Shown here: positions 1 to 64,000 of the stretch, piece after piece
Layout of the letters: every line of letters starts with the position of its first letter
Position numbering within the stretch: position 1 is the stretch's first letter
Assembly (NCBI GenBank): GCA_032622095.1
Contig: CP136067.1
Location: 134,915,990 to 134,979,989 of the forward strand
Source of the DNA: Siphonodentalium dalli
Taxonomy: Eukaryota; Mollusca; Scaphopoda; Gadilida; Siphonodentaliidae
Direction of reading: 5' to 3'
DNA length: 64,000 bases
Notes under the pieces: model-generated
What the model was told of the DNA's origin: nothing
The model's database searches: none
Seen by the model: the letters and a program-made list of their open reading frames with translations, nothing else
Made by a program: the position numbers and the translations under genes

Positions 1-1443
1 TGGTCAGGGATGTGGCTAGAGGGGGGTGTGGGGGTGTCTCACCCCCCCCAGCAGAGAGCTATATTTTCAATAGTTGGAAATTTCATACCTGCCACAACGA
101 AATTTCACACCAACAATAGGTTGAAAATGTTCTTGTAGTTTGAATATAAAACAATTTATTGGGGGAATTTATTGTTTTTCGACCAATATTTGCATATGTT
201 CCTGTTTTGGTCAAATTTTTTGACAGAAATGGACATCAGTTGGAAATTTTCCAACCTTAGGGGGGGTGACAGGTTGGAAATTTCCAACACTTGGAAAGCT
301 TGTGTCCTGGTCCCTCCCCCGTGGCCAGCTAAAAACTTCTAGTTAATTTAAGAAAACAATATTGTCATATAATTGGTCAACATTGTCATTGGAATTGTCA
401 TCAGTTGGAAAATTTCCAACCTAAGTGGGGCTGTAGGGTTTGAAATTTCCAACAGTAGGAAGGCTTGAGGCTAGTCTAGATGTTAGGATTTTGCGATTTT
501 CTTGTTCAGATTTCAAAATTTTCGCACACCGGGCCGAACCATGGTCGGCCCGGTGTGTCATTGCCCCATCCACATGGCCAATACAAAACTGCTAATTAGT
601 TTAGCAAAACAATATTTTACTACATTTGGTCAAACTTGTAGACATAAATGGTCATCAGTTGAAGAATTTTCCAACCTGAGGGGGAGCATGAGGTTTGAAA
701 TTTCCAACACTAGGAAAGCTTCAGTTGAGGCCAGTCTAGATGCTAGGATTTGCGATTTTCTTGTATATAGTTTTCAAACTTTTCTCACACCGGGCCAAAC
801 AACCATGGTCGGCCCTGTGTTTCCTGGTCTGTTGTTGGTAGCTGTGTGCATTTGTCTGGAATTAGATCACTAGTTGTTTTTTTGGGGGCAATTTTCAGGT
901 TAAAATATCTTAATGTTCTCATACTGGGAAAATAGAAGCATAGCTTATGAATATATAGGAAATTAGGCCTCAGCATGAGGTACAAGGGGGGTGCAAATGA
1001 AATTATGCAAAAAGTTGTGTTGGTGCGATTTCGACTCAAGGGGGGGGGGGGTGCAAATAATGGAATTATGCAAAAAGTTGTGTTGGTGCGATTTCGACTC
1101 AAGGGGGGGGGGGTGCAAATAATGGAATTATGCAAAAAGTTGTGTTGGTGTGATTTCGACTCAAGGGGGGGGGCTGCAGTTGGAAATTCCCAAGGTGGAC
1201 ACCCCCCCCCCCCCAGCGGAGACCCTCTAGCCACATCCCTGCCCGTGGTGTCATGGTCCCTCCCCCGTGGCCAATAAGAAACTGCAAATTAGTTAAGAAA
1301 ACAGTATATTACTACATTTGGTCAAAATTTGGACTGAAATGGTCATCAGTTGGAGAATTTCCAACCTAAGGAAGAGTATGAGGTTTGAAATTTGCAACAC
1401 AGGGAAAGCTTGAGACCAGTCTAGATGCTAGGATTTGGCGATT
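1..1443. repeat. G-rich tandem array with ATCAGTTGGAAAATTTCC units
   Basis: Four diverged units carry the phrase 'tcagttggaaaatttccaac', then 'ggtttgaaatttccaac', then 'gccagtctagatgctagg' (around 233, 401, 652 and 1344). Runs of G or C separate them. The first 60 bases and the stretch 1190-1250 are reverse-complement related (both contain the 'gatgtggctaga' motif), so the array also has inverted ends. A 33-bp hairpin at 525-557 has arms CACACCGGGCCGA and TCGGCCCGGTGTG. Open frames here follow the repeat and look non-coding. The left end is cut by the window edge. Confidence 0.7.
977..1176. repeat. Three-copy 67-bp tandem repeat
   Basis: Three near-identical units carry 'attatgcaaaaagttgtgtt' followed by 'gcgatttcgactcaagg', separated by poly-G of varying length. 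They sit inside the larger G-rich array. The low divergence suggests a recent local expansion. Confidence 0.85.
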
Positions 1444-4400
1444 TATATTTTAAACGCGGAAAAAACTTTCACAAAAAATCTATATTGGGATTCTAGTCAC
1501 ATTTCAACAAGGAATGACCAGAATTGTGGTATGTAAGTGAGGCATACCATTACCCGTGAATATTCCAAGTCATTGGAACCAAATTGTTACTTGGCTCAAA
1601 ATGGCCGCCAAAATATGGAAAATTGTAAATATGGCCCCAGCGTGCACTGCAATCGCTTACACGTTGTGGTTGGTGAATAAAATTGGCTATTCTGCCTTAT
1701 GTCCATTGAAAACTAACATGTTTGATTCACCTTGGTTAATTTTTGCTATTGTAGCCACTGACATTACCAGAAATATTGGATTTTACTTTCACAAACTTGA
1801 CATAAATATCGGCAAAAATTAACTTTTCAGGTTTGGACCATTTTTTTTTAAAGTAAACTTTAACTAACTTTGGAATGAAAGGTGTTTATTGTTTTGATCT
1901 GTTTAAAATGTGTCACACTAAGGTGATTATAGACCAAATTACTCAAGATGGCTTCCAAAATGGCTACCAACTTCGGTAAAAACATTTTTCACATATATCC
2001 GGAAAATTATTATATTGTGCCGAAAAGTTAGCAAATTGTGACTCCCTTGGTTATTATGCATGTTAGGTAATCAACTGACAACTAAATATTATATCTCGTT
2101 GTCCCAGTTCCGAAAACCTTCTTTTGTGATTCTGGCCACATTGTTTAAATGAAATGGGCAGAACTTTGAAACGGAACTAAGATGAACCATAATCTATGGT
2201 GGCTATTTTGGCTCATTATGATAAAACTTGATCAACTTGATTCAAGAGTGAGGTCTAGATGGCAGCCAGTTAGTTACTGTATGGTCATATGTGAGGTGAA
2301 TAGGTATGCATGGAGTTATTTTATGGTCATGAATGATGTGAATAGATATACAAGGACTGACTATATTATCATGAGTGGGGTGTCCATTATCATATGTATA
2401 GGTAATGGCTGTGTGGTCATGTGTGATGTGAATACGTTTACAGGGAGTGACTGTGTGTGTATGGTTGTGTGTGGATGTACGGGTAAACACGATGCGGTTG
2501 TATGGACAATGATGTGGTGTGTGGATATAACGAGATTAGCTACATGGTCATATCTGTTGTTTATGTTTATATGGAGTAACAGTGTGGTCATGGGTGGGAT
2601 GTATAGGTGTACATTGGGTGGCTGTATTGTCACAGGTGGGTGTACACGTATACATGTGTTGTCTGTTTGATCACCGGTGGGGTATATGGATAAATAGGGA
2701 GTGGTTGAATGACGATGTGTAATGTGTATAGGTGTACATGGAATGACAGTATGGTTATGTATATGCATGTTTTGGTATAGCTGGGTGGTCGTTGGCGAGC
2801 ATGTGGGTATATACTGAGTGACCTTGTCACAAGTGTGGTTATATGGCAATTGGTGAGGTGCATATGTATACCTGGAGTGACTCTATGATCATGGGGTGAT
2901 TGTATATGTATATCTTGAGTGGCTGATTGGCCATGTGTGTGCAAAATATGTACACATGGAGTGACTGTATGGCCAATGGTGAGGTCAACCGGTATACAAT
3001 GATTGAGTACGATCATGAATGTGGTGAATATGTATACATATAGAGACGATATGGTCATGGGTCAAGTGTAGGAGGTATAGCTGGTTACTGATAGATCTAT
3101 GGTCATGTGTGGTGTTCTATGGGTATACACAAATATGGCTGTGCGGTGATGGGTGAGGTGTATGTTTATAAAGCGAGCGACTATATTGTCATATATGTGG
3201 TGTTTATTAGTATATGGAGTGACTGTATGACCCTGGTGGGTTGAACATGTGCACCTTGGGTGGCTATCGCCTTTCACATTAACTCAAGAGACATCACACC
3301 AGAGAGTCCTCCTTCTTGGTGGCATTTATGCACAATGGGGGAAATGCTAAACTATTTTCCTCACAATAGTCGAAAACTGTTTATGCTAATGGGCTAGAAT
3401 AGCCACATATTATGGTCCCTCTAGTTCCGTTTCAAAGTTCTGCCCATTCATTTCTTTTCAAAAACATGGACAGAATCCCAAAAGACGTTTTCGGCACAAT
3501 TCCACACTACATACTTTAAAATTAAATAATCGTGCCTCATAATGTACTGTGACAACCAGAATATAATATTTAGTTGTCAGTCGATTAACTAACATGTTTA
3601 ATAACAAAGTGAGTCACCTTTTCGGAACAGCAGAGAATTATGTTCCGGATATATGTGAAAATCACATTTTTATCATTTTTAATTGGCATTTTGGAAGCCA
3701 TCTTGAGTAATTTGGTCATTAAACACATTTAAATAGATCAAAACAATAAACGCCTTTCGTACCAAAGATAGTTACATTTTACTTGAAAAAAATGGTTCTA
3801 ACCTGAGAAGAGATCTTTTGCCGACATTTATGTCAAGTTTGTGAGAGTAAAATCCAATATTTCTGGTAATGTCTTTGTTACAATACTAACAATTAACCAA
3901 AGTGCATCAGGTATGTTAGTATTCAATGTATAGAAGGCAGAATAGACAGTTTTATTCATTAACCACAAATTATAAGCGATTGCAGGGCACACTGGGGCAA
4001 TATCTACCATTTTCCATATTTTGGCGGCCATTTTGGTGGCCATTTTGAGCCAAAGTAACAACTTTTGTTGTTCCTATGAGTTGGAATATCCATGGGTAAT
4101 GGTATGCCTCACTTATATTCCACAGTTCTGCCCATTCCTTGTTGAAATATGACTAGAAACCCAATTGTGATTTGGGTGTGATATTTTATACCGCGTTCTG
4201 TAAAATCAAACTTTTGAGGAATCAGAAGGGACTAAGAGCCCAAGAATTGATTTTTTCATTATCCAAATGATCATTTAATATAAAAATACAAAATTAAGGT
4301 CACAATCATCAACCAGTTCCAAACAGCAGAAACTGATTTAGTAGTGAAAAGGCGTCAAATTTTATACCGCGTTCTGTAAAATCAATTTTTTGAGGGATCG

Positions 4401-4600
4401 GAAGGGGTTAGGACCCAAAGAATTTTTTATTTCATTACCTTAATAATCAGTTAATATAAAAAATACAAAATAAAGATATTATTCTCAACCAGTTCCAAAC
4501 AAATGATATAGAAGATATTAGGGAAACGCGTCATATTTTCCACTTCCGGTGGCCATTTTGGCGGCCATTTTGAATATATGAAATGTATTCCTACCTACAA
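1444..4600. mobile_element. Foldback-type element FB1
   Basis: The left arm (about 1444-2215) and right arm (about 3390-4185) are reverse complements. For example 'aaaatggccgccaaaatatgg' near 1598 reappears inverted near 4018, and 'gggcagaactttgaaacgga' near 2157 reappears inverted near 3428. The core (2240-3285) is a 42-bp minisatellite. The right arm runs on to about 4600 and contains a duplicated block starting 'tataccgcgttctgtaaaat' (4188 and 4361). The left arm is cut short where it meets the G-rich array. No transposase is visible. FB2 at 23.8-29.4 kb is the same family with the same arms and core, so this is a repeated mobile structure rather than a chance palindrome. Confidence 0.75.
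2240..3285. repeat. 42-bp minisatellite core of FB1
   Basis: Diverged units of about 42 bp follow the pattern 'atggtcatgtgtgaggtgaa' then 'taggtatacatggagtgact'. The period is a multiple of three, so long open frames appear on both strands (162 and 142 codons), with 14-residue periodicity such as MVICEVNRYAWSYF. Openness on both strands and the lack of any known domain argue that these are not genes. Confidence 0.8.
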
Positions 4601-5195
4601 ATAAGGAGTACTCAATTATCAATATAATGACATATCGCACGACGTAATACCTCATAAACTCTCTGAGTGATTTTGAATTACAATTTACCAGGTCAGATAT
4701 TCAATTTTGGCGGCCATCTTTGATTCAATGGCCTCAAAACATGTGAACAATGACTACCTATATACATCCATGTGCTCTTGGAATGCTATAGAAAACTGCC
4801 TTGGTCTATGTTCTCGTGGAAAATTGTGGAAACAACGGTATTGTTCATAGTTTAATTACGTTATGCATGCGTATGTTCACACACTGTACTTTTTCAGATA
4901 TATCTTCAAAATAAATAAAAAATCATATCATCGGTGTCACTTTCAGAAAAGTATCGAGTCAGGTCCCCATGTGACGATATCGACGCATACACTAATTATA
5001 TACAGTTCGAATTAAACTGAGTTTGAAAAGATACATATAGTTGTAGTAGGCCTATTGATTTTCACAGAGATATTTCCCCTACCCCAATAAGGATTTATCG
5101 CAAAAAATCACAGTAGTTAGTTGACAGTCGCTACAAGAAAACTAAGATGCATGCATCAGGTCGGCCGTGAACTATCTACCATAGAATTGTTGTAG
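4601..5195. other. Intergenic, no gene seen
   Basis: Mixed unique-looking DNA with scattered 'tggcggccat' motifs that echo the foldback arms up to about 4720. No convincing exon, RNA gene or long repeat was seen in the remainder. Confidence 0.4.
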
Positions 5196-5638
5196 CTATC
5201 GATTATACATTTTGGAACACCTGTCTGTATGTATGTGTGTATGCATGAATGCATGAGTGTATGTGTTATAGACTCTAACACTGCTCGACTGATCCGACTC
5301 GGTTGATTGATTGATTGATTGATTGGGGTTTATTGTCGCTTTAGCCGACTCGGATTTGGTATTTAACGTGTCAACTTGACCTCGCTCATAGGCATGTTTC
5401 TGGACCTTGACCGATCCGACTAAAAATTTGCGTGTAGGACTACTTCGATCCCGGGAGCAATATGGACAGGTCCAATTTCACGTGGGACCATGTTCTCGAA
5501 CGTGCTGATGTAGGCATGTTTCTGGACTAATTGAACAATAGTTTGGCCAGACGCTGTATATACTGGGTACTGTCCAGATGGAGGCGATCACCAAAAAAAA
5601 TCCCTAAATAGCCCGAACGAAGTCGAGTACATCAGCTA
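5196..5638 (+). mobile_element. Decayed Helitron-like element
   Basis: Starts near 'tcgattatacattttggaac' with a following 'ctgtctgtatg' tract. It ends in 'cccgaacgaagtcgag' plus 'tacatcag' and CTAG followed by T. A weak hairpin a few bases before a CTRR end and the 'atattttgga..tgtctgt' opening are the features used for Helitron-like calls. A (TTGA)n tract lies in the middle. Degenerate; the 5' boundary is uncertain. Confidence 0.4.
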
Positions 5639-6137
5639 GTTTAATATATATTTTGGACATTTGTCTGTCTGTTTGTCTGTTAGCTATGGCCGGGAAAACT
5701 GCCGGACAGATTGGACGAAATTTGATACCTAGGGGAAATTATTTCCAGGGAGTATTTTGGACGGGTCAAATCTTGATCCCGACCTGACTTTGACATTCAA
5801 AAAGATCAATTCAAGGTCAAATCTGGTAAAACGGAAGTATTTCAACGAAATATAATACCTACTGTTACTTTTGTCCCAGGAGTGTTTCGGTGGGTCAAAT
5901 TATGACCCTGACCTGATCTTGACATTCAAAATTGTCAATTCAAGGTCAAATCGGGTAAAGCCGGGCGGATTTCGACGGGTACTTTTGTCGTGACTTTTGT
6001 CCGGGGAGTGTTTGGGACGGGTCAAATCGTGACCCGACATGACGTTCACCTTTACAATGGTCAATTCAAGGTTAAATCGCGCAATTCTCCGAAAATCAGA
6101 GGGGAACATCCCGGACGAAGTAGGGTCCACCAGCTAC
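5639..6137 (+). mobile_element. Helitron-like element, degenerate
   Basis: Opens 'ttaatatatattttggacat' plus 'ttgtctgtctg', directly after the CTAG of the preceding copy. It contains repeated 'gaccttgacattcaa' and 'ttcaaggtcaaatc' phrases and closes with the hairpin CCCGGACGAAGTAGGG followed by 'tccaccagcta'. The same phrases occur inverted at 31229-32516, which places it in that family. Confidence 0.5.
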
Positions 6138-7130
6138 TATTATATATTTCTAGATTTAGTTACAAACTAAATACCTGTATATTGTACAAAGAAATGTTTG
6201 ACAAATATATCTGTATCAATATTACCATGCGGGTCATTAAAATAGATACGACGAAACAAATTTTGAAGGGTGCATGGTATCAGGTAAATTTTTATATTTC
6301 AAATGATGACAGGAATGCGGAAAAGTTGAAGTACCTACGTAATACTGGCTATCCGAATGAAGAGATATACATGTATATAAAAACCAAAATAGAAGATGAC
6401 TGCTGGCGACAATGTTTTCCAAAAAAATTCAAAGCATTCGATAGCTCCCATCTAGTTGTCAGCCCGAAGATCAATATAAAGTGTGGTGACTATCAGATGA
6501 GGGATATGTCTGTACAGTTGCTAAACAATTCAGTCACGCAAAAGAGGATCAAACAGTAAGATACCAAATTTCTGCCTGTGGTAATGTTTTTTAACGAAAT
6601 TCGGGAAAATTAGATTACTCTCACCCTGGTTATCCAGAAGATCATTGTGGAATCTGGTGACGATCGGACAAGGGGTGTCGTCTGTAGGATCAACCAAATT
6701 ATTTAGCCATAAAAATAGTAAAATTGAAGATCACCGCTGGCAGTGATGTCTTCACAAGGACAGCTTGAGAACAAAACATGGCTCACATCTAGCGGTGACC
6801 CAAACTATCCACATGAGAAAAAGTTCTCCAATAAAAGCTGGCTGCAGGGTGCGCCAATTGATTTAAATTCGAAATTTAACAGGGTGTACTGCTTGTGGCC
6901 ATGTTTTCCCCGCAAATTTGATAGACTGATGGACAAAAGCACTGAATCCGTTGAATCAATATACATGTATACATGGATTAATTTATATGCATTGTTATAC
7001 ACAGTACTGGTATATAAAGGTACTGAAAATAACAATATTACTAGTTTACACAAAATAAACCATATATCATGGCTATGGATTCTAATATCCGAATATGACA
7101 GCTGAGAACTTGGTGTGAATTGAAGAGTGG
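6138..7130. repeat. Diverged dispersed repeat with spurious 189-codon frame
   Basis: An open frame of 189 codons (5990-6559, plus strand) begins in the Helitron-like end. It continues through a segment repeated in diverged form at about 6590-6830 and 7450-7680 (shared phrases 'cgctggcgac', 'gatcaatat', 'ggtgatgatcgg'). I recognise no protein domain. The repeated, frame-breaking copies suggest noncoding repeat DNA. No exon or RNA gene is visible elsewhere in the stretch. Confidence 0.45.
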
Positions 7131-7677
7131 TGGTGTCTCAAGCATATCTAACCCTCCACGTTAGTAACATGTCATAAGTATAATCTAGCTTGAGGACAGA
7201 AGTTATCCATAAAACCCCCCTTAATTCAACCAGGTCCTCGCGCGATGTATGGTCGATCACATGATGATCTAGGGGGGGTTAGAATTGTTGTATAAAAACA
7301 GCACTGTATGTAAATATAAAATAAAATAGTGCTACATCTTATTACAGATTATTGCCATATATAATCAGTGACTATACAGACAGTCTGACAAAATAAAGTT
7401 TCAGTGACACTCTATCCGAAGAGGGGAATAATTCCATCTGTTACAGTCAATGGAGCAATTATGAATCTGGAAAGGTGAAATTTCTAAGTAATACTAGATA
7501 TCGACATGACGCGATAACATATAACGTAAATGCAATATGGCCGCTGGCGACCATTTTTTCCTATAAAATTAAAAACATATTTGATATCTCTCATCTGATA
7601 GATCAATATCAAGATAAATATGAAGTTTGGTGATGATCGGATGAGTGAAGTGGACTGTGCTAAACGGTTTAGTAATG

Positions 7678-7975
7678 CTTAAAAAGATTTTTACCTTAAT
7701 ATTTTTATGTTCACTTTATAAACTTCACTGAGTCATCTTTGTCATGTATTGAGTTTGATATCTTTTGTTAACAGTTTATAAATCATGTATGTCTCATGTT
7801 TGTTATTTTAATTTATGTGTTTATTATCATTAAATAAAGTTGCATTCCTTAAAAAGATTCTTACCTCAATGTTTTTATGTTCACTTTATAAACTCCACTG
7901 AGTCATCTTTGTCATGTATTGAATTTGATATCTTTTGTTAAAAGTTTATAAATTATGTATGTCTCGTGTTCGTTA
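7678..7975 (+). repeat. 126-bp direct repeat pair
   Basis: Blocks 7678-7803 and 7848-7975 are nearly identical ('cttaaaaagattcttacctc' through 'gtatgtctcgtgtt') and are separated by about 45 bp. The flanks (7131-7677 and 7976-8600) hold no gene I can support. Confidence 0.85.
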
Positions 7976-8599
7976 TTATATTATATACACTTTATAGTGT
8001 GTTTCAGAACGAAAACAAAATGAATAAAATCAACAAATTTGTAAATTTAAAAACAATTCAAACGTTGTTGTATTCCATGTCCCAGCCCGGACATATACAT
8101 CAAATATTCATTGAGAAACAACGGACCAAACGCCATATAACACCCCGTATACATCTTTTATTTCGAGTTGGCCTTTTATTCCGAGTTGGCACGCGTCGAT
8201 TGGGGCGAGTTAGCCCTGGGGCGAGTACGCCGATTCCGACACCTTTTCTATTTGCAGCAGGTATACGTTTACGCTGGTTTACGCGTAATTTAATTTACAA
8301 AGTTCCCCAATTGGTATCGTAAATAGAGCGACCTTATTTGACAGAGAATGCCTCTGTTATTGATTATAAAGTTGCTATACATTAAAAACGACAATTCACA
8401 TGCTCGTTCAAGCGCAGTAGTCTATTTTCCCCATGTTAAAGGACATCCACAAATACTAAATAACGCTAACCTACTGCGAATGTTTTACACGACAACTGTT
8501 AACATATTTGGGCTGAATTCATCTGACGCGGTATTATTCCTCAAAATAAACAACAAAACCATCGTTACTTGGAAATGTAGTTTGGGCTAACATTTACAT

Positions 8600-9041
8600 A
8601 AATCCTCCACATCATTATTCCGACACACACGTCAGATGAAAAACACACATGAAGTAACCGGCCAAATTGGCCGAAATAAAATGAAAAAGTGCACACGCCC
8701 CAGTGGCAAACAAGCAGAAAAATGTGTGAAATACATCCACCTATCGGAAAAACATAGCCGGCAAAAATCCGCACAGGGGGAGGGTGACCATACCTGGTAA
8801 CTGCGTACTAGGTAGATATTCTTGTTTGTTGTGTAGGTGAGACTAGACGTGGATAATACCCAAGATGAGTATTATCTTAGTTTAGTGATGTTACCAATCA
8901 ATTGACCTACAAGCTTTTTGTCAATAAAACCAACAAACTCCACAATTCTAAGCAAAATTGTCATGTCTCGAAACAGCAACACCGTTGAAAAATTCAGGCA
9001 AAAAATATATGTTAAGTTTTTATAATAATTAGTTATAGTCA
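8600..9041. other. No feature recognised
   Basis: Unique-looking, moderately AT-rich DNA. Short open frames have no recognisable domains. Confidence 0.4.
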
Positions 9042-10985
9042 ATGTAACATATAGTCCAAGTCTTCTCGTACTAAAACCAGCTAAGATATTTTTTTTTCAC
9101 AGGACATTTCGTCTCACCTTATTAAAGACGTTGTCATGTCATTTGCCACATTTCCCCACATTGTACTGACCGAGCAGAGAGGGAATTTCTTTTAAACCAA
9201 CTTTTTCGAACTCGTCCCAACAAATTTCGGCTCAAAAAGTTCGGCCCAGGTGGCCGTTTATGAATATGGGACACTGCAATATTTTCCGAAATTTTCCCGA
9301 CCGACCAGAGCGAAAACTTAAATTCGACCCACTTTTTTTCAGCCCAAATTTTTTTACCGAGGTTGCCGTTTATGTCCCGAACTTAAATTTCTATTTATTT
9401 TCGGATTTTGACTATTTTCGAGGATTTTTTGAACTTTTGACCTGGACTTTTTTTTCACCCAAAATTTCATCTCGCCTTATATTACTAAAGATATTGGGAT
9501 GGAGATGCTGGTATTTAAATACCAGCATCTCCATCCCAATATCTTAGCTGGTTTTAGTACGAGAAGACTTGGACTATGTAACATACAGTCCACCGAACAA
9601 TTAGGCGTTGTACAGCAGCGCGAATTCCGTTACTTATTCCTTATTACTTATTCGAAAAATTTGGGGAAATTGTGGGAAATGACCATGGCAACGTCTTTAG
9701 TAATATAAGGCGAGATGAAATTTTGGGTGAAAAAAAAGTCCAGGTCAAAAGTTCAAAAAATCCTCGAAAATAGTCAAAATCCGAAAATAAATAGAAATTG
9801 AAGTTCGGGACATAAACGGCAACCTCGGTAAAAAAAATTTGGGCTGAAAAAAAGTGGGTCGAATTTAAGTTTTCGCTCTGGTCGGTCGGGAAAATTTCGG
9901 AAAATATTGCAGTGTCCCATATTCATAAACGGCCACCTGGGCCGAACTTTTTGAGCCGAAATTTGTTGGGACGAGTTCGAAAAAGTTGGTTTAAAAGAAA
10001 TTCCCTCTCTGCTCGGTCAGTACAATGTGGGGAAATGTGGCAAATGACCATGACAACGTCTTTAATAAGGTGAGACGAAATGTCCTGTGAAAAAAAAAAT
10101 CCGGGTCAAAAGTTCAATAATGCCTCGAAAATAGGCCAAGTCCGAAAATAAACGGAAATTGTCCGAAAAACATTCGGGGACATAAATGGCCACCTCGGAC
10201 AAAATTTTGGTGGAAATTTTTTTGGGTAAAGTTCAAATAAGTAGGTCGAATTTCTGATTTCGCTCTGCTCGGTTGGGAAAATTTCGGAAATTGTGGCAAA
10301 GTGTCCCATATTTATAAACTGCCAGCTGGGCCGAACTTTTTCGGGTCGAGTAAAAAATAGTGGGTCTAATAGAAATTCCCGCTCAGCTCGGTCAGGACAA
10401 TTTGGGAAAATGTGGCAAATGACCATGACAACGTCTTTAGTAAGGTGAGATCAAATGTTTGGTGAAAAAAATCCGGGTCATAAGTTCAAAAATGACTCGA
10501 AAATAGGTAAAGTCAGAAAATAAACAGAAATTGTCCGAAACAATTTCGGGGTCATAAACGGCCCCCTCGGCAAACAAATTTAGGCCGAAAAACATTTGGG
10601 TCGAGTCCAAAAAAGTGGGTCGAATTTCAGTTTTCGCTCTGCTCGGTCGGGAAAATTTCAGAAAATGTGGCAAAGTGTCTCATATTCATAAACGGCACCA
10701 GGGTCGAAAATTTTGACCCGGATTTTTTTTTTAACAGGAAATTTCGTCTCTCACCTTATTAAAGAGGTTGCCATGGTCATTTGCATCATTTTCTTAAATG
10801 TTTTTAACCGGACAGAGCGGGAATTTCTATTAGACCCACTTTTTCGGACTCTACCCAAACAAATTTCGGCTCAAAAAGTTCGGCCCAGATGGCCGTTCGT
10901 GAATATGGGACACTTTGCCACATTTTCCGAAATTTTCCCGACCGAGCAGAGCGAAAACTGAAATTCGACCCACTTTTTTTGCCTA
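9042..10985. repeat. Inverted and tandem array of a 375-bp unit
   Basis: Units contain 'ttttcgctctgctcggtcgg', 'gaaaatttcggaaaatgtgg', 'cccatattcataaacggcca' and 'gaccatgacaacgtctttag'. Copies run minus at 9094-9480, plus at 9700-10075, 10076-10440 and 10441-10700, and minus again at 10705-10980. The first two form a roughly 390-bp inverted repeat around a 210-bp spacer. Each unit itself looks like two diverged halves of about 130-180 bp, each with a 'ctcggtc' box. No coding capacity is evident. Confidence 0.8.
9488..9545. repeat. 58-bp perfect palindrome
   Basis: Perfect inverted repeat with 29-bp arms and no loop, centred at 9516/9517 (GGTATTT|AAATACC). It lies in the spacer of the larger inverted repeat. 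The bases on its right ('agctggttttagtacgagaa') are the reverse complement of 9059-9080, so several inversions are superimposed here. Confidence 0.95.
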
Positions 10986-11290
10986 GATGAAGGCATAGAC
11001 ATTATTAATATTGTAACAATAGCTAAAGTTCCGTGAAAATCCATCATATAAAGTGACGAACATATAGCTTCGTGGGAACAGGTCAGTTCGTGGGAACAGG
11101 TACGTAACTTCGTTACACAAGTCAGTCACTTATAGACAACAGCGTGTATAATCACGTGACATGTGACGTTAGAGTTGCAACCACCCGCGCACGTAACCAG
11201 GACGGACATGACACCAACCATACTAGTATCAAGACTACCACACACGCACAATGCAATTATCACCAGAAGCGGAATTTGTCTCTAATGTCT

Positions 11291-11527
11291 TTAACCCTTT
11301 GAGTGCCAGGTCCGATTTTTGTATCAATCCATATACCCTGTGCCAATGCATTCTCTTATATATGCGAGTCGACCATAGGTCGCCTCGCATATATAAGAGA
11401 ATGCATTGGCATACCAATTGTTTTGTTGTTTTTTTTACAATTTTAATATATTTTATTATATTCTTTAACAGACTTATTGTGTAGGTTTAGGGCTGATTAG
11501 ATCGGCCCCTGGCACTCAAAGGGTTAA
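11291..11527. mobile_element. piggyBac-type MITE, family B, copy 1
   Basis: Flanked by TTAA (11291-11294 and 11524-11527) with terminal inverted repeats CCCTTTGAGTGCCAGG / CCTGGCACTCAAAGGG. TTAA target duplication plus CCC-starting termini is the piggyBac signature. It contains one 69-bp hairpin (11342-11410). It lies just upstream of the LINE ORF1. If one TTAA copy and the element are removed, the short reading frame starting at 11251 runs across the junction, so it probably inserted into the LINE. The other copy is at 63361-63604. Confidence 0.85.
11342..11410. repeat. 69-bp hairpin module (in B1)
   Basis: Outer arms of 27 bp start GCCAATGCATTCTC and end TATATGCGAG. The inner part TCGACCATAGGTCGC can pair CGACC with GGTCG around ATA. 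All hairpin modules in the window share this plan. Confidence 0.95.
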
Positions 11528-11548
11528 TGCTATTTTTTTTCAGAACAA

Positions 11549-12646
11549 ATGTTGCCAAAACCTGATGCGTTGCAGATGTTCAATAAGAGAAGTGCGTGGG
11601 GATGGGGAATTTCCTGTGAGTGTTGCTACAATTCCTGCGTAGTTGAAAAGAGTGCTTCTTCTGGTCAAGTGCAAAATTCAGTGGCCAGGATAACGGCTGA
11701 ACGCGTTCAACCTATTTCGAGTGCGGTGGATAACATGTGTGTAACTGATCCCGATAATACAGAGAAATACATCGCGGTACCTGCAGTTGAAGTACACACT
11801 CGTTTCACTCCGTTGGATGACTCTATGAAGAAAACGACTCAGCAAAATGTACATTCGAAAAATGCGATAAATCTGACATCAAATTCTCAACGAATGTCAC
11901 AAAGAGTCAACCCCAGAAAAGTGCATCTGATCGTTGGCGACTCAGTCTTGCGTTACCTGGATCCGAAAAAAATGTCCCGAGGTGATTATGTCAAGAAAGT
12001 TTCGATAGGAGGATTGAGATTGGAAGGCGTGTTGGAATGGTTTGAGTCATCGGATGTCATCGAGAATGTGTACAAGGTTACAATACATGTCGGTATAAAT
12101 TCTTGTCGGCATGGAATGGAAACAGACGAGCAGTTATTTACAGGTGTGATATATAAGATCCGAGAATTGTATCCGCAAGCGCTCATCAGATTCTCTTCAG
12201 TACTACCGACACCTAGTCGAGCTGGTGCGAATAAAGTCATTTATTCTACTAATGAATTATATCGACGCCTATGTTCATGGATGGGGTGTCAGTTCATCGA
12301 TCATGCGCCCAGTTTTTCAGAGCGCAGTGGTTTCGTCCCACGTAGATATTTTTATGACAACTGGCATCCAAGTGATCTTGGAATAGAGATTTTGGTGAAT
12401 GAAATAAAAGTTGGCGTCATGGACGTACAATCTGAGCCGTACCGAGAATCTTCAGAAGCACAAAACAGTGAAATCAGACCCAGGGTAAGAATGAACAGAA
12501 GTGAAAGTTCAAGATCTAATGAACAGTTTCCAAAAGAAGTGCATCGTGCACGTTTTGTTGATAATGTGGGAGCGATGAATGTGAATGACATTTCAGGATT
12601 GCGTGCAATACTCGCAAGTGCTCTTAAAATAACTGGTAATGTTTAA
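11549..12646 (+). CDS. LINE ORF1 protein with SGNH hydrolase (esterase) domain
   Basis: This 365-residue frame is ORF1 of the LINE. The N-terminal 115 residues are polar with a Cys cluster (CECCYNSC, residues 23-30). Residues 124-290 match an SGNH/GDSL hydrolase: nucleophile block VGDSVL (Ser132), glycine block IGG (153-155), VGIN (181-184, Asn of block III) and the Asp-His pair in YDNWHPSD (Asp270, His273). The triad Ser-Asp-His is therefore intact, so the domain could fold and hydrolyse esters. Known relatives are the ORF1 esterases of CR1/L2-type LINEs, where the role is thought to be lipid or RNP related. The start at 11549 is the first ATG of the open frame; the real N terminus may lie upstream and be displaced by the family B MITE. 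ORF2 follows 334 bp downstream. Confidence 0.85.
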   Translation: MLPKPDALQMFNKRSAWGWGISCECCYNSCVVEKSASSGQVQNSVARITAERVQPISSAVDNMCVTDPDNTEKYIAVPAVEVHTRFTPLDDSMKKTTQQNVHSKNAINLTSNSQRMSQRVNPRKVHLIVGDSVLRYLDPKKMSRGDYVKKVSIGGLRLEGVLEWFESSDVIENVYKVTIHVGINSCRHGMETDEQLFTGVIYKIRELYPQALIRFSSVLPTPSRAGANKVIYSTNELYRRLCSWMGCQFIDHAPSFSERSGFVPRRYFYDNWHPSDLGIEILVNEIKVGVMDVQSEPYRESSEAQNSEIRPRVRMNRSESSRSNEQFPKEVHRARFVDNVGAMNVNDISGLRAILASALKITGNV

Positions 12647-12980
12647 TTATTTCAAATCGTAATTGATGATGAGTATCATGAGAGCACATGTATAAGTATA
12701 TGTATAGGTATATATGTAGTATGTGCCTGTGTATGTACGGGTATGTATGTGTATATGCATATGTGTATATATATATATATGTATGTTGTATGTACATGTA
12801 CATGTATGTGTATGTATATGTATGTATGCATATATGTGCATCTTAATTATCTATTTTCTTTGCATGTACAGGAAGTTCTTGCATTTGAGTGATTGAAAAG
12901 TTATAGATAGTACAATTTGAATATATACCCTTCCTGCATGGTTTCATTTTGACTTCGGTGGTGCAAGTTTTATTCATATT
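12647..12980 (+). repeat. Inter-ORF spacer with GTAT/TATG microsatellite
   Basis: About 12690-12840 is an imperfect (GTAT)n and (ATGT)n tract, followed by AT-rich DNA up to the ORF2 start. The open frame on its reverse strand is low complexity. Confidence 0.8.
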
Positions 12981-15900
12981 ATGTCTGAGCGGAATTTTTC
13001 AACTGAAATTACGTCGAATAAAGCTACATTTACATTGTGGAATGTTCAAGGAATTAAATTAGATGACAACAGTTTCCTCGAAAAGTTGATAAAGTATGAT
13101 TTTATTGCTTTGGTAGAAACAAGGCATAAAGAAAGTTCGGATATTCATATTCCGGGTTATAAATGCATAGATTTCCCTAGACTTGACGGTGATAGAGGTG
13201 GAATAGTATTTTATTATCGCAATCAATACGCAAGATTTTTCGTAAATTCTAAAAGAATAAGTGAGTTTACCATTTCCGTCGAATTCAAGGGAAATATGTT
13301 TAATATTTCTAACAAAATTGCTTTCATAGCCAATTATATCCCCCCTGCCAACTCCAGTTATTGGGATACAAGAAGTGATATGAAGACAAATGTGTTTTCG
13401 CAAATTCAGAATCATTTACTACAGTATCAAACATGTGATCTTATAATTATGGCAGGTGACTTTAATGCTCGGACGGGAATTAAACCGGATCATGTTGTTG
13501 GAGAAAATGATCGCAGTAATCACCATATACCAGTACCTGATGATTATATATTAGATACAAGCAAAATAAGGACTAGTATGGACTCGAATGTTAACAGTTT
13601 TGGTAACCAGTTATTGGCCGTCTGTAGTAATACAAGCATGAGAATTGTTAACGGGCGTACATTGGGTGATGCCTTAGGCCATTTCACTAGTTACCAATAT
13701 AATGGTGCTAGTGTCGTTGATTATGTTATAATATCGGAAATGTATTTGTCCGATATCGATTATTTTTGTGTTAAAATACCTACCAAACATTCAGATCATT
13801 GTCAGCTAACGGCTCATTTTAATTATTATACAACGCAGGGCAGAACAAAACATGCGTTTATTCAGACAAAATGTAGATTGAAATGGACTATGAACAGCAA
13901 AGAAATAGCACTGGATCACATTCAGAAGCCGGAATTTCAGAATAAACTCGAACGATATAAATTAATGACTTACAAAAACGATCGCGTTGGTACCCTTGCG
14001 ATATTGGATGACTTTATGTCAATGGTTAATCATATAAATTATGTATCGTGTACTCATATTTCAAATCGTAGAAGAAAAAATAAAAGGAAAAGAAAGTGGT
14101 TTGACGAAAGGTGTAAGACATTAAAGTTAGATCTGAAGAACGCGATTCATAACATGAGACAAAATCCATTCAATAACTCTCTTAGAGTTAAGTTTTTCGT
14201 CACTAAAAAAGCCTATAAACGGGAACTGAAACTGAAACGAAAAACATTTTATCAAGATTTATACAATAAACTGGAAAATATGGAATCTAATGATCCAAAA
14301 ACATATTGGGATATTATCGGGGAAATGCGCATCAAACCTAATCATTCACATGATTTAGATCCTGATAGAGCAGTTGACTTCTTCGCTGAATTATATTCTA
14401 CAAATAATATACCACCAGTCAAGAGAAATATTATGTTGAACCAGATTAATGTTGATACTCAAATGTATAACACAAATATTACTTCTACCGAAATTTTGGC
14501 GGCAATCAGTGAACTTAAACTTGGTAAAGCCGAGGGACCGGACAATATCAATAACGGGCTTCTGAAAATAATTGGTCCACACATTGTGTTTGAAATTAAA
14601 AAACTTTTCAATCAGATATTATCATCCGGGCATTATCCAGATAGTTGGAGTAAATCTGTTCTTAGTTTAATATACAAGAAAGGTGACCGTAACGACCCTA
14701 ATAACTATAGGGCTATTGCGGTCAGTTCTGCCATTGGTAAGTTATTTAATAAAGTTATTAATCAAAGAATGAATAAATATCTGGAAGTGAACAATATTAT
14801 AAGCGACGACCAATTTGGATTTTGTAAAGGGAAGCGCACAACCGACAGCGGTTTTATTCTTAAAACAATCATAGATAAATACAGGATTTCTAAAAAACCT
14901 TTATATATATCATTTGTTGATTTTAGAAAGGCTTTTGACTCATGATAAAACTTAAATCTATAGGCATTTCAGGTAGGATTTATGACATAATCCAATCAAT
15001 GTATGATTCAAGTTTTTATAGCGCAAAAACGAGCAAAGGGATTGGGCCATCGCGTTTGTCGCATGTTGGTGTTCGCCAGGGCTTGATTATATCGCCTAAT
15101 TTATTCAAGATTTTTATAGATGATATCAAGTATGTTTTTGAGAAGACCTGTGATCCAGTTAATGTGGGAGACTCAAAGCTCAATCATTTATTATTTGCCG
15201 ATGATCTTGTTTTAATCTCAAGCACTCAAACTGGTCTTCAGTCTTGTCTAAATAACTTAGACTCATATACGCTCAATAATGGGTTAAGCATTAACGTTGA
15301 AAAAACAAAATGCATGATATTAGGATCTAATTGCCAAGCAGGATCTCCTAGATTCTCGATAGGAAATGAAATTGTTGATGTAGTTAATGAGTTTCCATAT
15401 TTAGGAATTAAGTTTTCTTCTAACGGCAAATTTTCAAGTGCTCAAAATGAGTTATCATCTAAAGGTAGGACAACATTTTATTCGCTTACTAATCGCTTCA
15501 ACGCAACAGCTATTGTAAGAAAATTTTAGGTGTTGGTGATGGTGCAACTAATCACGCTGTACGCGCTGAACTTGGTAGGTATCCTTGTTATATTGATGTC
15601 ATATGCAGAATGGCTAGTTATGCACTTAAGTTGACCTCACATACTCGAAATGACCTTTTATACAATGCTATTTGTGAACAAAGAGCGCGGAAAAGTATGT
15701 CAACGTCAATATTTAGAATACTAGAGGCATATGGCCTTGATTTAGATCCCGGCATAGATTTATCAAACAACAAATTTAATGTAATTGTCGGTAAACTTAA
15801 GCAAAGATTACGAAATGAACACGTCGCCGAATTTATCAAATCGATCTTCGATGACAACAAGAAAAGTGGTGAAAATAAATTACGAACTTATAGGCTTTTT

Positions 15901-16296
15901 AAAGATAACTATTCTATGGAGAAATATCTTATTGGAACAAAATGTGTGGAAGATAGAATGCGTTTTACAAGGCTAAGGATTAGTAACCACAATTTATCCA
16001 TTGAAAAAGGTCGACATTTCAAACCGAAGAAGAAATCCATTGAAGATCGAATATGTTTACATTGTCCGATCAAACAGAAACTAGTTGAAGATGAATTTCA
16101 TTTTATAATGAAATGTCCGATATATGCTGATTTGAGAAATGAACTATATGAAGTAATGAAAGTGCAATATAATGGATTTAGCGCTATGTCAGAAACTCGG
16201 CAATTCAATTTGATTCTCAAAAATGAAAAACCAGATTCTTGTTACAAAATATGCAACTTGATTAGAAAATGTTTTGATCGAAGATCCCAGCAGTAG
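12981..16296 (+). pseudogene. LINE ORF2: APE endonuclease and reverse transcriptase, two breaks
   Basis: Frame 1 (12981-14945, 654 codons) carries the APE endonuclease: Asn21 in WNVQG, Glu46 in VETRH, GDFNAR (159-164), DYVI (247-250) and the SDH motif (271-273). It then carries the start of the RT (LGKAEGPDNI, IYKKGD, YRAIAV, DDQFGF, FVDFRKAFDS). A small deletion at about 14941 shifts the frame. Frame 2 (14942-15529) continues with RQGLIISP, the catalytic LFADD and a thumb region. A second break near 15517 removes what is probably a sizeable piece, because KILGVGDGATNHAVRAELGR follows at once. Frame 3 (to 16296) ends with a CxxC...HxxxxC motif (CLHCP ... HFIMKCP). Catalytic residues survive but no single frame spans the protein. 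Confidence 0.9.
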
Positions 16297-16571
16297 CAAC
16301 TATATGTAGAGTAATATTCAACCAAACTGCATGGTTGCATCCTATACATGTATATACATGTATATAAGGTAGTTTTCATTTTAAAGTATTAAGAGGCACT
16401 TATATATATATTATATTGTATATGAAATACTAAATAACTAATTATATATGCAATGAAATAACTACATCACTTGTTGTATATTACTTGTTGTATTTATTTA
16501 ATATTGTTATTGTGTGCATACTGCCTTACATGGTGTTTTATGCTAATAAATGTTATGTTATGTTATGTTAT
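16297..16571 (+). other. LINE 3' UTR and (TGTTA)n tail
   Basis: AT-rich tail with AATAAA (16545-16550) leading directly into four TGTTA repeats. Short tandem tails of this kind are typical of CR1/L2-like elements. Confidence 0.8.
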
Positions 16572-17650
16572 ACAGCGAGCTAAGAGCATACTGCATGGAA
16601 GAATAGAATAAGAAAATATCTCTGACGTCAGAAACTCTTAAGGTGCTGCCATCTATGTATAATCAGGATGTCATGTCTACTGAGAGGGATTCTGTAAAGA
16701 GTGCAGTCGAGACAAAAAAAACATTCAACAAAAAACGTGTGTTCTGTAGTTTTAAAGGGACATGTAAATGTAACTGTAAATGTGATAAAAGCATACAATG
16801 TAAATGTAAATGTGAGAAAGCATACAATGTAAATGTAATTGTGAGAAAGCCTACCAGATCGTAAAACCATCATCACTTAGAAGAAAACACACGAAAAGAC
16901 TTTGTTTTTATCAAACTACATGCAAGGTTTACCTCTCTTTGTGACTCGGTAAGACCGCTGCTATCGGCTACATTTTACCCACATTTGGTAGACTTCCGCG
17001 ATATTAAAATATACACTAAGCGAGCAGAGCAAAATGCTGCCCTTATTAAGCGCACAAAATATTGAACAAAATTTGTGTGGTTTCGTACCTTAAGTTTGGA
17101 AAGTCCCACCAGAACCAAAGAACTATATTTCGAAATGGTGTGATTTGGTTCTCCGATTATTTTATCAACACAAAAATCTAAACGCAAATGGACGACAATG
17201 TCCCGACAACACGCATGGCAAGTCAGACACAAGAGTTCTAATTTGCTCCAATTTTGACGAGTTGCTTGCGAAAATCGTCAACAAATATACCGCTCTGATC
17301 CTCCATTCTGTCATTAAGTTTTTAGTGCGGGAATTGTTCCCAAAGCACATAAGAAATTTGACTTACGTTTTACGATTATTGTTTTAAATCCAGTACTATT
17401 TGAAATGACTGGTTAACTGTTAGAGCTTACCTTGTCACAATTCAATCAACGCTCCATGGTACGATATTTCCGAAGTACGAAACCAGCGTGTTCAAGCACG
17501 GCGATACTTTCGTCGCTAATTTCGTCGAAATATTCAGTGCTTTTGAATTAGCTTTCCGTCTCAATTTCGGGTAAACAAATGTTTGGCCAAAAGTTTGACC
17601 AAATGAAATTTGTATTGGCCAATTTCGAAAAATTTGGCCACCGAAAGCGG
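16572..17650. other. Intergenic; small (TGTAAA)-rich minisatellite at 16755-16850
   Basis: Three 29-bp units 'catacaatgtaaatgtaa' + 'atgtgagaaag' lie at 16755-16850. The rest has short open frames without recognisable domains on either strand. Confidence 0.5.
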
Positions 17651-17869
17651 TATTATGTAAACATTACTGTTACAGTGACAGCAATTTTGTCTACAAACAA
17701 TCGAGCATAGTTTGTTATCATATCAAGAATGTGTACATTATAAAGAATCAGAGCAGTGAAAAATATTCCAGAAAACACATAATTTAAACTCAAACATTTT
17801 ATTGCAATTGCAAGTGGCGATGTTTGTTGATAATATGATTGCATGGTATGTATCAGTAATGTTTACATA
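17651..17869. mobile_element. Possible MITE with TTATGTAAACATTACTG ends
   Basis: TTATGTAAACATTACTG (from about 17652) is repeated inverted at about 17851-17868, bounding a 220-bp AT-rich core. A related 'gtttacataac' and 'ctgttacagtg' arrangement occurs at 35494-35690. Superfamily unknown. Confidence 0.45.
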
Positions 17870-18384
17870 ACAGTGGTATCAACGTGCGAAATATCATCAT
17901 TGGAGAGATATCAATAATATATATAAAACAAAGTCAATCTATTTTCCCATGTTCATCTTATTGATGTTGGTTTTACAAACCTTTTTGTGTTGGTGTAAAC
18001 ATATTTTTATTTCCAAATCCAAACAGATAGCATAATATACAGATCACACATGTAAGCATAATAGAAGTGTTAATATATGGAAACGAGGATCAGACAACAA
18101 GCCCGAGGTCTTATATGAAGTCTTCTCCTCTTTGGCGACATGACCCGTCCCCAATAAGTGAGGGAGGGGTATAGTTCAGAAGGGAAGTGTTGGAAATAAA
18201 GGTTTTCGGAGAATTGGAGATAAATAACATAATTTGAGTTAGGGATGGAAAAGAGGGAAAAGAATGTGTTAGGGATAGCAGGAGACGGAGAGAGAAAAGA
18301 TAGATAGAGAGAGATGGGGAGGAGAAAATAGTCGTAAGATGATTACAGTGGTTGGTTATTTTCAATGACTGTGTTGTTGCGCGA
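17870..18384. repeat. Dispersed repeat copy and purine-rich tract
   Basis: 17991-18075 ('gtaaacatatttttatttcc', 'aaatccaaacagatag') is repeated at about 30088-30165. 18240-18340 is purine-rich (GA/GATA). No gene was seen. Confidence 0.6.
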
Positions 18385-18733
18385 TTAACCTCTTCGCTGC
18401 TTTGACGTCTGTAACTATTACTGACGTAAAAGTGCATGTCGTGTACGGTGTACTATATTATATGGTCCGTAGGTACTACGGACCTACTTCAGCACAATAG
18501 CAGTAGGCCATTAATCATAAATGGAACTCAGAGATTGGTTCATCGGAATAACTGTATCTCGAAGTTTCAAACAGTGTATGATGTTCCACGATTGTGAATG
18601 ATAATAGCCTTTCAACTGAGTCAGTTTTATGGTTCTTGTGATATTCCATTTGTATTTTTCCACTGGAAAATGGCAATAACGTCAACAGCCCAACACACGA
18701 CGTCATAACGTCATTTAGCAGCGAATAGGTTAA
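18385..18733. mobile_element. piggyBac-type MITE, family D
   Basis: TTAA at 18385-18388 and 18730-18733. Termini CCTCTTCGCTGCT and AGCAGCGAATAGG are inverted repeats with one mismatch, with GACGT motifs inside both ends. It lacks the 69-bp hairpin, unlike families A to C. Confidence 0.75.
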
Positions 18734-18746
18734 AAATGACGCTCGT

Positions 18747-19919
18747 CTATACTATATATTTTGAGACTTCGTATATATGTGTGTATATATGTGTGTATAT
18801 ATGTGTGTGTGTACTTCATAGAATCCAAAACGACTGATCCGATCGAGCTCAAATTTCGTATGTAAGTGTAAAATCCCACCGACACCGCCGTAGATGTGTT
18901 TTCGAGAAGCTCTGAGCACCCTTTATCCACTCCCAGTCATCGAAATCAGCTCAAACGGCACGGCCGGGGTTAATAACGTCATTATATATATATATGAAGT
19001 CAGAGTCTCCAAAGTTATACCGGAACAAACACGTGTTTACGTCGTCTTGGGGGTCCACGATGGGAGTCTGACTTCAATGCAATGTTATCGCTCGAAACAC
19101 GTGTTTACTTCGTGTTGAGGTTCACGATGGGAGTCTGACAATTGTTATCGCTCGAAATAGTACATTAGGACGGGAACGGCTGGACAGATTGAGCTCAAAC
19201 TTCCTATCTAAAGGTAAAATACCACGTACGATGTCGTCCACGCGTTTTCCAGAAGCTCCGAGCACCCGTACTCCACTCCCAGTCATAAAAATCAGCTCAA
19301 ACGGCACGGCCGGGGTTAATAACGTCATTATATATATATATACGAAGTCAACGTTATTAGCATCTGCATTGAGTGCATTTCCTAGAACGCAACACGTGTT
19401 TTACGTCGTCTTGAGGTTCACGATGGGAGTCATTTCAATGCAATGTTATCGCTCGAAACACGTGTTTACTTCGTGTTGAGGTTCACGATGGGAGTCTGAC
19501 ATTTCAATGCAATGTTATCGCTCGAAATATTATGCAGAAAGGCAGATCTCGGAAACGGGTGGAGCTATCGACCTGAAATTTGCTATGTGAATGTATCTTG
19601 CACCGGGTACAAATTTTATCGGGTCGCCGAGTCCATGCGACGCCCGTGCAGCGCATGCGCAGACGAGATCTCGGAAACGGGTGGAGCTATCGACCTGAAA
19701 TTTGCTATGTGAATGTATCTTGCGCCGGGTACAAATTTTATCGGGTCGCCGAGTCCGTGCGACGCCAGCTTCGCGCATGCGCAGACCAGATCTCGGAAAC
19801 GGGTGGAGCTACCGGGTACAAATTTTTCTTATTGAAACGCGTGGAGCTAAAAATTAAAAACAAATATTAAAAAAATGTCATGTTTCGGACAAGCCGCCGG
19901 TGGCGGGCTAACCTGCTAG
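18747..19919 (+). mobile_element. Helitron-like element with internal repeats
   Basis: Starts 'tctatactatatattttgag' and ends with hairpin GCCGCCGGTGGCGGGC, eight bases, then CTAG (19916-19919) followed by T, the 3' arrangement expected of Helitrons. Inside are three or more diverged 300-bp blocks ('ctcaaacggcacggccgggg' at about 18951 and 19296) and a triplicated block 'tctcggaaacgggtggagct' at 19547, 19669 and 19791. No Rep/helicase coding sequence, so non-autonomous. Confidence 0.55.
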
Positions 19920-19944
19920 TATTATATAAAGTAATAGTCATAGT

Positions 19945-21745
19945 TTACGTCAGGTTGTTTAAAGACGCCGTTTTTTGTCAGGGATGGGAAGGGGAGGGGA
20001 ACTAATATTGATAAGAATGTTTTAGCCGCCGGCCGATCTATATATCTATATTTGTGAATGTCTATCTATGTACTATAGAAATTGATTTGGAACCATCTAG
20101 ATTGGTGCAAAGAGGTTTAACATTGGTAACTTTTTACGAGGAAGGTAATGGTCCAGGTTTAAATTTTATAAAGTCACGCTGCCACCCTGCTACAGCGCCA
20201 TATGAAAAAATTTAGAGTATATTTCATAACACTGGCACCGCTCTGCATGCCAGCATTGAATCACATCATTAGATTCACGCGGATACCTACATGTTTATCT
20301 AATTTTGGTAATAATTGGCGACAAAATGTTTATCCAGGTATTCGTGTGCCGCTCCTGTCCCCAATCCATGGCCCCTGCGACGCCGACTTTAAGCCCACAC
20401 CATTAGATTCATGTATAGATAATGATTACGGGCGGCCATTTGGTTTTAAAAAAGGTCAAATCAAAATTAATAGGCGTTAAATAATACTCAATAAGTCCAT
20501 TCAATGTAATAGAAGTCAAACTAACATAGACGTGAAATGTAAATAATAGAGATAAACTGTAAATTAATAGACGTGAAATGTAAATAATAGAGATAAACTG
20601 TAAATTAATAGACGTGAAATGTTAATAATAGACATGAAATGTAAATAATAGACGTGAAATATAAATGAATAGACGTGAAATGTAAATAATATACGTCAAA
20701 TTACAATAATAGACGTGAAACTAAATTAGTACAGGTTAAAATGTAAATAATACATGTTTTAATGTAAATTAATGGTCGTCAAATGTAAATAAGAAATGTA
20801 AATAATAGACCCGTCAAATGTAAACTGATATATGTGAGATGTAAATAATAGACGTCAATTGTAAATTGATACACGTGAAATGAAAGTAATAGACCCGTCA
20901 AATGTAATTTGATATACGTGAGATGTAAATAATAGACGTCAAATGTAAATTGATAGAGACGTGAAAATGTAAATAATAGACGTCAAATGTAAATAATAGT
21001 CGTCAAATGTAAATTAACAGAAGTCCTTTTAAAATTAACAGACGTCAAATGTTAATCAACAAAATCCGAATTACATCCAATATAAGTCAATTCACTCTGA
21101 ACATGTCATTTTAAAATCAACAAACGTAATTCTCATCAGCTAACAGACAATGGGGAAGAACTCTATCGTAGACGATCAATTAAAAGAAGTGAAATCTTTA
21201 CCAATAGAAGTGGAAATCATTTTAATCATAGAAATCGGATATAAAAAGTCATTTTATATCGGATTTCTATGATTTTAATAGACGTCGTTAGAGGGCGCGT
21301 TTAATATACTATAGGAAGAGATAACTCTATATCAATTGTGAACAAGCTCTCACAGCGTCGAAATGCAGAATGATGCCAGTGAATTGTGACATTATGTTAC
21401 ACAAAACTAAAGTAAAGGTATACAGTAAGTTTGGATGGATCGTTGATAAATATTAAAATAAATGTTTAGGCAGGGGCAGCAGAAGATAAAACAAAGTTTG
21501 GGGGTCACAGTTTTTCGGTCAGGGTGGGAAAGCACGTAGCCCATACCTCCTATTTTTTCTGTCCCAAACACCACAGCGTCACTCTAGAAATTTTCTAACT
21601 GGACCATTACCTTCCTCGTAAACTTGTACCACTGTTAAAACCCCTTTACAGCCATCTAGATGGTACTACGTCAATTTATATACAACACAGACAGACATTC
21701 GCAAATATAGATATATAGATCGGCGCTAAAACATTCTGATCATGG
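19945..21745. mobile_element. Foldback-like element FB3 with minisatellite core
   Basis: The left arm (about 19963-20180) and right arm (about 21480-21745) are inverted copies. 'acgaggaaggtaatggtcca' near 20137 pairs with its complement near 21602, and 'ctatatatctatatttg' near 20038 with its complement near 21705. Between them lies the minisatellite at 20488-21060. The plan is the same as FB1 and FB2 but the sequence is unrelated. Confidence 0.6.
20488..21060. repeat. 22-27 bp minisatellite (ATAGACGTGAAATGTAAATA)
   Basis: More than twenty diverged units of 'atagacgtgaaatgtaaata' with variants cgtcaaatg and cgtgagatg. It is followed by a hairpin at about 21224-21276 with 23-bp arms that pair with one or two mismatches. 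Confidence 0.85.
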
Positions 21746-21845
21746 TTGACGACTCTCATGTATGATTTAATAACTCAATCATGAATTAACATGAAATTAG
21801 AGATTAATAGGAAACATTATATATACACTATTTACAACATATAGT

Positions 21846-22560
21846 CATCGTCATCTTCAATTTGTCATCATCATCATCATCATCATCGTCAACTTCGTCA
21901 ACACTATAATCGTCATCTGTATTATGCTAATCGTCATCATCATCATCATCATCATCATGACATCATCATCATCATCATCACCATCATCATCCATCATCAC
22001 ATATCGTCTTCGTTGTCATCACCACCGTCATCATTAGAAGGCTGATAACATCGTCGTCAGAACGCGCCATCAGAACGTGTTTACGTCACCGTCATCGGCA
22101 TTATCGTCATTTAATTTATCATCGCCATCATCATCACTATCATGCAGTAATCAATGTCATCGCCATCATCATCGTCATTGCCGATACCATCATCGTCCTC
22201 AACTAACCTCATCAGGATCATAGTCGTCATCGACACGCGTCGATCGATCATGCAGCCATAATCACCATCGCCTCCATCATCGTCATGATCATTATCACCA
22301 CTATCCTGCAGTCATCATCATCAGCAGCAGCGACAGCACCATCATCATCATCATCTTTATCATCACCACTATCATTCAATCATCATAAATGTCAACGTAC
22401 TCGCCATTTCATCGGTATCATGCATCACCATCGTCCTTATCCTCATCATCGACATAATCATCGTCGTCGTTATCATCATCTTTGATATCATCATCGTCTT
22501 TGTCATCGTCATTATTATCGTCATCGTCGTCATAATCCTCGTTATCATCATCACCGTTGT
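21846..22560. repeat. Imperfect (ATC)n trinucleotide tract, about 700 bp
   Basis: Runs of CATCAT, CGTCAT and CACCAT dominate the whole stretch, with short purer blocks (for example 21934-21990). Frames through it are low complexity and not genes. Confidence 0.9.
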
Positions 22561-23051
22561 TATTTGTCGTTTCTTTTCAGTCCTATTTTAATCAAAATAC
22601 CTAGACATTTCTGCCTCGCCCCCTCCAATGATTTACAAATGGTTGACGCCTCTCCCCTCCCCATCCCTGACACAAACGGCACCAATGTGACGTCTTTAAA
22701 CCACACGATTACAATCCGCGTATTCAGATTATTCATCATCATTTATTAGGAAAGCGTCTGGCTGACTCTAACTTAATCCCGTATTTACATGAATATTCAA
22801 CTGTTTTGTTGTCACAATAATAATACACAAATACTAAGTATAACAGTCTACATTTTGTCCTTCTTCAAATCGGAAGGTCTTTTTTTGGATATTTCTTTTT
22901 TTCTGTTCTTTATTTCAGTTCGTAGTTTGTAAAGTGTTCGTGTGTGCATTGTCTTTGTTGATATATACTTTTGATGGACCTCGTTGTGTACATTTATCTC
23001 TGTTGTATCTTACCGCATCACTGCTAATTTGATCACGTATATATCTTGACT
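22561..23051. repeat. Fragment of the 29.96-30.84 kb array, then unique DNA
   Basis: 22566-22745 ('cccctccccatccctgacac', 'cgtctttaaaccacacgatt') matches the array at 29.96-30.84 kb and is inverted relative to 19950-20010. From 22750 nothing was recognised. Confidence 0.6.
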
Positions 23052-23509
23052 TTAAAGGTACTCAGTCCGATCAGACGGTCCCCATGCCATCAAGATACAA
23101 CAACAACAACATTTCTTCAAAATACGCTTTAGTTATCAGAATCGATTTATTGAAACAAAATAATGCTAACCACTGTCAACTGTGGTATCAAATTTCCCAA
23201 AACTTGTTATTTATCAACATTTTGTTCAACAAAATATGGCCGTATTATCACTAAATTATCATGAAATTTGATTTTAGAGTTATCCAACTTCATCCGCAAT
23301 TTTGTTCGAGACCCTCCGTTTGACCACGTATGTGTTTCTGGGCCACATTTTATTACACATCTTGAGGAATAACAAACTTCAAAAATCGATATCTGATCAC
23401 TCGGAGCTTTGATGGGTGGGTTCCTCGACTCGAATCAAAATATTTTACCCCCGAAGCCAGCCAAAGAAATAGTAATCCAGGAGCGTCTGATGCGATTGAG
23501 TACCTTTAA
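23052..23509 (-). mobile_element. Dispersed repeat E, copy 1
   Basis: Inverted ends TTAAAGGTACTCAGTCCGATC and GCGATTGAGTACCTTTAA bound a 458-bp element with the phrase 'ggtgggttcctcgactcg'. Copies 2 and 3 lie on the other strand at about 33806-34217 and 45391-45745. It may be a TTAA-type MITE, but family assignment is open. Confidence 0.65.
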
Positions 23510-23619
23510 CAGAAGTTTGACCGGTCGATTTTATTCTTTTCTACTATACAACATATTTATTCTGTAAAATGACATAACTTCATCTTAATTTCAGTTAGTC
23601 ATTTTCCGTACTATTTTTT

Positions 23620-23828
23620 TAATGGTGTTCCGATCTTCTTTGTGCGAATCATCTTAATCACCATGTGTCGTTGGCTCCGGTGCATTTCACAAAACGACAT
23701 TGTAGTCTTTGTTCTCGCAATGGTTTTAACTCGTCTGTATGTATTGGATTTTGTAATTTCTCGGCAATCGATGTTTCCAGTATTTTCTGGAAATCTTGAA
23801 TCTCTCTTTTTTGTTTTGTTTTGATACT
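23620..23828 (-). pseudogene. LINE ORF1 remnant, second part (coiled-coil side)
   Basis: On the minus strand an open stretch of about 45 codons reads REIQDFQKILETSIAEKL then HTDELKPLREQRLQCRF. This looks like the coiled coil and linker of a LINE ORF1. It abuts the left end of FB2. On the far side of FB2 the minus strand carries another coiled-coil piece (29421-29700), so FB2 probably split one element. Stops follow at its 3' side. Confidence 0.5.
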
Positions 23829-25519
23829 TAGTGGGGTAGATTAAGTCAAATTTTCAAGGCAATTGTTCAAATTGTGACTAAAGCATGACACTTTGCACAT
23901 ATGTACATATTCACATACTTGTTGATATTAGATATGGATCCACGCTGAAATTTTACTTTAACCCCTCTTTTAAGGGATTTTGCGAATTTAAAGAGCGTTT
24001 CGTGATTATAGAATTTATTAATTGTCGCAATTAATCTTACCATGAAATATGCGATTTAAAATTCAGTATATACAGTAAGTATGACTCTGGTCAAAATGGT
24101 AGCCGTAAGTGGAAAATTTGACATTTATTCACTATTATCTTCTAGATCAGTTTCTGTTGTATGGAACTGGTTCAGAATTGTGACTTTATTTTTGTATTAT
24201 TCATATTAACTGATTATTGAAGCAATGAAATATGCCATTCATGAGGTCCTAGTTCCTTCCGATCCCTCAAAAATTATATTTTACAGAACTTGGTATGAAA
24301 TTTCACCAAAAGTCGCCGGTAGGATTCTAGTCATATTTTAACAAGAAATGGACAGAATTGTGCAAACTAAGTGAGACATTCCATGACTTATGATATTTCA
24401 ACTCAATAAAACCAAAATTGTCACTTGTTCTGAAAATGGCTGCCAAAATGGCGACCAAAACCTGGGAAATGGTAAATATTGGCACAGCATGACATGTATT
24501 CGCTTACAAGTTGTGGTCGATAAATAAAATTGGCTATTCTGTCTTATATACTTTAAATTATAACATTTCTGATGCACATTGGTTAAGTGTTACTGATGCA
24601 ACCTCTGACATTACCAGAATTGTTGGATTTTTCTATCACAAACTTGACATTTACTTTTCAGGTTTGAGCCATTTATTCAAGTAAATGGAACTATCTTTGG
24701 TATCAAAGCTGTTTATTGTTTTGATCTGTCTTAAATGCGTCACACGAATGTGTTTTTAGACAAAATTACTCAAGATGGCTTCCAAAATGGCAACCAATTT
24801 AGTATAAAAAAGTGATCATTATTCTGTGTTCCCAAGAGTTAGCAAATTATAACTCACTTGGTTATTACCATATTATGCTTAATCATTATGTTATGGCTAT
24901 ATTTTTTAATGGAAATGGGCAGAACGTCTTTAGAAACGGAACTAAGTGAAACCTTATTATGTGGCTGCTCTCGACAATTAGCATGGAAATCAACTTAATA
25001 TATGGTGTATGTCTAAATGGCAGCCAGGGAGTGAATGTGCGGTCATATATAAGGTGCATAGTTCTACAGGGAGCTATTGTATGACCATGAATGTGCAAAA
25101 GAGTGGCTATATGGTGATGGGGTGGTGTGTCTATGGTGAGATGTATATATATACAAGGGGTGGCTGTATGGTCACGTGTGATGTGAATATATATATATAT
25201 ATACAACGATTGTGTGTATGGTTAATGAAGTGGTGTATGTGTGTAATGATATAGTAGCTGTATGTTCATATGTGTGTTGTTTATGTATAGTATATATAGA
25301 GTAGCTGTGTGGTCATGTGTGGGATATACATGCGTACCTTGTTGACTATTGTCATGGATGGGTGTATATGTATACATAAGTTGGCTGTATGATCATGTGT
25401 GGGACTGTGTGTGTATGAATAAATAGGGAGTGGTTGTATGCTTATGTGTAATGTGTATAGGTGTTCATTGAATGACTTACGGTCATAATTGTTTAAGTGT
25501 TTTTTGCATACTGGAGTAT

Positions 25520-25656
25520 AGCTGGATGGACATTGGCGGTGTGTGAGGGTGTGTGTGTGTGTGGGGGGTGAGGGTGATAGGGTGGGTGTGTGTGTGTGAG
25601 GGAGGGTGTGTGAGGGTGAGGGTGTGTGTGTGTGTGTGTGAGAGAGAGAGGGGGAG

Positions 25657-25692
<36 letters not shown>

Positions 25693-25745
25693 AGGGTGTG
25701 TGTGTGTGTGTGTGTGCGTGAGTGAGGGTGTGTGTGTGTATATAT
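25520..25745. repeat. GT/GAGG microsatellite
   Basis: (GT)n blocks mixed with GAGAG and GGGTGAGGG. Low complexity on both strands. Confidence 0.95.
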
Positions 25746-25926
25746 GAAGTGTCCGTGTGGTCATGGTTGTATATATGTGATGTAATGTATATGCATCTCT
25801 GTCATGGTTGTATTGTCATTGGTGGGTGTATAGGTATACAGAGAGTAGCTGTATGATCATGGATGCGAGGTGTATATGGGCGAGGTGTATATGCAAATCT
25901 GGAGTGTACGAATGGTCGTGCGGGTT

Positions 25927-26600
25927 ATTATGCCCCCGACTTGAAGTCGGCGGGTATATAGTCGACGTCTCCGCCCGTACGTCCTTCCGTACGCCCGTAC
26001 AAACATTTTGCATTATTGTTCAGCAACCGCTGGGCAGATTTAGCTGATATTTGGTATGGTGATAGAGCAGCATGGGGGAACAGCTACATGCATAGCGCGG
26101 GTTTCGTCCACCCATTTTCACCAGAGTTATGGCCCTTCTTTTACTTAGAAAATTCAATTTTGTCCGTCCGTACAAACATTTTGCATTATTGTTCAGCAAC
26201 CGCTGGGCAGATTTAGCTGATATTTGGTATGGTGATAGAGCAGCATGGGGGAACAGCTACATGCATAGCGCGGGTTTCGTCCACCCATTTTCACCTGAGT
26301 TATGGCCCTTTTTTACTTAGAAAATTCAATTTTTCTCTTGTTTTTTGGTTTCCAGATGATAACGTGAGCTTTGGTGGTACGATTGCAAATCCCGTATTTT
26401 TGTGGATCAGTTATATGGATATACATGTCAATTGCCAGAGTTATGGCCCTTTTTTCAACTTAGAAAATTTGAATTTTCGCTTCTTTTTGGGTTTCCGGAT
26501 CGCTTCTTTTTGGGTTTTTAGTCAACATTTCTGTACGAACTTCTTTTGAAATAGTCATATAGACCTCCTCGGATATCCGCAGTTTCGTCCATGCTTAATC
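25927..26600. repeat. Inserted repeat with 170-bp tandem duplication
   Basis: Opens with 'ttattatgcccccgacttga' and hairpin CCGACTTGAAGTCGG. Blocks 25996-26160 and 26166-26330 are nearly identical ('ttcagcaaccgctgggcaga', 'gtggtatggtgatagagcag' type phrases). Such 'gagttatggccc' repeats are common in mollusc genomes and often Helitron-derived. It interrupts the FB2 core. Confidence 0.6.
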
Positions 26601-28718
26601 CGAATTGCTACGGTCGAGGGCAAATGCCACGCGACAGCGTACCTCTTGTTGGTATATCCATTGGTGAGATGTATACGTATACTTGGATTGACTCTATGGA
26701 AATGAGTGGGGCGTATATGTATATCATGAGTGGGTATATGGTCATGGGTGTGAAAAAGAGGTATACGTGGAGTGACTGTATGGCAAATGGTGAGGTGATG
26801 TGCATTGTATTGCTATATCTAGAAGGAATGTATGGTCAATGATGAGGTGTCGATGTACACCTGGAATGATTCTATAATCGGCATTGGTGGGTGTGTATGT
26901 ATATTGTATATATTTATTGGTTATATCGCCATGGGTGTGACCGATATGCATACAGAGAATGATTGGATGCCAATGGTGAGGTGAATTGTTAAACAAGGAC
27001 TGACTGTATGACCACGAATGTTGTGGCTGAATTGTCTTGAGTGAGGAGTATATTCAATCCTGGATTGTTTGAATGGCCACTGTGCGGGGCACTGGTATAT
27101 ATAAAATGGTTGTATGGCCATTGGTCAGGAGTATATGCATACAACGGAGTTACTCTCTGGTTACGGTTGCAGTGTATATGTATATCTTGAGTGGATATAT
27201 GGCCATGAATGTGGCAAATAAATATACAGAGAGTGAGTGCATGGCCAATGGTGAGGCGAATAGGTATACAATATTTGACTGTACGATCACGACTGTGGTT
27301 AATATGTATACAGGTACTCAGGTAGTGACTATATGGTCATGGGTGAAGTGACTATATGGTCATGGTGTACCTGAATGGTGACCCATGGCTGTGTAATCAT
27401 GTGTGTGGTTTACGGGTAAACCCAATTGTGGTTGTATGGTCATTGGTGAGGTGTATGTGCATAAAGGGAATGGCTACATGGTCATTTGTGTGGAGTTCAT
27501 GTATAAATAACATGATTGCATTGTCATGGGTAGTTGTACAGTTGGACCTTTGGTGGTTCTCACTTTCCATAATAACTACAGTATACGTTAATCGATTGGG
27601 AGGTAATGTCAGAGAGTTCTTCATCGTGGTGGCCTTTTATATGCACAATGAAGGAAACGGTGTTCATGACATTAGTCAATCAATCTTGATGCCAATGGCT
27701 CAGAATTTGATGTTATTAAGCAGTTTTTCACGAATCTCCTTGTTTGTCATTCTAAAAGGCTTACAGAAGAGCAGAGAATAATGTCCGGGATCTATTTGAA
27801 AATATCAACTTTTCTAACAAATTTTGTGGACATTTTTCAAGCCAGCTTGAGTATGTTTTTCTAAAAATACATCAATGTGAGGCATTTAAGACGGATGAAA
27901 CAATAAAAACATAGATATTTCTCACTGTGACGCATTTAAGACGGATAAAAACAAGCACCAAACACAAAAGATAGTTCCATTTTACTTGAAAAAATGGTGC
28001 AAACCTGAAAAATATGTTTTTGCCGATTTTTAGAGAAAATTCCAAATTTTTTTTTAATGTAATAGTAACAGTTATCCAAAATGCACCATAAATATTAGTA
28101 TTCAATGTATATATGACAGAACAGACAATTTTATTCATCATCCACGACTTTTGATCGATTGCATGGCACTCTGGGATAATATTTACCACTTTCCATATGT
28201 TGGCCGCCATGTTGACAGCCATTTTGAGCCAAAGTGACAATTTTGGCTCCGTTGAGTTGAAATATTCATGAGCAATGGTATGCCTCAATTACTTTGCACA
28301 GTTATGCTCGTTTCTTGTGGAAATATGTGAAATTTCATACAGCGTTCTGTAAAATCGCATTATTGAGGGATCGAAAGGGGCTGGGATCTCATGAATGGGA
28401 TGTTTCATAGCTGCAATGATCAGTTAACATGAACGATACAAAATAAAGTCACATTTCCGAACCAGTTACATACAGAAGGAACTGGTCTAGAAGATATTAG
28501 TGAAACAACTTCAAATTTTCCACTTACGGCTGCCATTTTGACGGCCATCTTGAACGGGGATTTCCAATTTCGCACTAAAAATGTGCCATTATATCTCACA
28601 GAGACATACTTACTGTATATGCCTAATTTTAAATCGCAGATTCTATGGTAAGATTAATTGTGACATTTAATAAATTATATAATCACGAAACGCTCTTTAA
28701 ATTCGGAAAACCCCTTAA

Positions 28719-29286
28719 ATTTCCGGTGATAACAACGATCTATTATCGATAATATATAGAAACATAAGTAATTTGAGTCGAAGATGTATTCTGTAAACGC
28801 TCAGGTTAATAGGCTATCTTAAAATTTAATAATTTAAAAGTTAATAATTTAATATAAATTGAATTTATGGCTGAAGCCATAAAATGGCGTAAATTCAAAT
28901 ACGAATTTCCTTGTACAAGACGTAATCAAATTATAATTGAGGGATACTGGATTAGTAAACCCATTGCACACACGACCGTTTGAAACATTATGCTGATACG
29001 GGGAGAAAACTCAAGCCACTCACTGACTAGTGACGATACAATAACATAAATGAGTACATGGGACTAGTATGCATATATAATATAACTTTTATTTGATGCA
29101 TTTGGTTGAAAACTGTACAAAAATTACTCGACAACAACAATTTGTATTTTTGCATTCCGGTAAATTTGCTATCACTACTACACTACTTCGTACTAAACAG
29201 ACTTTCAAATAATGGAAAAATTGTTACCTTATTCTCCGACTCAGAGACTATAGAAACCAACAACAACATTTGGGTACAGTATCCCT
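28719..29286. mobile_element. Unclassified insertion in the FB2 right arm
   Basis: The FB2 left arm reads continuously here (complement of 23950-23990), but the right arm is interrupted after CCCCTTAAA and resumes at CCCTTTAAAAG, giving an 8-9 bp duplicated flank. The 568-bp insert is AT-rich, with no clear terminal repeats or coding region. An 8-bp duplication would suit a hAT-like element, but this is only suggestive. Confidence 0.5.
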
Positions 29287-29420
29287 TTAAAAGAGGGGTT
29301 AAAGTGAAATTTCAGCGTGGCTCCATATCTAATATAAATTGGTATATGAATATGTACATATGTGCAAAATTTCATGCTTTAGTCATGAAGTGAACAATTC
29401 TTTTACTAATCTACTCCACT

Positions 29421-29950
29421 AACTGTCCCATCTATTTTATGTATTCTTCTTTCCGTGTCAGTCATATGTTTCTTCATCCTTGCCCTATATTTTGTGTCAA
29501 AATTCTCGAACCTCCGATCCACACTGCTATTTATTTGTTCTTCAAATTTATCCATAATTGTTATAACTTTTTCTTCAAAAAATCGATGCTTTTCATTCAG
29601 TTTCCGATCTCTTGTACACTCAGTTGTTCTGGTACACGTAAATACTACTTCTGTCGCTGTTTTCTCATGTACATGTGTATCTCTGACGTTTTTACGGATG
29701 TTGATTCAGTTGTTGGTTGGTTTGTACACCCAGTTTGCCTGCTTTTGTGTGTATTTTCTCGGCAACCCTTGCACGGCCACAACATTGAACTCGATATGTT
29801 TGTTAAGTATTTTGCGTCTTCAGCAGCCATGGTGGAAGTTTTCATGACAAAAGTCACTCACGATATAGTTCGTTCTAAATTTAAACTTGCCTCTGCATGA
29901 AAAACAGTTATTCTGTTCTGGTTCGTCTATTGTGACATCATCATTCGTGT
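29421..29950 (-). pseudogene. LINE ORF1 remnant, first part: PHD-like finger and coiled coil
   Basis: Reading on the minus strand from about 29945, a broken frame contains CFSC, then SDFCHENFHHGC, then WPCKGC. This is a PHD-like pattern (CxxC, CxxxxH, HxxC, CxxC) in which one expected Cys is Ser. After frame changes, an open stretch of about 85 codons (ending 29421) contains RKLNEKHRFFEEKVITIMDK and VDRRFENFDTKYRARMKK, a likely coiled coil. PHD finger plus coiled coil is a known layout for ORF1 of some CR1-like LINEs. The frame runs into the FB2 terminus. Stops and shifts make it a pseudogene. Confidence 0.6.
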
Positions 29951-29954
29951 ATTA

Positions 29955-30890
29955 ATTTGGTGGAAATCGGCGCTAAAAATATTTGGTCCTTCCCTCCCCA
30001 ACCCTGTCTCGATCGGAGCTTCTTTTGACATATGTAAACCATACCATTAGACTCCTCATATTATGGATATGAATATGTATACGCTTAATGTAAACATATT
30101 TTTATTTCCAAATCCAAACAAATAACAAAATATACAGATGACACATATTTGCAAAATAGAAGAGTTATACGCTTGGTGGATATCGGCGACTAAACTCATT
30201 ATTATCATTATTATTGCCCCCTTCTCAATCCCATAACAGCACCAATTTTGAGACTATAAATCGCAGGATGAGATTCCTCGTATCATGGAGAAGAATATGT
30301 TTCAATTTTGTGGAAATCGATGGAGATGGATATGTCTACGCTTGGTGTATATCGGTGACTAAACAAATTATTATCAAATTTAGTACCCCCACCCCACATT
30401 TCTGACCAAACGGCACAAATTTGGTTTCTTTAAACCACACGATTAGATTCCTCGTATCACAGGGAATAATGTGTAAATCGATGGAGATTAAAGTTTGGCG
30501 GATATCAGCGACTAAGCACATTATTATCAAATTTAGTGTGCCCTCCCCATCTATGACTCAAACGGCACCGATTTTGTGATTCTGTGATTAGATTTCGGGG
30601 ATCATAGGTATCAATTTGGTGGCAATCAGCGATAACAATATTTTTTATGAAGTTTGGTACCTCTCCCCTCCCCAACCCTGACTCCAACGGCGCCACTTTT
30701 GGCATATTTAAACCACACCATTACACTCCTCATATCATGGAGATTATTATGTATAATTTTGTTGGAAATTGGTGACAAAAAAAATGTAATCGATTTTGTT
30801 GCCCCTCCATGTTTTCTGTCCCTGACTTCATCATTGTTACTTTAGAAATATTTTACCTGGACCATTATCTTATCACTGTTAAGACTACTT
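29955..30890. repeat. Five-unit degenerate tandem array (150-190 bp)
   Basis: Units contain 'tcaaacggcaccaattttg', 'tttaaaccacacgattagat' and 'tcctcgtatcatggagat'. The last unit runs into 'tttacctggaccattatctt', which is also the arm sequence of FB3. The array and FB3 therefore belong to one repeat family. Confidence 0.7.
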
Positions 30891-30974
30891 TGGAGCCATT
30901 TAGCTGGTCTTCCGTTAATTTATAGAGAACACAGGGACAGAAGACAGACAGACGGGCATTCGCAAATATGATAA

Positions 30975-31075
30975 CCAGATATTTCCCCCCGGACATTTCC
31001 CCACCCGCTTTAAAATCGGCAGAGCGGACACATCCCCACCCGGACATTTACCCACCGGACATTTCACCACACTCA
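30975..31075. repeat. Short CCCGGACATTTCCCCAC minisatellite
   Basis: Four or more 17-bp units (cccggacatttccccac, with deletions). Confidence 0.8.
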
Positions 31076-31228
31076 ATATCATAGGCAAATATAGATATAG
31101 ATGATCTGATTAAGTTATAATGTTATATAATGCAATTAAAAAATAATGTAGCCGCATAGGTCTAAATTGATAGGGAAACACTAGATTAAACGTAACACTA
31201 TATATTATTACTGTATAATTATATTATA

Positions 31229-31799
31229 CTAGAAGGTGACCCGACTTCGTCCGGGCTTTGACCTTGAATTGTCTATTTTGAAGGCCAATGTCAAGTGGGG
31301 TCACGATTTGACCCGTCCAAAACACTGCCCGAACAAAAGTACCCGACAAAAGTACCCGTCGAAATCCATCCGGTTTTACCCGATTTGACCTTGAATTGAT
31401 CATTTTGAAGGTCAAGGTCAGGGTCACGATTTGACCCGTCCAAAACACCCAGTGGACAAAAGTAACCCTATGTATAAAATTTCGTCGACATACCATCAAA
31501 ATTGGCGATTTGACCTTGAATTGACCCGATTTCAAGGTCAAGGTCACGTCGCACGGGCAAATGAATATGCTTATGAGACTCCCCATACGAAAGTACCCCC
31601 ACATACCAAGTTTCATCGAAATCCCGTGATATTCGGGCGTTTGACCTTGAAATGACCCGATTTCAAGGCCAAGGTCACGTCGCACGGGCAAATTAATAGG
31701 TTATAACCACACCTACCAAGTTTCATCGAAATCGGCTCGGCAGTTTTTGAGTCCATCGATTACAGACACACACACAGATCTTCCAAAATATATAATAGA
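31229..31799 (-). mobile_element. Helitron-like element H2
   Basis: On the minus strand it starts TCTATTATATATTTTGGAAG and ends CTAG (31229-31232) followed by T. The hairpin CCCGGACGAAGTCGGG lies about 11 nt before the end. The interior alternates 'gaccttgaattg' and 'ggtcacgatttgacc' phrases. It follows H1 head to tail with no spacer. The short open frames are not genes. Confidence 0.6.
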
Positions 31800-32516
31800 C
31801 TAGAAGGTGACCCGACTTCGTCCGGGCTTTGACCTTGAATTGTCCATTTTGAAGGTCAAGGTCAAGTGGGGTCACGATTTGACCAGTCGAAACACTGCCC
31901 GGACAAAAGTACCAGTCGAAATCCATCCGGTTTTACCCGATTTGACCTTGAATTGATCATTTTGAATGTCAAGGTCAGGTTGGGGTCACGATTTGACCCG
32001 TCCAAAACACTCAGTGGACAAAAGTAACGCTATGTATAAAATTTCGTCGAAATCCCGTCAAAATTGGCGATTTGACCTTGAATTGACCCGATTTCAAGGT
32101 CAAGTTCACGTCGCACGGTAAAATGAATATGCTTATGAGACTCCCCATATGAAAGTACCCCCACGTACCAAGTTTAATCGAAATCCCGTGATATTCGGGC
32201 GTTTGACATTGAAATGACCCGATTTCAAGGTCAAGGTCACGTCGCACGGGCAAATTAATAGGTTATGCCACTCCCCGACCGAATGTATCCCCACATACCA
32301 AGTTTCATCGAAATCCCGTGATATTCGGGCGTTTGACCTTGAAATTACCCGATGTTAAGGTCAAGGTCACGTCGCACGGGCAAATTAATAGGCCCATGTC
32401 ACTCCCCGGACGAAAATATCCCCACATACCAAGTTTCATCAAAATCGGTTGGGCCGTTTTCGAGTCCATCGATTACAGACAGACAGACACACAGATCTTC
32501 CAAAATATATAATAGA
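31800..32516 (-). mobile_element. Helitron-like element H1
   Basis: The minus-strand start is A|TCTATTATATATTTTGG at 32516, and the end is CTAG at 31800-31803 with the same terminal hairpin as H2. An A|T insertion site, TC start and CTRR end with hairpin match Helitron structure. Non-autonomous. Confidence 0.6.
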
Positions 32517-33805
32517 TATATATATTTATATTATATATATATTTATTGATTTATTATAGTATATCAATATCACAATGAAATGATAACATCATATCTCCGT
32601 TAACATATATGTAATGCCTAAATACTGCGAAGTCTTATTATATGCTCTCAGAGACATTGAAATTGATTGAACATGCCACAAATTATAGTGTGAACAAATA
32701 TTTATTGTGAAATTGCAATCGCCAAACATGTTATATATACATGTATATATACATATTTCAGTATATCTATATTAGAGTAATAGCCTCTTTCCCCGAAAGC
32801 ATGATGAAACGATAATATTAATATCATATATGTTTGTAGAGCTGTTTCTCATTCATATGAAATTAGACAACGTAGAACCATCATGCATGTGCATAACACA
32901 ACGATAAACTACAATATTGTCAGTTCTGAGAACATATATGTTATTGTTAATCTTATTGTCTTTTGATTATGTATTTGTATATATATTGTATACTACGTCT
33001 CCATTAAGTGGAGGAATAAACAACAATCTCTGTCATAGAGCCAAACAATATACTATTTTGTGATTGGATTGTTGTGTGAAATGACCAATTATTCTAAATT
33101 ATTCTGGTACCTGAAGCAACGAAAAAAGAAAATAATATTTTCAACTTATCAAATGTATTAAAGGGACGGGCAGCCTTCGTTGTAGGTTATAATTTAGAAA
33201 TAACATATATCAAATTATGATAATTTCCTAAAGAATATACTAATAGTATAACATAATGAAGATATGAATGCGATATTATTCACAAAACACGCTTTGTGTC
33301 CGAGAAAATAAGGATCGAGTGTTGTTTAGTTTCTCGCAAAAAGCGCAGTGGATTGTTTATAAGCAGTCACGATATTGCGTCATTTCCTTATTTAGATTTG
33401 CGAACATTATACGTCGGTTGTAAAACCCCTAATTTGGAGCGTCTACAACTCAATAACAACTCGTAACAATAACATGCAATGTACGCGATATTTATGATTG
33501 ATATAAGAACAATATCTTGTCTATTTTATAATATTCTTTCTGTTTATGCTGGTTTTAGCGGATGTGACTATTTTGACTGCTATACCCAACGCGAAGTGCG
33601 CCCGTATCTTTAAAATATATTGTTTTTTGTATTTGTCTTCTCTTGATAACGCTGCCCTTGATAACTGTCAAGAAGCTATGTACAGCGAAGATTATTGTAT
33701 GTGCAATTTAAGATTTTTCGTCAAATATATCCTGTGAATAGCTTTGTTGATGATATGTCCTGCAATTTGTGTAGTGATGTAAGTGCAAAACGTACATCTG
33801 GCTTA
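32517..33805. other. AT-rich intergenic DNA
   Basis: No gene or clear repeat. The sequence is AT-rich with TATA microsatellite stretches near 32520-32560 and 32740. Confidence 0.4.
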
Positions 33806-34217
33806 CATCAACATAATCCGAATGAACGCTCCTAAATTAATATATCTTTGGATTTTAGGGGGGGGGGGGTGGTAGAAAAGATTTTATACGAGTCGAGGAA
33901 CCCACTCATCAAGTTATCAGATATCAGTTTTTGAAATATGTTATTTTTCGTCACCTGGAATATTTGGCGGCCTAGCAAATATTATACGAGCCGACCGACA
34001 TACTCTCGATATTCCAACTTGCGTTGAACAAAATGTTGACATATAACACGTTTTTGGGAATTGTTTACAAAAGTTGACATGTAGTGGTTATCATTATTTT
34101 TTTTAATTAATCGATTCTGATAACTGAAGCGTCTTTTGAACAAATGTTGCTGCTGCTGTTGTTGTTGTTGAAATGTGATGATACTGGGGACCATCGGATT
34201 GGATTATGTACCTTTAA
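33806..34217 (+). mobile_element. Dispersed repeat E, copy 2
   Basis: Shares 'gagtcgaggaacccactcat', 'acaaaatgttgacatataac' and the end 'attatgtacctttaa' with the inverted copy at 23052-23509. It contains a G13 run and a CTG/TTG trinucleotide patch. Confidence 0.65.
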
Positions 34218-34354
34218 ATGTACCCAGGGCATTCGATGTGGGTTTGTGCGAAATCAAATAAATTATATAAAAGTCCATACAACAATGATCGTCAATAAGT
34301 ACATTAAAATATATATCGACTTTGTTCTTATTTTCATTGATAGCTCTCTGCTAA

Positions 34355-35450
34355 GGGTACGTTCATACACTGGCAAGTTTGCACAGTAAGGTTTCCAGGC
34401 ACTTTGTCGTAGAAAACGATGCATGGTGCCAGCATATGAACGGAAACAAGCATATAAAATGCATCTGTACCACAGTTAACTACGTGCGAAGTAAAATATC
34501 TGTAGTTCCACCTGTAACGATACTACCGGAATTTGCCTGTCAATAGCATATAAGTATCTCACATGATCAACATACATAAGAAATGAACGGCGGTTTCAAT
34601 GTGGTCATTGGATTTTGACCGCGAGAAAAATTCAGCAAAGTGCAGAGTTTGCTGATTTTTTATCGCGGTCAAAACCCATGACCACGTTGAATCCGCCGTT
34701 TATTATTTATATTTATATACTTACGCTCTTTAAACCACTTCTCCAAATATGTCCGTTATTTCGTCAAAAACACTTTTTCAAATATCTCCGTTATTTCTTT
34801 TACAAAAATAATTTCCTATTATTATATTTCGCCCTATTTCTATTTTTCGTGCTATTTCGCTGTATTTTCATATTTCGCCTTTTCGTTGTATTTCATATTT
34901 CGATAATTCGCTATATTTGACATATTATGGGATATGGGATTATATGATAACCAACATTCTGATAGTCAATCGAACATCTCGTGCCACCCGTGCTCGCGAT
35001 TAGATGCCACTAGCCATCCAATCGTGAACCTCGATTACATATTGTTTGCTATCAAATCCTTGGCGTATTGGCTGACTAGATACTCAAGCAGTCGGTAATG
35101 TCCGACAATCCCCGGGACCAATGTGTTCATAAACCTATGAACGACATTGAAAGTGACGTCTCGTTACGTTCATTGGTTTATGAACGCATTGAATACGGGG
35201 GGCGTGTCTACTGTAACGCTATGGGGAAATCGGAAGAGATATCAGGTGTATGTAAATATAGGTATTTGAAGGCAAATTCCAGTAGCACCGTTCCACATGG
35301 AACTACATAAATTTTTCTTCTCATGTCTCACGTTGGTAAAGAAGCATGTTATGTGCATGTTTCCGTTCATATCCTGGCACCATGTGGTTTTCTATGACGA
35401 AATGCCCGCAAAAACATGCCGTGCAAACTTGCCAGCGTATGAACGTACCC
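34355..35450. mobile_element. Harbinger-type non-autonomous transposon
   Basis: Flanked by TAA on both sides (34352-34354, 35451-35453). The inverted termini start GGGTACGTTCATACACTGGC (left) and GGGTACGTTCATACGCTGGC (right, complement) and extend for about 110 bp. A 3-bp TAA duplication with GGG-starting termini fits PIF/Harbinger. Two nested palindromes lie inside: 34583-34702 (arms around 'gaccgcgagaaaaa') and 35118-35190 (GTTCATAAACCTATGAACG with an inverted partner). No transposase. Confidence 0.7.
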
Positions 35451-35489
35451 TAAAGAGATATCGCATTTCAAAACCATGGTTCTGAACAT

Positions 35490-35700
35490 TTCTGTTACAG
35501 TGGCATTGCTGATAAAAAGTACAATAACATATCAAATTGTAATCAAAACTTGATTGTAAACATTGGAAAAAGTCAAACCATTAAAATACATTCTGAAAGT
35601 TATATTTAAACTGAAACGTTTGAAGGTGATTATCAATGCTTGTTTACAAAATCACTGTAACAGTTTTGTTTACATAACAATAATTTCAAACATTTCGTTA
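35490..35700. mobile_element. Possible MITE with CTGTTACAGTG ends
   Basis: CTGTTACAGTG (about 35494) and CACTGTAACAG (about 35656) are inverted. The flanking 'tttacataac' resembles the 17.65-kb element. Confidence 0.4.
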
Positions 35701-35704
35701 TTGA

Positions 35705-37345
35705 AGTGTTATCAATCCATACTAATAAACTTGTGTTTGTTTGTCGGTCGGGTATGAGGTTAACATTTTACACATTGGGTAAATTGACACAGGAGTGTCA
35801 TCCGGTAGCTGTCGTTGACATCAGATGTCTTAAAAGGGCAAGTTAAAACCTCAAGGTATTTGATCGTAAGCCACGCTGGTTCGTTTGACCCCGGCCTGCT
35901 AAGAATGCTTCGAGTTCCGAAAAAAAAATGGTTATCTTCTCACAATGTACTTTTGGATTCTACAAATAGCTGATATTAATACATATTTATTTATCTAAAC
36001 TAATAAATTGAAAATTTGTACACTGGGCTCAATTGACACGTGGCGAGTCATGGGATAAGTGTCGTAGACATCGTATATCTTAAAATGGCACTAATGATTA
36101 ATTTGACTAAATGATTGGGCACAAATAAACAATTTTAATTAAATAATTAATCATGGTTGGACACTGTCGCTGGAAATTGGTATTCAGGGGTGAATTGACG
36201 GGGTAGTATCATTGGATAGGTGCTGTTGACCCAGTCTCTTTGAAAAGCCGACGACAATCCTAACGGATGTACGTCTCTAGAAATGTCAATTTCTACAACG
36301 ACGCGGAATTCCCAACACGACGTAATAAACAATTTGCAAATATGGATTCCTGGCGTAGTAAATGTTTGTGAGAATCGTAGTATTTAGAAATAGTTATAAA
36401 TAAAATAAGATGCGAAAAAATAATCAGTCATGAATATTGATCACTGATAAAAACTCAAAGATGATGTGTCCAAAATTGCGATGAGTAAAATGAATTATGG
36501 ATATATCGCCTGTATTCAGTTCTCCAACAATAGTTGAGTTTGACAATGCGTGGGAAACTTGTCAGCACGTCATTGACCTCTGATCATCTGTGAAGAGATA
36601 TGTTATGCCATAAACCAATGAAATCACGCGCGTGCTTCGCCACTCTCCAATGAAATGGAGGGAATTCCAACAATGCAGTAACTGATTATGAACGAGATAT
36701 ACAGAGACGTAACTATTGTAAAATATTTGTCGGCTTTTTAAAGAGACTGCTGGGAACTTAACAAATATCTATACTATTAATACTCAATTTTGTTTGTTTG
36801 TCTGTCGGGCTATGGGCGATCGAACGACTGGACACTCGGTCAATTGACCCGGGAAGTGTCACTGTCATGGGATAGGTGTCATTGCATCAGATGTCTGAAA
36901 TGGCACTAATATTTAATTTAACTCGATACCAGTAATGAATTATAAACCAAAAATGGTCGAAAATTTATTCACATGGGTAAATTGACACGAGGGGTGTCAT
37001 GGAATAGGTGCCGTTGACCGACACGACTAAAAGGGGCACTAATAGACAATTTTAATTAAATAATTAAACATATATTAAAATAGTTTGACCCGGTCACAAG
37101 AAATTGGTATGCGGGGATAAATTGACACGGTGAGTACCATTAGATAGGTGATGACGACACTAAATGGGAACTTAAACATTATATTATCATATATGCACAA
37201 TAAAGAGCGTTCATTATCATCTTATACCATATTTAGGAACGTTGGTATATTGGATCACCCGACGAGGGGGTATCAAGGGGTCACCGGACCAGAGAAATAT
37301 TATGGGATAGGCACCTTTGACCTAAGATGACTTAAATGGACACTA
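35705..37345 (+). repeat. Degenerate array of a 'GGGTAAATTGACACG' unit
   Basis: Seven or so diverged units contain 'gggtaaattgacacg', 'gtgtcatgggataggtgtc', 'gttgacatcagatgtctta' and 'atggcactaat'. A second start ('ctatactattaatactcaat', then 'ttgtttgtctgtcgg') near 36770 suggests two Helitron-like repeats in a row. No gene. Confidence 0.6.
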
Positions 37346-37379
37346 ATTAAATTATATTAGACGAAAACAGTAACTCTTT

Positions 37380-38330
37380 TAATGTAGTCTCGCGGGCTGA
37401 TGTGTGATGTTTCATTGTGACAGACGCGCCCCGTTATACAAATTAGCATCACGCCTCTACCAACAGGGAAATGAATTGTGTGATTGGGGTTCTTAAGCAC
37501 TATGCAAATGTTTGTTTTTGTGGGCAATCTATTTCTCTGTTGGAGGTCTCAATGTGAACTTACTGTGCATACATTGGGAGACATGAAAGTTCTAGCCAGA
37601 TTACGAATGTCGACTTGTGGAATAAGGCATGGTATAAAGTGCCCATTGGAAGATAGATGGGCAAGATATATAGAACAAAGTGGCTGGGTTTTGAGTATAA
37701 AAATATCCTTGGCTGACAACAAAACCACACCCTTGACATGGTTCGTGTTAGTGGTGGTTGCAGGTGGACTTTGCCGTCAACACAATTGTATGCACATATA
37801 TACCGCTACAACTCTCTTCGAAATAAAACGTTGATGTACGCAAACATATAAAATAATATATGTTTTCCATAGTATATATACCGGTATACTGTCGACACAA
37901 TTATCCGTATTTGGTCACATATGCATTTTCGGATATTTTTTACTCAAACAATGCATTCTAGCCATTATGTCCGGATGAAGAACAGTAACTGTATTACTGA
38001 CGTGTTAAGTTCAATATGATATATACCCCATGATATGCAAATGAGCAGCACGCCTCTACCGACCATGAAATTGATTATGCGGGGTTCATAAGTACTATGC
38101 AGATGTTTATTTTGTGAGCGGGTATAGAAGCGAACTATTTATCTGTTAGATGCTTCTGTGGGAGCCCATTGTACATAAATTGGGATACATGAACGTTCTA
38201 GAATACAAATGTTTACTTGCGGTATAAAGTATGGTATACAGTGCCCATTCGGAAGATACATGTAGAAGGGCAAAAATGAAAAAAGGGGCTGGGTTTTAAG
38301 TATACATAGTTGTGTTCCTTTGTTGTATAG
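37380..38330 (+). repeat. Two diverged copies of a 300-bp segment
   Basis: 37420-37720 and 38020-38310 share 'gcacgcctctacc', 'agtactatgcagatgttt' and 'gtataaagtgcccattggaa'. A 116-codon frame (37484-37834) runs through copy 1, but copy 2 does not keep it and no domain is recognised, so I do not call a gene. Confidence 0.6.
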
Positions 38331-38399
38331 TATGCTAGACTATATTATATAATATAACTTGATATATCATATAATGTTATATCACATGAAACACCTATT

Positions 38400-38740
38400 A
38401 TATCAGTAAATGACTGTGGAGTCGCTTACCGGCCTGACTGCAAATACAGAGAAGACTGGGATTCTGAAGACTACAACAGTCAGTACTGGTCAAAATCACT
38501 TAAAACAAGTACTTATATCCAGGGACATAGCTAGAACAAGGAGTTAAATCTAAAAAAAAAAAAAAAAAATCAGTTAAAACAAATGTAATATTTAAACAAG
38601 ACAGTCAATGACTGTGGGGTCGCTCACCAGACTGCAAAGACTGATAAGACTGGGACTCTGGAGACCAAAACAGTCAGCACTTTTCATAATCACTTTAAAA
38701 GAAGTAGATTTAAACATGATATGTGGCTAGAGAGACTTAA
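38400..38740 (+). repeat. Tandem pair, 'gactgtggggtcgctcacc'
   Basis: 38405-38530 and 38595-38735 share 'gactgtggagtcgcttacc', 'aagactgggattctg' and 'acaacagtcagtact'. An A17 run separates them. Confidence 0.7.
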
Positions 38741-39597
38741 TTCAAGTATGTAGCTTGGTAAAAATCCACCTTGAAATTGCCAACTGTACACTACTAATCA
38801 CCCCCCCCCCCCCTCCTCCAGCTCAACAAGTCCCCTCCCGACCGGGATCCAGACTCCCAAGTCTTAGGTTGGAATTTCACAACCGACACCTCAAACTTTC
38901 TCAATTGTTGGAAATTTCCAATCTCACAAGCGCCTTTTTCTAAAACCATTTAAACATGTTTGAAGCCCAATTATCCATGGACCCAAAACACAATACATAT
39001 ATGTCAGACCAATCAGTCAGGTGGTTCCAAGGTAGATGTTTTAATGAATTTGGTATTTCGATGATTTTATTAGACACAAAAGTGTTAACTCCCCATAGCC
39101 TGCCATTTCTTGACAGGTTGACCTCATTTTAACAAATCTGAATCTCAGTCACTAAAGGATCCTCATGATTCCTCCATACTATATGTAAGCTAAATAGTCC
39201 AAACTCTCTTGAGAAGACATTTTAAGAATTACTATAGAGACATATAGTTATGTCCCTGGTCCCACCCTATTTAACCTGGTGACCCCATCTGAATAAATTT
39301 GAATCCCAGACACCAAAGAACCCTTCATACATATCATAAATATCAGTCAAATAGACCTGATGGTCCTTGTGAAGGAAGCATATTAAGAGGGAAACTGTCC
39401 TTCGCTTGGCCCCTATTTGACCAGGTGACCCCATTAAAAAAAATCTGAATTGCAGTCAAGGAAGAACATTCCATTCTATATAAGCCAACTAGTTCTTGCA
39501 AACATATTTTAAGAATTACTATGTAGTGAAATAGTTAAGTCTCTTGCTCGGCCCTTATTTGACTTTGTGATCCCATTTTCACAAATCTGATAAGGAT
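38741..39597. repeat. Degenerate 'gaccccatttgaacaaatct' array, part 1
   Basis: Units of about 160 bp with 'tatgtccctggtcccaccc', 'ctggtgaccccatctgaata' and 'ccatactatatgtaagctaa'. A C14 run lies at 38798-38812. The array continues at 40.9-42.6 kb. Confidence 0.6.
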
Positions 39598-40500
39598 AAA
39601 AATTAAGTTCCCCAGTTGAAGTTGATGATATTCACCCATTGGGCACCTCATTTATGAATTTTATCTTCTGCAAATTAGGGGATATAGAAACTTCCTAGAA
39701 TGGAAATTTAACTAACAACAATGTAAATTTGATACTATAGATACTTCCCCAGAAGATGAGGCCTAAGCAGAATGAGGTCGCCAGAGGGTGAATTTGGTGA
39801 TGCTAGCCTGCTGTGCGGGATAGCATCACAAAAAGCGTGTCTGTTCCTACATTGTGCATGCCTGGCCTCAAGCAACACAATGTATTATACTACAAGCCTT
39901 GAAATAGTGTGTCTGTCATTTGCAGAATGAGGTCCCCAGAGGGTGAATATAGTGACGCTAAATTCACCCTCTGGGGACCTCATTCTGATAAGGCCCTCAA
40001 CTGCTATGGAAGACCTAGAATAAAATTGAATTTCCCCAGTTGAAGTTGGTGATGTTCACCCATTGGGCCCCTCAATTATGAATTTTATCTTCTGCAAATT
40101 AGGGGATATAGAAACTTCCTAGAAGGGAAATTTAACTAACAACAATGTAAATTTGATACTATAGATACTTCCCAGAAGATGAGGCCTAAGCAGAATGAGG
40201 TCTCCAAATGGTGAATTTGGTGATGCTAGCCCGCTGTGTGGGATAGCATCACTAAAAGCATGTCTGTTCCTACATTGTGCATGTCTGGCCTCAAGCAACA
40301 CACTGTATTATACAATCAAGCCTTGAGATAGTCTGTCTGTTATTTGCAGAATGAGGTCCCCAGAGGGTGAATTTAGTGACGCTATCCTGCACAGCGGGCT
40401 AGTATCACTAAATTCACCCTCTGGGGACCTCATTCTGATAAGGCCCTCAACTGCTATGGAAGACCTAGAATAAGATTGAAGTTCCCCAGTTGAAATTGGT
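39598..40500. repeat. 425-bp tandem duplication of hairpin repeat G
   Basis: Two copies (39598-40019, 40020-40500) of a unit contain 'ccccagttgaagttggtgat', 'ttatcttctgcaaattaggg' and a terminal hairpin. In copy 2 the hairpin (40348-40437) has 33-bp arms CAGAATGAGGTCCCCAGAGG...TTTAGTGA around a GC-rich loop. In copy 1 the loop is deleted (39925-39989). Related copies are at 47.64-48.08 kb and 57.70-58.11 kb. Confidence 0.75.
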
Positions 40501-41760
40501 GATGTTCACCCATTGGGCACCTCAATCTACAAATGCCAGACACTCTTGGAGAAAATGAAATGAATCTGATTTTAATGACCACCAAGTGATAATGTAAACA
40601 ACAAGGGTGCTTCATTGGTAACACCATTAATCTCATTTAAATTATGAATGACATGAATACACTCCCTGGGGACTCTGCCTATAGCTCTCTTATCTCTCTA
40701 TCTGCCCTGCCATGTGTCATGTCTGTCAGTTCATGTTTTTTAATTTATTTAAATAAAAAAGTACATTATTTACCTGTGAGTTAGGAGGTGAGATAGAGTG
40801 GAATGCTGTTGGTTGGGGACAGGGTGGGGTTCTGGGTCATGTGTGGGGGGGGGGTGATAAAAAATTTTTGTATGTTAAATTGATCAAGGAGTTCCTGAAT
40901 TTTTTATTATTTTTTGGGGAATTATGGCCATAACTCTGTTAAAATATATCGGATCAAACCCATATTTTAACTTGATCTGTATATAAGTGTCAAAAATTAA
41001 TATACCAAATTTGGTGTTGATCAGATGAAAAATGTTTGAGTAATCCTGTCTTGGATGAATTCTATATCAAAACAAGAGTGGAAGGGGTTAAATAAACAAT
41101 ACCAAAATCCATACAGATGAAGAACATGCTAAGAAAAATCTAGGTAAGAAATATGAGACTGTGATGTGTCCTAAACAAAAATTAAAGGTCAAAACGCAAA
41201 AATTAAATTTTTTGTTTTCAACGTTATGTCCCTAGCTCTGCCCCTATTTGACCCAGTGACCCCATTTGAACAAATCTGAACACCAGTCACCCAAGGTCCC
41301 TCTGTACCAAATATAAGCTAAATCGGCCAAATATTTTTTTAGAAGAAGTCATTGTAAGAATTACTATGAGTTATGGCCCTGGTTTCTCAACTAATTGACC
41401 GGGTGACCTCATTTGAACAAATCTGAACACCAGTCACCCAAGGACCCTCCATACCAAATATTAGCTAAATCGGCACAATGGTTATGGACAAGAAGTTGTT
41501 GTAAGAATTACGATGGAGGAATAGAGTTATGGCCCTGGTTTCGCAACTATTTGACCCAGCGACCTCATCTGAATGAGAGTCACCTAGGGAACATCCACAC
41601 CAAATATGAACCAATTCGGTATGATGGTTTCAGAGGAGAAGAGGTTTTAAAAAAAAAGTTGACGGACTGACGGACAGACGGACGGCTAGACAGACGGGCG
41701 GACGACGGACGAGGAGTGATGACTATAGCTCCACCGGAGACTTCGTCTCAGGTGAGCTAA
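40501..41760 (+). repeat. Degenerate 160-bp array with Helitron-like 3' end
   Basis: Repeated 'gagttatggccctggtttc', 'gacctcatttgaacaaatct' and 'ccataccaaatattagctaa'. It ends with (GACG)n, then hairpin GGAGACTTCGTCTC, seven bases, then CTAA (41757-41760). This hairpin-CTRR end suggests that a Helitron-like element carries the array. Confidence 0.55.
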
Positions 41761-42588
41761 AAACTGTTTTAAAAAAAAATCAAAATGGTTAAATGTTCAA
41801 AATTCTGTCCTAAACCTCTGATGATAAATGGTCATGAGAACAAGTTGTTTTCATGAGAAGAAGTTGAATTGTTATCGTGGGAGAGATATTTGTCCCTGGC
41901 TCCGCCCATGACCCGGTGACCCAGTTTGAACAACAGTCACCTAGCTAGTATCCCCACCAAATATGACCACATTCGGTCTTGCTGTTCTGGAAGTGAGGCT
42001 TTAAGAATTACTAGGGAGGGAAAAAGTTGTCCCTGGCTCAGCCGCTATTTGAACCAGGGAGCTCATTTGAACAAATATGAATCCCAGACACCTCCATACC
42101 AAAAATAGAAGCTAAATAGGCCTGATGGTTCTTCAGTGGAAGTAATCTGGTCCATGTTGGTGGCAATGCAGGAAAGGGAAAGTTTAATGATTTCATAACT
42201 TTAAGTTAACTCTGGAGATGCTATAATGATCTTAGTTTTTTTTATTTTTGTTCAATGTCTTTAAAAAAATATTTAATTGAGCAGAGAGATAAATTTCAAT
42301 TTAAATGTTTTTTTTTTTTTTATTATATTTGAATTTTGTGTTTTTATTATTATTTTTTTTTTTGGTGTTGAATCAAGCTAGAAATTATTTGTTTGTTCAA
42401 AGAGTTATGTCCCTGGATTCACAACTATTTGACCTGGTGACCTCATTTGAACAGATCTGAATGAGTCACCTAGGGAACATCCACACCAAATATGGTTCTG
42501 GAGAAGATGATTAAAGAATTTTTGACTGATGGACGGATGAGGAGTAATGACTATAGATCCACCAAAGACTTCATCTCAGGTGAGCTAA
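41761..42588 (+). repeat. Second copy of the same array and end
   Basis: Again closes with 'ctccaccaaagacttcatct' type sequence, a weak hairpin and CTAA at 42585-42588. Internal poly-T runs lie at 42308-42360. Confidence 0.5.
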
Positions 42589-42935
42589 AAAGCAAAGTTC
42601 TACATATAAAAGTAGTTCTACATATTTCCTTATATCTCACTAGTGATGATTTGGCACATTCTTCCCGAGATGCTTGGAATCGCGGCAACAAAATGATAAC
42701 ACGGATTAATACTATTTTGAAAGCCGTGCATGACACCAACACCAGACATTGAAAATTATCGCTTTGTTCATAAAAGTGCGAAAATAGACACAAAAACAAA
42801 GAGGCAAATTGGGGGGACTATATTTTTCGTCGCCAGCCAGAGCACACAATACTGTCGTATACGGTTGTGACGTGTCTCAGCCAATACCGTAAATCTATGC
42901 ATTTTTCAGCTTCTTTTAAAGGGTGTGACTAATTA
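42589..42935. other. Unassigned; possible but unproven exon-like frame
   Basis: A plus-strand frame ending at 42752 reads DDLAHSSRDAWNRGNKMITR and onward with a coding-like feel, after an AG. I recognise no family and no partner exon, so it is not called as a gene. Confidence 0.2.
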
Positions 42936-43625
42936 CTGCCTGGGCAAGCCCGGGCAAAAGAACCCGGGGAGCTCGGGCAGACAGAGACCAATCACATTAT
43001 ATATTGATGACTAACGGTAGCGAGGCACTTACTAAAGGTGTACTGTGAAGATTGACTCTCCGACTCGGCCAGCTTAATTAACCCCTTAAATGATGATATG
43101 CACCAGAAGAGCACAGGAGACCCCGGGCAAGCCTGGGCAGCCCCATGGGCCCATGGACACCATATTATGACGCCTTATGGTAGTGGGATACATACTAAGT
43201 ATAGATTGTGAACGTTTATTTGCTGTATCATCCACCGCCGATTTTATTGACCCTTTAAATTCCGATATTGGCTAGAAGAACTCGGGAGACCAGATCACAC
43301 TATATACTGATGACTAATGGTAGCGAGACACTTACAAAACATAAACTTTGATGGTTGACTCCCCATCTCTTTCAATGGCTGGGTTCATTAACCCCTTAAA
43401 TGACGGTATAGGTTAGAAGATCATGAGAGAGCTCAGGTAAGCCTGGGTGGCCCAATGGACTCGTCGACAGTATAATATGATGCCTTATGGTAGTAGGATG
43501 CATATACTGTGAAAAATTACTTGCCATGTCACCGATCACCGGTTTTATTTACCCCTTTAATGCCGATATTGGCTAAAAGAACCTTGGCTGCGAATACTGA
43601 CTCGTCATCTCGTTCACGGCTGGGT
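42936..43625. repeat. Degenerate 150-bp tandem array
   Basis: Units contain 'tgatgactaatggtagcgag', 'gggcaagcctgggcagccc' and 'aaccccttaaatgatgatat'. Four to five diverged copies. Confidence 0.65.
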
Positions 43626-44306
43626 TAACCCATGTACATTCTGTGCTCTAAACTTCATTCTGTGATTTATGAAAAGTATCATTTATGCCTTTAATTGGTT
43701 GGCACTCATTCAAGCATAACACTATCTGAATGGCCATAATTCACAGTGTGGATTAATTTTCAGATAGAGTACCTGTGCCAAATTTCATAACAATAGAACC
43801 CGTATATTTCATGAAAAAAAAATGAGGGGGGGTGAGAAAATAGCCAGTTTTTTTAGGGGTTTAGTATACCCACCATTCATTTCATTTTTGGGTGGCGAGT
43901 AAAATAAAATTAGGAACACCATAATATGGCCCCGGCATCTGAAATGTTGTTGAACCTGCATCCATTATGGAATAATAGAGACCTTTCGCAAAATAACGAT
44001 TACGATTACAGATATGGACAATATACAGTATACTGCCAAAAATTTGATCTTCATGCACAGTGTTTCTTATGCAAGACGAAATATACGCAGTTTAATTATG
44101 TGCGGATTTGTCAAGGATGTGCCACCCGTCCTGCTTGGGGACTCTCTTAACATTATCTGAGTGGTGTATAACACACGGATAAGAAAATGGGATCTGAAGG
44201 CGAAACACATTACTTTTTCCATCAAATATATATGTGTAACTGAATACAGTGGGGTATGTGCCGTCTCACAATTAACCATCATATGTAAGTTGTGATGGTG
44301 TCCACC
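43626..44306. other. No gene recognised
   Basis: Short frames only, with no domain. It ends at the TTAA of MITE A1. Confidence 0.35.
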
Positions 44307-44706
44307 TTAACCCTTTACCCAACAGAACGGCTCTGTGCCAATGCATTCTCTTATATATGCGAGTCGACCATAGTTCGCCTCGCATATATAAGAGAATACA
44401 TTGGCTTAACACATTAAAAATTATAAAATTGTTAAAGAATGTAAGAAAAAATGGTAAAAAGTGTTAAATTTTTTTTTTTTTTAGGCCAATGCATTCTCTT
44501 ATATATGCGAGGCGACCTATGGTCGACTCGCATATATAAGAGAATGCATTGGCACAGGGCATAACTGTAACTATCACAATGTGGTCAAGGAGCCGGTTCC
44601 AATGATACCCATATGTGTATGGTTCTATTGAGACAGACCGAAGATATTTTAGGCTGTTGAAGCTTTATTTGGCCGGTTTTGGCCGGTTTGTTGGGTAAAG
44701 GGTTAA
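44307..44706 (-). mobile_element. piggyBac-type MITE, family A, copy 1
   Basis: TTAA on both sides, termini CCCTTTACCCAACA / TGTTGGGTAAAGGG, 400 bp including both TTAA. Two 69-bp hairpins (44337-44405, 44485-44553) flank an AT-rich linker. The asymmetric part ('ggctgttgaagctttatttg') is on the right, so this copy is inverted relative to the other four. Confidence 0.9.
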
Positions 44707-45250
44707 TAGGACAATATATCCTATCTGTAATTATAATAGTGATTTTGCAAAAGGTCTCTAATGCTGCAAATCCCAGGGGTATAAAAACTCAACTGCAAAT
44801 AACTTCATATTATTCATTTCAGATATATGATATGGGAACCGAGGATGTCAGATAAGTTAATCTGCAGATTTAAGACATTCTAACAGTCATAAATAACATA
44901 AGTTACATGGGATTGTATATATAATGCATATATATATACAATCTCTATTAATATTAATACATAAACACAATTTCTAAGAGGGAATGTATGTATATAATGC
45001 ATATATAAATACAATCTCTATTAATATTAATATAATACATATTATAAATACAATCTCTATGAGGGATTGTATATATATATAATGCATCAATACATATATA
45101 AACACAATCTCTATGAAGGATTGTATATATATATAATGCATATATAAATACAATCTCTATTAATATTAATACAATACATATATAAATACAATTTCTATGA
45201 GGGAATGTATTTATATAATGCATATATAAATACAATCTCTATTAATGTAA
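44707..45250. repeat. AT-rich minisatellite (44925-45250)
   Basis: Units of about 60-70 bp read 'tataaatacaatctctatta' and 'atgagggattgtatatatat'. The open frame on the minus strand is a by-product. Confidence 0.8.
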
Positions 45251-45390
45251 TATTATCAGTCATAAAATATATTTAAAACAAGAACTTTCTAAAATATACA
45301 CAAATATATTAAACATCATGAATAAATAAGTCCCCTCATATTTATGGTGATACCTCAGTCCTTCGATTAAAAGAAAATATAGGTGCAGAG

Positions 45391-45745
45391 TTAAAGATGC
45401 ATTATCCGAATTAACGCTCCAAAATTACTATTTCTTTGGCTTCAGGGGTAATAAATATTTGATTCAAGTCGAGGAACCCACCCATCAAAGTACAGTGATC
45501 AGAAGTCTGTTATTTCTTGAAATGTGCAATTATTTGTTGCCCAGAAAAAATTTCTCAAACCGACGGTCTCGGACAAAATTTCAGATAAAGATGGATAACT
45601 CTAAAATCAAGTGGTAATACGGCCAAATTTTGTGATACTCAAGTGATAATACAGCCATATTTCATTTAACAAAATGTTGATAAATAACACGTTTTGGGAA
45701 ATTTGATACCATAGTTGACAAGACAGTGTTTAGCATACATTATAA
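45391..45745 (+). mobile_element. Dispersed repeat E, copy 3
   Basis: Starts TTAAAGATGCATTATCCG and shares 'caagtcgaggaacccaccca' and 'caaaatgttgataaataaca' with copies 1 and 2. The right end is eroded. Confidence 0.6.
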
Positions 45746-47635
45746 TAGTAATTTAGAATTCTGCTTTTGACCTTTTCGACTACCGGTAGTAAAAAAATTC
45801 CAGTCCAAACAATATATTACGAGGAAAATTAATTCTTTGTGACAGAATATCCTTTTGACTGGTCTCCAAGACTCAAAATAGATGTTAGACACCTTTCGTA
45901 CAATGAACTACTACTGATAATAATTATGAATAGGCTACTTCATCACTAGAATATGTGTTCTTTCTATCAGATGACATTTTAACATATCCATAGTTACGAT
46001 CAAGGTTTCAGGTTTTCAATAAAACTAACAAATACATCACAATGATCATATTATTTTAACTTTGAGTTTGTTTCCCTGATCATCAATGTGTGAGTTGACC
46101 CTGAAATTGTGTGTATCCTTAAATTATTATCTCCATGTGACCTTAATTTATATCTGTTAGTGGCAATTAAATCATTCATCATGGTGAAACTTGAGGATAT
46201 TGTGAAACCCAAAGTGCTGAGCTATGACCTCATAACCATGTAATTAAATCTTATCAGTAGTAGTTCATTTTGCAAGAAGGCATAGAGGCATGTCGTTAAA
46301 AATGAGTAAAAATATCTAAATTAAACTTGCCACTTTAACAAACGTATCACTGTTGATATAATACATCACAAGGGAGATTGCTATTTCAGATACTCCTCAC
46401 TTGTAACGCCATAATTCACAAACAGATTCCTCCTAAAATTCCAATGCCAATCGATTCTAAGATAAACTGTTCCGACAACTTGTAAAACAGATGATGAAAA
46501 AAAAACCATGGAGAGCACCGTCTTGATGTCCAAGCTTTACTACAGGAGAAAACAGACATTCGATTTCAAAACTCAATATTTATCGATAAAAAACTCACAT
46601 TTTACAAAATTTCTACATGTATCGACAGATCTAATGTTAATCTGCCCAAATCAATTGTATATTCAAATCGAAGTCTCCACTCATTTCCGACATGCCCCTG
46701 TAGCTAAAGGTGTCTATTTGACACAGAAAGTTCAGGGGAGAGAAACACCATCTATAAGATTAAGTACATCTACCATTACTAAGTGTTGTATAATTCAGGG
46801 GCACCACAAGCAAACCAATGCAAGGGGGGGGTAACTTCCAAAAAAGGGAGCATTTCTTTGTCAAAGGTAAAATATAAATGCTTTAAAGAAAAAAATTGTA
46901 ATTAAGATCTTTAGCACTTACAAGGATTAAATAAAGTGACTAAAGGCCTTCAAAGTGGGTTCATGCGAAAATAACATGAAAGTCAAACTATCATCAAGTA
47001 TGGGAAAATAGAATGACTTAGTTCTTATTCTCATTATTAATAACAATCCAATGAGATTTCGCATGTCAAAACCATTGTACTGTCACAATGGAATTACCAT
47101 TGAAAGTCCGATTAAACCCAATAAGACACCAAAGTCTGGTAAATATTGGAAAAGATCACAAAGCATTGAGAAATATTTGAAAAAATAATAAAGTTTATCT
47201 ATTTCTCTATGTTCTTCTTGGCAATGATGTCTTTACCAACTTATTTTTTGCACATTTACCCACAGCGAGTGCCTTGGGTCTCTTTAAGTTTAGTATCAAA
47301 GAGGTATATTATGCTCTGGGAACCAAACAATTCTGTTTCTGTTATTATATAATGTATTTCTTGCCATTTTTTTTATAGACTGGAAGGGAATCGATTTAAA
47401 AATAAGTTCCTCAATAAAATGTACAAATGGGTCGATATTTGAACATTTTCGAACAAAACTTTATGAACTAAATTCGAATTGAGTATTGGGGCCAAATCAA
47501 ATAACAATTCAAACATCAAATATTCACAGGACCCTACAAGAAAGGCATGTTTCTATCTCCGCACCCTCCATTGCTCAGTTGCCCCTGCGTACATCACCTC
47601 TAGGAAATAAAATGCTACAATCGTGTGGCTCCAGG
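45746..47635. other. Long stretch without a recognised feature
   Basis: A 108-codon plus-strand frame (46508-46834) has no recognisable domain. No splice-consistent exon was found. The sequence is otherwise unique-looking. Confidence 0.35.
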
Positions 47636-48085
47636 GAGAAAACCATGCAACTATCAAGCCTGGAAATAGTGTCTGTCATTTGCACAATGAGGTCCCCAGA
47701 GGGTGAATTTAGTGATGCTATCCCATCACTAAATTTGCCCTCTGGGAACCTAGTTCTGCTTAGGCATTATCTTCTGGGAAGTATCTACTTCTCAAATTAA
47801 CATTGTTTTTGGATACTTTTTTCCTTCTGTTCAGGTTCTATATCCCCTAATTTGCAGAAGATAAATTGCATAATTAAGGTAACTGATGGGTGAACATCAC
47901 TAACTTCAACTCGGGAACTTCAATCTTATCCTAGGTCTCCCATAGCAGTAGAGGCCTAATCAGAATAAGGTTCCCAGATAGTGAATTTGGTGATGCTAGC
48001 CCACCGTGCGGAATAACGTCACTAAATTCACCCTCTGGGGACCTCATTCTGCAAATAACAGACACACTATATATAGGCTTGGCAA
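47636..48085. repeat. Repeat G, copy near 48 kb
   Basis: Inverted 'aatgaggtccccagagggtg' / 'caccctctggggacctcatt' boxes near 47688 and 48019 enclose 'ctatatcccctaatttgcag'. Same family as 39.6-40.5 kb and 57.7-58.1 kb. Confidence 0.7.
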
Positions 48086-48535
48086 TCCCTGATCAGCATA
48101 GCTATCTAAAACAAATATCACACAAATCACCCCGATCACCATAGATATAACCAATGTGTGATGAACCTAAAATGATCTCGTGAAAAATAATTATCACACA
48201 AGAAGCTAGTATCTGCCACCATCAACGATAATGTAATGTGTGATTCGACTCATCGAGACCACGGATCTCTCTGCCTCTGCTATGTCTAGAATGATCTCGT
48301 GACAAAACAAAATTAGGCCACGCAGTGTCAATTTTCCCGAATCTCAGACTTGCCCGCATGGTCCCGAAAACCATGTTTTTAATCACATTCTATCTGTGGG
48401 GAAAGTTTTAATCAGTGTAAAATAACATCGGTATGTTTTTGATATAAACATGCATGGAATTGAGTCGAACAGACCGGTTTCCCAGTTCAGATTTCAGATT
48501 CATTACTCTAATTGGTAACAATGTTCAAACATTTA
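48086..48535. other. No feature recognised
   Basis: Includes a small duplication of 'atgatctcgtga' phrases near 48172 and 48291. Nothing else was found. Confidence 0.35.
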
Positions 48536-48935
48536 TTAACCCTTTACCCAACAAAACGGCCAAAACCGGCCAAATAAAGCTTCAACAGCCTAAAATATCT
48601 TCGGTCTGTCTCAATAGAACCATACAAATATGGATATCATTGGAACCGGCTCATTGACCACATTGTGATGGTTACAGTTATGCCCTGTGCCAATGCATTC
48701 TCTTATATATGCGAGTCGACCATAGGTCGCCTCACATATATAAGAGAATGCATTGGCCTAAAAAAAATCTTTTTTTAACACTTTTTACCATTTTTTCTTA
48801 CATTCTTTAACAATTTTATAATTTTTAATGTGTTAAGCCAATGCATTCTCTTATATATGCGCGGCGACCTATGGTCGACTCGCATATATAAGAGAATGCA
48901 TTGGCACAGGGCCCTTCTGTTGGGTAAAGGGTTAA
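48536..48935 (+). mobile_element. piggyBac-type MITE, family A, copy 2
   Basis: TTAA at both ends, termini CCCTTTACCCAACA and TGTTGGGTAAAGGG, hairpins at 48689-48757 and 48837-48905. The 150-bp left part ('cttcaacagcctaaaatatc') is family-specific. It lies just downstream of the last Rab exon. Confidence 0.9.
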
Positions 48936-49440
48936 GCACATGATTTATATCACTGCTATTTTTGATGAAACAAGAGGTTTCACCACAGGTGCTGGGATAC
49001 CCCAATGGTGAAAATTGAAATATGGGCAGGTCCGACGAACAAATTACTTGACAATTCCAATGAACGACGGATGGAAATACAACATTTTCAGATAAACAAA
49101 GAGGAATAACTCTTGAATGGAAAATGTGAACAACATCAATGAACCCTCATTCGAAAGGGCTCCTGATGAGAACTCTACACACCAAATTTCATCGAGATCT
49201 GATTACCCATGGTTGAGATATATGAGCGGACGGACAGAAATCCAACATTTTCAAATAAACAAAGAGGGATAACGTGAACAACGTCAATGAACCCTATTTT
49301 GAAAGCCCTCCTGATGTCAAACCAGCATATCAAATTTTATCAATACCTGATAACCAATGGTTGAGATATATGAGCGGATGGACAGGCAGATGGACACATG
49401 GACAGACAGATGCATGTAATCCAGTATAATTAATCACAGG
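48936..49440. repeat. Two-unit tandem repeat
   Basis: Two units of about 180 bp with 'acattttcagataaacaaag', 'ggttgagatatatgagcgga' and a (GACAGA) tail at 49380-49410. Probably a dispersed repeat; no coding. Confidence 0.6.
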
Positions 49441-49799
49441 GAATCTATCAACTAAGTTTTTACTGACATCTGTTTGGGAATTATTGGCCATGGAAAACTG
49501 AAATTAGACCCGGAACTCGCCGATGGGCAGGTGGAATGTAAGGGATAAATACAAGCGCATGGTTTTCAAAACATTTTTGACGTACGAAATGGGAAATTGA
49601 CCTTGCATGGCCTTATTACACAGTAAGCTGTAATCTGCCCTATCACAGAGATCTTAACAAGAGAGTTGTTATTCGAGGCCGCTTGGCTCTGCCGGCGATT
49701 GCGTTCCACGTGATCTGAGTATGAATTCGATGTTTCTGCTTTATAGTTCGCACCAGATTGTTGAGTATCTGGCACTATTCATCAGCTGCAGAGATTTTG
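49441..49799 (-). other. Probable 3' UTR of the Rab gene
   Basis: Sequence directly after the stop codon on the minus strand. A 69-codon frame (49775-49566) has no domain and is probably chance. The transcript end is not determinable here. Confidence 0.45.
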
Positions 49800-49884
49800 T
49801 CATCCGCAGCATTTCCGCTTTGGATTACTTTCAGTTAATTTAAGGGCTTCTTCGATCTGTCTGTCCTCTTTCTGTTTCAGAACT
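49800..49884 (-). CDS. Rab gene last exon D (prenylation tail)
   Basis: Acceptor 'gctcttttttcag'. One base completes the codon left by exon C (Leu), then [27 protein letters not shown] and TGA at 49802-49800. Basic residues followed by CC near the end match a Rab geranylgeranylation site. The 3' UTR continues to lower coordinates. No certain poly(A) signal was identified before the MITE at 48.5-48.9 kb. Confidence 0.9.
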
Positions 49885-52800
49885 CTGAAAAAAGAGCTTG
49901 ATAACATTACTACATATGTAGTTCATAGAGAGAACACAATGTGCATCTTAATCGAGAATCTTTAATCGAATGACTTGCGGATGGCACAAGGATATATTTC
50001 ACGAGATTTGATGCAAGATGTGTTCTGTATTTAATCTACACCGTTGTATCAGATAAGTTCAATCCACGCTTTAACCCTTTACCCAACAAACCGGCCAAAA
50101 CCGGCCAAATAAAGCTTCAACAGCCTAAAATATCTTCGGTCTGTCTCAATAAAACCATACACATATGGATATCATTGGAAACGGCTCCTTGACCACATTG
50201 TGATAGTTACAGTTAGCCCTGTGCCAATGCATTCTCTTATATATGCGAGTCGACCATAGGTCGCCTCGCATATATAAGAGAATGCATTGGCCTAAAAAAA
50301 ATCTTTTTTTTAACACTTTTTACCATTTTTTCTTACATTCTTTAACAATTTTATAATTTTTAATATGTTAAGCCAATGCATTCTCTTATATATGCGAGGC
50401 GACCTATGGTCGACTCGCATATATAAGAGAATGCATTGGCACAGGGCCCTTCTGTTGGGTAAAGGGTTAACCTTCATTGATACTATAGCTATACATTTAT
50501 TGTGATTTATGTCTGATGAATAACCAGTAACGATTGGGGCATCACCTGCAGCAGTTCGTTGACGTAATGTACATCATCTTTCTTGGAACAACTTCAACAA
50601 AAATAGTTTGGGTTTGTATTCCACTAGAGGTTAACACTAATATGTATTCAATGGCTGGGATTCCGGTGTATACATGTGCATCACGTCAATGGATGTGGAA
50701 TAAAATACATTAGGGACCAGCATATTCATACAGATATTACAGGGTATGTTTTTTTTTAAATTTATTTCATTCCTATGTGTGATTATATCTTGATTTCTTG
50801 AGTGATTATAAATGATAATTTCACTGGTGAATTATGTCACTTTAAAGTGATGTGAAACACTCTGGTGGGGTGATCAAATAGAATTTTAGAATAATCTTGC
50901 TCAAAGTAGTTATTTTTACAAATATTAATCCAAATTGACAACACATGGAGCCATTTCATATATTAATTAAATGCAATGACTTTGGATGGCGAAAACAATT
51001 GTGTTAGTTTATCGCTAAAAGTTGCGTCCCTAATCGGGATGTAAATATTTACAATTTGGCGTAGTTCAGACGGTGATATCTGTGGAGTGGTATGGTCGAT
51101 TTCTTTGAATTTTTCAGCGACGTTAGTAGTATGCTACATTCCCCAGGTTGCCGATTTCAACAATTTCAACAATATTTGGTGTATGAGTCTCCTGCAACAA
51201 TATCTCAGACGAGTTCAAAAACCAGGTTTGTCCGAAAAAAAATTTGCAGAGTTATGGGTCTTAGTTTGTCTATTTTTAGCAATGTTATCACCGTTAGCGC
51301 GATAACTCAATGAAATATTAACCGATTTAAACAATATGTGGTATATGAGTCTATTGCAACAATATCTCGGACGAGTTCGAAAACCTGGTTTGTCCGAAAA
51401 AAAAATCGGGAGTTATGGGTCTTAGTTTGTCTATTTTAATCACAATTTTATCGATAACTCAATGAAATATTAACGGATTCAATTGATATTTGGTATATAG
51501 GTCTATTGCAATAATATACCACCGTCCAACTTTTTTTCCCGGAGTTGTGCACCTTATTGGCAGAAGTTTGGTTCGACTGCCAAAAAACTCGACAAAAGCA
51601 TCTTAGATGCGTACCCCTTGTTATACACCTGTTTTTAAAGTGATGTGAAAAATTGTGATAAAATAGAAATTGAGAATAATCTTGCTCAAGGTATATACAA
51701 TAGTTATTATTACGAATATTAATCCAAACTCAAAACACACACCGCCATTCATTTATATTAATTAAATGCAATGATTCTTGGTGGCGAAATCATTTGCATT
51801 TCTTCATCGCCGATAGTTGCGTCCCGAATCGAGAAGTAAATATTTACAATTGAGCGTAGTTCAGACGATGTTTTCTATGGAGTGGTATGGTCGATTTCTT
51901 TGAGATTTTCGGCGATGTTAGTAGAATACTACATTCTCCAGGTTAGCATAGCGCATGAGTATTAACTTATCAATTTCACGCGCCCCAACGAGTCTATAAT
52001 ATGTCTTTAATTTGCGCTGTATGTATTCATACATGCTATCGATATAATTATGCATCATGGGTATAATGGCGGTATTATTCGGAATTCTGGTAAATCAGAT
52101 GTTTATAGTGGAATATAATAAACAGAATAATCACTTGATTGAACTGGTGGTGGAAAATAAGTCATTCGAGGCAGGGACTATTTTGTAAAACACTTGAGCA
52201 CAATCATGTTTGTACAATGTCTCTACCTCTCGTGAATTATTTGACGTCACCAGTTCAATCAAGTGATTATTCTCTATATAACGCCCCTGTCTCTCATGAA
52301 TTATTTGACGTCACCAGTTCAATCAAGTGATTACTCTCCACATAATCACTTGAGTTCTCATTTTGTTTCCGAATTCTGATGAAATAGGTTGCTAATATCA
52401 ATAACAGAAAATATAACTGTATAGCGGCCGGTGTATATATGGAAAGGGAAGGTGGGGATTTATTTGTAATTTCACAAAGTTTAACCTTTCTGTACTAAAT
52501 ACGCATTGATGATTAGTTTACTTAGGAAATGTTCAGATAATAAGCTCAACAAAAAACAACAGGTCATTTGTTGAACTTATTATCTGAACATTCCCCCAAC
52601 AATGAAAATGTACACAGCCTTCAAATTAGGAAAAATGTCCCACCGCAAATTAAATGCTGTGGCATTAAAGATTCTACATGTTGCCATCACAATTTCCCAC
52701 GGCATTGCTTATTGCCTTGGCCAATTTTGATGGACTGATTAATATGAATCATTCTGCTCTTGTATTATCTTTTTTCTGTCTGTTGTCTGGTTTTATTTCA

Positions 52801-55800
52801 TGAACATCCCTCCAAATGAATAATAGGCAATTCCAATGTAGGCATTATGACTGAATGGGAGAATCCATTTAGTATAGAAAGGGTTAATATGACCATAGGC
52901 TAGTGTAATTAACGAACCACAGATAATAAACCATAAGCTAGGATATATCTGTGCCTTTTTTAATCTTATAAAAATAACTTCACAGAAGCGTATTCCCATC
53001 AAATAAGATTCACTCAGGCCTTATATCGTGATGTGTTTATGATTAATTTGACTCCAGACATGCACAAGGGTTCATTGAAAGAGTTGGTCCAATAGCTAGC
53101 AATTTTGTGTATAAATTAGGTCAATCAAACATCAGGTCATGTCAGAAATCAGAGGTTCACAAACAAACAAACAAACTACGAGCTCTCAACTCAGACTTAA
53201 AACCTAATTTTTTTTTTAAAAAGCCGTCCCTTTTGTACAAATTATTATAGAATATAAACTCCCAACATCAAACTGGAAGTATTCAAAAATCAAGACTGTT
53301 GGTTGTTGCCAAGAGGGGAGTATTTTACTGAAATTAACCATTATATTACTGACGCTGTGTACTATACGAAGAAGCTTGTCGATTTAAGAAATGTCATCAT
53401 GTCGATTTCAACGAAACTCGACGAGCAACATCATCATGTAGCTTTCACCATCGACTGAATTCGCGATAACGTGAAAGTATCTTCTGCTTTGTTTATAAGT
53501 GTGTGTTCCCTTTCGATTCATGAAAATGGAAGGATATCTAAGGATTGTCAGATTCACGTATGTACTATGTAATATTAGGATAATTTAAACGCGATATAAT
53601 AACGTTTGCATGAATCACCGAATTTCGACTCCAGTATCGCCCAGAGTGATTAAGATTTTCTCATTGCACGCGTGATTTATATTTTAGGCCACTCTAATGC
53701 AAATATTTGAAAGTCCTTATTATGTCATAATTATGTTCTCAATAAAATGTAAACCGTGGCTACGAATGAACTTCACTGTGCATAATTTCGACAGTAACTC
53801 CCCTTATTTTGGAACGCCGGCCATTGAAAGACGCGCACGTTTATTTTTCCGATTACGACATTAACGCTTTAAGCCCACCGATCTACTGTGCGACAAAAGT
53901 GGTCGCAAAAATTCAAAATACGATCGTCGTATTAGATAATAATTGGTGACGTCACAAAATCAGATATAGTCTATATACGACCCAAAGCGTCCGGCTTTGG
54001 TTCGTTATAATAGTCTTCAAGGATGTGAAGTGTCGGTGTCCATGACTTCCCCCACCCTGAAAAAAATGTGGGAACTATAGAAATGAGCAGTGTCCATCTG
54101 CACAAATGTTTTATTGTCTAGACAATAACTTAATTTATATTTGACAAAATTTTCCACATTAGGTCTACAGTTGCGAAAATCTGGTGTCAAGATCAAATTT
54201 GAGACATCTTTAAATGTAAATAAATAAATAAACTTACAATGTTAGAGCTTTGATGGATTCCTCAATATTCTGACCAGACTTGGCACTGGTTTCGAAAAAC
54301 AATGCATCATATTCCTGAAATAAAGAGAATAACAACATTGGGGATATTCCAGTGTAATTTTGGAAACTATACTGGGTCAAGGTGTATCAACTTATCAAAT
54401 TTGTATGCATAATTACAAATGTGAAGCAAACACTACTTAACAATTACAGTTTAAACAGTTAATCCAGTTAACATGTGCAGTTTATAAACAGCATGCCTCC
54501 AAGCCATGAGGCCAAATATTGATAACTAAGTAATTAGTGGGGGTTAAATTCGGAAATAAATTGTTGTTAATTTTCCACACTAAAAAAGTGTTACATTTTC
54601 CATTGAATATGCACTTCTTCAATGAAAAATCCAACCAAAGTGGTATTTATAGCAGTCCGACTGGTAATGTTATACAGGGTGTTTACACTGTGCAAATTAT
54701 TTATCATATCAAAGAAAGAGCATTATTCCTTACTACTTTATCTCAGAGAAATTAATACCAAACAAGTATTTTTGAGTAGCAAACGTCACACACCTTAGCG
54801 AATGTTGCTCTGGCACCCCATGTTATCACTCATCTGAGCGATAGTTGCTCTGTCACCCCATGTTATCACCCACCTTTGCGAGTGTTGCTCCATCACCCCA
54901 TGTTATCACTCACCTTAGCAAGTGTTGATCAATCACCCCATGTTATCACTCACCTGAGCGAGCATTGCTCAGTCACCCCATGTTATCACTCATCTTAGCG
55001 AGCGTTGCTCTGTCACCCATCTTATCACTCACCTTAGCTAGCATTGCTCCATCACACCATGTGATTTATCACTCACCTTAGCGAGCGTTACTTCGTCACC
55101 CTGTGTTATCACTCACCTCAGCGAGCATTGCTCTGTCACACCATGTTAACACTCACCTGAGTGAGCATTGCTCTGTCACCCCATGTTATCACTCATCTTA
55201 GCGAGCGTTGCTTGGTCACACCATGTTATCACTCACCTCAGCGAGCGTTACTGTCACCCCGTGTTATTACTCACCTCAGCGAGTGTTGCTCCGTCGCCCC
55301 ATCTTATCGCTCGACAGTCATCAGTGTCTGTCATATCAGTTTTATTTCCCAAAACCATAAAAACTACATCATCTTCCGTACCTTCCTGAAGACAGAAATT
55401 ATTATGTGCTAAGTTCTTGTATAATTTTATGTTTTTAGAATTGTGTGCCAATTTAAAGACATATTATGTACTTGTTTGGGTGCGTGAAACTGATAAGTTA
55501 GTATTAGGCACTATGACAACTGGAGGAATGTAACATTCTACTTACATCGCCGATAATTTGAAGCAATTCGACCCTACCACTCCATAGAAAACATTGTCAG
55601 AACTACGCTCAATTGTAAATATTTACTACTCGATTCGGGACGCATCTATCAGCGATAAACTAACAAAAACGATTTCGCCATTGAGAGTCACTCCATTTAA
55701 TTCATATCAATTTGGATATAATATTTGTAAAAATTACTACTTTGAACAAGATTATTCTCAGAGTCCATTTCTATTTGATCACTTTACCAGAGTGTTTCAC

Positions 55801-58800
55801 ATCACTTTAAGATTTCTGCAAACAATTATCAAACCGAATATACATCTGCAATTTTTTAATTTAACAAGTATCTAAAATAAGGATTTTTTAAACGGCATGT
55901 ACCATTAAGAATACCTCAGACCGTTGTATCAGTTGAATTGTGTTCATAGTGAATTAATATTTTTTGCAATATTTTGACAGTTTTCAATACAAAGAGAAGT
56001 AGCATTTGATCAGAATATTATAGCAGTGTGCAATCAGAAAGATAGAATATATGTTACACGTAGAATACACCCATAGTAGCTGAGAGTACAAAACGTTCAC
56101 CAAGAGTGGAATTGTGGTTTTAACATTGAGCCTTTGGGCAAGCTGTTTAAAACCACAATACCATTGTGAAATTTTTTACTCTCGGCTACTATGGGTGCAT
56201 TTTATTTATGCCATAATAATTATTTTTCATTTGTTCTGCGAATTCAACTATTCCCCTGTTCACGTTTAATGTGTATCCTCACCGAGTGAGCCAAACATGA
56301 TGTTATAAGGAATGGGTGTCATGCGTAGTAATGCATACTTTTATTTCATGACATCAGCCTGTTTCTAGGCCAACAGATCAGATCAGATCACATGATATTG
56401 TCATTCATGTGTTTCCTAGTTCATATAACGCTAGCAAGCTAAGTTTGATTGAAATGCAGGCAATTTTTCACATGCTTAATTGATATCATAACAACTTCCA
56501 ATTTTAAATGAATGTAACAGAAGAACTATTTTGCAAACTACGATGTAGTACTACATTTACAGCCACAGTAGAAATTTATACCAATAGTAGGGTGTAAAGA
56601 TGAATTTTATAAAATAGATGTTACACTCACACCATCGTAGACAATTATGGTATAAAATATATCTAAATGTGATACAATCGGATGAGATATAAGCGTTTTT
56701 GCATCAAATTAAAATACCGGTATAACATTTTGGACAGTACAGGCAGATGTTCAAATAACTGCAGAAGATAGTGAGTGAAGTTTCAAGAAAGAGATAAAAT
56801 ATAGAAATAGACTGAACTACCACACCCTTCAATGTATAGAGAATACCTACAGTTTTTGTTTGAATACCAAAATATCTCATGAGTGTCTGGAAAGAAATAT
56901 CAAACTTGTAGTCGTGAGTGAAAATTTTATATTTCTTTCCAGCCACGAATGAGATGTTTCAGGTATTCAAAAAAAACAATGTAGGTATTCCTTTTATTAT
57001 ATGCGGCTTATTTGGGCTCCAAGTTGCTAATTTAAGTCTTAATTAATTAAATAATTAACTGTACTTAATTAAAGAGTGCGCATGTCAGTGTTTACAAACA
57101 GAAAAGAGCCTATGCATAGTTGAAATAGACATGCTGCGACTCAAACATAGAATTATCGATTGATCACATGCCGTCATAAATTCATTGCTTTTGATTGGCT
57201 AGTGGACAGTGTGCAAAACAATGATCACTCAATCAACCTTGGCAGCTCGTGTTAATTTCAAGCCTACAGTGAAATAACGGAACACAATTTCACTGTAGCT
57301 CCGAAGACATAAATTCGATGAATTACGTTTTGGTGATCTTCAGCTACAGTAATGCTCTAATTAATCGAATTCTTAACCAAAGCAGAATTATGGGCAACTT
57401 TTCAGGATTTAGTCGGACATATGGCTTGTTGCCATTCATCGGAAAGCTCTCCCCGAGAGCTTTCCGATGAATGGCAACAAGCCATATTTCCGACTAAATC
57501 CTGAAAAGTTACCCATAATTCTGCTTTGGTTAAGAGGTCGATTAATTAGAGCATTACTGTATTTTATAGGCAAGCATATAATAAATGAATCTATTACAAT
57601 AACCATATCCAATTACATGTTTCTCCTTCATTTCACTCAGAAAATCAATTACGGCAGAGACAAAGCATCAAGTCAATCCTCTCCAAGAAAACACCATACA
57701 ACCTTCAAGCCTGCAAATAGTGTGTCTGTCATTGGCAGAATGAGGTCCCCAGAGGGTGAATTTAGTGATGCTATCCCACACAGTGGGGGACCCCATTCTG
57801 CTTAGGCCTCATTTTCTGGGAAGTATCTATAGTCTCAAATTAACATTGGTTTAGATACTTTTTTCTTTCTGGAAAGTTTCTATATCCCCAAATTTGCAGA
57901 AGATAAAATATTAGAGGTGACTAATGGGTGAACATCACCAACTTCAACTGGGGAACTTCAATCTGATCATAGGTCTCCCATAGCAGTTGAGGACTAAGCA
58001 GAAAGAGGTTCCCAGAGGGGTAAATTTGGCGACACCAGCCCTCCTTGTGGGATAACATCACTAAATTCACCCTCTGGGGACCTCATTCCGCAAATCACAG
58101 ACTCACTATTTGCAGACTTGATGACCTCGCTTGGATTTTCCCATTCAATTTTAAAAGTAAGTGGTCTATCCTTCTTTGGTAGGAATGTTCAAAAGGCAGA
58201 TAAACCCCAAATGGATTTACAGTAATGCCCTTAAATAATCGACTCCTTAACCACAGCAGAATTATGGGTCATTTTTCAGGATTTAGTCAGAAATATGGCT
58301 TGTTGCCATTCATCGGAAAGCTCTCACTGAGCAACAAGCCATATTTCCAACTAAATCCTGAAAAATTACCCTTAATTCTGCTGTGGTTAAGGAGTCAATT
58401 ATTTAGGGCATTATTTTATAGGGTGGTTCAGGTTATAATCCCTAAAAAAAATAGTTCTGGATAGCGTCACTAAATTCACCATCTGGTGACCTCATTCGGC
58501 AACGAGAGATACACCATCTCAATTGGAATCATACATAATCAGTCTTATATTTTGAATATCATTTTCAGGTGTTTATCATAGGGGACAAGTGACATGGTTT
58601 TGTCTCTGCCAGCAACTTGACTGATGTGTTGGACTGATGGAGATGAAGGAAGCCCAGTCTAATCTGCTATATATATATAGCAGCTAGCTACACATTAAAT
58701 CCTGTCACCTGGGACAATCATATAAAACCAGTTTCTATAAAAGCCGACAGTAATCTTACGTCTCTGGAAGTCCAAAGAAAACCATGTGCAATGCATTGTA

Positions 58801-61800
58801 ATATAAATGCGAGTCTGCCATAGGGAGCCTCACATATATAAGAGAATACATTGGCCTAACAATATTTACATTGACCTTTTAAGCCAATGCATTCTCTTAT
58901 ATATGGGAGTCTATGTGGGAGCCTCTCATATATAAGAGAATACATTGGCCTAACAATATTTATGTTGACCTTTTAAGCCAATGCATTCTCTTATATATGC
59001 AAGGCTCCCTATGGCAACTCGCATATATAAGAGAATGCACTGGCACATGATCTTCAATGCTGCACCAGCGCAGCTCCCATCATGAAAGGGTTAATTTTGC
59101 TATAACTGGAATCCTTGAACAATTGGTTCTGTGTTAAACCATGTCTCATTTCAATGGTTGGTGAATCTTCGAATCCCCAAATGGATTTATTTATAGGGTT
59201 TCCACGGTGTGACTGACTTTGTAATATTGATACAAGCAATTAGCTTTATGATGGACTGTATTTGATTTTTGGAATCGTAGGTTCATTTTTTGTCGAAAAG
59301 GGGCATTAATCTGATTGGACACAATTTCAAACTTGACCAGAACTTCAATTGTCATATGTCGACCATATTCAAGATATTCTTCGGCTGAGGCATACCAAAA
59401 AATGACGGCCAATGCTCATCGTCTCTAGTTTTGGGTACCAGATAAATGAGCAGTGTCCGTCCCATGTGGGAAAAGAAGAGTTGACATGTATTACTGACTG
59501 CAAAGTATCTGTTCTTCACAATCTATAAATATATCATTAACTTCAAGTTATTATCAGTTGTTGATATTTAGTACTTGTATATTATTATAGTATATATGTC
59601 GTCGTTTTAATAATTACTGCGATTCATACTTCTTTTTACCACATGATAGTGTCAGACCATACATGTACTCCATACTTAGAAAAGATTTGTTACTCCATCT
59701 TGGAAACTCCTCTTCCTTTTCAGATATGGGATTTGCCTCGGACTTCTAGAGACGTTAACTTTAAATATTATTGTTGGCTTTTTAATCCTTCCATGATGGG
59801 AAAATTTTGCGAAAACCCTGTACCAATGCATTCTCTTATATATGCAAGTCTCACATAGGGAGCTTCACAAATATAAGAGAATACATTGGCAATATTTACC
59901 TTGACCTTGCAAGCCAGTGCATTATCTTAACCCTTTACCCAACAAACCGGCCAAATAAAGCTTCAACAGCCTAAAATATCTTCGGTCTGTCTCAATAGAA
60001 CCATACAAATATGGATATCATTGGAACCGGCTCCTTGACCACATTGTGATAGTTACAGTTATGCCCTGTGCCAATGCATTCTCTTATATATGCGAGTCGA
60101 CCATAGCACGCCTCGCATATATAAGAGAATGCATTGGCCTAAAAAAAATCTTTTTTAACACTTTTTACCATTTTTTCTTACATTCTTTAACAATTTTATA
60201 ATTTTTAATGTGTTAAGCCAATGCATTCTCTTATATATGCGAGGCGACCTATGGTCGACTCGCATATATAAGAGAATGCATTGGCGCATGGCCCTTCTGT
60301 TGGGTAAAGGGTTAAATATGCAAGGCTCCCTATGGGACTCACATATATTATAGAATGCACTGGCACAAAATCTTTAATGCTGCACCAGCGCAGCTCCCAC
60401 CATGAGAGGATTAAAGAAACTGATATAAACATACCAGGTTGAATCTCAATACACTGGTTTTCCTGTTCTGCAATGAGAAGGATTCTCGATCTTCTTCTAG
60501 TCATGACATTTCTGATTTTATTCAACACCCAATGATACTAACACTACATGTCTATCAAAAAACACATTTTAATGCACAACGTATCAAATACAAAACAGCC
60601 TCATTTCACCCAACACAGCAGGCCTTTTTATTAGCGAAAAAGCATGCATATCACTGACATTCATGTTTCCACCATGTTAATCTGGTTCGCGGGCGAAACT
60701 GGGCATTTCGCCACGACCAACAGTAGCTATGTCTATTGAATATGAATTTTCTCAAAATCGCGGAGACGTACGTACGTCACCGCGAATCCAATGTCGACGA
60801 TTTTAAGTGGACCTATCATCATATTGAATGACATGAGGTTGTTTCGTCTTTGATGTATTGTATGGAACACTTTCCACACTTAATTGTGTCTATACTTCAT
60901 CACATGCAACAAAATCGTCATTAATTCCTTATGTGTAGATTTGAATGTAAAATGAAAAGACTGTTTTATGCCAAATTGTTTTTTCTATCTCAATATCACA
61001 TTGCAAAGTTGTGTTCACAAAATACGGTCTGTTGCGCTGTGTCACATGGAGAACCAACCATTCATTGATTGAAGTTCTGCCGAGTGAAAGCTTATAGAAT
61101 GTACATGTACATAGTTGTTTCTCAGATTATTTCCTATTTGTTAAAGATGGTCTATCTTTTCCGGGCCATAATTACAACAACATTATTTATATAAAACCCA
61201 ATTTAGAAACTACAATTAAAGAGGCATAATCTGACATTTTGCCTTGGAGGAAAGTGCTAACAAGACAAGAGTTATTCCGCTTGCAATGCAGAAACGCTCA
61301 GAGATTATCAAGCGGGAGAACTCTATCTGAGATCGCCTGAAGTTTCATGGCCGAATTGTTCTAAAAATAGCCCATAAAAATGTCCCAATGGATTGTATGT
61401 AAATATTATACCAATTTATCTGAATAAAATTTGAAATAAAATCTATATTAATTGATAGAAACGTTTCTGGACAGCGGTCTTCAATTCATATTTACAGTAA
61501 TGCCCTAAATAATGGACTCATTAAGCACAACAGAATTATGGGTAACTTTTCATGATTTAGTCGGAAATATGGCTTGTTGCCATTCATCGGAAAGCTCTCA
61601 GTGAGAGCTTTCCGATGAATGGCAACAAGCCATATTTGCGACTAAATCCTGAAAAGTTCCCATAATTCTGCTGTGGTTAAGGGAGTCGATTATTTAGGGA
61701 ATTACTGTATTTATACCCAGGAAACTATATAACACTCAAATTGTTATAGGAAGAGATACCATCTTTAATTGCTAATGCCAAAGAAAAACATATTTCTGAT

Positions 61801-62277
61801 TGCGGTTTCCCTTCTCACCCTATTTTGAATTCCCACACTGAAGTTATTTCATGGTATTCAAGAAGATCTTATTCCTTAAAAAGAACACTTTTCAATGTCT
61901 CAGTCTTCGTTTATTTCATATTCTTAGTTAATATAGCGTGTTTATTTCAGTTTGTACAAAGACAATAAAAAACATTGTTTAAACATGAGAAGCCATTAAT
62001 ATCGCGAACTAAAAAAAATAAAAAAAAGTTAAAAATTGTAGGTCTACCTATCAATTTGTAACCCTAACCAGACATTTAATTTTCTTTGCTAATTCTAAAG
62101 TGATATAGGTAGGTCTTGATAGAATTGAGCTAAAAGGCCTAGAATAGCATGAAAATACACACCTTAACGCTGCTAACCCAGTTGCGAACGTTACGAAATG
62201 AAGACTCGGAAGTGACGTCATACATTACAATGACTCCGTCAGCTTTCCTGAAGTATTGCTTCGTTATGCTGCGGAAC
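49800..62277 (-). CDS. Large Rab-family small GTPase, 3' exons (partial)
   Basis: Four exons on the minus strand join in phase to give the C-terminal 128 residues of a Rab GTPase. Exon A carries the segment after WDTAGQE ([20 protein letters not shown]). Exon B has the guanine-binding motif NKTD. Exon C has ETSAK, the G5 motif. Exon D has a helical tail and ends KRKCCG-stop, a CCX prenylation signal for membrane anchoring. All junctions are GT-AG. The FRKADGV..MYD signature is what I recall of the EF-hand Rabs CRACR2A, RASEF and Rab44, which act in calcium signalling and vesicle traffic, so I place it there by inference. The switch and P-loop exons, and any EF-hands, lie beyond the right edge. 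Introns are 6.8, 1.0 and 4.4 kb and are full of MITEs. Confidence 0.9.
50071..50470 (+). mobile_element. piggyBac-type MITE, family A, copy 3
   Basis: 400 bp with TTAA ends, the same layout as copy 2, and hairpins at 50223-50291 and 50372-50440. It lies in the last intron of the Rab gene, close to exon D. Confidence 0.9.
50471..50847. other. Intronic, no feature recognised
   Basis: Between MITE A3 and repeat F; nothing coding. Confidence 0.35.
50848..51150 (+). repeat. Dispersed repeat F, copy 1
   Basis: 'aaagtgatgtgaaacactct', 'gaataatcttgctcaaagta' and 'gtggtatggtcgatttcttt' are shared with 51634-51955 (same strand) and 55525-55815 (opposite strand). Confidence 0.75.
51151..51633 (+). repeat. 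Tandem 155-bp repeat between the two F copies
   Basis: Two units with 'gagtctattgcaacaatatc', 'aggtttgtccgaaaaaaaa' and 'gagttatgggtcttagtttg'. It ends with hairpin GCATCTTAGATGC and 'gtaccccttgttat'. This type of repeat ending occurs widely in mollusc-like genomes. Confidence 0.6.
51634..51955 (+). repeat. Dispersed repeat F, copy 2
   Basis: Diverged copy of 50848-51150, with the same order of phrases. Confidence 0.75.
52127..52340. repeat. Inverted/tandem repeat with two CRE-like sites
   Basis: AATCACTTGATTGAACTGGTG (52127) is inverted at about 52250-52275 and again at about 52315-52335. The two inverted copies include TTGACGTCACC, a full TGACGTCA palindrome as bound by CREB/ATF proteins. 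Whether it acts as such is unknown. Confidence 0.6.
52525..52594. repeat. 70-bp hairpin
   Basis: Arms GGAAATGTTCAGATAATAAG..CAACAAA and the inverted TTTGTTG..CTTATTATCTGAACATTCC around a 13-base loop, with few mismatches. Confidence 0.85.
52595..54237. other. Rab intron, no further feature recognised
   Basis: Unique-looking intronic DNA between exons C and D. A (CAAA)n patch lies near 53160. No extra exon with matching phase was found. Confidence 0.4.
54238..54314 (-). CDS. Rab gene exon C
   Basis: 77 nt: 25 codons plus two bases. Acceptor 'ctctttatttcag'. The peptide is [20 protein letters not shown] then IKALT, and the donor is GTAAGT. ETSAK is the G5 guanine-recognition motif. Confidence 0.93.
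54791..55310 (-). repeat. 40-bp minisatellite copied from an exon-intron junction
   Basis: About 13 tandem units (period 39-45 bp). Read on the minus strand they are GCAACGCTCGCTAAGGTGAG, then TGATAACATGGGGTGACAGA. The first unit coincides with the 3' end of Rab exon B and its donor. Ten units keep AG|GT and three have AT in place of GT (54832, 54991, 55194). A unit adds no full in-frame number of codons, and read-through meets a TGA seven codons into the intron. Confidence 0.93.
55275..55385 (-). CDS. Rab gene exon B (ends in the minisatellite)
   Basis: 111 nt, 37 codons, phase 0 at both ends. Acceptor 'tttctgtcttcag', then [18 protein letters not shown] and ending GATLAE|GTGAGT. The spacing from SSVK to GNK equals that of other Rabs, which supports direct A-B joining. 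The final 20-odd bases and the donor are the first unit of the 40-bp minisatellite that fills the adjacent intron. Confidence 0.92.
55525..55815 (-). repeat. Dispersed repeat F, copy 3 (inverted)
   Basis: Contains the complement of 'gtggtatggtcg' and 'gaataatcttgttcaaagta'. The 93-codon plus-strand frame over it is not conserved in the other copies. Confidence 0.75.
55816..56067. other. Intronic, nothing recognised
   Basis: Lies between repeat F and the next MITE. Confidence 0.35.
56068..56197. mobile_element. 130-bp MITE with CACCCATAGTAGC ends
   Basis: CACCCATAGTAGCTGAGAGTA at the left and TACTCTCGGCTACTATGGGTG at the right are inverted, as are 'attgtggttttaa' / 'ttaaaaccacaat' inside, so the whole unit folds. 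Superfamily unknown. Confidence 0.7.
56838..56993. mobile_element. 155-bp imperfect hairpin MITE
   Basis: GAATACCTACAGTTTTTGTT at the left matches the complement of 'caatgtaggtattcc' at the right. 'atctcatgagtgtctggaaa' pairs with 'tttccagccacgaatgagat'. No coding. Confidence 0.65.
57347..57559. mobile_element. mariner-type full-length palindromic MITE, copy 1
   Basis: Flanked by TA (57345-57346, 57560-57561). Termini CAGTAATGCTCTAATTAATC / GATTAATTAGAGCATTACTG continue as an almost perfect inverted repeat through GGCTTGTTGCCATTCATCGG to the centre. A TA target and CAGT start point to Tc1/mariner. 213 bp. Confidence 0.85.
57690..58110. repeat. Repeat G, copy near 58 kb
   Basis: 'cagaatgaggtccccagagg' (about 57738) and inverted 'caccctctggggacctcatt' (about 58068) enclose 'ccccaaatttgcagaagata'. 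A small fragment recurs at 58456-58490. Confidence 0.7.
58220..58417. mobile_element. mariner-type palindromic MITE, copy 2
   Basis: TA|CAGTAATGCCCTTAAATAAT start; the central GGAAAGCTCTC survives but part of the right half is deleted and the right end is eroded (GGGCATTATTTTA). Confidence 0.75.
58788..59094 (+). mobile_element. piggyBac-type MITE, family C, copy 1 (left end lost)
   Basis: Three hairpins in a row (58788-58855, 58883-58949, 58977-59044) with linkers 'ctaacaatatttacattgac' + 'cttttaa'. The right terminus reads ...GGAGCTGCGCTGG in complement and CATCATGAAAGGG|TTAA (59091-59094). No left terminus is present. The loops read TAGGGAG, the family C version. Confidence 0.75.
59782..60414 (+). 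mobile_element. piggyBac-type MITE, family C, copy 2, split by a family A insertion
   Basis: Termini TTAATCCTTCCATGATGGGA (59782) and TCCCACCATGAGAGGATTAA (ending 60414). First hairpin 59822-59890. The second (59913-60364) is interrupted at GCATTATCTTAA by MITE A4. Removing A4 and one TTAA restores a continuous hairpin. Confidence 0.85.
59927..60315 (+). mobile_element. piggyBac-type MITE, family A, copy 4 (nested)
   Basis: 389 bp with TTAA at 59927-59930 and 60312-60315, hairpins at 60070-60138 and 60217-60285. It is inserted inside the second hairpin of family C copy 2. Confidence 0.92.
60435..60467 (-). other. Candidate 33-nt microexon in the Rab intron
   Basis: 'ccttctcattgcag' then 33 nt (11 codons, phase 0) then GTATGT. 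In phase it could be spliced between exons A and B, but it would insert residues before the GNKxD strand, where Rabs keep a fixed length. It may be a chance splice-site pair. Confidence 0.2.
60468..61494. other. Rab intron, nothing further recognised
   Basis: Unique-looking DNA with short frames only. Confidence 0.35.
61495..61706. mobile_element. mariner-type palindromic MITE, copy 3
   Basis: TA-flanked (61493-61494, 61707-61708), termini CAGTAATGCCCTAAATAAT / ATTATTTAGGGAATTACTG. The centre GGAAAGCTCTCAGTGAGAGC makes an almost complete 212-bp palindrome. Confidence 0.88.
61709..62162. other. Rab intron, 3' flank of exon A
   Basis: Begins the 6.8-kb intron on the minus strand. No feature apart from poly-A rich patches. 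Confidence 0.35.
62163..62277 (-). CDS. Rab gene exon A
   Basis: 115 nt. Acceptor 'ctttcatttcag' precedes GTTCCGCAGC, and donor is AAG|GTGTGT. The first base completes a split codon, as expected after the WDTAGQE(R) segment, and 38 codons follow, ending SSVK in phase 0. They cover switch II, the next strand (GVIVMYDV) and the following helix. Confidence 0.92.
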
Positions 62278-62864
62278 CTGAAATGAAAGTACATTCCATC
62301 AGCTTTCCTGATGCAGGCATGGCATTTTTAGTGAATTTAAGAGAGCTGCATGCTAACCGTTTGAGAAGTGCATGTCTTGCATGCCATTTAGTAGATATCA
62401 TTCATCTGTTATTAGGCACAACATGAATTCATCTATTTTATCGCTATATGGTTATGGTTTTATTGAGATTCTGCCGGTGATTTACGACCCACCCCAACAA
62501 TCGGGGTAAAAAAACAAGTGGAATGACTGAGTCAATTATACATCAAGATAAAAAACAATTCATATCACTTGAAATATGGCTCCACTGGTGCAAAAGAATC
62601 ATCAAAAGTTCCGAAAGAGTTACTGTTGAGTTCTTGATATTATACCAGAACTTGAAACACATGGACTGATTGGCCACACACACTGAGGTATACCGATGCT
62701 TTCCAGAGAAGCCAGTCACACTGTAGAACGAATGCATTGAGTTAAAAAGTTTGTGCACGTAAGTATGCACACATCGTAACCACATTTTGAACACTGCATG
62801 TCCCGACTCCACGGCCTCTTCATAAACATACGTTGACTGGAATGTCCAATTTGGATTTACATAT
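62278..62864. other. Rab intron upstream of exon A
   Basis: An 89-codon minus-strand frame (62812-62543) has no recognisable domain. No upstream Rab exon (P-loop or WDTAGQE) was found here or to the window end. Confidence 0.4.
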
Positions 62865-63243
62865 TTAACCCTTTACCCAACAAACCGGCCAAATAAATCT
62901 TCAACAGCCTAAAATATCTTCGGTCTGTCTCAATAGAACCATAAAATATGGATATCATTGGAACCGGCTCCTTGACCACATTGTGATAGTTACAGTTATG
63001 CCCTGTGCCAATGCATTCTCTTATATATGCGAGTCGACCATAGGTCGCCTCGCATATATAAGAGAATGCATTGGCCTAAAAAATATCTTTTTTTAACACT
63101 TTTTCTTACATTCTTTAACAATTTTATAATTTTTAATGTGTTAAGCCAATGCATTCTCTTATATATGCGAGGCGACCTATGGTCGACTCGCATATATAAG
63201 AGAATGCATTGGCACAGGGCCGTTCTGTTGGGTAAAGGGTTAA
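62865..63243 (+). mobile_element. piggyBac-type MITE, family A, copy 5
   Basis: 379 bp with TTAA ends, termini CCCTTTACCCAACA / TGTTGGGTAAAGGG, hairpins at 63007-63075 and 63145-63213. It carries a small linker deletion relative to copies 2 and 3. Confidence 0.9.
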
Positions 63244-63360
63244 TACCAAATTACATCAGAAAACACATTCCTACAGATAGGAACAAGCCCACTCAGGTAA
63301 GTAGTCACACATCTCCATGAGCTATCCCTCAACTGCACCAGTTGCCACATATAGAACAGT

Positions 63361-63604
63361 TTAACCCTTTGAGTGCCAGGTCAATTTTTGTATCAACCCA
63401 TATACCCTGTGCCAATGCATTCTCTTATATATGCGAGTCGACCATAGGTCGCCTCGCATATATAAGAGAATGCATTGGCCTAACAATTTTTTTTTTTTTT
63501 TATAAATTTTTTACAATTTTAATAATTTATTCTTATATTCTTTAACAGACTTATTTTGTATGTTTAGGGCCGATAAGATCGGCCCCTGGCACTCAAAGGG
63601 TTAA
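63361..63604 (+). mobile_element. piggyBac-type MITE, family B, copy 2
   Basis: TTAA ends with CCCTTTGAGTGCCAGG / CCTGGCACTCAAAGGG and one hairpin (63411-63479). Near-identical to the copy at 11291-11527, 52 kb away. Confidence 0.9.
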
Positions 63605-64000
63605 AATACGTGATAAAAGTTTTAAATAAAATTAGTCCAAAAGGGAAATGGTCTGAAATTGTAATGGCGGCCTCTCCCATTTCAGTGCATGTTAATAGTC
63701 ACAGAACAAACGTATTTGAGGTGGCAAAGTTCGGGATGAACACTGAAGTATTATCCATGCTCGATTAAAAATTGTCAGTAATATGTAAGCACATCTGACA
63801 CACTCGCGAAATCCTATAATACATGAAGAAACATTAAAAGTTTTGAGCGGCCTCTCCAGCGCACATCCTTCCATGACGCATGTTTTCTCTATTCAACTTG
63901 CAAGTTCGAGAAGAAGTTTTTCTGCAGCATGTTGCTCATAGCTATTACAGCTGAGATTGACTAGTATGTGTCTTTCTGAATACAATTAATTGGTTGAAGA
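63605..64000. other. Right edge, no feature recognised
   Basis: No exon matching the start of a Rab domain was seen on the minus strand; the gene continues off the window. Confidence 0.4.

Follow-up and report, generated by a model that had tools for sequence, protein, structure and literature searches.

The stretch of DNA analyzed here, a window of 64,000 nucleotides from the scaphopod Siphonodentalium dalli (contig CP136067.1), raises the question why one and the same hairpin recurs within MITEs whose termini differ. Between positions 11291 and 63604, a single 69-nt hairpin is found in 17 copies spread over nine elements (five of family A, two of family B, and two of family C; Table 1), and a BLAST search with the hairpin against the whole window (E 1e-3) returned these 17 places and no eighteenth, which reproduces the count of the first-pass annotation. 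The arms of 27 bp, likewise borne out, are followed by a T·C mismatch, five further pairs, and a loop of 3 nt; for the commonest copy the computed fold has an energy of −54.3 kcal/mol. Each of the five A elements contains two hairpins and each of the two B elements one, while C1 contains three and C2 two. By their TTAA flanks and CCCTTT tips, A, B, and C are classed as piggyBac-type MITEs: TTAA is present on both sides in 5/5 A elements, in 2/2 B elements, and in C2, and on the right only in C1, whose left end, a diverged TTAA end near 58695, was judged by eye and is uncertain. C2 has a diverged left tip, TCCTTCC; A5 is younger than C2, as it is inserted into the second hairpin of the latter. 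The short A and B elements (237–400 nt) carry their CCCTTT... tips, of the CC[C/T]T type, as terminal inverted repeats and are devoid of a transposase gene; a reading frame across one A element has no protein relative. Adjoining B1 is a LINE with 48 relatives at 21–34% identity, the named ones coming from a hemichordate, a ctenophore, two molluscs, and one bacterial bin.

Table 1. Hairpin-bearing elements of the window and the type copy of the conserved cassette.
Feature	Position	Strand	Flanks and tips	Hairpins and remarks
B1, MITE family B	11291..11527	+	TTAA flanks, tips CCCTTTGAGTGCCAGG	one hairpin, 11342-11410
A1, MITE family A	44307..44706	-	TTAA flanks, tips CCCTTTACCCAACA	44337-44405 and 44485-44553; inverted orientation
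A2, family A	48536..48935	+		48689-48757 and 48837-48905
A3, family A	50071..50470	+		50223-50291 and 50372-50440
Conserved cassette, type copy	50217..50295	+		outer CCCTGT 50217-50222, 69-nt hairpin 50223-50291, inner CTAA
C1, family C	58695..59094	+	right tip TTAACCCTTTCATGATGGGAG; left end uncertain	58788-58855, 58883-58949, and 58977-59044
C2, family C	59782..60414	+		59822-59890; second hairpin 59913-60364, split by A5
A5, family A	59927..60315	+		60070-60138 and 60217-60285; sits at TTAA inside second hairpin of C2
A6, family A	62865..63243	+		63007-63075 and 63145-63213
B2, family B	63361..63604	+		63411-63479

The ends of the three families had been described as different, which holds for the tips as a whole; all three nevertheless have TTAACCCTTT in common, which, together with the TTAA flanks, is the only part shared by the ends of A, B, and C. 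Moreover, the terminus originally given for C was one C too short: the tip is CCCTTTCATGATGGGAG. A comparison of the right ends yielded a score of 20 for A and C (9.9 shuffled; 0/500 shuffles as high) and likewise of 20 for B and C (13.1 shuffled; 9/500 as high), a similarity that we read as the ten-base tip TTAACCCTTT alone. A and B additionally have an AT-rich spacer in common (score 60 vs 36.7, sd 5.6; 0/500 shuffles as high), and these spacers are homologous yet 21–26% different, while the hairpin of A and B is identical. A search next to the tips for short palindromes specific to one family singled out the right end of B alone (3/200 shuffles for B2, 22/200 for B1). The conserved unit exceeds the hairpin: its usual pattern is CCCTGT–hairpin–YTAA, a cassette of ~80 bp from which single copies depart, for example with an inner ATAC in B1. 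Its outer boundary at CCCTGT is sharp, with outer flanks that differ up to this motif in six contexts (A-left, A-right, B, C-left, C-right, and a further family, D). The cassette is located subterminally in at least four non-autonomous MITE families; elements of A, C, and D have a copy near either end, those of B a single copy.

Family D, which is absent from the window, occurs elsewhere in the genome (2.23 Gb in 9 contigs). The 14-mer of the hairpin arm occurs 337,586 times in the genome, and the hairpin itself is present in ~10^5 copies or more. Genome-wide, 63,392 cassettes begin 15–45 nt behind a TTAACCC end and there are 13,421 D-type ends; the reversed-pattern control gave 0 in both cases. 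In addition to the window, eight 3-kb loci, 25 systematically placed stretches of 10 kb, and 15 selected D elements were sampled. The D elements have the identical cassette at both ends beneath tips of the type TGTGACCCGCC... and are flanked by TA; their consensus, drawn from 15 full elements, is 459 nt long. Of the 15 chosen elements, 14 are preceded by ATA and followed by TAT and one by ATT and TTT, respectively, and sampled D elements with both tips have TA on both sides in 4/4 cases. These TA target site duplications are what a Tc1/mariner-type MITE would leave, an assignment of superfamily that we treat as a lead only. Because D combines the same cassette with other tips and TA flanks, the cassette apparently extends over two superfamilies of transposases. 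The core was also considered as a TTAA element in its own right, given the likeness of CCCTGT...ACAGGG to a piggyBac tip; TTAA stands immediately before the module just 327 times, compared with 63,392 and 13,421 other ends, for which reason this candidate was rejected. In viral contigs and prokaryote genome contigs the hairpin patterns had 0 matches.

How similar the hairpins are depends on which copies are compared. The 69-nt consensus is the same at 69/69 nt in A, B, and D, as derived from nine A-left, nine A-right, four B, six D-left, and three D-right copies and also from the 15 full D elements. The C consensus (15 copies) differs from it at four positions, which constitute two fully compensated base-pair swaps with a chance probability of ~6e-5 by simple count; family C is apparently older than A, B, and D. 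The C-right consensus has a third compensated pair, which is complete in 4/6 copies and G-U-like in 2/6, and position 62 of C-left shows an uncompensated-type A in 4/9 copies (four have G, one a gap). Changes on both sides of a pair amount to 21 cells on 24 distinct rows compared with 7.6 (sd 2.1) after shuffling (0/500 as high), in a control that takes the rows as independent and ignores their relatedness; that five pairs carry double changes is unexceptional (64/500 shuffles reach this figure, as does sliding by −1). The claim that the hairpins are more alike than their surroundings is correct between families: A3 and B2 differ at 0/69 hairpin positions and at 16/75 spacer positions (p 1.5e-5). 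It is not borne out among copies of one family: the differences in hairpin and rest are 6/690 vs 12/885 within A (p 0.48) and 34/1983 vs 91/4575 within D (p 0.49). For C1–C2, where either of two left hairpins of C1 can be taken, they are 14/133 vs 10/72 (p 0.50) with one and 17/135 vs 10/72 (p 0.83) with the other. For B1–B2 the values are 0/69 vs 14/167 (p 0.012) if the AT spacer is included, and 0/69 vs 6/115 (p 0.085) if it is left out. The pooled odds ratio for A, B, and C is 0.57 (p 0.08) or 0.64 (p 0.15), and 0.76 (p 0.12) with D added. Hence no significant extra protection of the hairpin after insertion is seen in the A, C, D, or pooled comparisons: inserted hairpins decay at a rate indistinguishable from that of the rest of the element, and any constraint consequently works on the propagating lineages.

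The explanation we favor, to which we would assign roughly even chances, is a structure-constrained and transposase-independent cassette of single origin that has been handed between MITE families. Each family would be mobilized in trans by a cut-and-paste transposase that recognizes the family's own tips. The cassette would have originated once, and new combinations with tips may have arisen when recombination or a template switch took place at CCCTGT or outside it, such as during the repair of excision gaps; a donor or intermediate element for such an exchange was not found in the sequence sampled. Those lineages that still propagate would retain both the pairing and the sequence of the outer stem, and this retention suggests that the cassette aids propagation in a manner that depends on its structure and is independent of the transposase, which is the least certain step. 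Our best guess is that the cassette acts as a folded nucleic acid, either as a hairpin extruded during replication or gap repair or as double-stranded RNA. More speculatively, and here we would sooner bet against than for it, the cassette could be hyperparasitic, that is, a selfish module that is no transposon itself, passes from one MITE family to another even where these belong to different transposase superfamilies, and by its folded form favors the propagation of its carriers, thereby reaching ~10^5 copies. The original proposal of a module that is common to families with different ends and is exchanged or kept for a purpose is supported, and the case has become stronger than when it was made, as the TA-flanked D has the identical module and pairing is kept by compensated changes. 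One cassette under several tips and two types of target site duplication, its structure kept by paired changes, allows one to separate an interior that serves the transposase from an interior that serves propagation by other means.

Compensated changes can, however, also come from template-directed correction of palindromes without any selection. On this rests the strongest rival, which we regard as rather unlikely: the hairpin would be a functionless passenger and a hotspot of ectopic gene conversion and quasi-palindrome correction. Copies in different families would swap hairpin tracts and the two arms would correct one another during replication, so that the mutation mechanism alone yields the likeness as well as the compensated changes. 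Compensated swaps are the expected product of copying from arm to arm, conversion donors are everywhere at >100,000 copies, the hairpins of B1 and B2 are identical while their flanks are different, and the missing protection after insertion fits equally well. Correction should, on the other hand, erase mismatches, whereas the T·C mismatch adjoining the inner stem persists in the consensus of every family, although it is paired in 1/29 aligned copies (D3). Furthermore, the outer stems of C and of A/B/D agree in consensus sequence and not merely in pairing. Private changes in one hairpin recur in the partner hairpin in 0/3 of the A elements that have any (A1, A2, and A5); conversion between both hairpins of one A element was rejected on these grounds.

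A role in RNA silencing, which we deem improbable, would have transcript hairpins of 27–33 bp, or in A a single stem of ~80 bp, feed or block the silencing machinery. Such a role is independent of the transposase and therefore compatible with D; compensated changes preserve the pairing, and the computed fold of an A element is a long stem of −202.6 kcal/mol. Below the gathering score, one A element has 31 Rfam matches, mostly to microRNA models, as long hairpins tend to have; at the gathering score, the window yields 0 Rfam matches, whether to a known RNA family or to a microRNA precursor. In addition, the loop is 3 nt long, and the sequence identity of the outer stems exceeds what pairing needs.

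Still less probable is that the palindrome serves as a dimeric site for the C-terminal domain of a piggyBac transposase, like the 19-bp palindromes of piggyBac. According to the accessible part of PMC11707139, the ends of piggyBac contain identical palindromes that are asymmetrically placed and bound by two C-terminal domains. The palindromes of piggyBac and piggyBat lie just inside the ends as the hairpins do here, and the A hairpins are asymmetric too (in A3, 148 nt separate one hairpin from its tip and 26 nt the other); those palindromes are, however, 19-bp sites of one transposase, whereas here a 69-nt hairpin lies beneath two tip types (PMC11707139). The distance from hairpin to tip also differs between families, and in D the tips are unrelated and the flanks are TA. 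The piggyBac profile PF13843 has 128 matches in the genome, many of them open, and three of these loci were examined as autonomous partners: none has the hairpin or the tips of A, B, or C. One piggyBac locus (L050) has a single candidate tip, TTAACCCTTTATCTGC, for which no partner tip was found. The transposase-binding role proposed in the first-pass annotation is weakened, the module lying under two kinds of tips and target site duplications and, even within the single element A3, at two distances from the tips (26 and 148 nt). Hardly credible, finally, is one ancestral element whose ends gradually diverged with the hairpin as its slowest part: named at the outset as the refuting case, it applies in part to A and B, which have cassette and spacer in common, and TTAACCCTTT unites A, B, and C, but it cannot easily explain D, since a gradual drift from TTAACCCTTT to the D tips and TA flanks is hard to reconcile with staying mobile. 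Moreover, in all four families the outer flanks show an abrupt change at CCCTGT.

An internal module that outlives a change of ends has precedents. In the literature covered, with most subscription journals and Repbase outside its scope, we found no report of this hairpin, and a MITE core that crosses superfamilies appeared there only as the V domain of SINEs, which occurs inside MER6, a Tc1/mariner MITE (PMC6887750, as far as its accessible text goes). Like our cassette, the V domain is a conserved module common to non-autonomous elements with unrelated ends and crosses kinds of elements; unlike it, the V domain joins a SINE lineage and one MITE and is not described as a hairpin in that text (PMC6887750). 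The mPing and Stowaway MITEs have internal enhancer and inhibitor regions, which exemplifies that internal MITE sequence is able to alter the rate of transposition; for mPing and mPong, the available portion of this source reports no common promoting internal sequence (PMC9921582). The first-pass annotation knew of no described family with the present arrangement and thereby overlooked the CMITEs of the coral Acropora, a set of piggyBac-type MITE families whose TIRs differ and are less conserved than their core, so that shared cores beneath different piggyBac-type ends are already known (PMC2872659, accessible part). In that part, CMITEs are ~100 bp long, contain one 75-bp core, are estimated at ~1600 copies, and are described as piggyBac-related only; the origin and role of the core were left open by its describers, as was the question why some MITE families grow huge and whether their interiors matter (PMC2872659). 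The CMITE core is absent from the window, in which a published CMITE 60-mer found no homology by blastn (best E 1.3). The resemblance lies in the TTAA flanks, the CCCTTT-like tips, and the differing TIRs over a better-conserved internal region (PMC2872659). In contrast to CMITEs as portrayed there, the elements described here are longer (237–400 nt for A and B, 459 nt for the D consensus) and contain a palindromic cassette, which A, C, and D elements have in duplicate, which reaches a far higher number, and which occurs in a TA-flanked family as well.

All 17 hairpin copies that the first-pass annotation had assigned to nine elements of the window are present where it had placed them. The hairpin comprises 27 pairs followed by a T.C mismatch, 5 further pairs and the loop ATA, and its number varies among the TTAA-flanked MITEs that carry it: Each A element (379-400 nt including the TTAA flanks, tips CCCTTTACCCAACA) holds two hairpins in inverted orientation, and the B elements (237 and 244 nt) hold a single one. 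Element C1, in which a hairpin and its spacer are tandemly duplicated (94 bp), has three, and element C2 has two. Since the second of these is interrupted by A5, inserted at a TTAA within it, C2 is older than A5. The tips of all three families have TTAACCCTTT in common; an additional terminus of this kind (TTAACCCTTTCTATACTAAATGG) lies in the window in the absence of a hairpin, with a candidate partner end. The unit common to A, B and C is CCCTGT-hairpin-YTAA, from which single copies deviate and beyond which the outer flanks differ; A and B additionally share an AT-rich spacer.

In the genome (2,226,750,531 bases in 9 contigs, with the window at G000:C7:134915990-134979989), an exact 14-mer of the hairpin arm occurs 168,925 times in forward and 168,661 times in reverse orientation (reversed-pattern control: 0 and 0), which at two arms each corresponds to at least ~1.7e5 hairpins if arms occur in hairpins only. 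A BLAST search of 25 stretches of 10 kb, a non-random sample set at round coordinates, yielded 38 whole or partial hairpin loci within 9 stretches; scaling gives ~3.4e5 loci with a wide error. By reading of their flanks, 8 of the 38 belong to A, 2 to B, 17 to C and 11 to a further family, D, with three tipless loci (L016:4650, L030:6643 and L030:6932 in the sampled stretches L016 and L030) assigned by inner or subterminal sequence. TTAACCC followed after 15-45 nt by CCCTGTGCCAATGCATTC was counted 31,894 + 31,498 times (control 0), and about 100 listed places at the start of contig C1, tandem copies included, resemble A, B or C ends by eye. Among the matches listed, B ends on this contig repeat every ~11.17-11.41 kb in one orientation, where a B copy seems to ride within a long tandem array.

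Tips of family D were not found in the window. Its ends read TGTGACCCGCCATATCAAATCCAGTCG(T/G)AAGTCGGGATTTTTTTTACCCTGT-hairpin and occur exactly 6,722 + 6,699 times in the genome (control 0). From 15 elements, fetched out of 16 pairs noted with both ends among the matches listed, we derived a consensus of 459 nt, whose two hairpins exactly match that of A and B. ATA precedes and TAT follows 14 of these elements, ATT and TTT flank the remaining one, and in the sampled stretches TA stands at both sides of all four D elements having both tips; the duplicated site is therefore TA and not TTAA, which points to a putative Tc1/mariner-like transposase. In L030, two hairpins are accompanied by the subterminal sequence of D while its tips are missing; this may represent either a truncated D element or a fifth type of end. 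The cassette, sharply bounded on its outer side, recurs in at least four MITE families that show two kinds of target duplication. That the module is a TTAA element in its own right was rejected, because TTAA directly precedes it in just 327 cases genome-wide.

The structure of the cassette is maintained from family to family: One consensus hairpin is found in A-left (9 copies, 3/621 changes), A-right (9, 7/621), B (4, 0/276), D-left (6, 6/414) and D-right (3, 4/207). The C consensus (15 copies: 9 left, 6 right) deviates at positions 30, 31, 39 and 40 only; these make up two base pairs in which both partners are replaced (T-A by G-C, C-G by A-T). The C-right consensus has a third such replacement, of A-T by G-C at 5/65, complete in 4/6 copies. 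Counted against kept pairing is position 62 of C-left, where an A, mostly breaking a pair, stands in 4/9 copies (G in 4, a gap in 1). Across 29 aligned copies (24 distinct), pairing is retained in 94.8% of cells, and 21 cells show double changes, compared with 7.6 (sd 2.1) when shuffled and 0-13 when, as a further control, the partners were shifted by 1-3 columns. The pairs with double changes number 5, which was equalled or passed in 64/500 shuffles. According to the main rival explanation, the cassette is a passenger whose likeness is maintained by conversion and arm-to-arm correction. On this view the T.C mismatch should have been lost, yet it persists in every family consensus and is paired in one D copy; nor would the identical outer-stem sequence of C and the other families be expected.

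The hairpins had also been described as more alike than their surroundings, which holds between A and B: In homologous parts, A3 and B2 differ at 0/69 hairpin vs 16/75 spacer positions (p 1.5e-5), A3 and B1 at 0/69 vs 18/68 (p 9e-7). Among inserted copies no such difference was established; A, B and C pooled give an odds ratio of 0.57 (p 0.08) or 0.64 (p 0.15), and 0.76 (p 0.12) with D. The A copies changed at 6/690 hairpin positions vs 12/885 elsewhere (p 0.48) with the poly-A part of the spacer left out, or vs 19/1005 (p 0.10) with it; C1-C2 at 14/133 or 17/135 vs 10/72 (p 0.50 or 0.83); D at 34/1983 vs 91/4575 (p 0.49); and B1-B2 at 0/69 vs 14/167 with the AT spacer (p 0.012) or 6/115 without it (p 0.085). 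The odds ratios tilt to slightly fewer hairpin changes, short of significance. Inserted cassettes decay like the remaining element, with no significant protection among A, C or D copies or pooled families; any force maintaining the hairpin thus appears to operate on those elements that continue to spread.

We propose that the cassette had a single origin, that different transposases would move the different families, that recombination or template switching may transfer the cassette between them, and that its fold could assist propagation. C is taken as the older family because A5 sits in C2 and the C hairpins of the 25-stretch sample have lower identity to the A/B hairpin. In the accessible portions of the literature, the closest known system is the coral CMITEs, piggyBac-type families whose TIRs differ and are less conserved than their core, which was suggested to aid transposition and possibly to permit cross-mobilisation (PMC2872659). 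The CMITE core sequence has no match in the window, and those portions report no superfamily crossing (PMC2872659), whereas the present cassette spans TTAA and TA families. The nearest case there of a module across kinds of element is the V domain in MER6 (PMC6887750).

Potential autonomous partners are represented by 128 piggyBac transposase matches in the genome (116/649 candidates scored; none in 14 control genomes), many of them in reading frames that stay open for 500-700 aa. Several share ORF length and score (e.g. 584, 593, 606 aa), which suggests recent activity. Neither the hairpin nor A, B or C tips occur in the three loci read of the 128; one locus with a transposase match, L050, has one candidate tip, TTAACCCTTTATCTGC, and no partner tip was found.

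The window contains other repeats, among them an almost fully palindromic MITE (arms of at most 107 nt with 96% complementarity; ends TA-CAGTAATGC... by eye in the first copy), a second family in which GAATGAGGTCCCCAGAGGGTGAATTTAGTGA recurs internally in inverted copies, and a LINE immediately behind B1. In this LINE, an open frame containing a GDSL-lipase domain is followed by the endonuclease and the reverse transcriptase, which are distributed over several frames.

Coordinates of individual features in the window and elsewhere in the genome
Feature	Position	Remark
Tandem duplication in element C1	58823-58999	94 bp
Additional TTAACCCTTT terminus	52480-52887	end at 52887; possible partner near 52480
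Palindromic MITE	57345-57561, 58218-58413, 61493-61709	three copies
Second repeat family	39593-40526, 47636-48081, 57687-58122	
LINE	11528-16296	
Hairpin pair without D tips	L030:6643-7000	
Repeated B ends	G000:C1:819972-920840	
piggyBac gene examples	G000:C3:134062619-134063773, G000:C1:161101192-161102313
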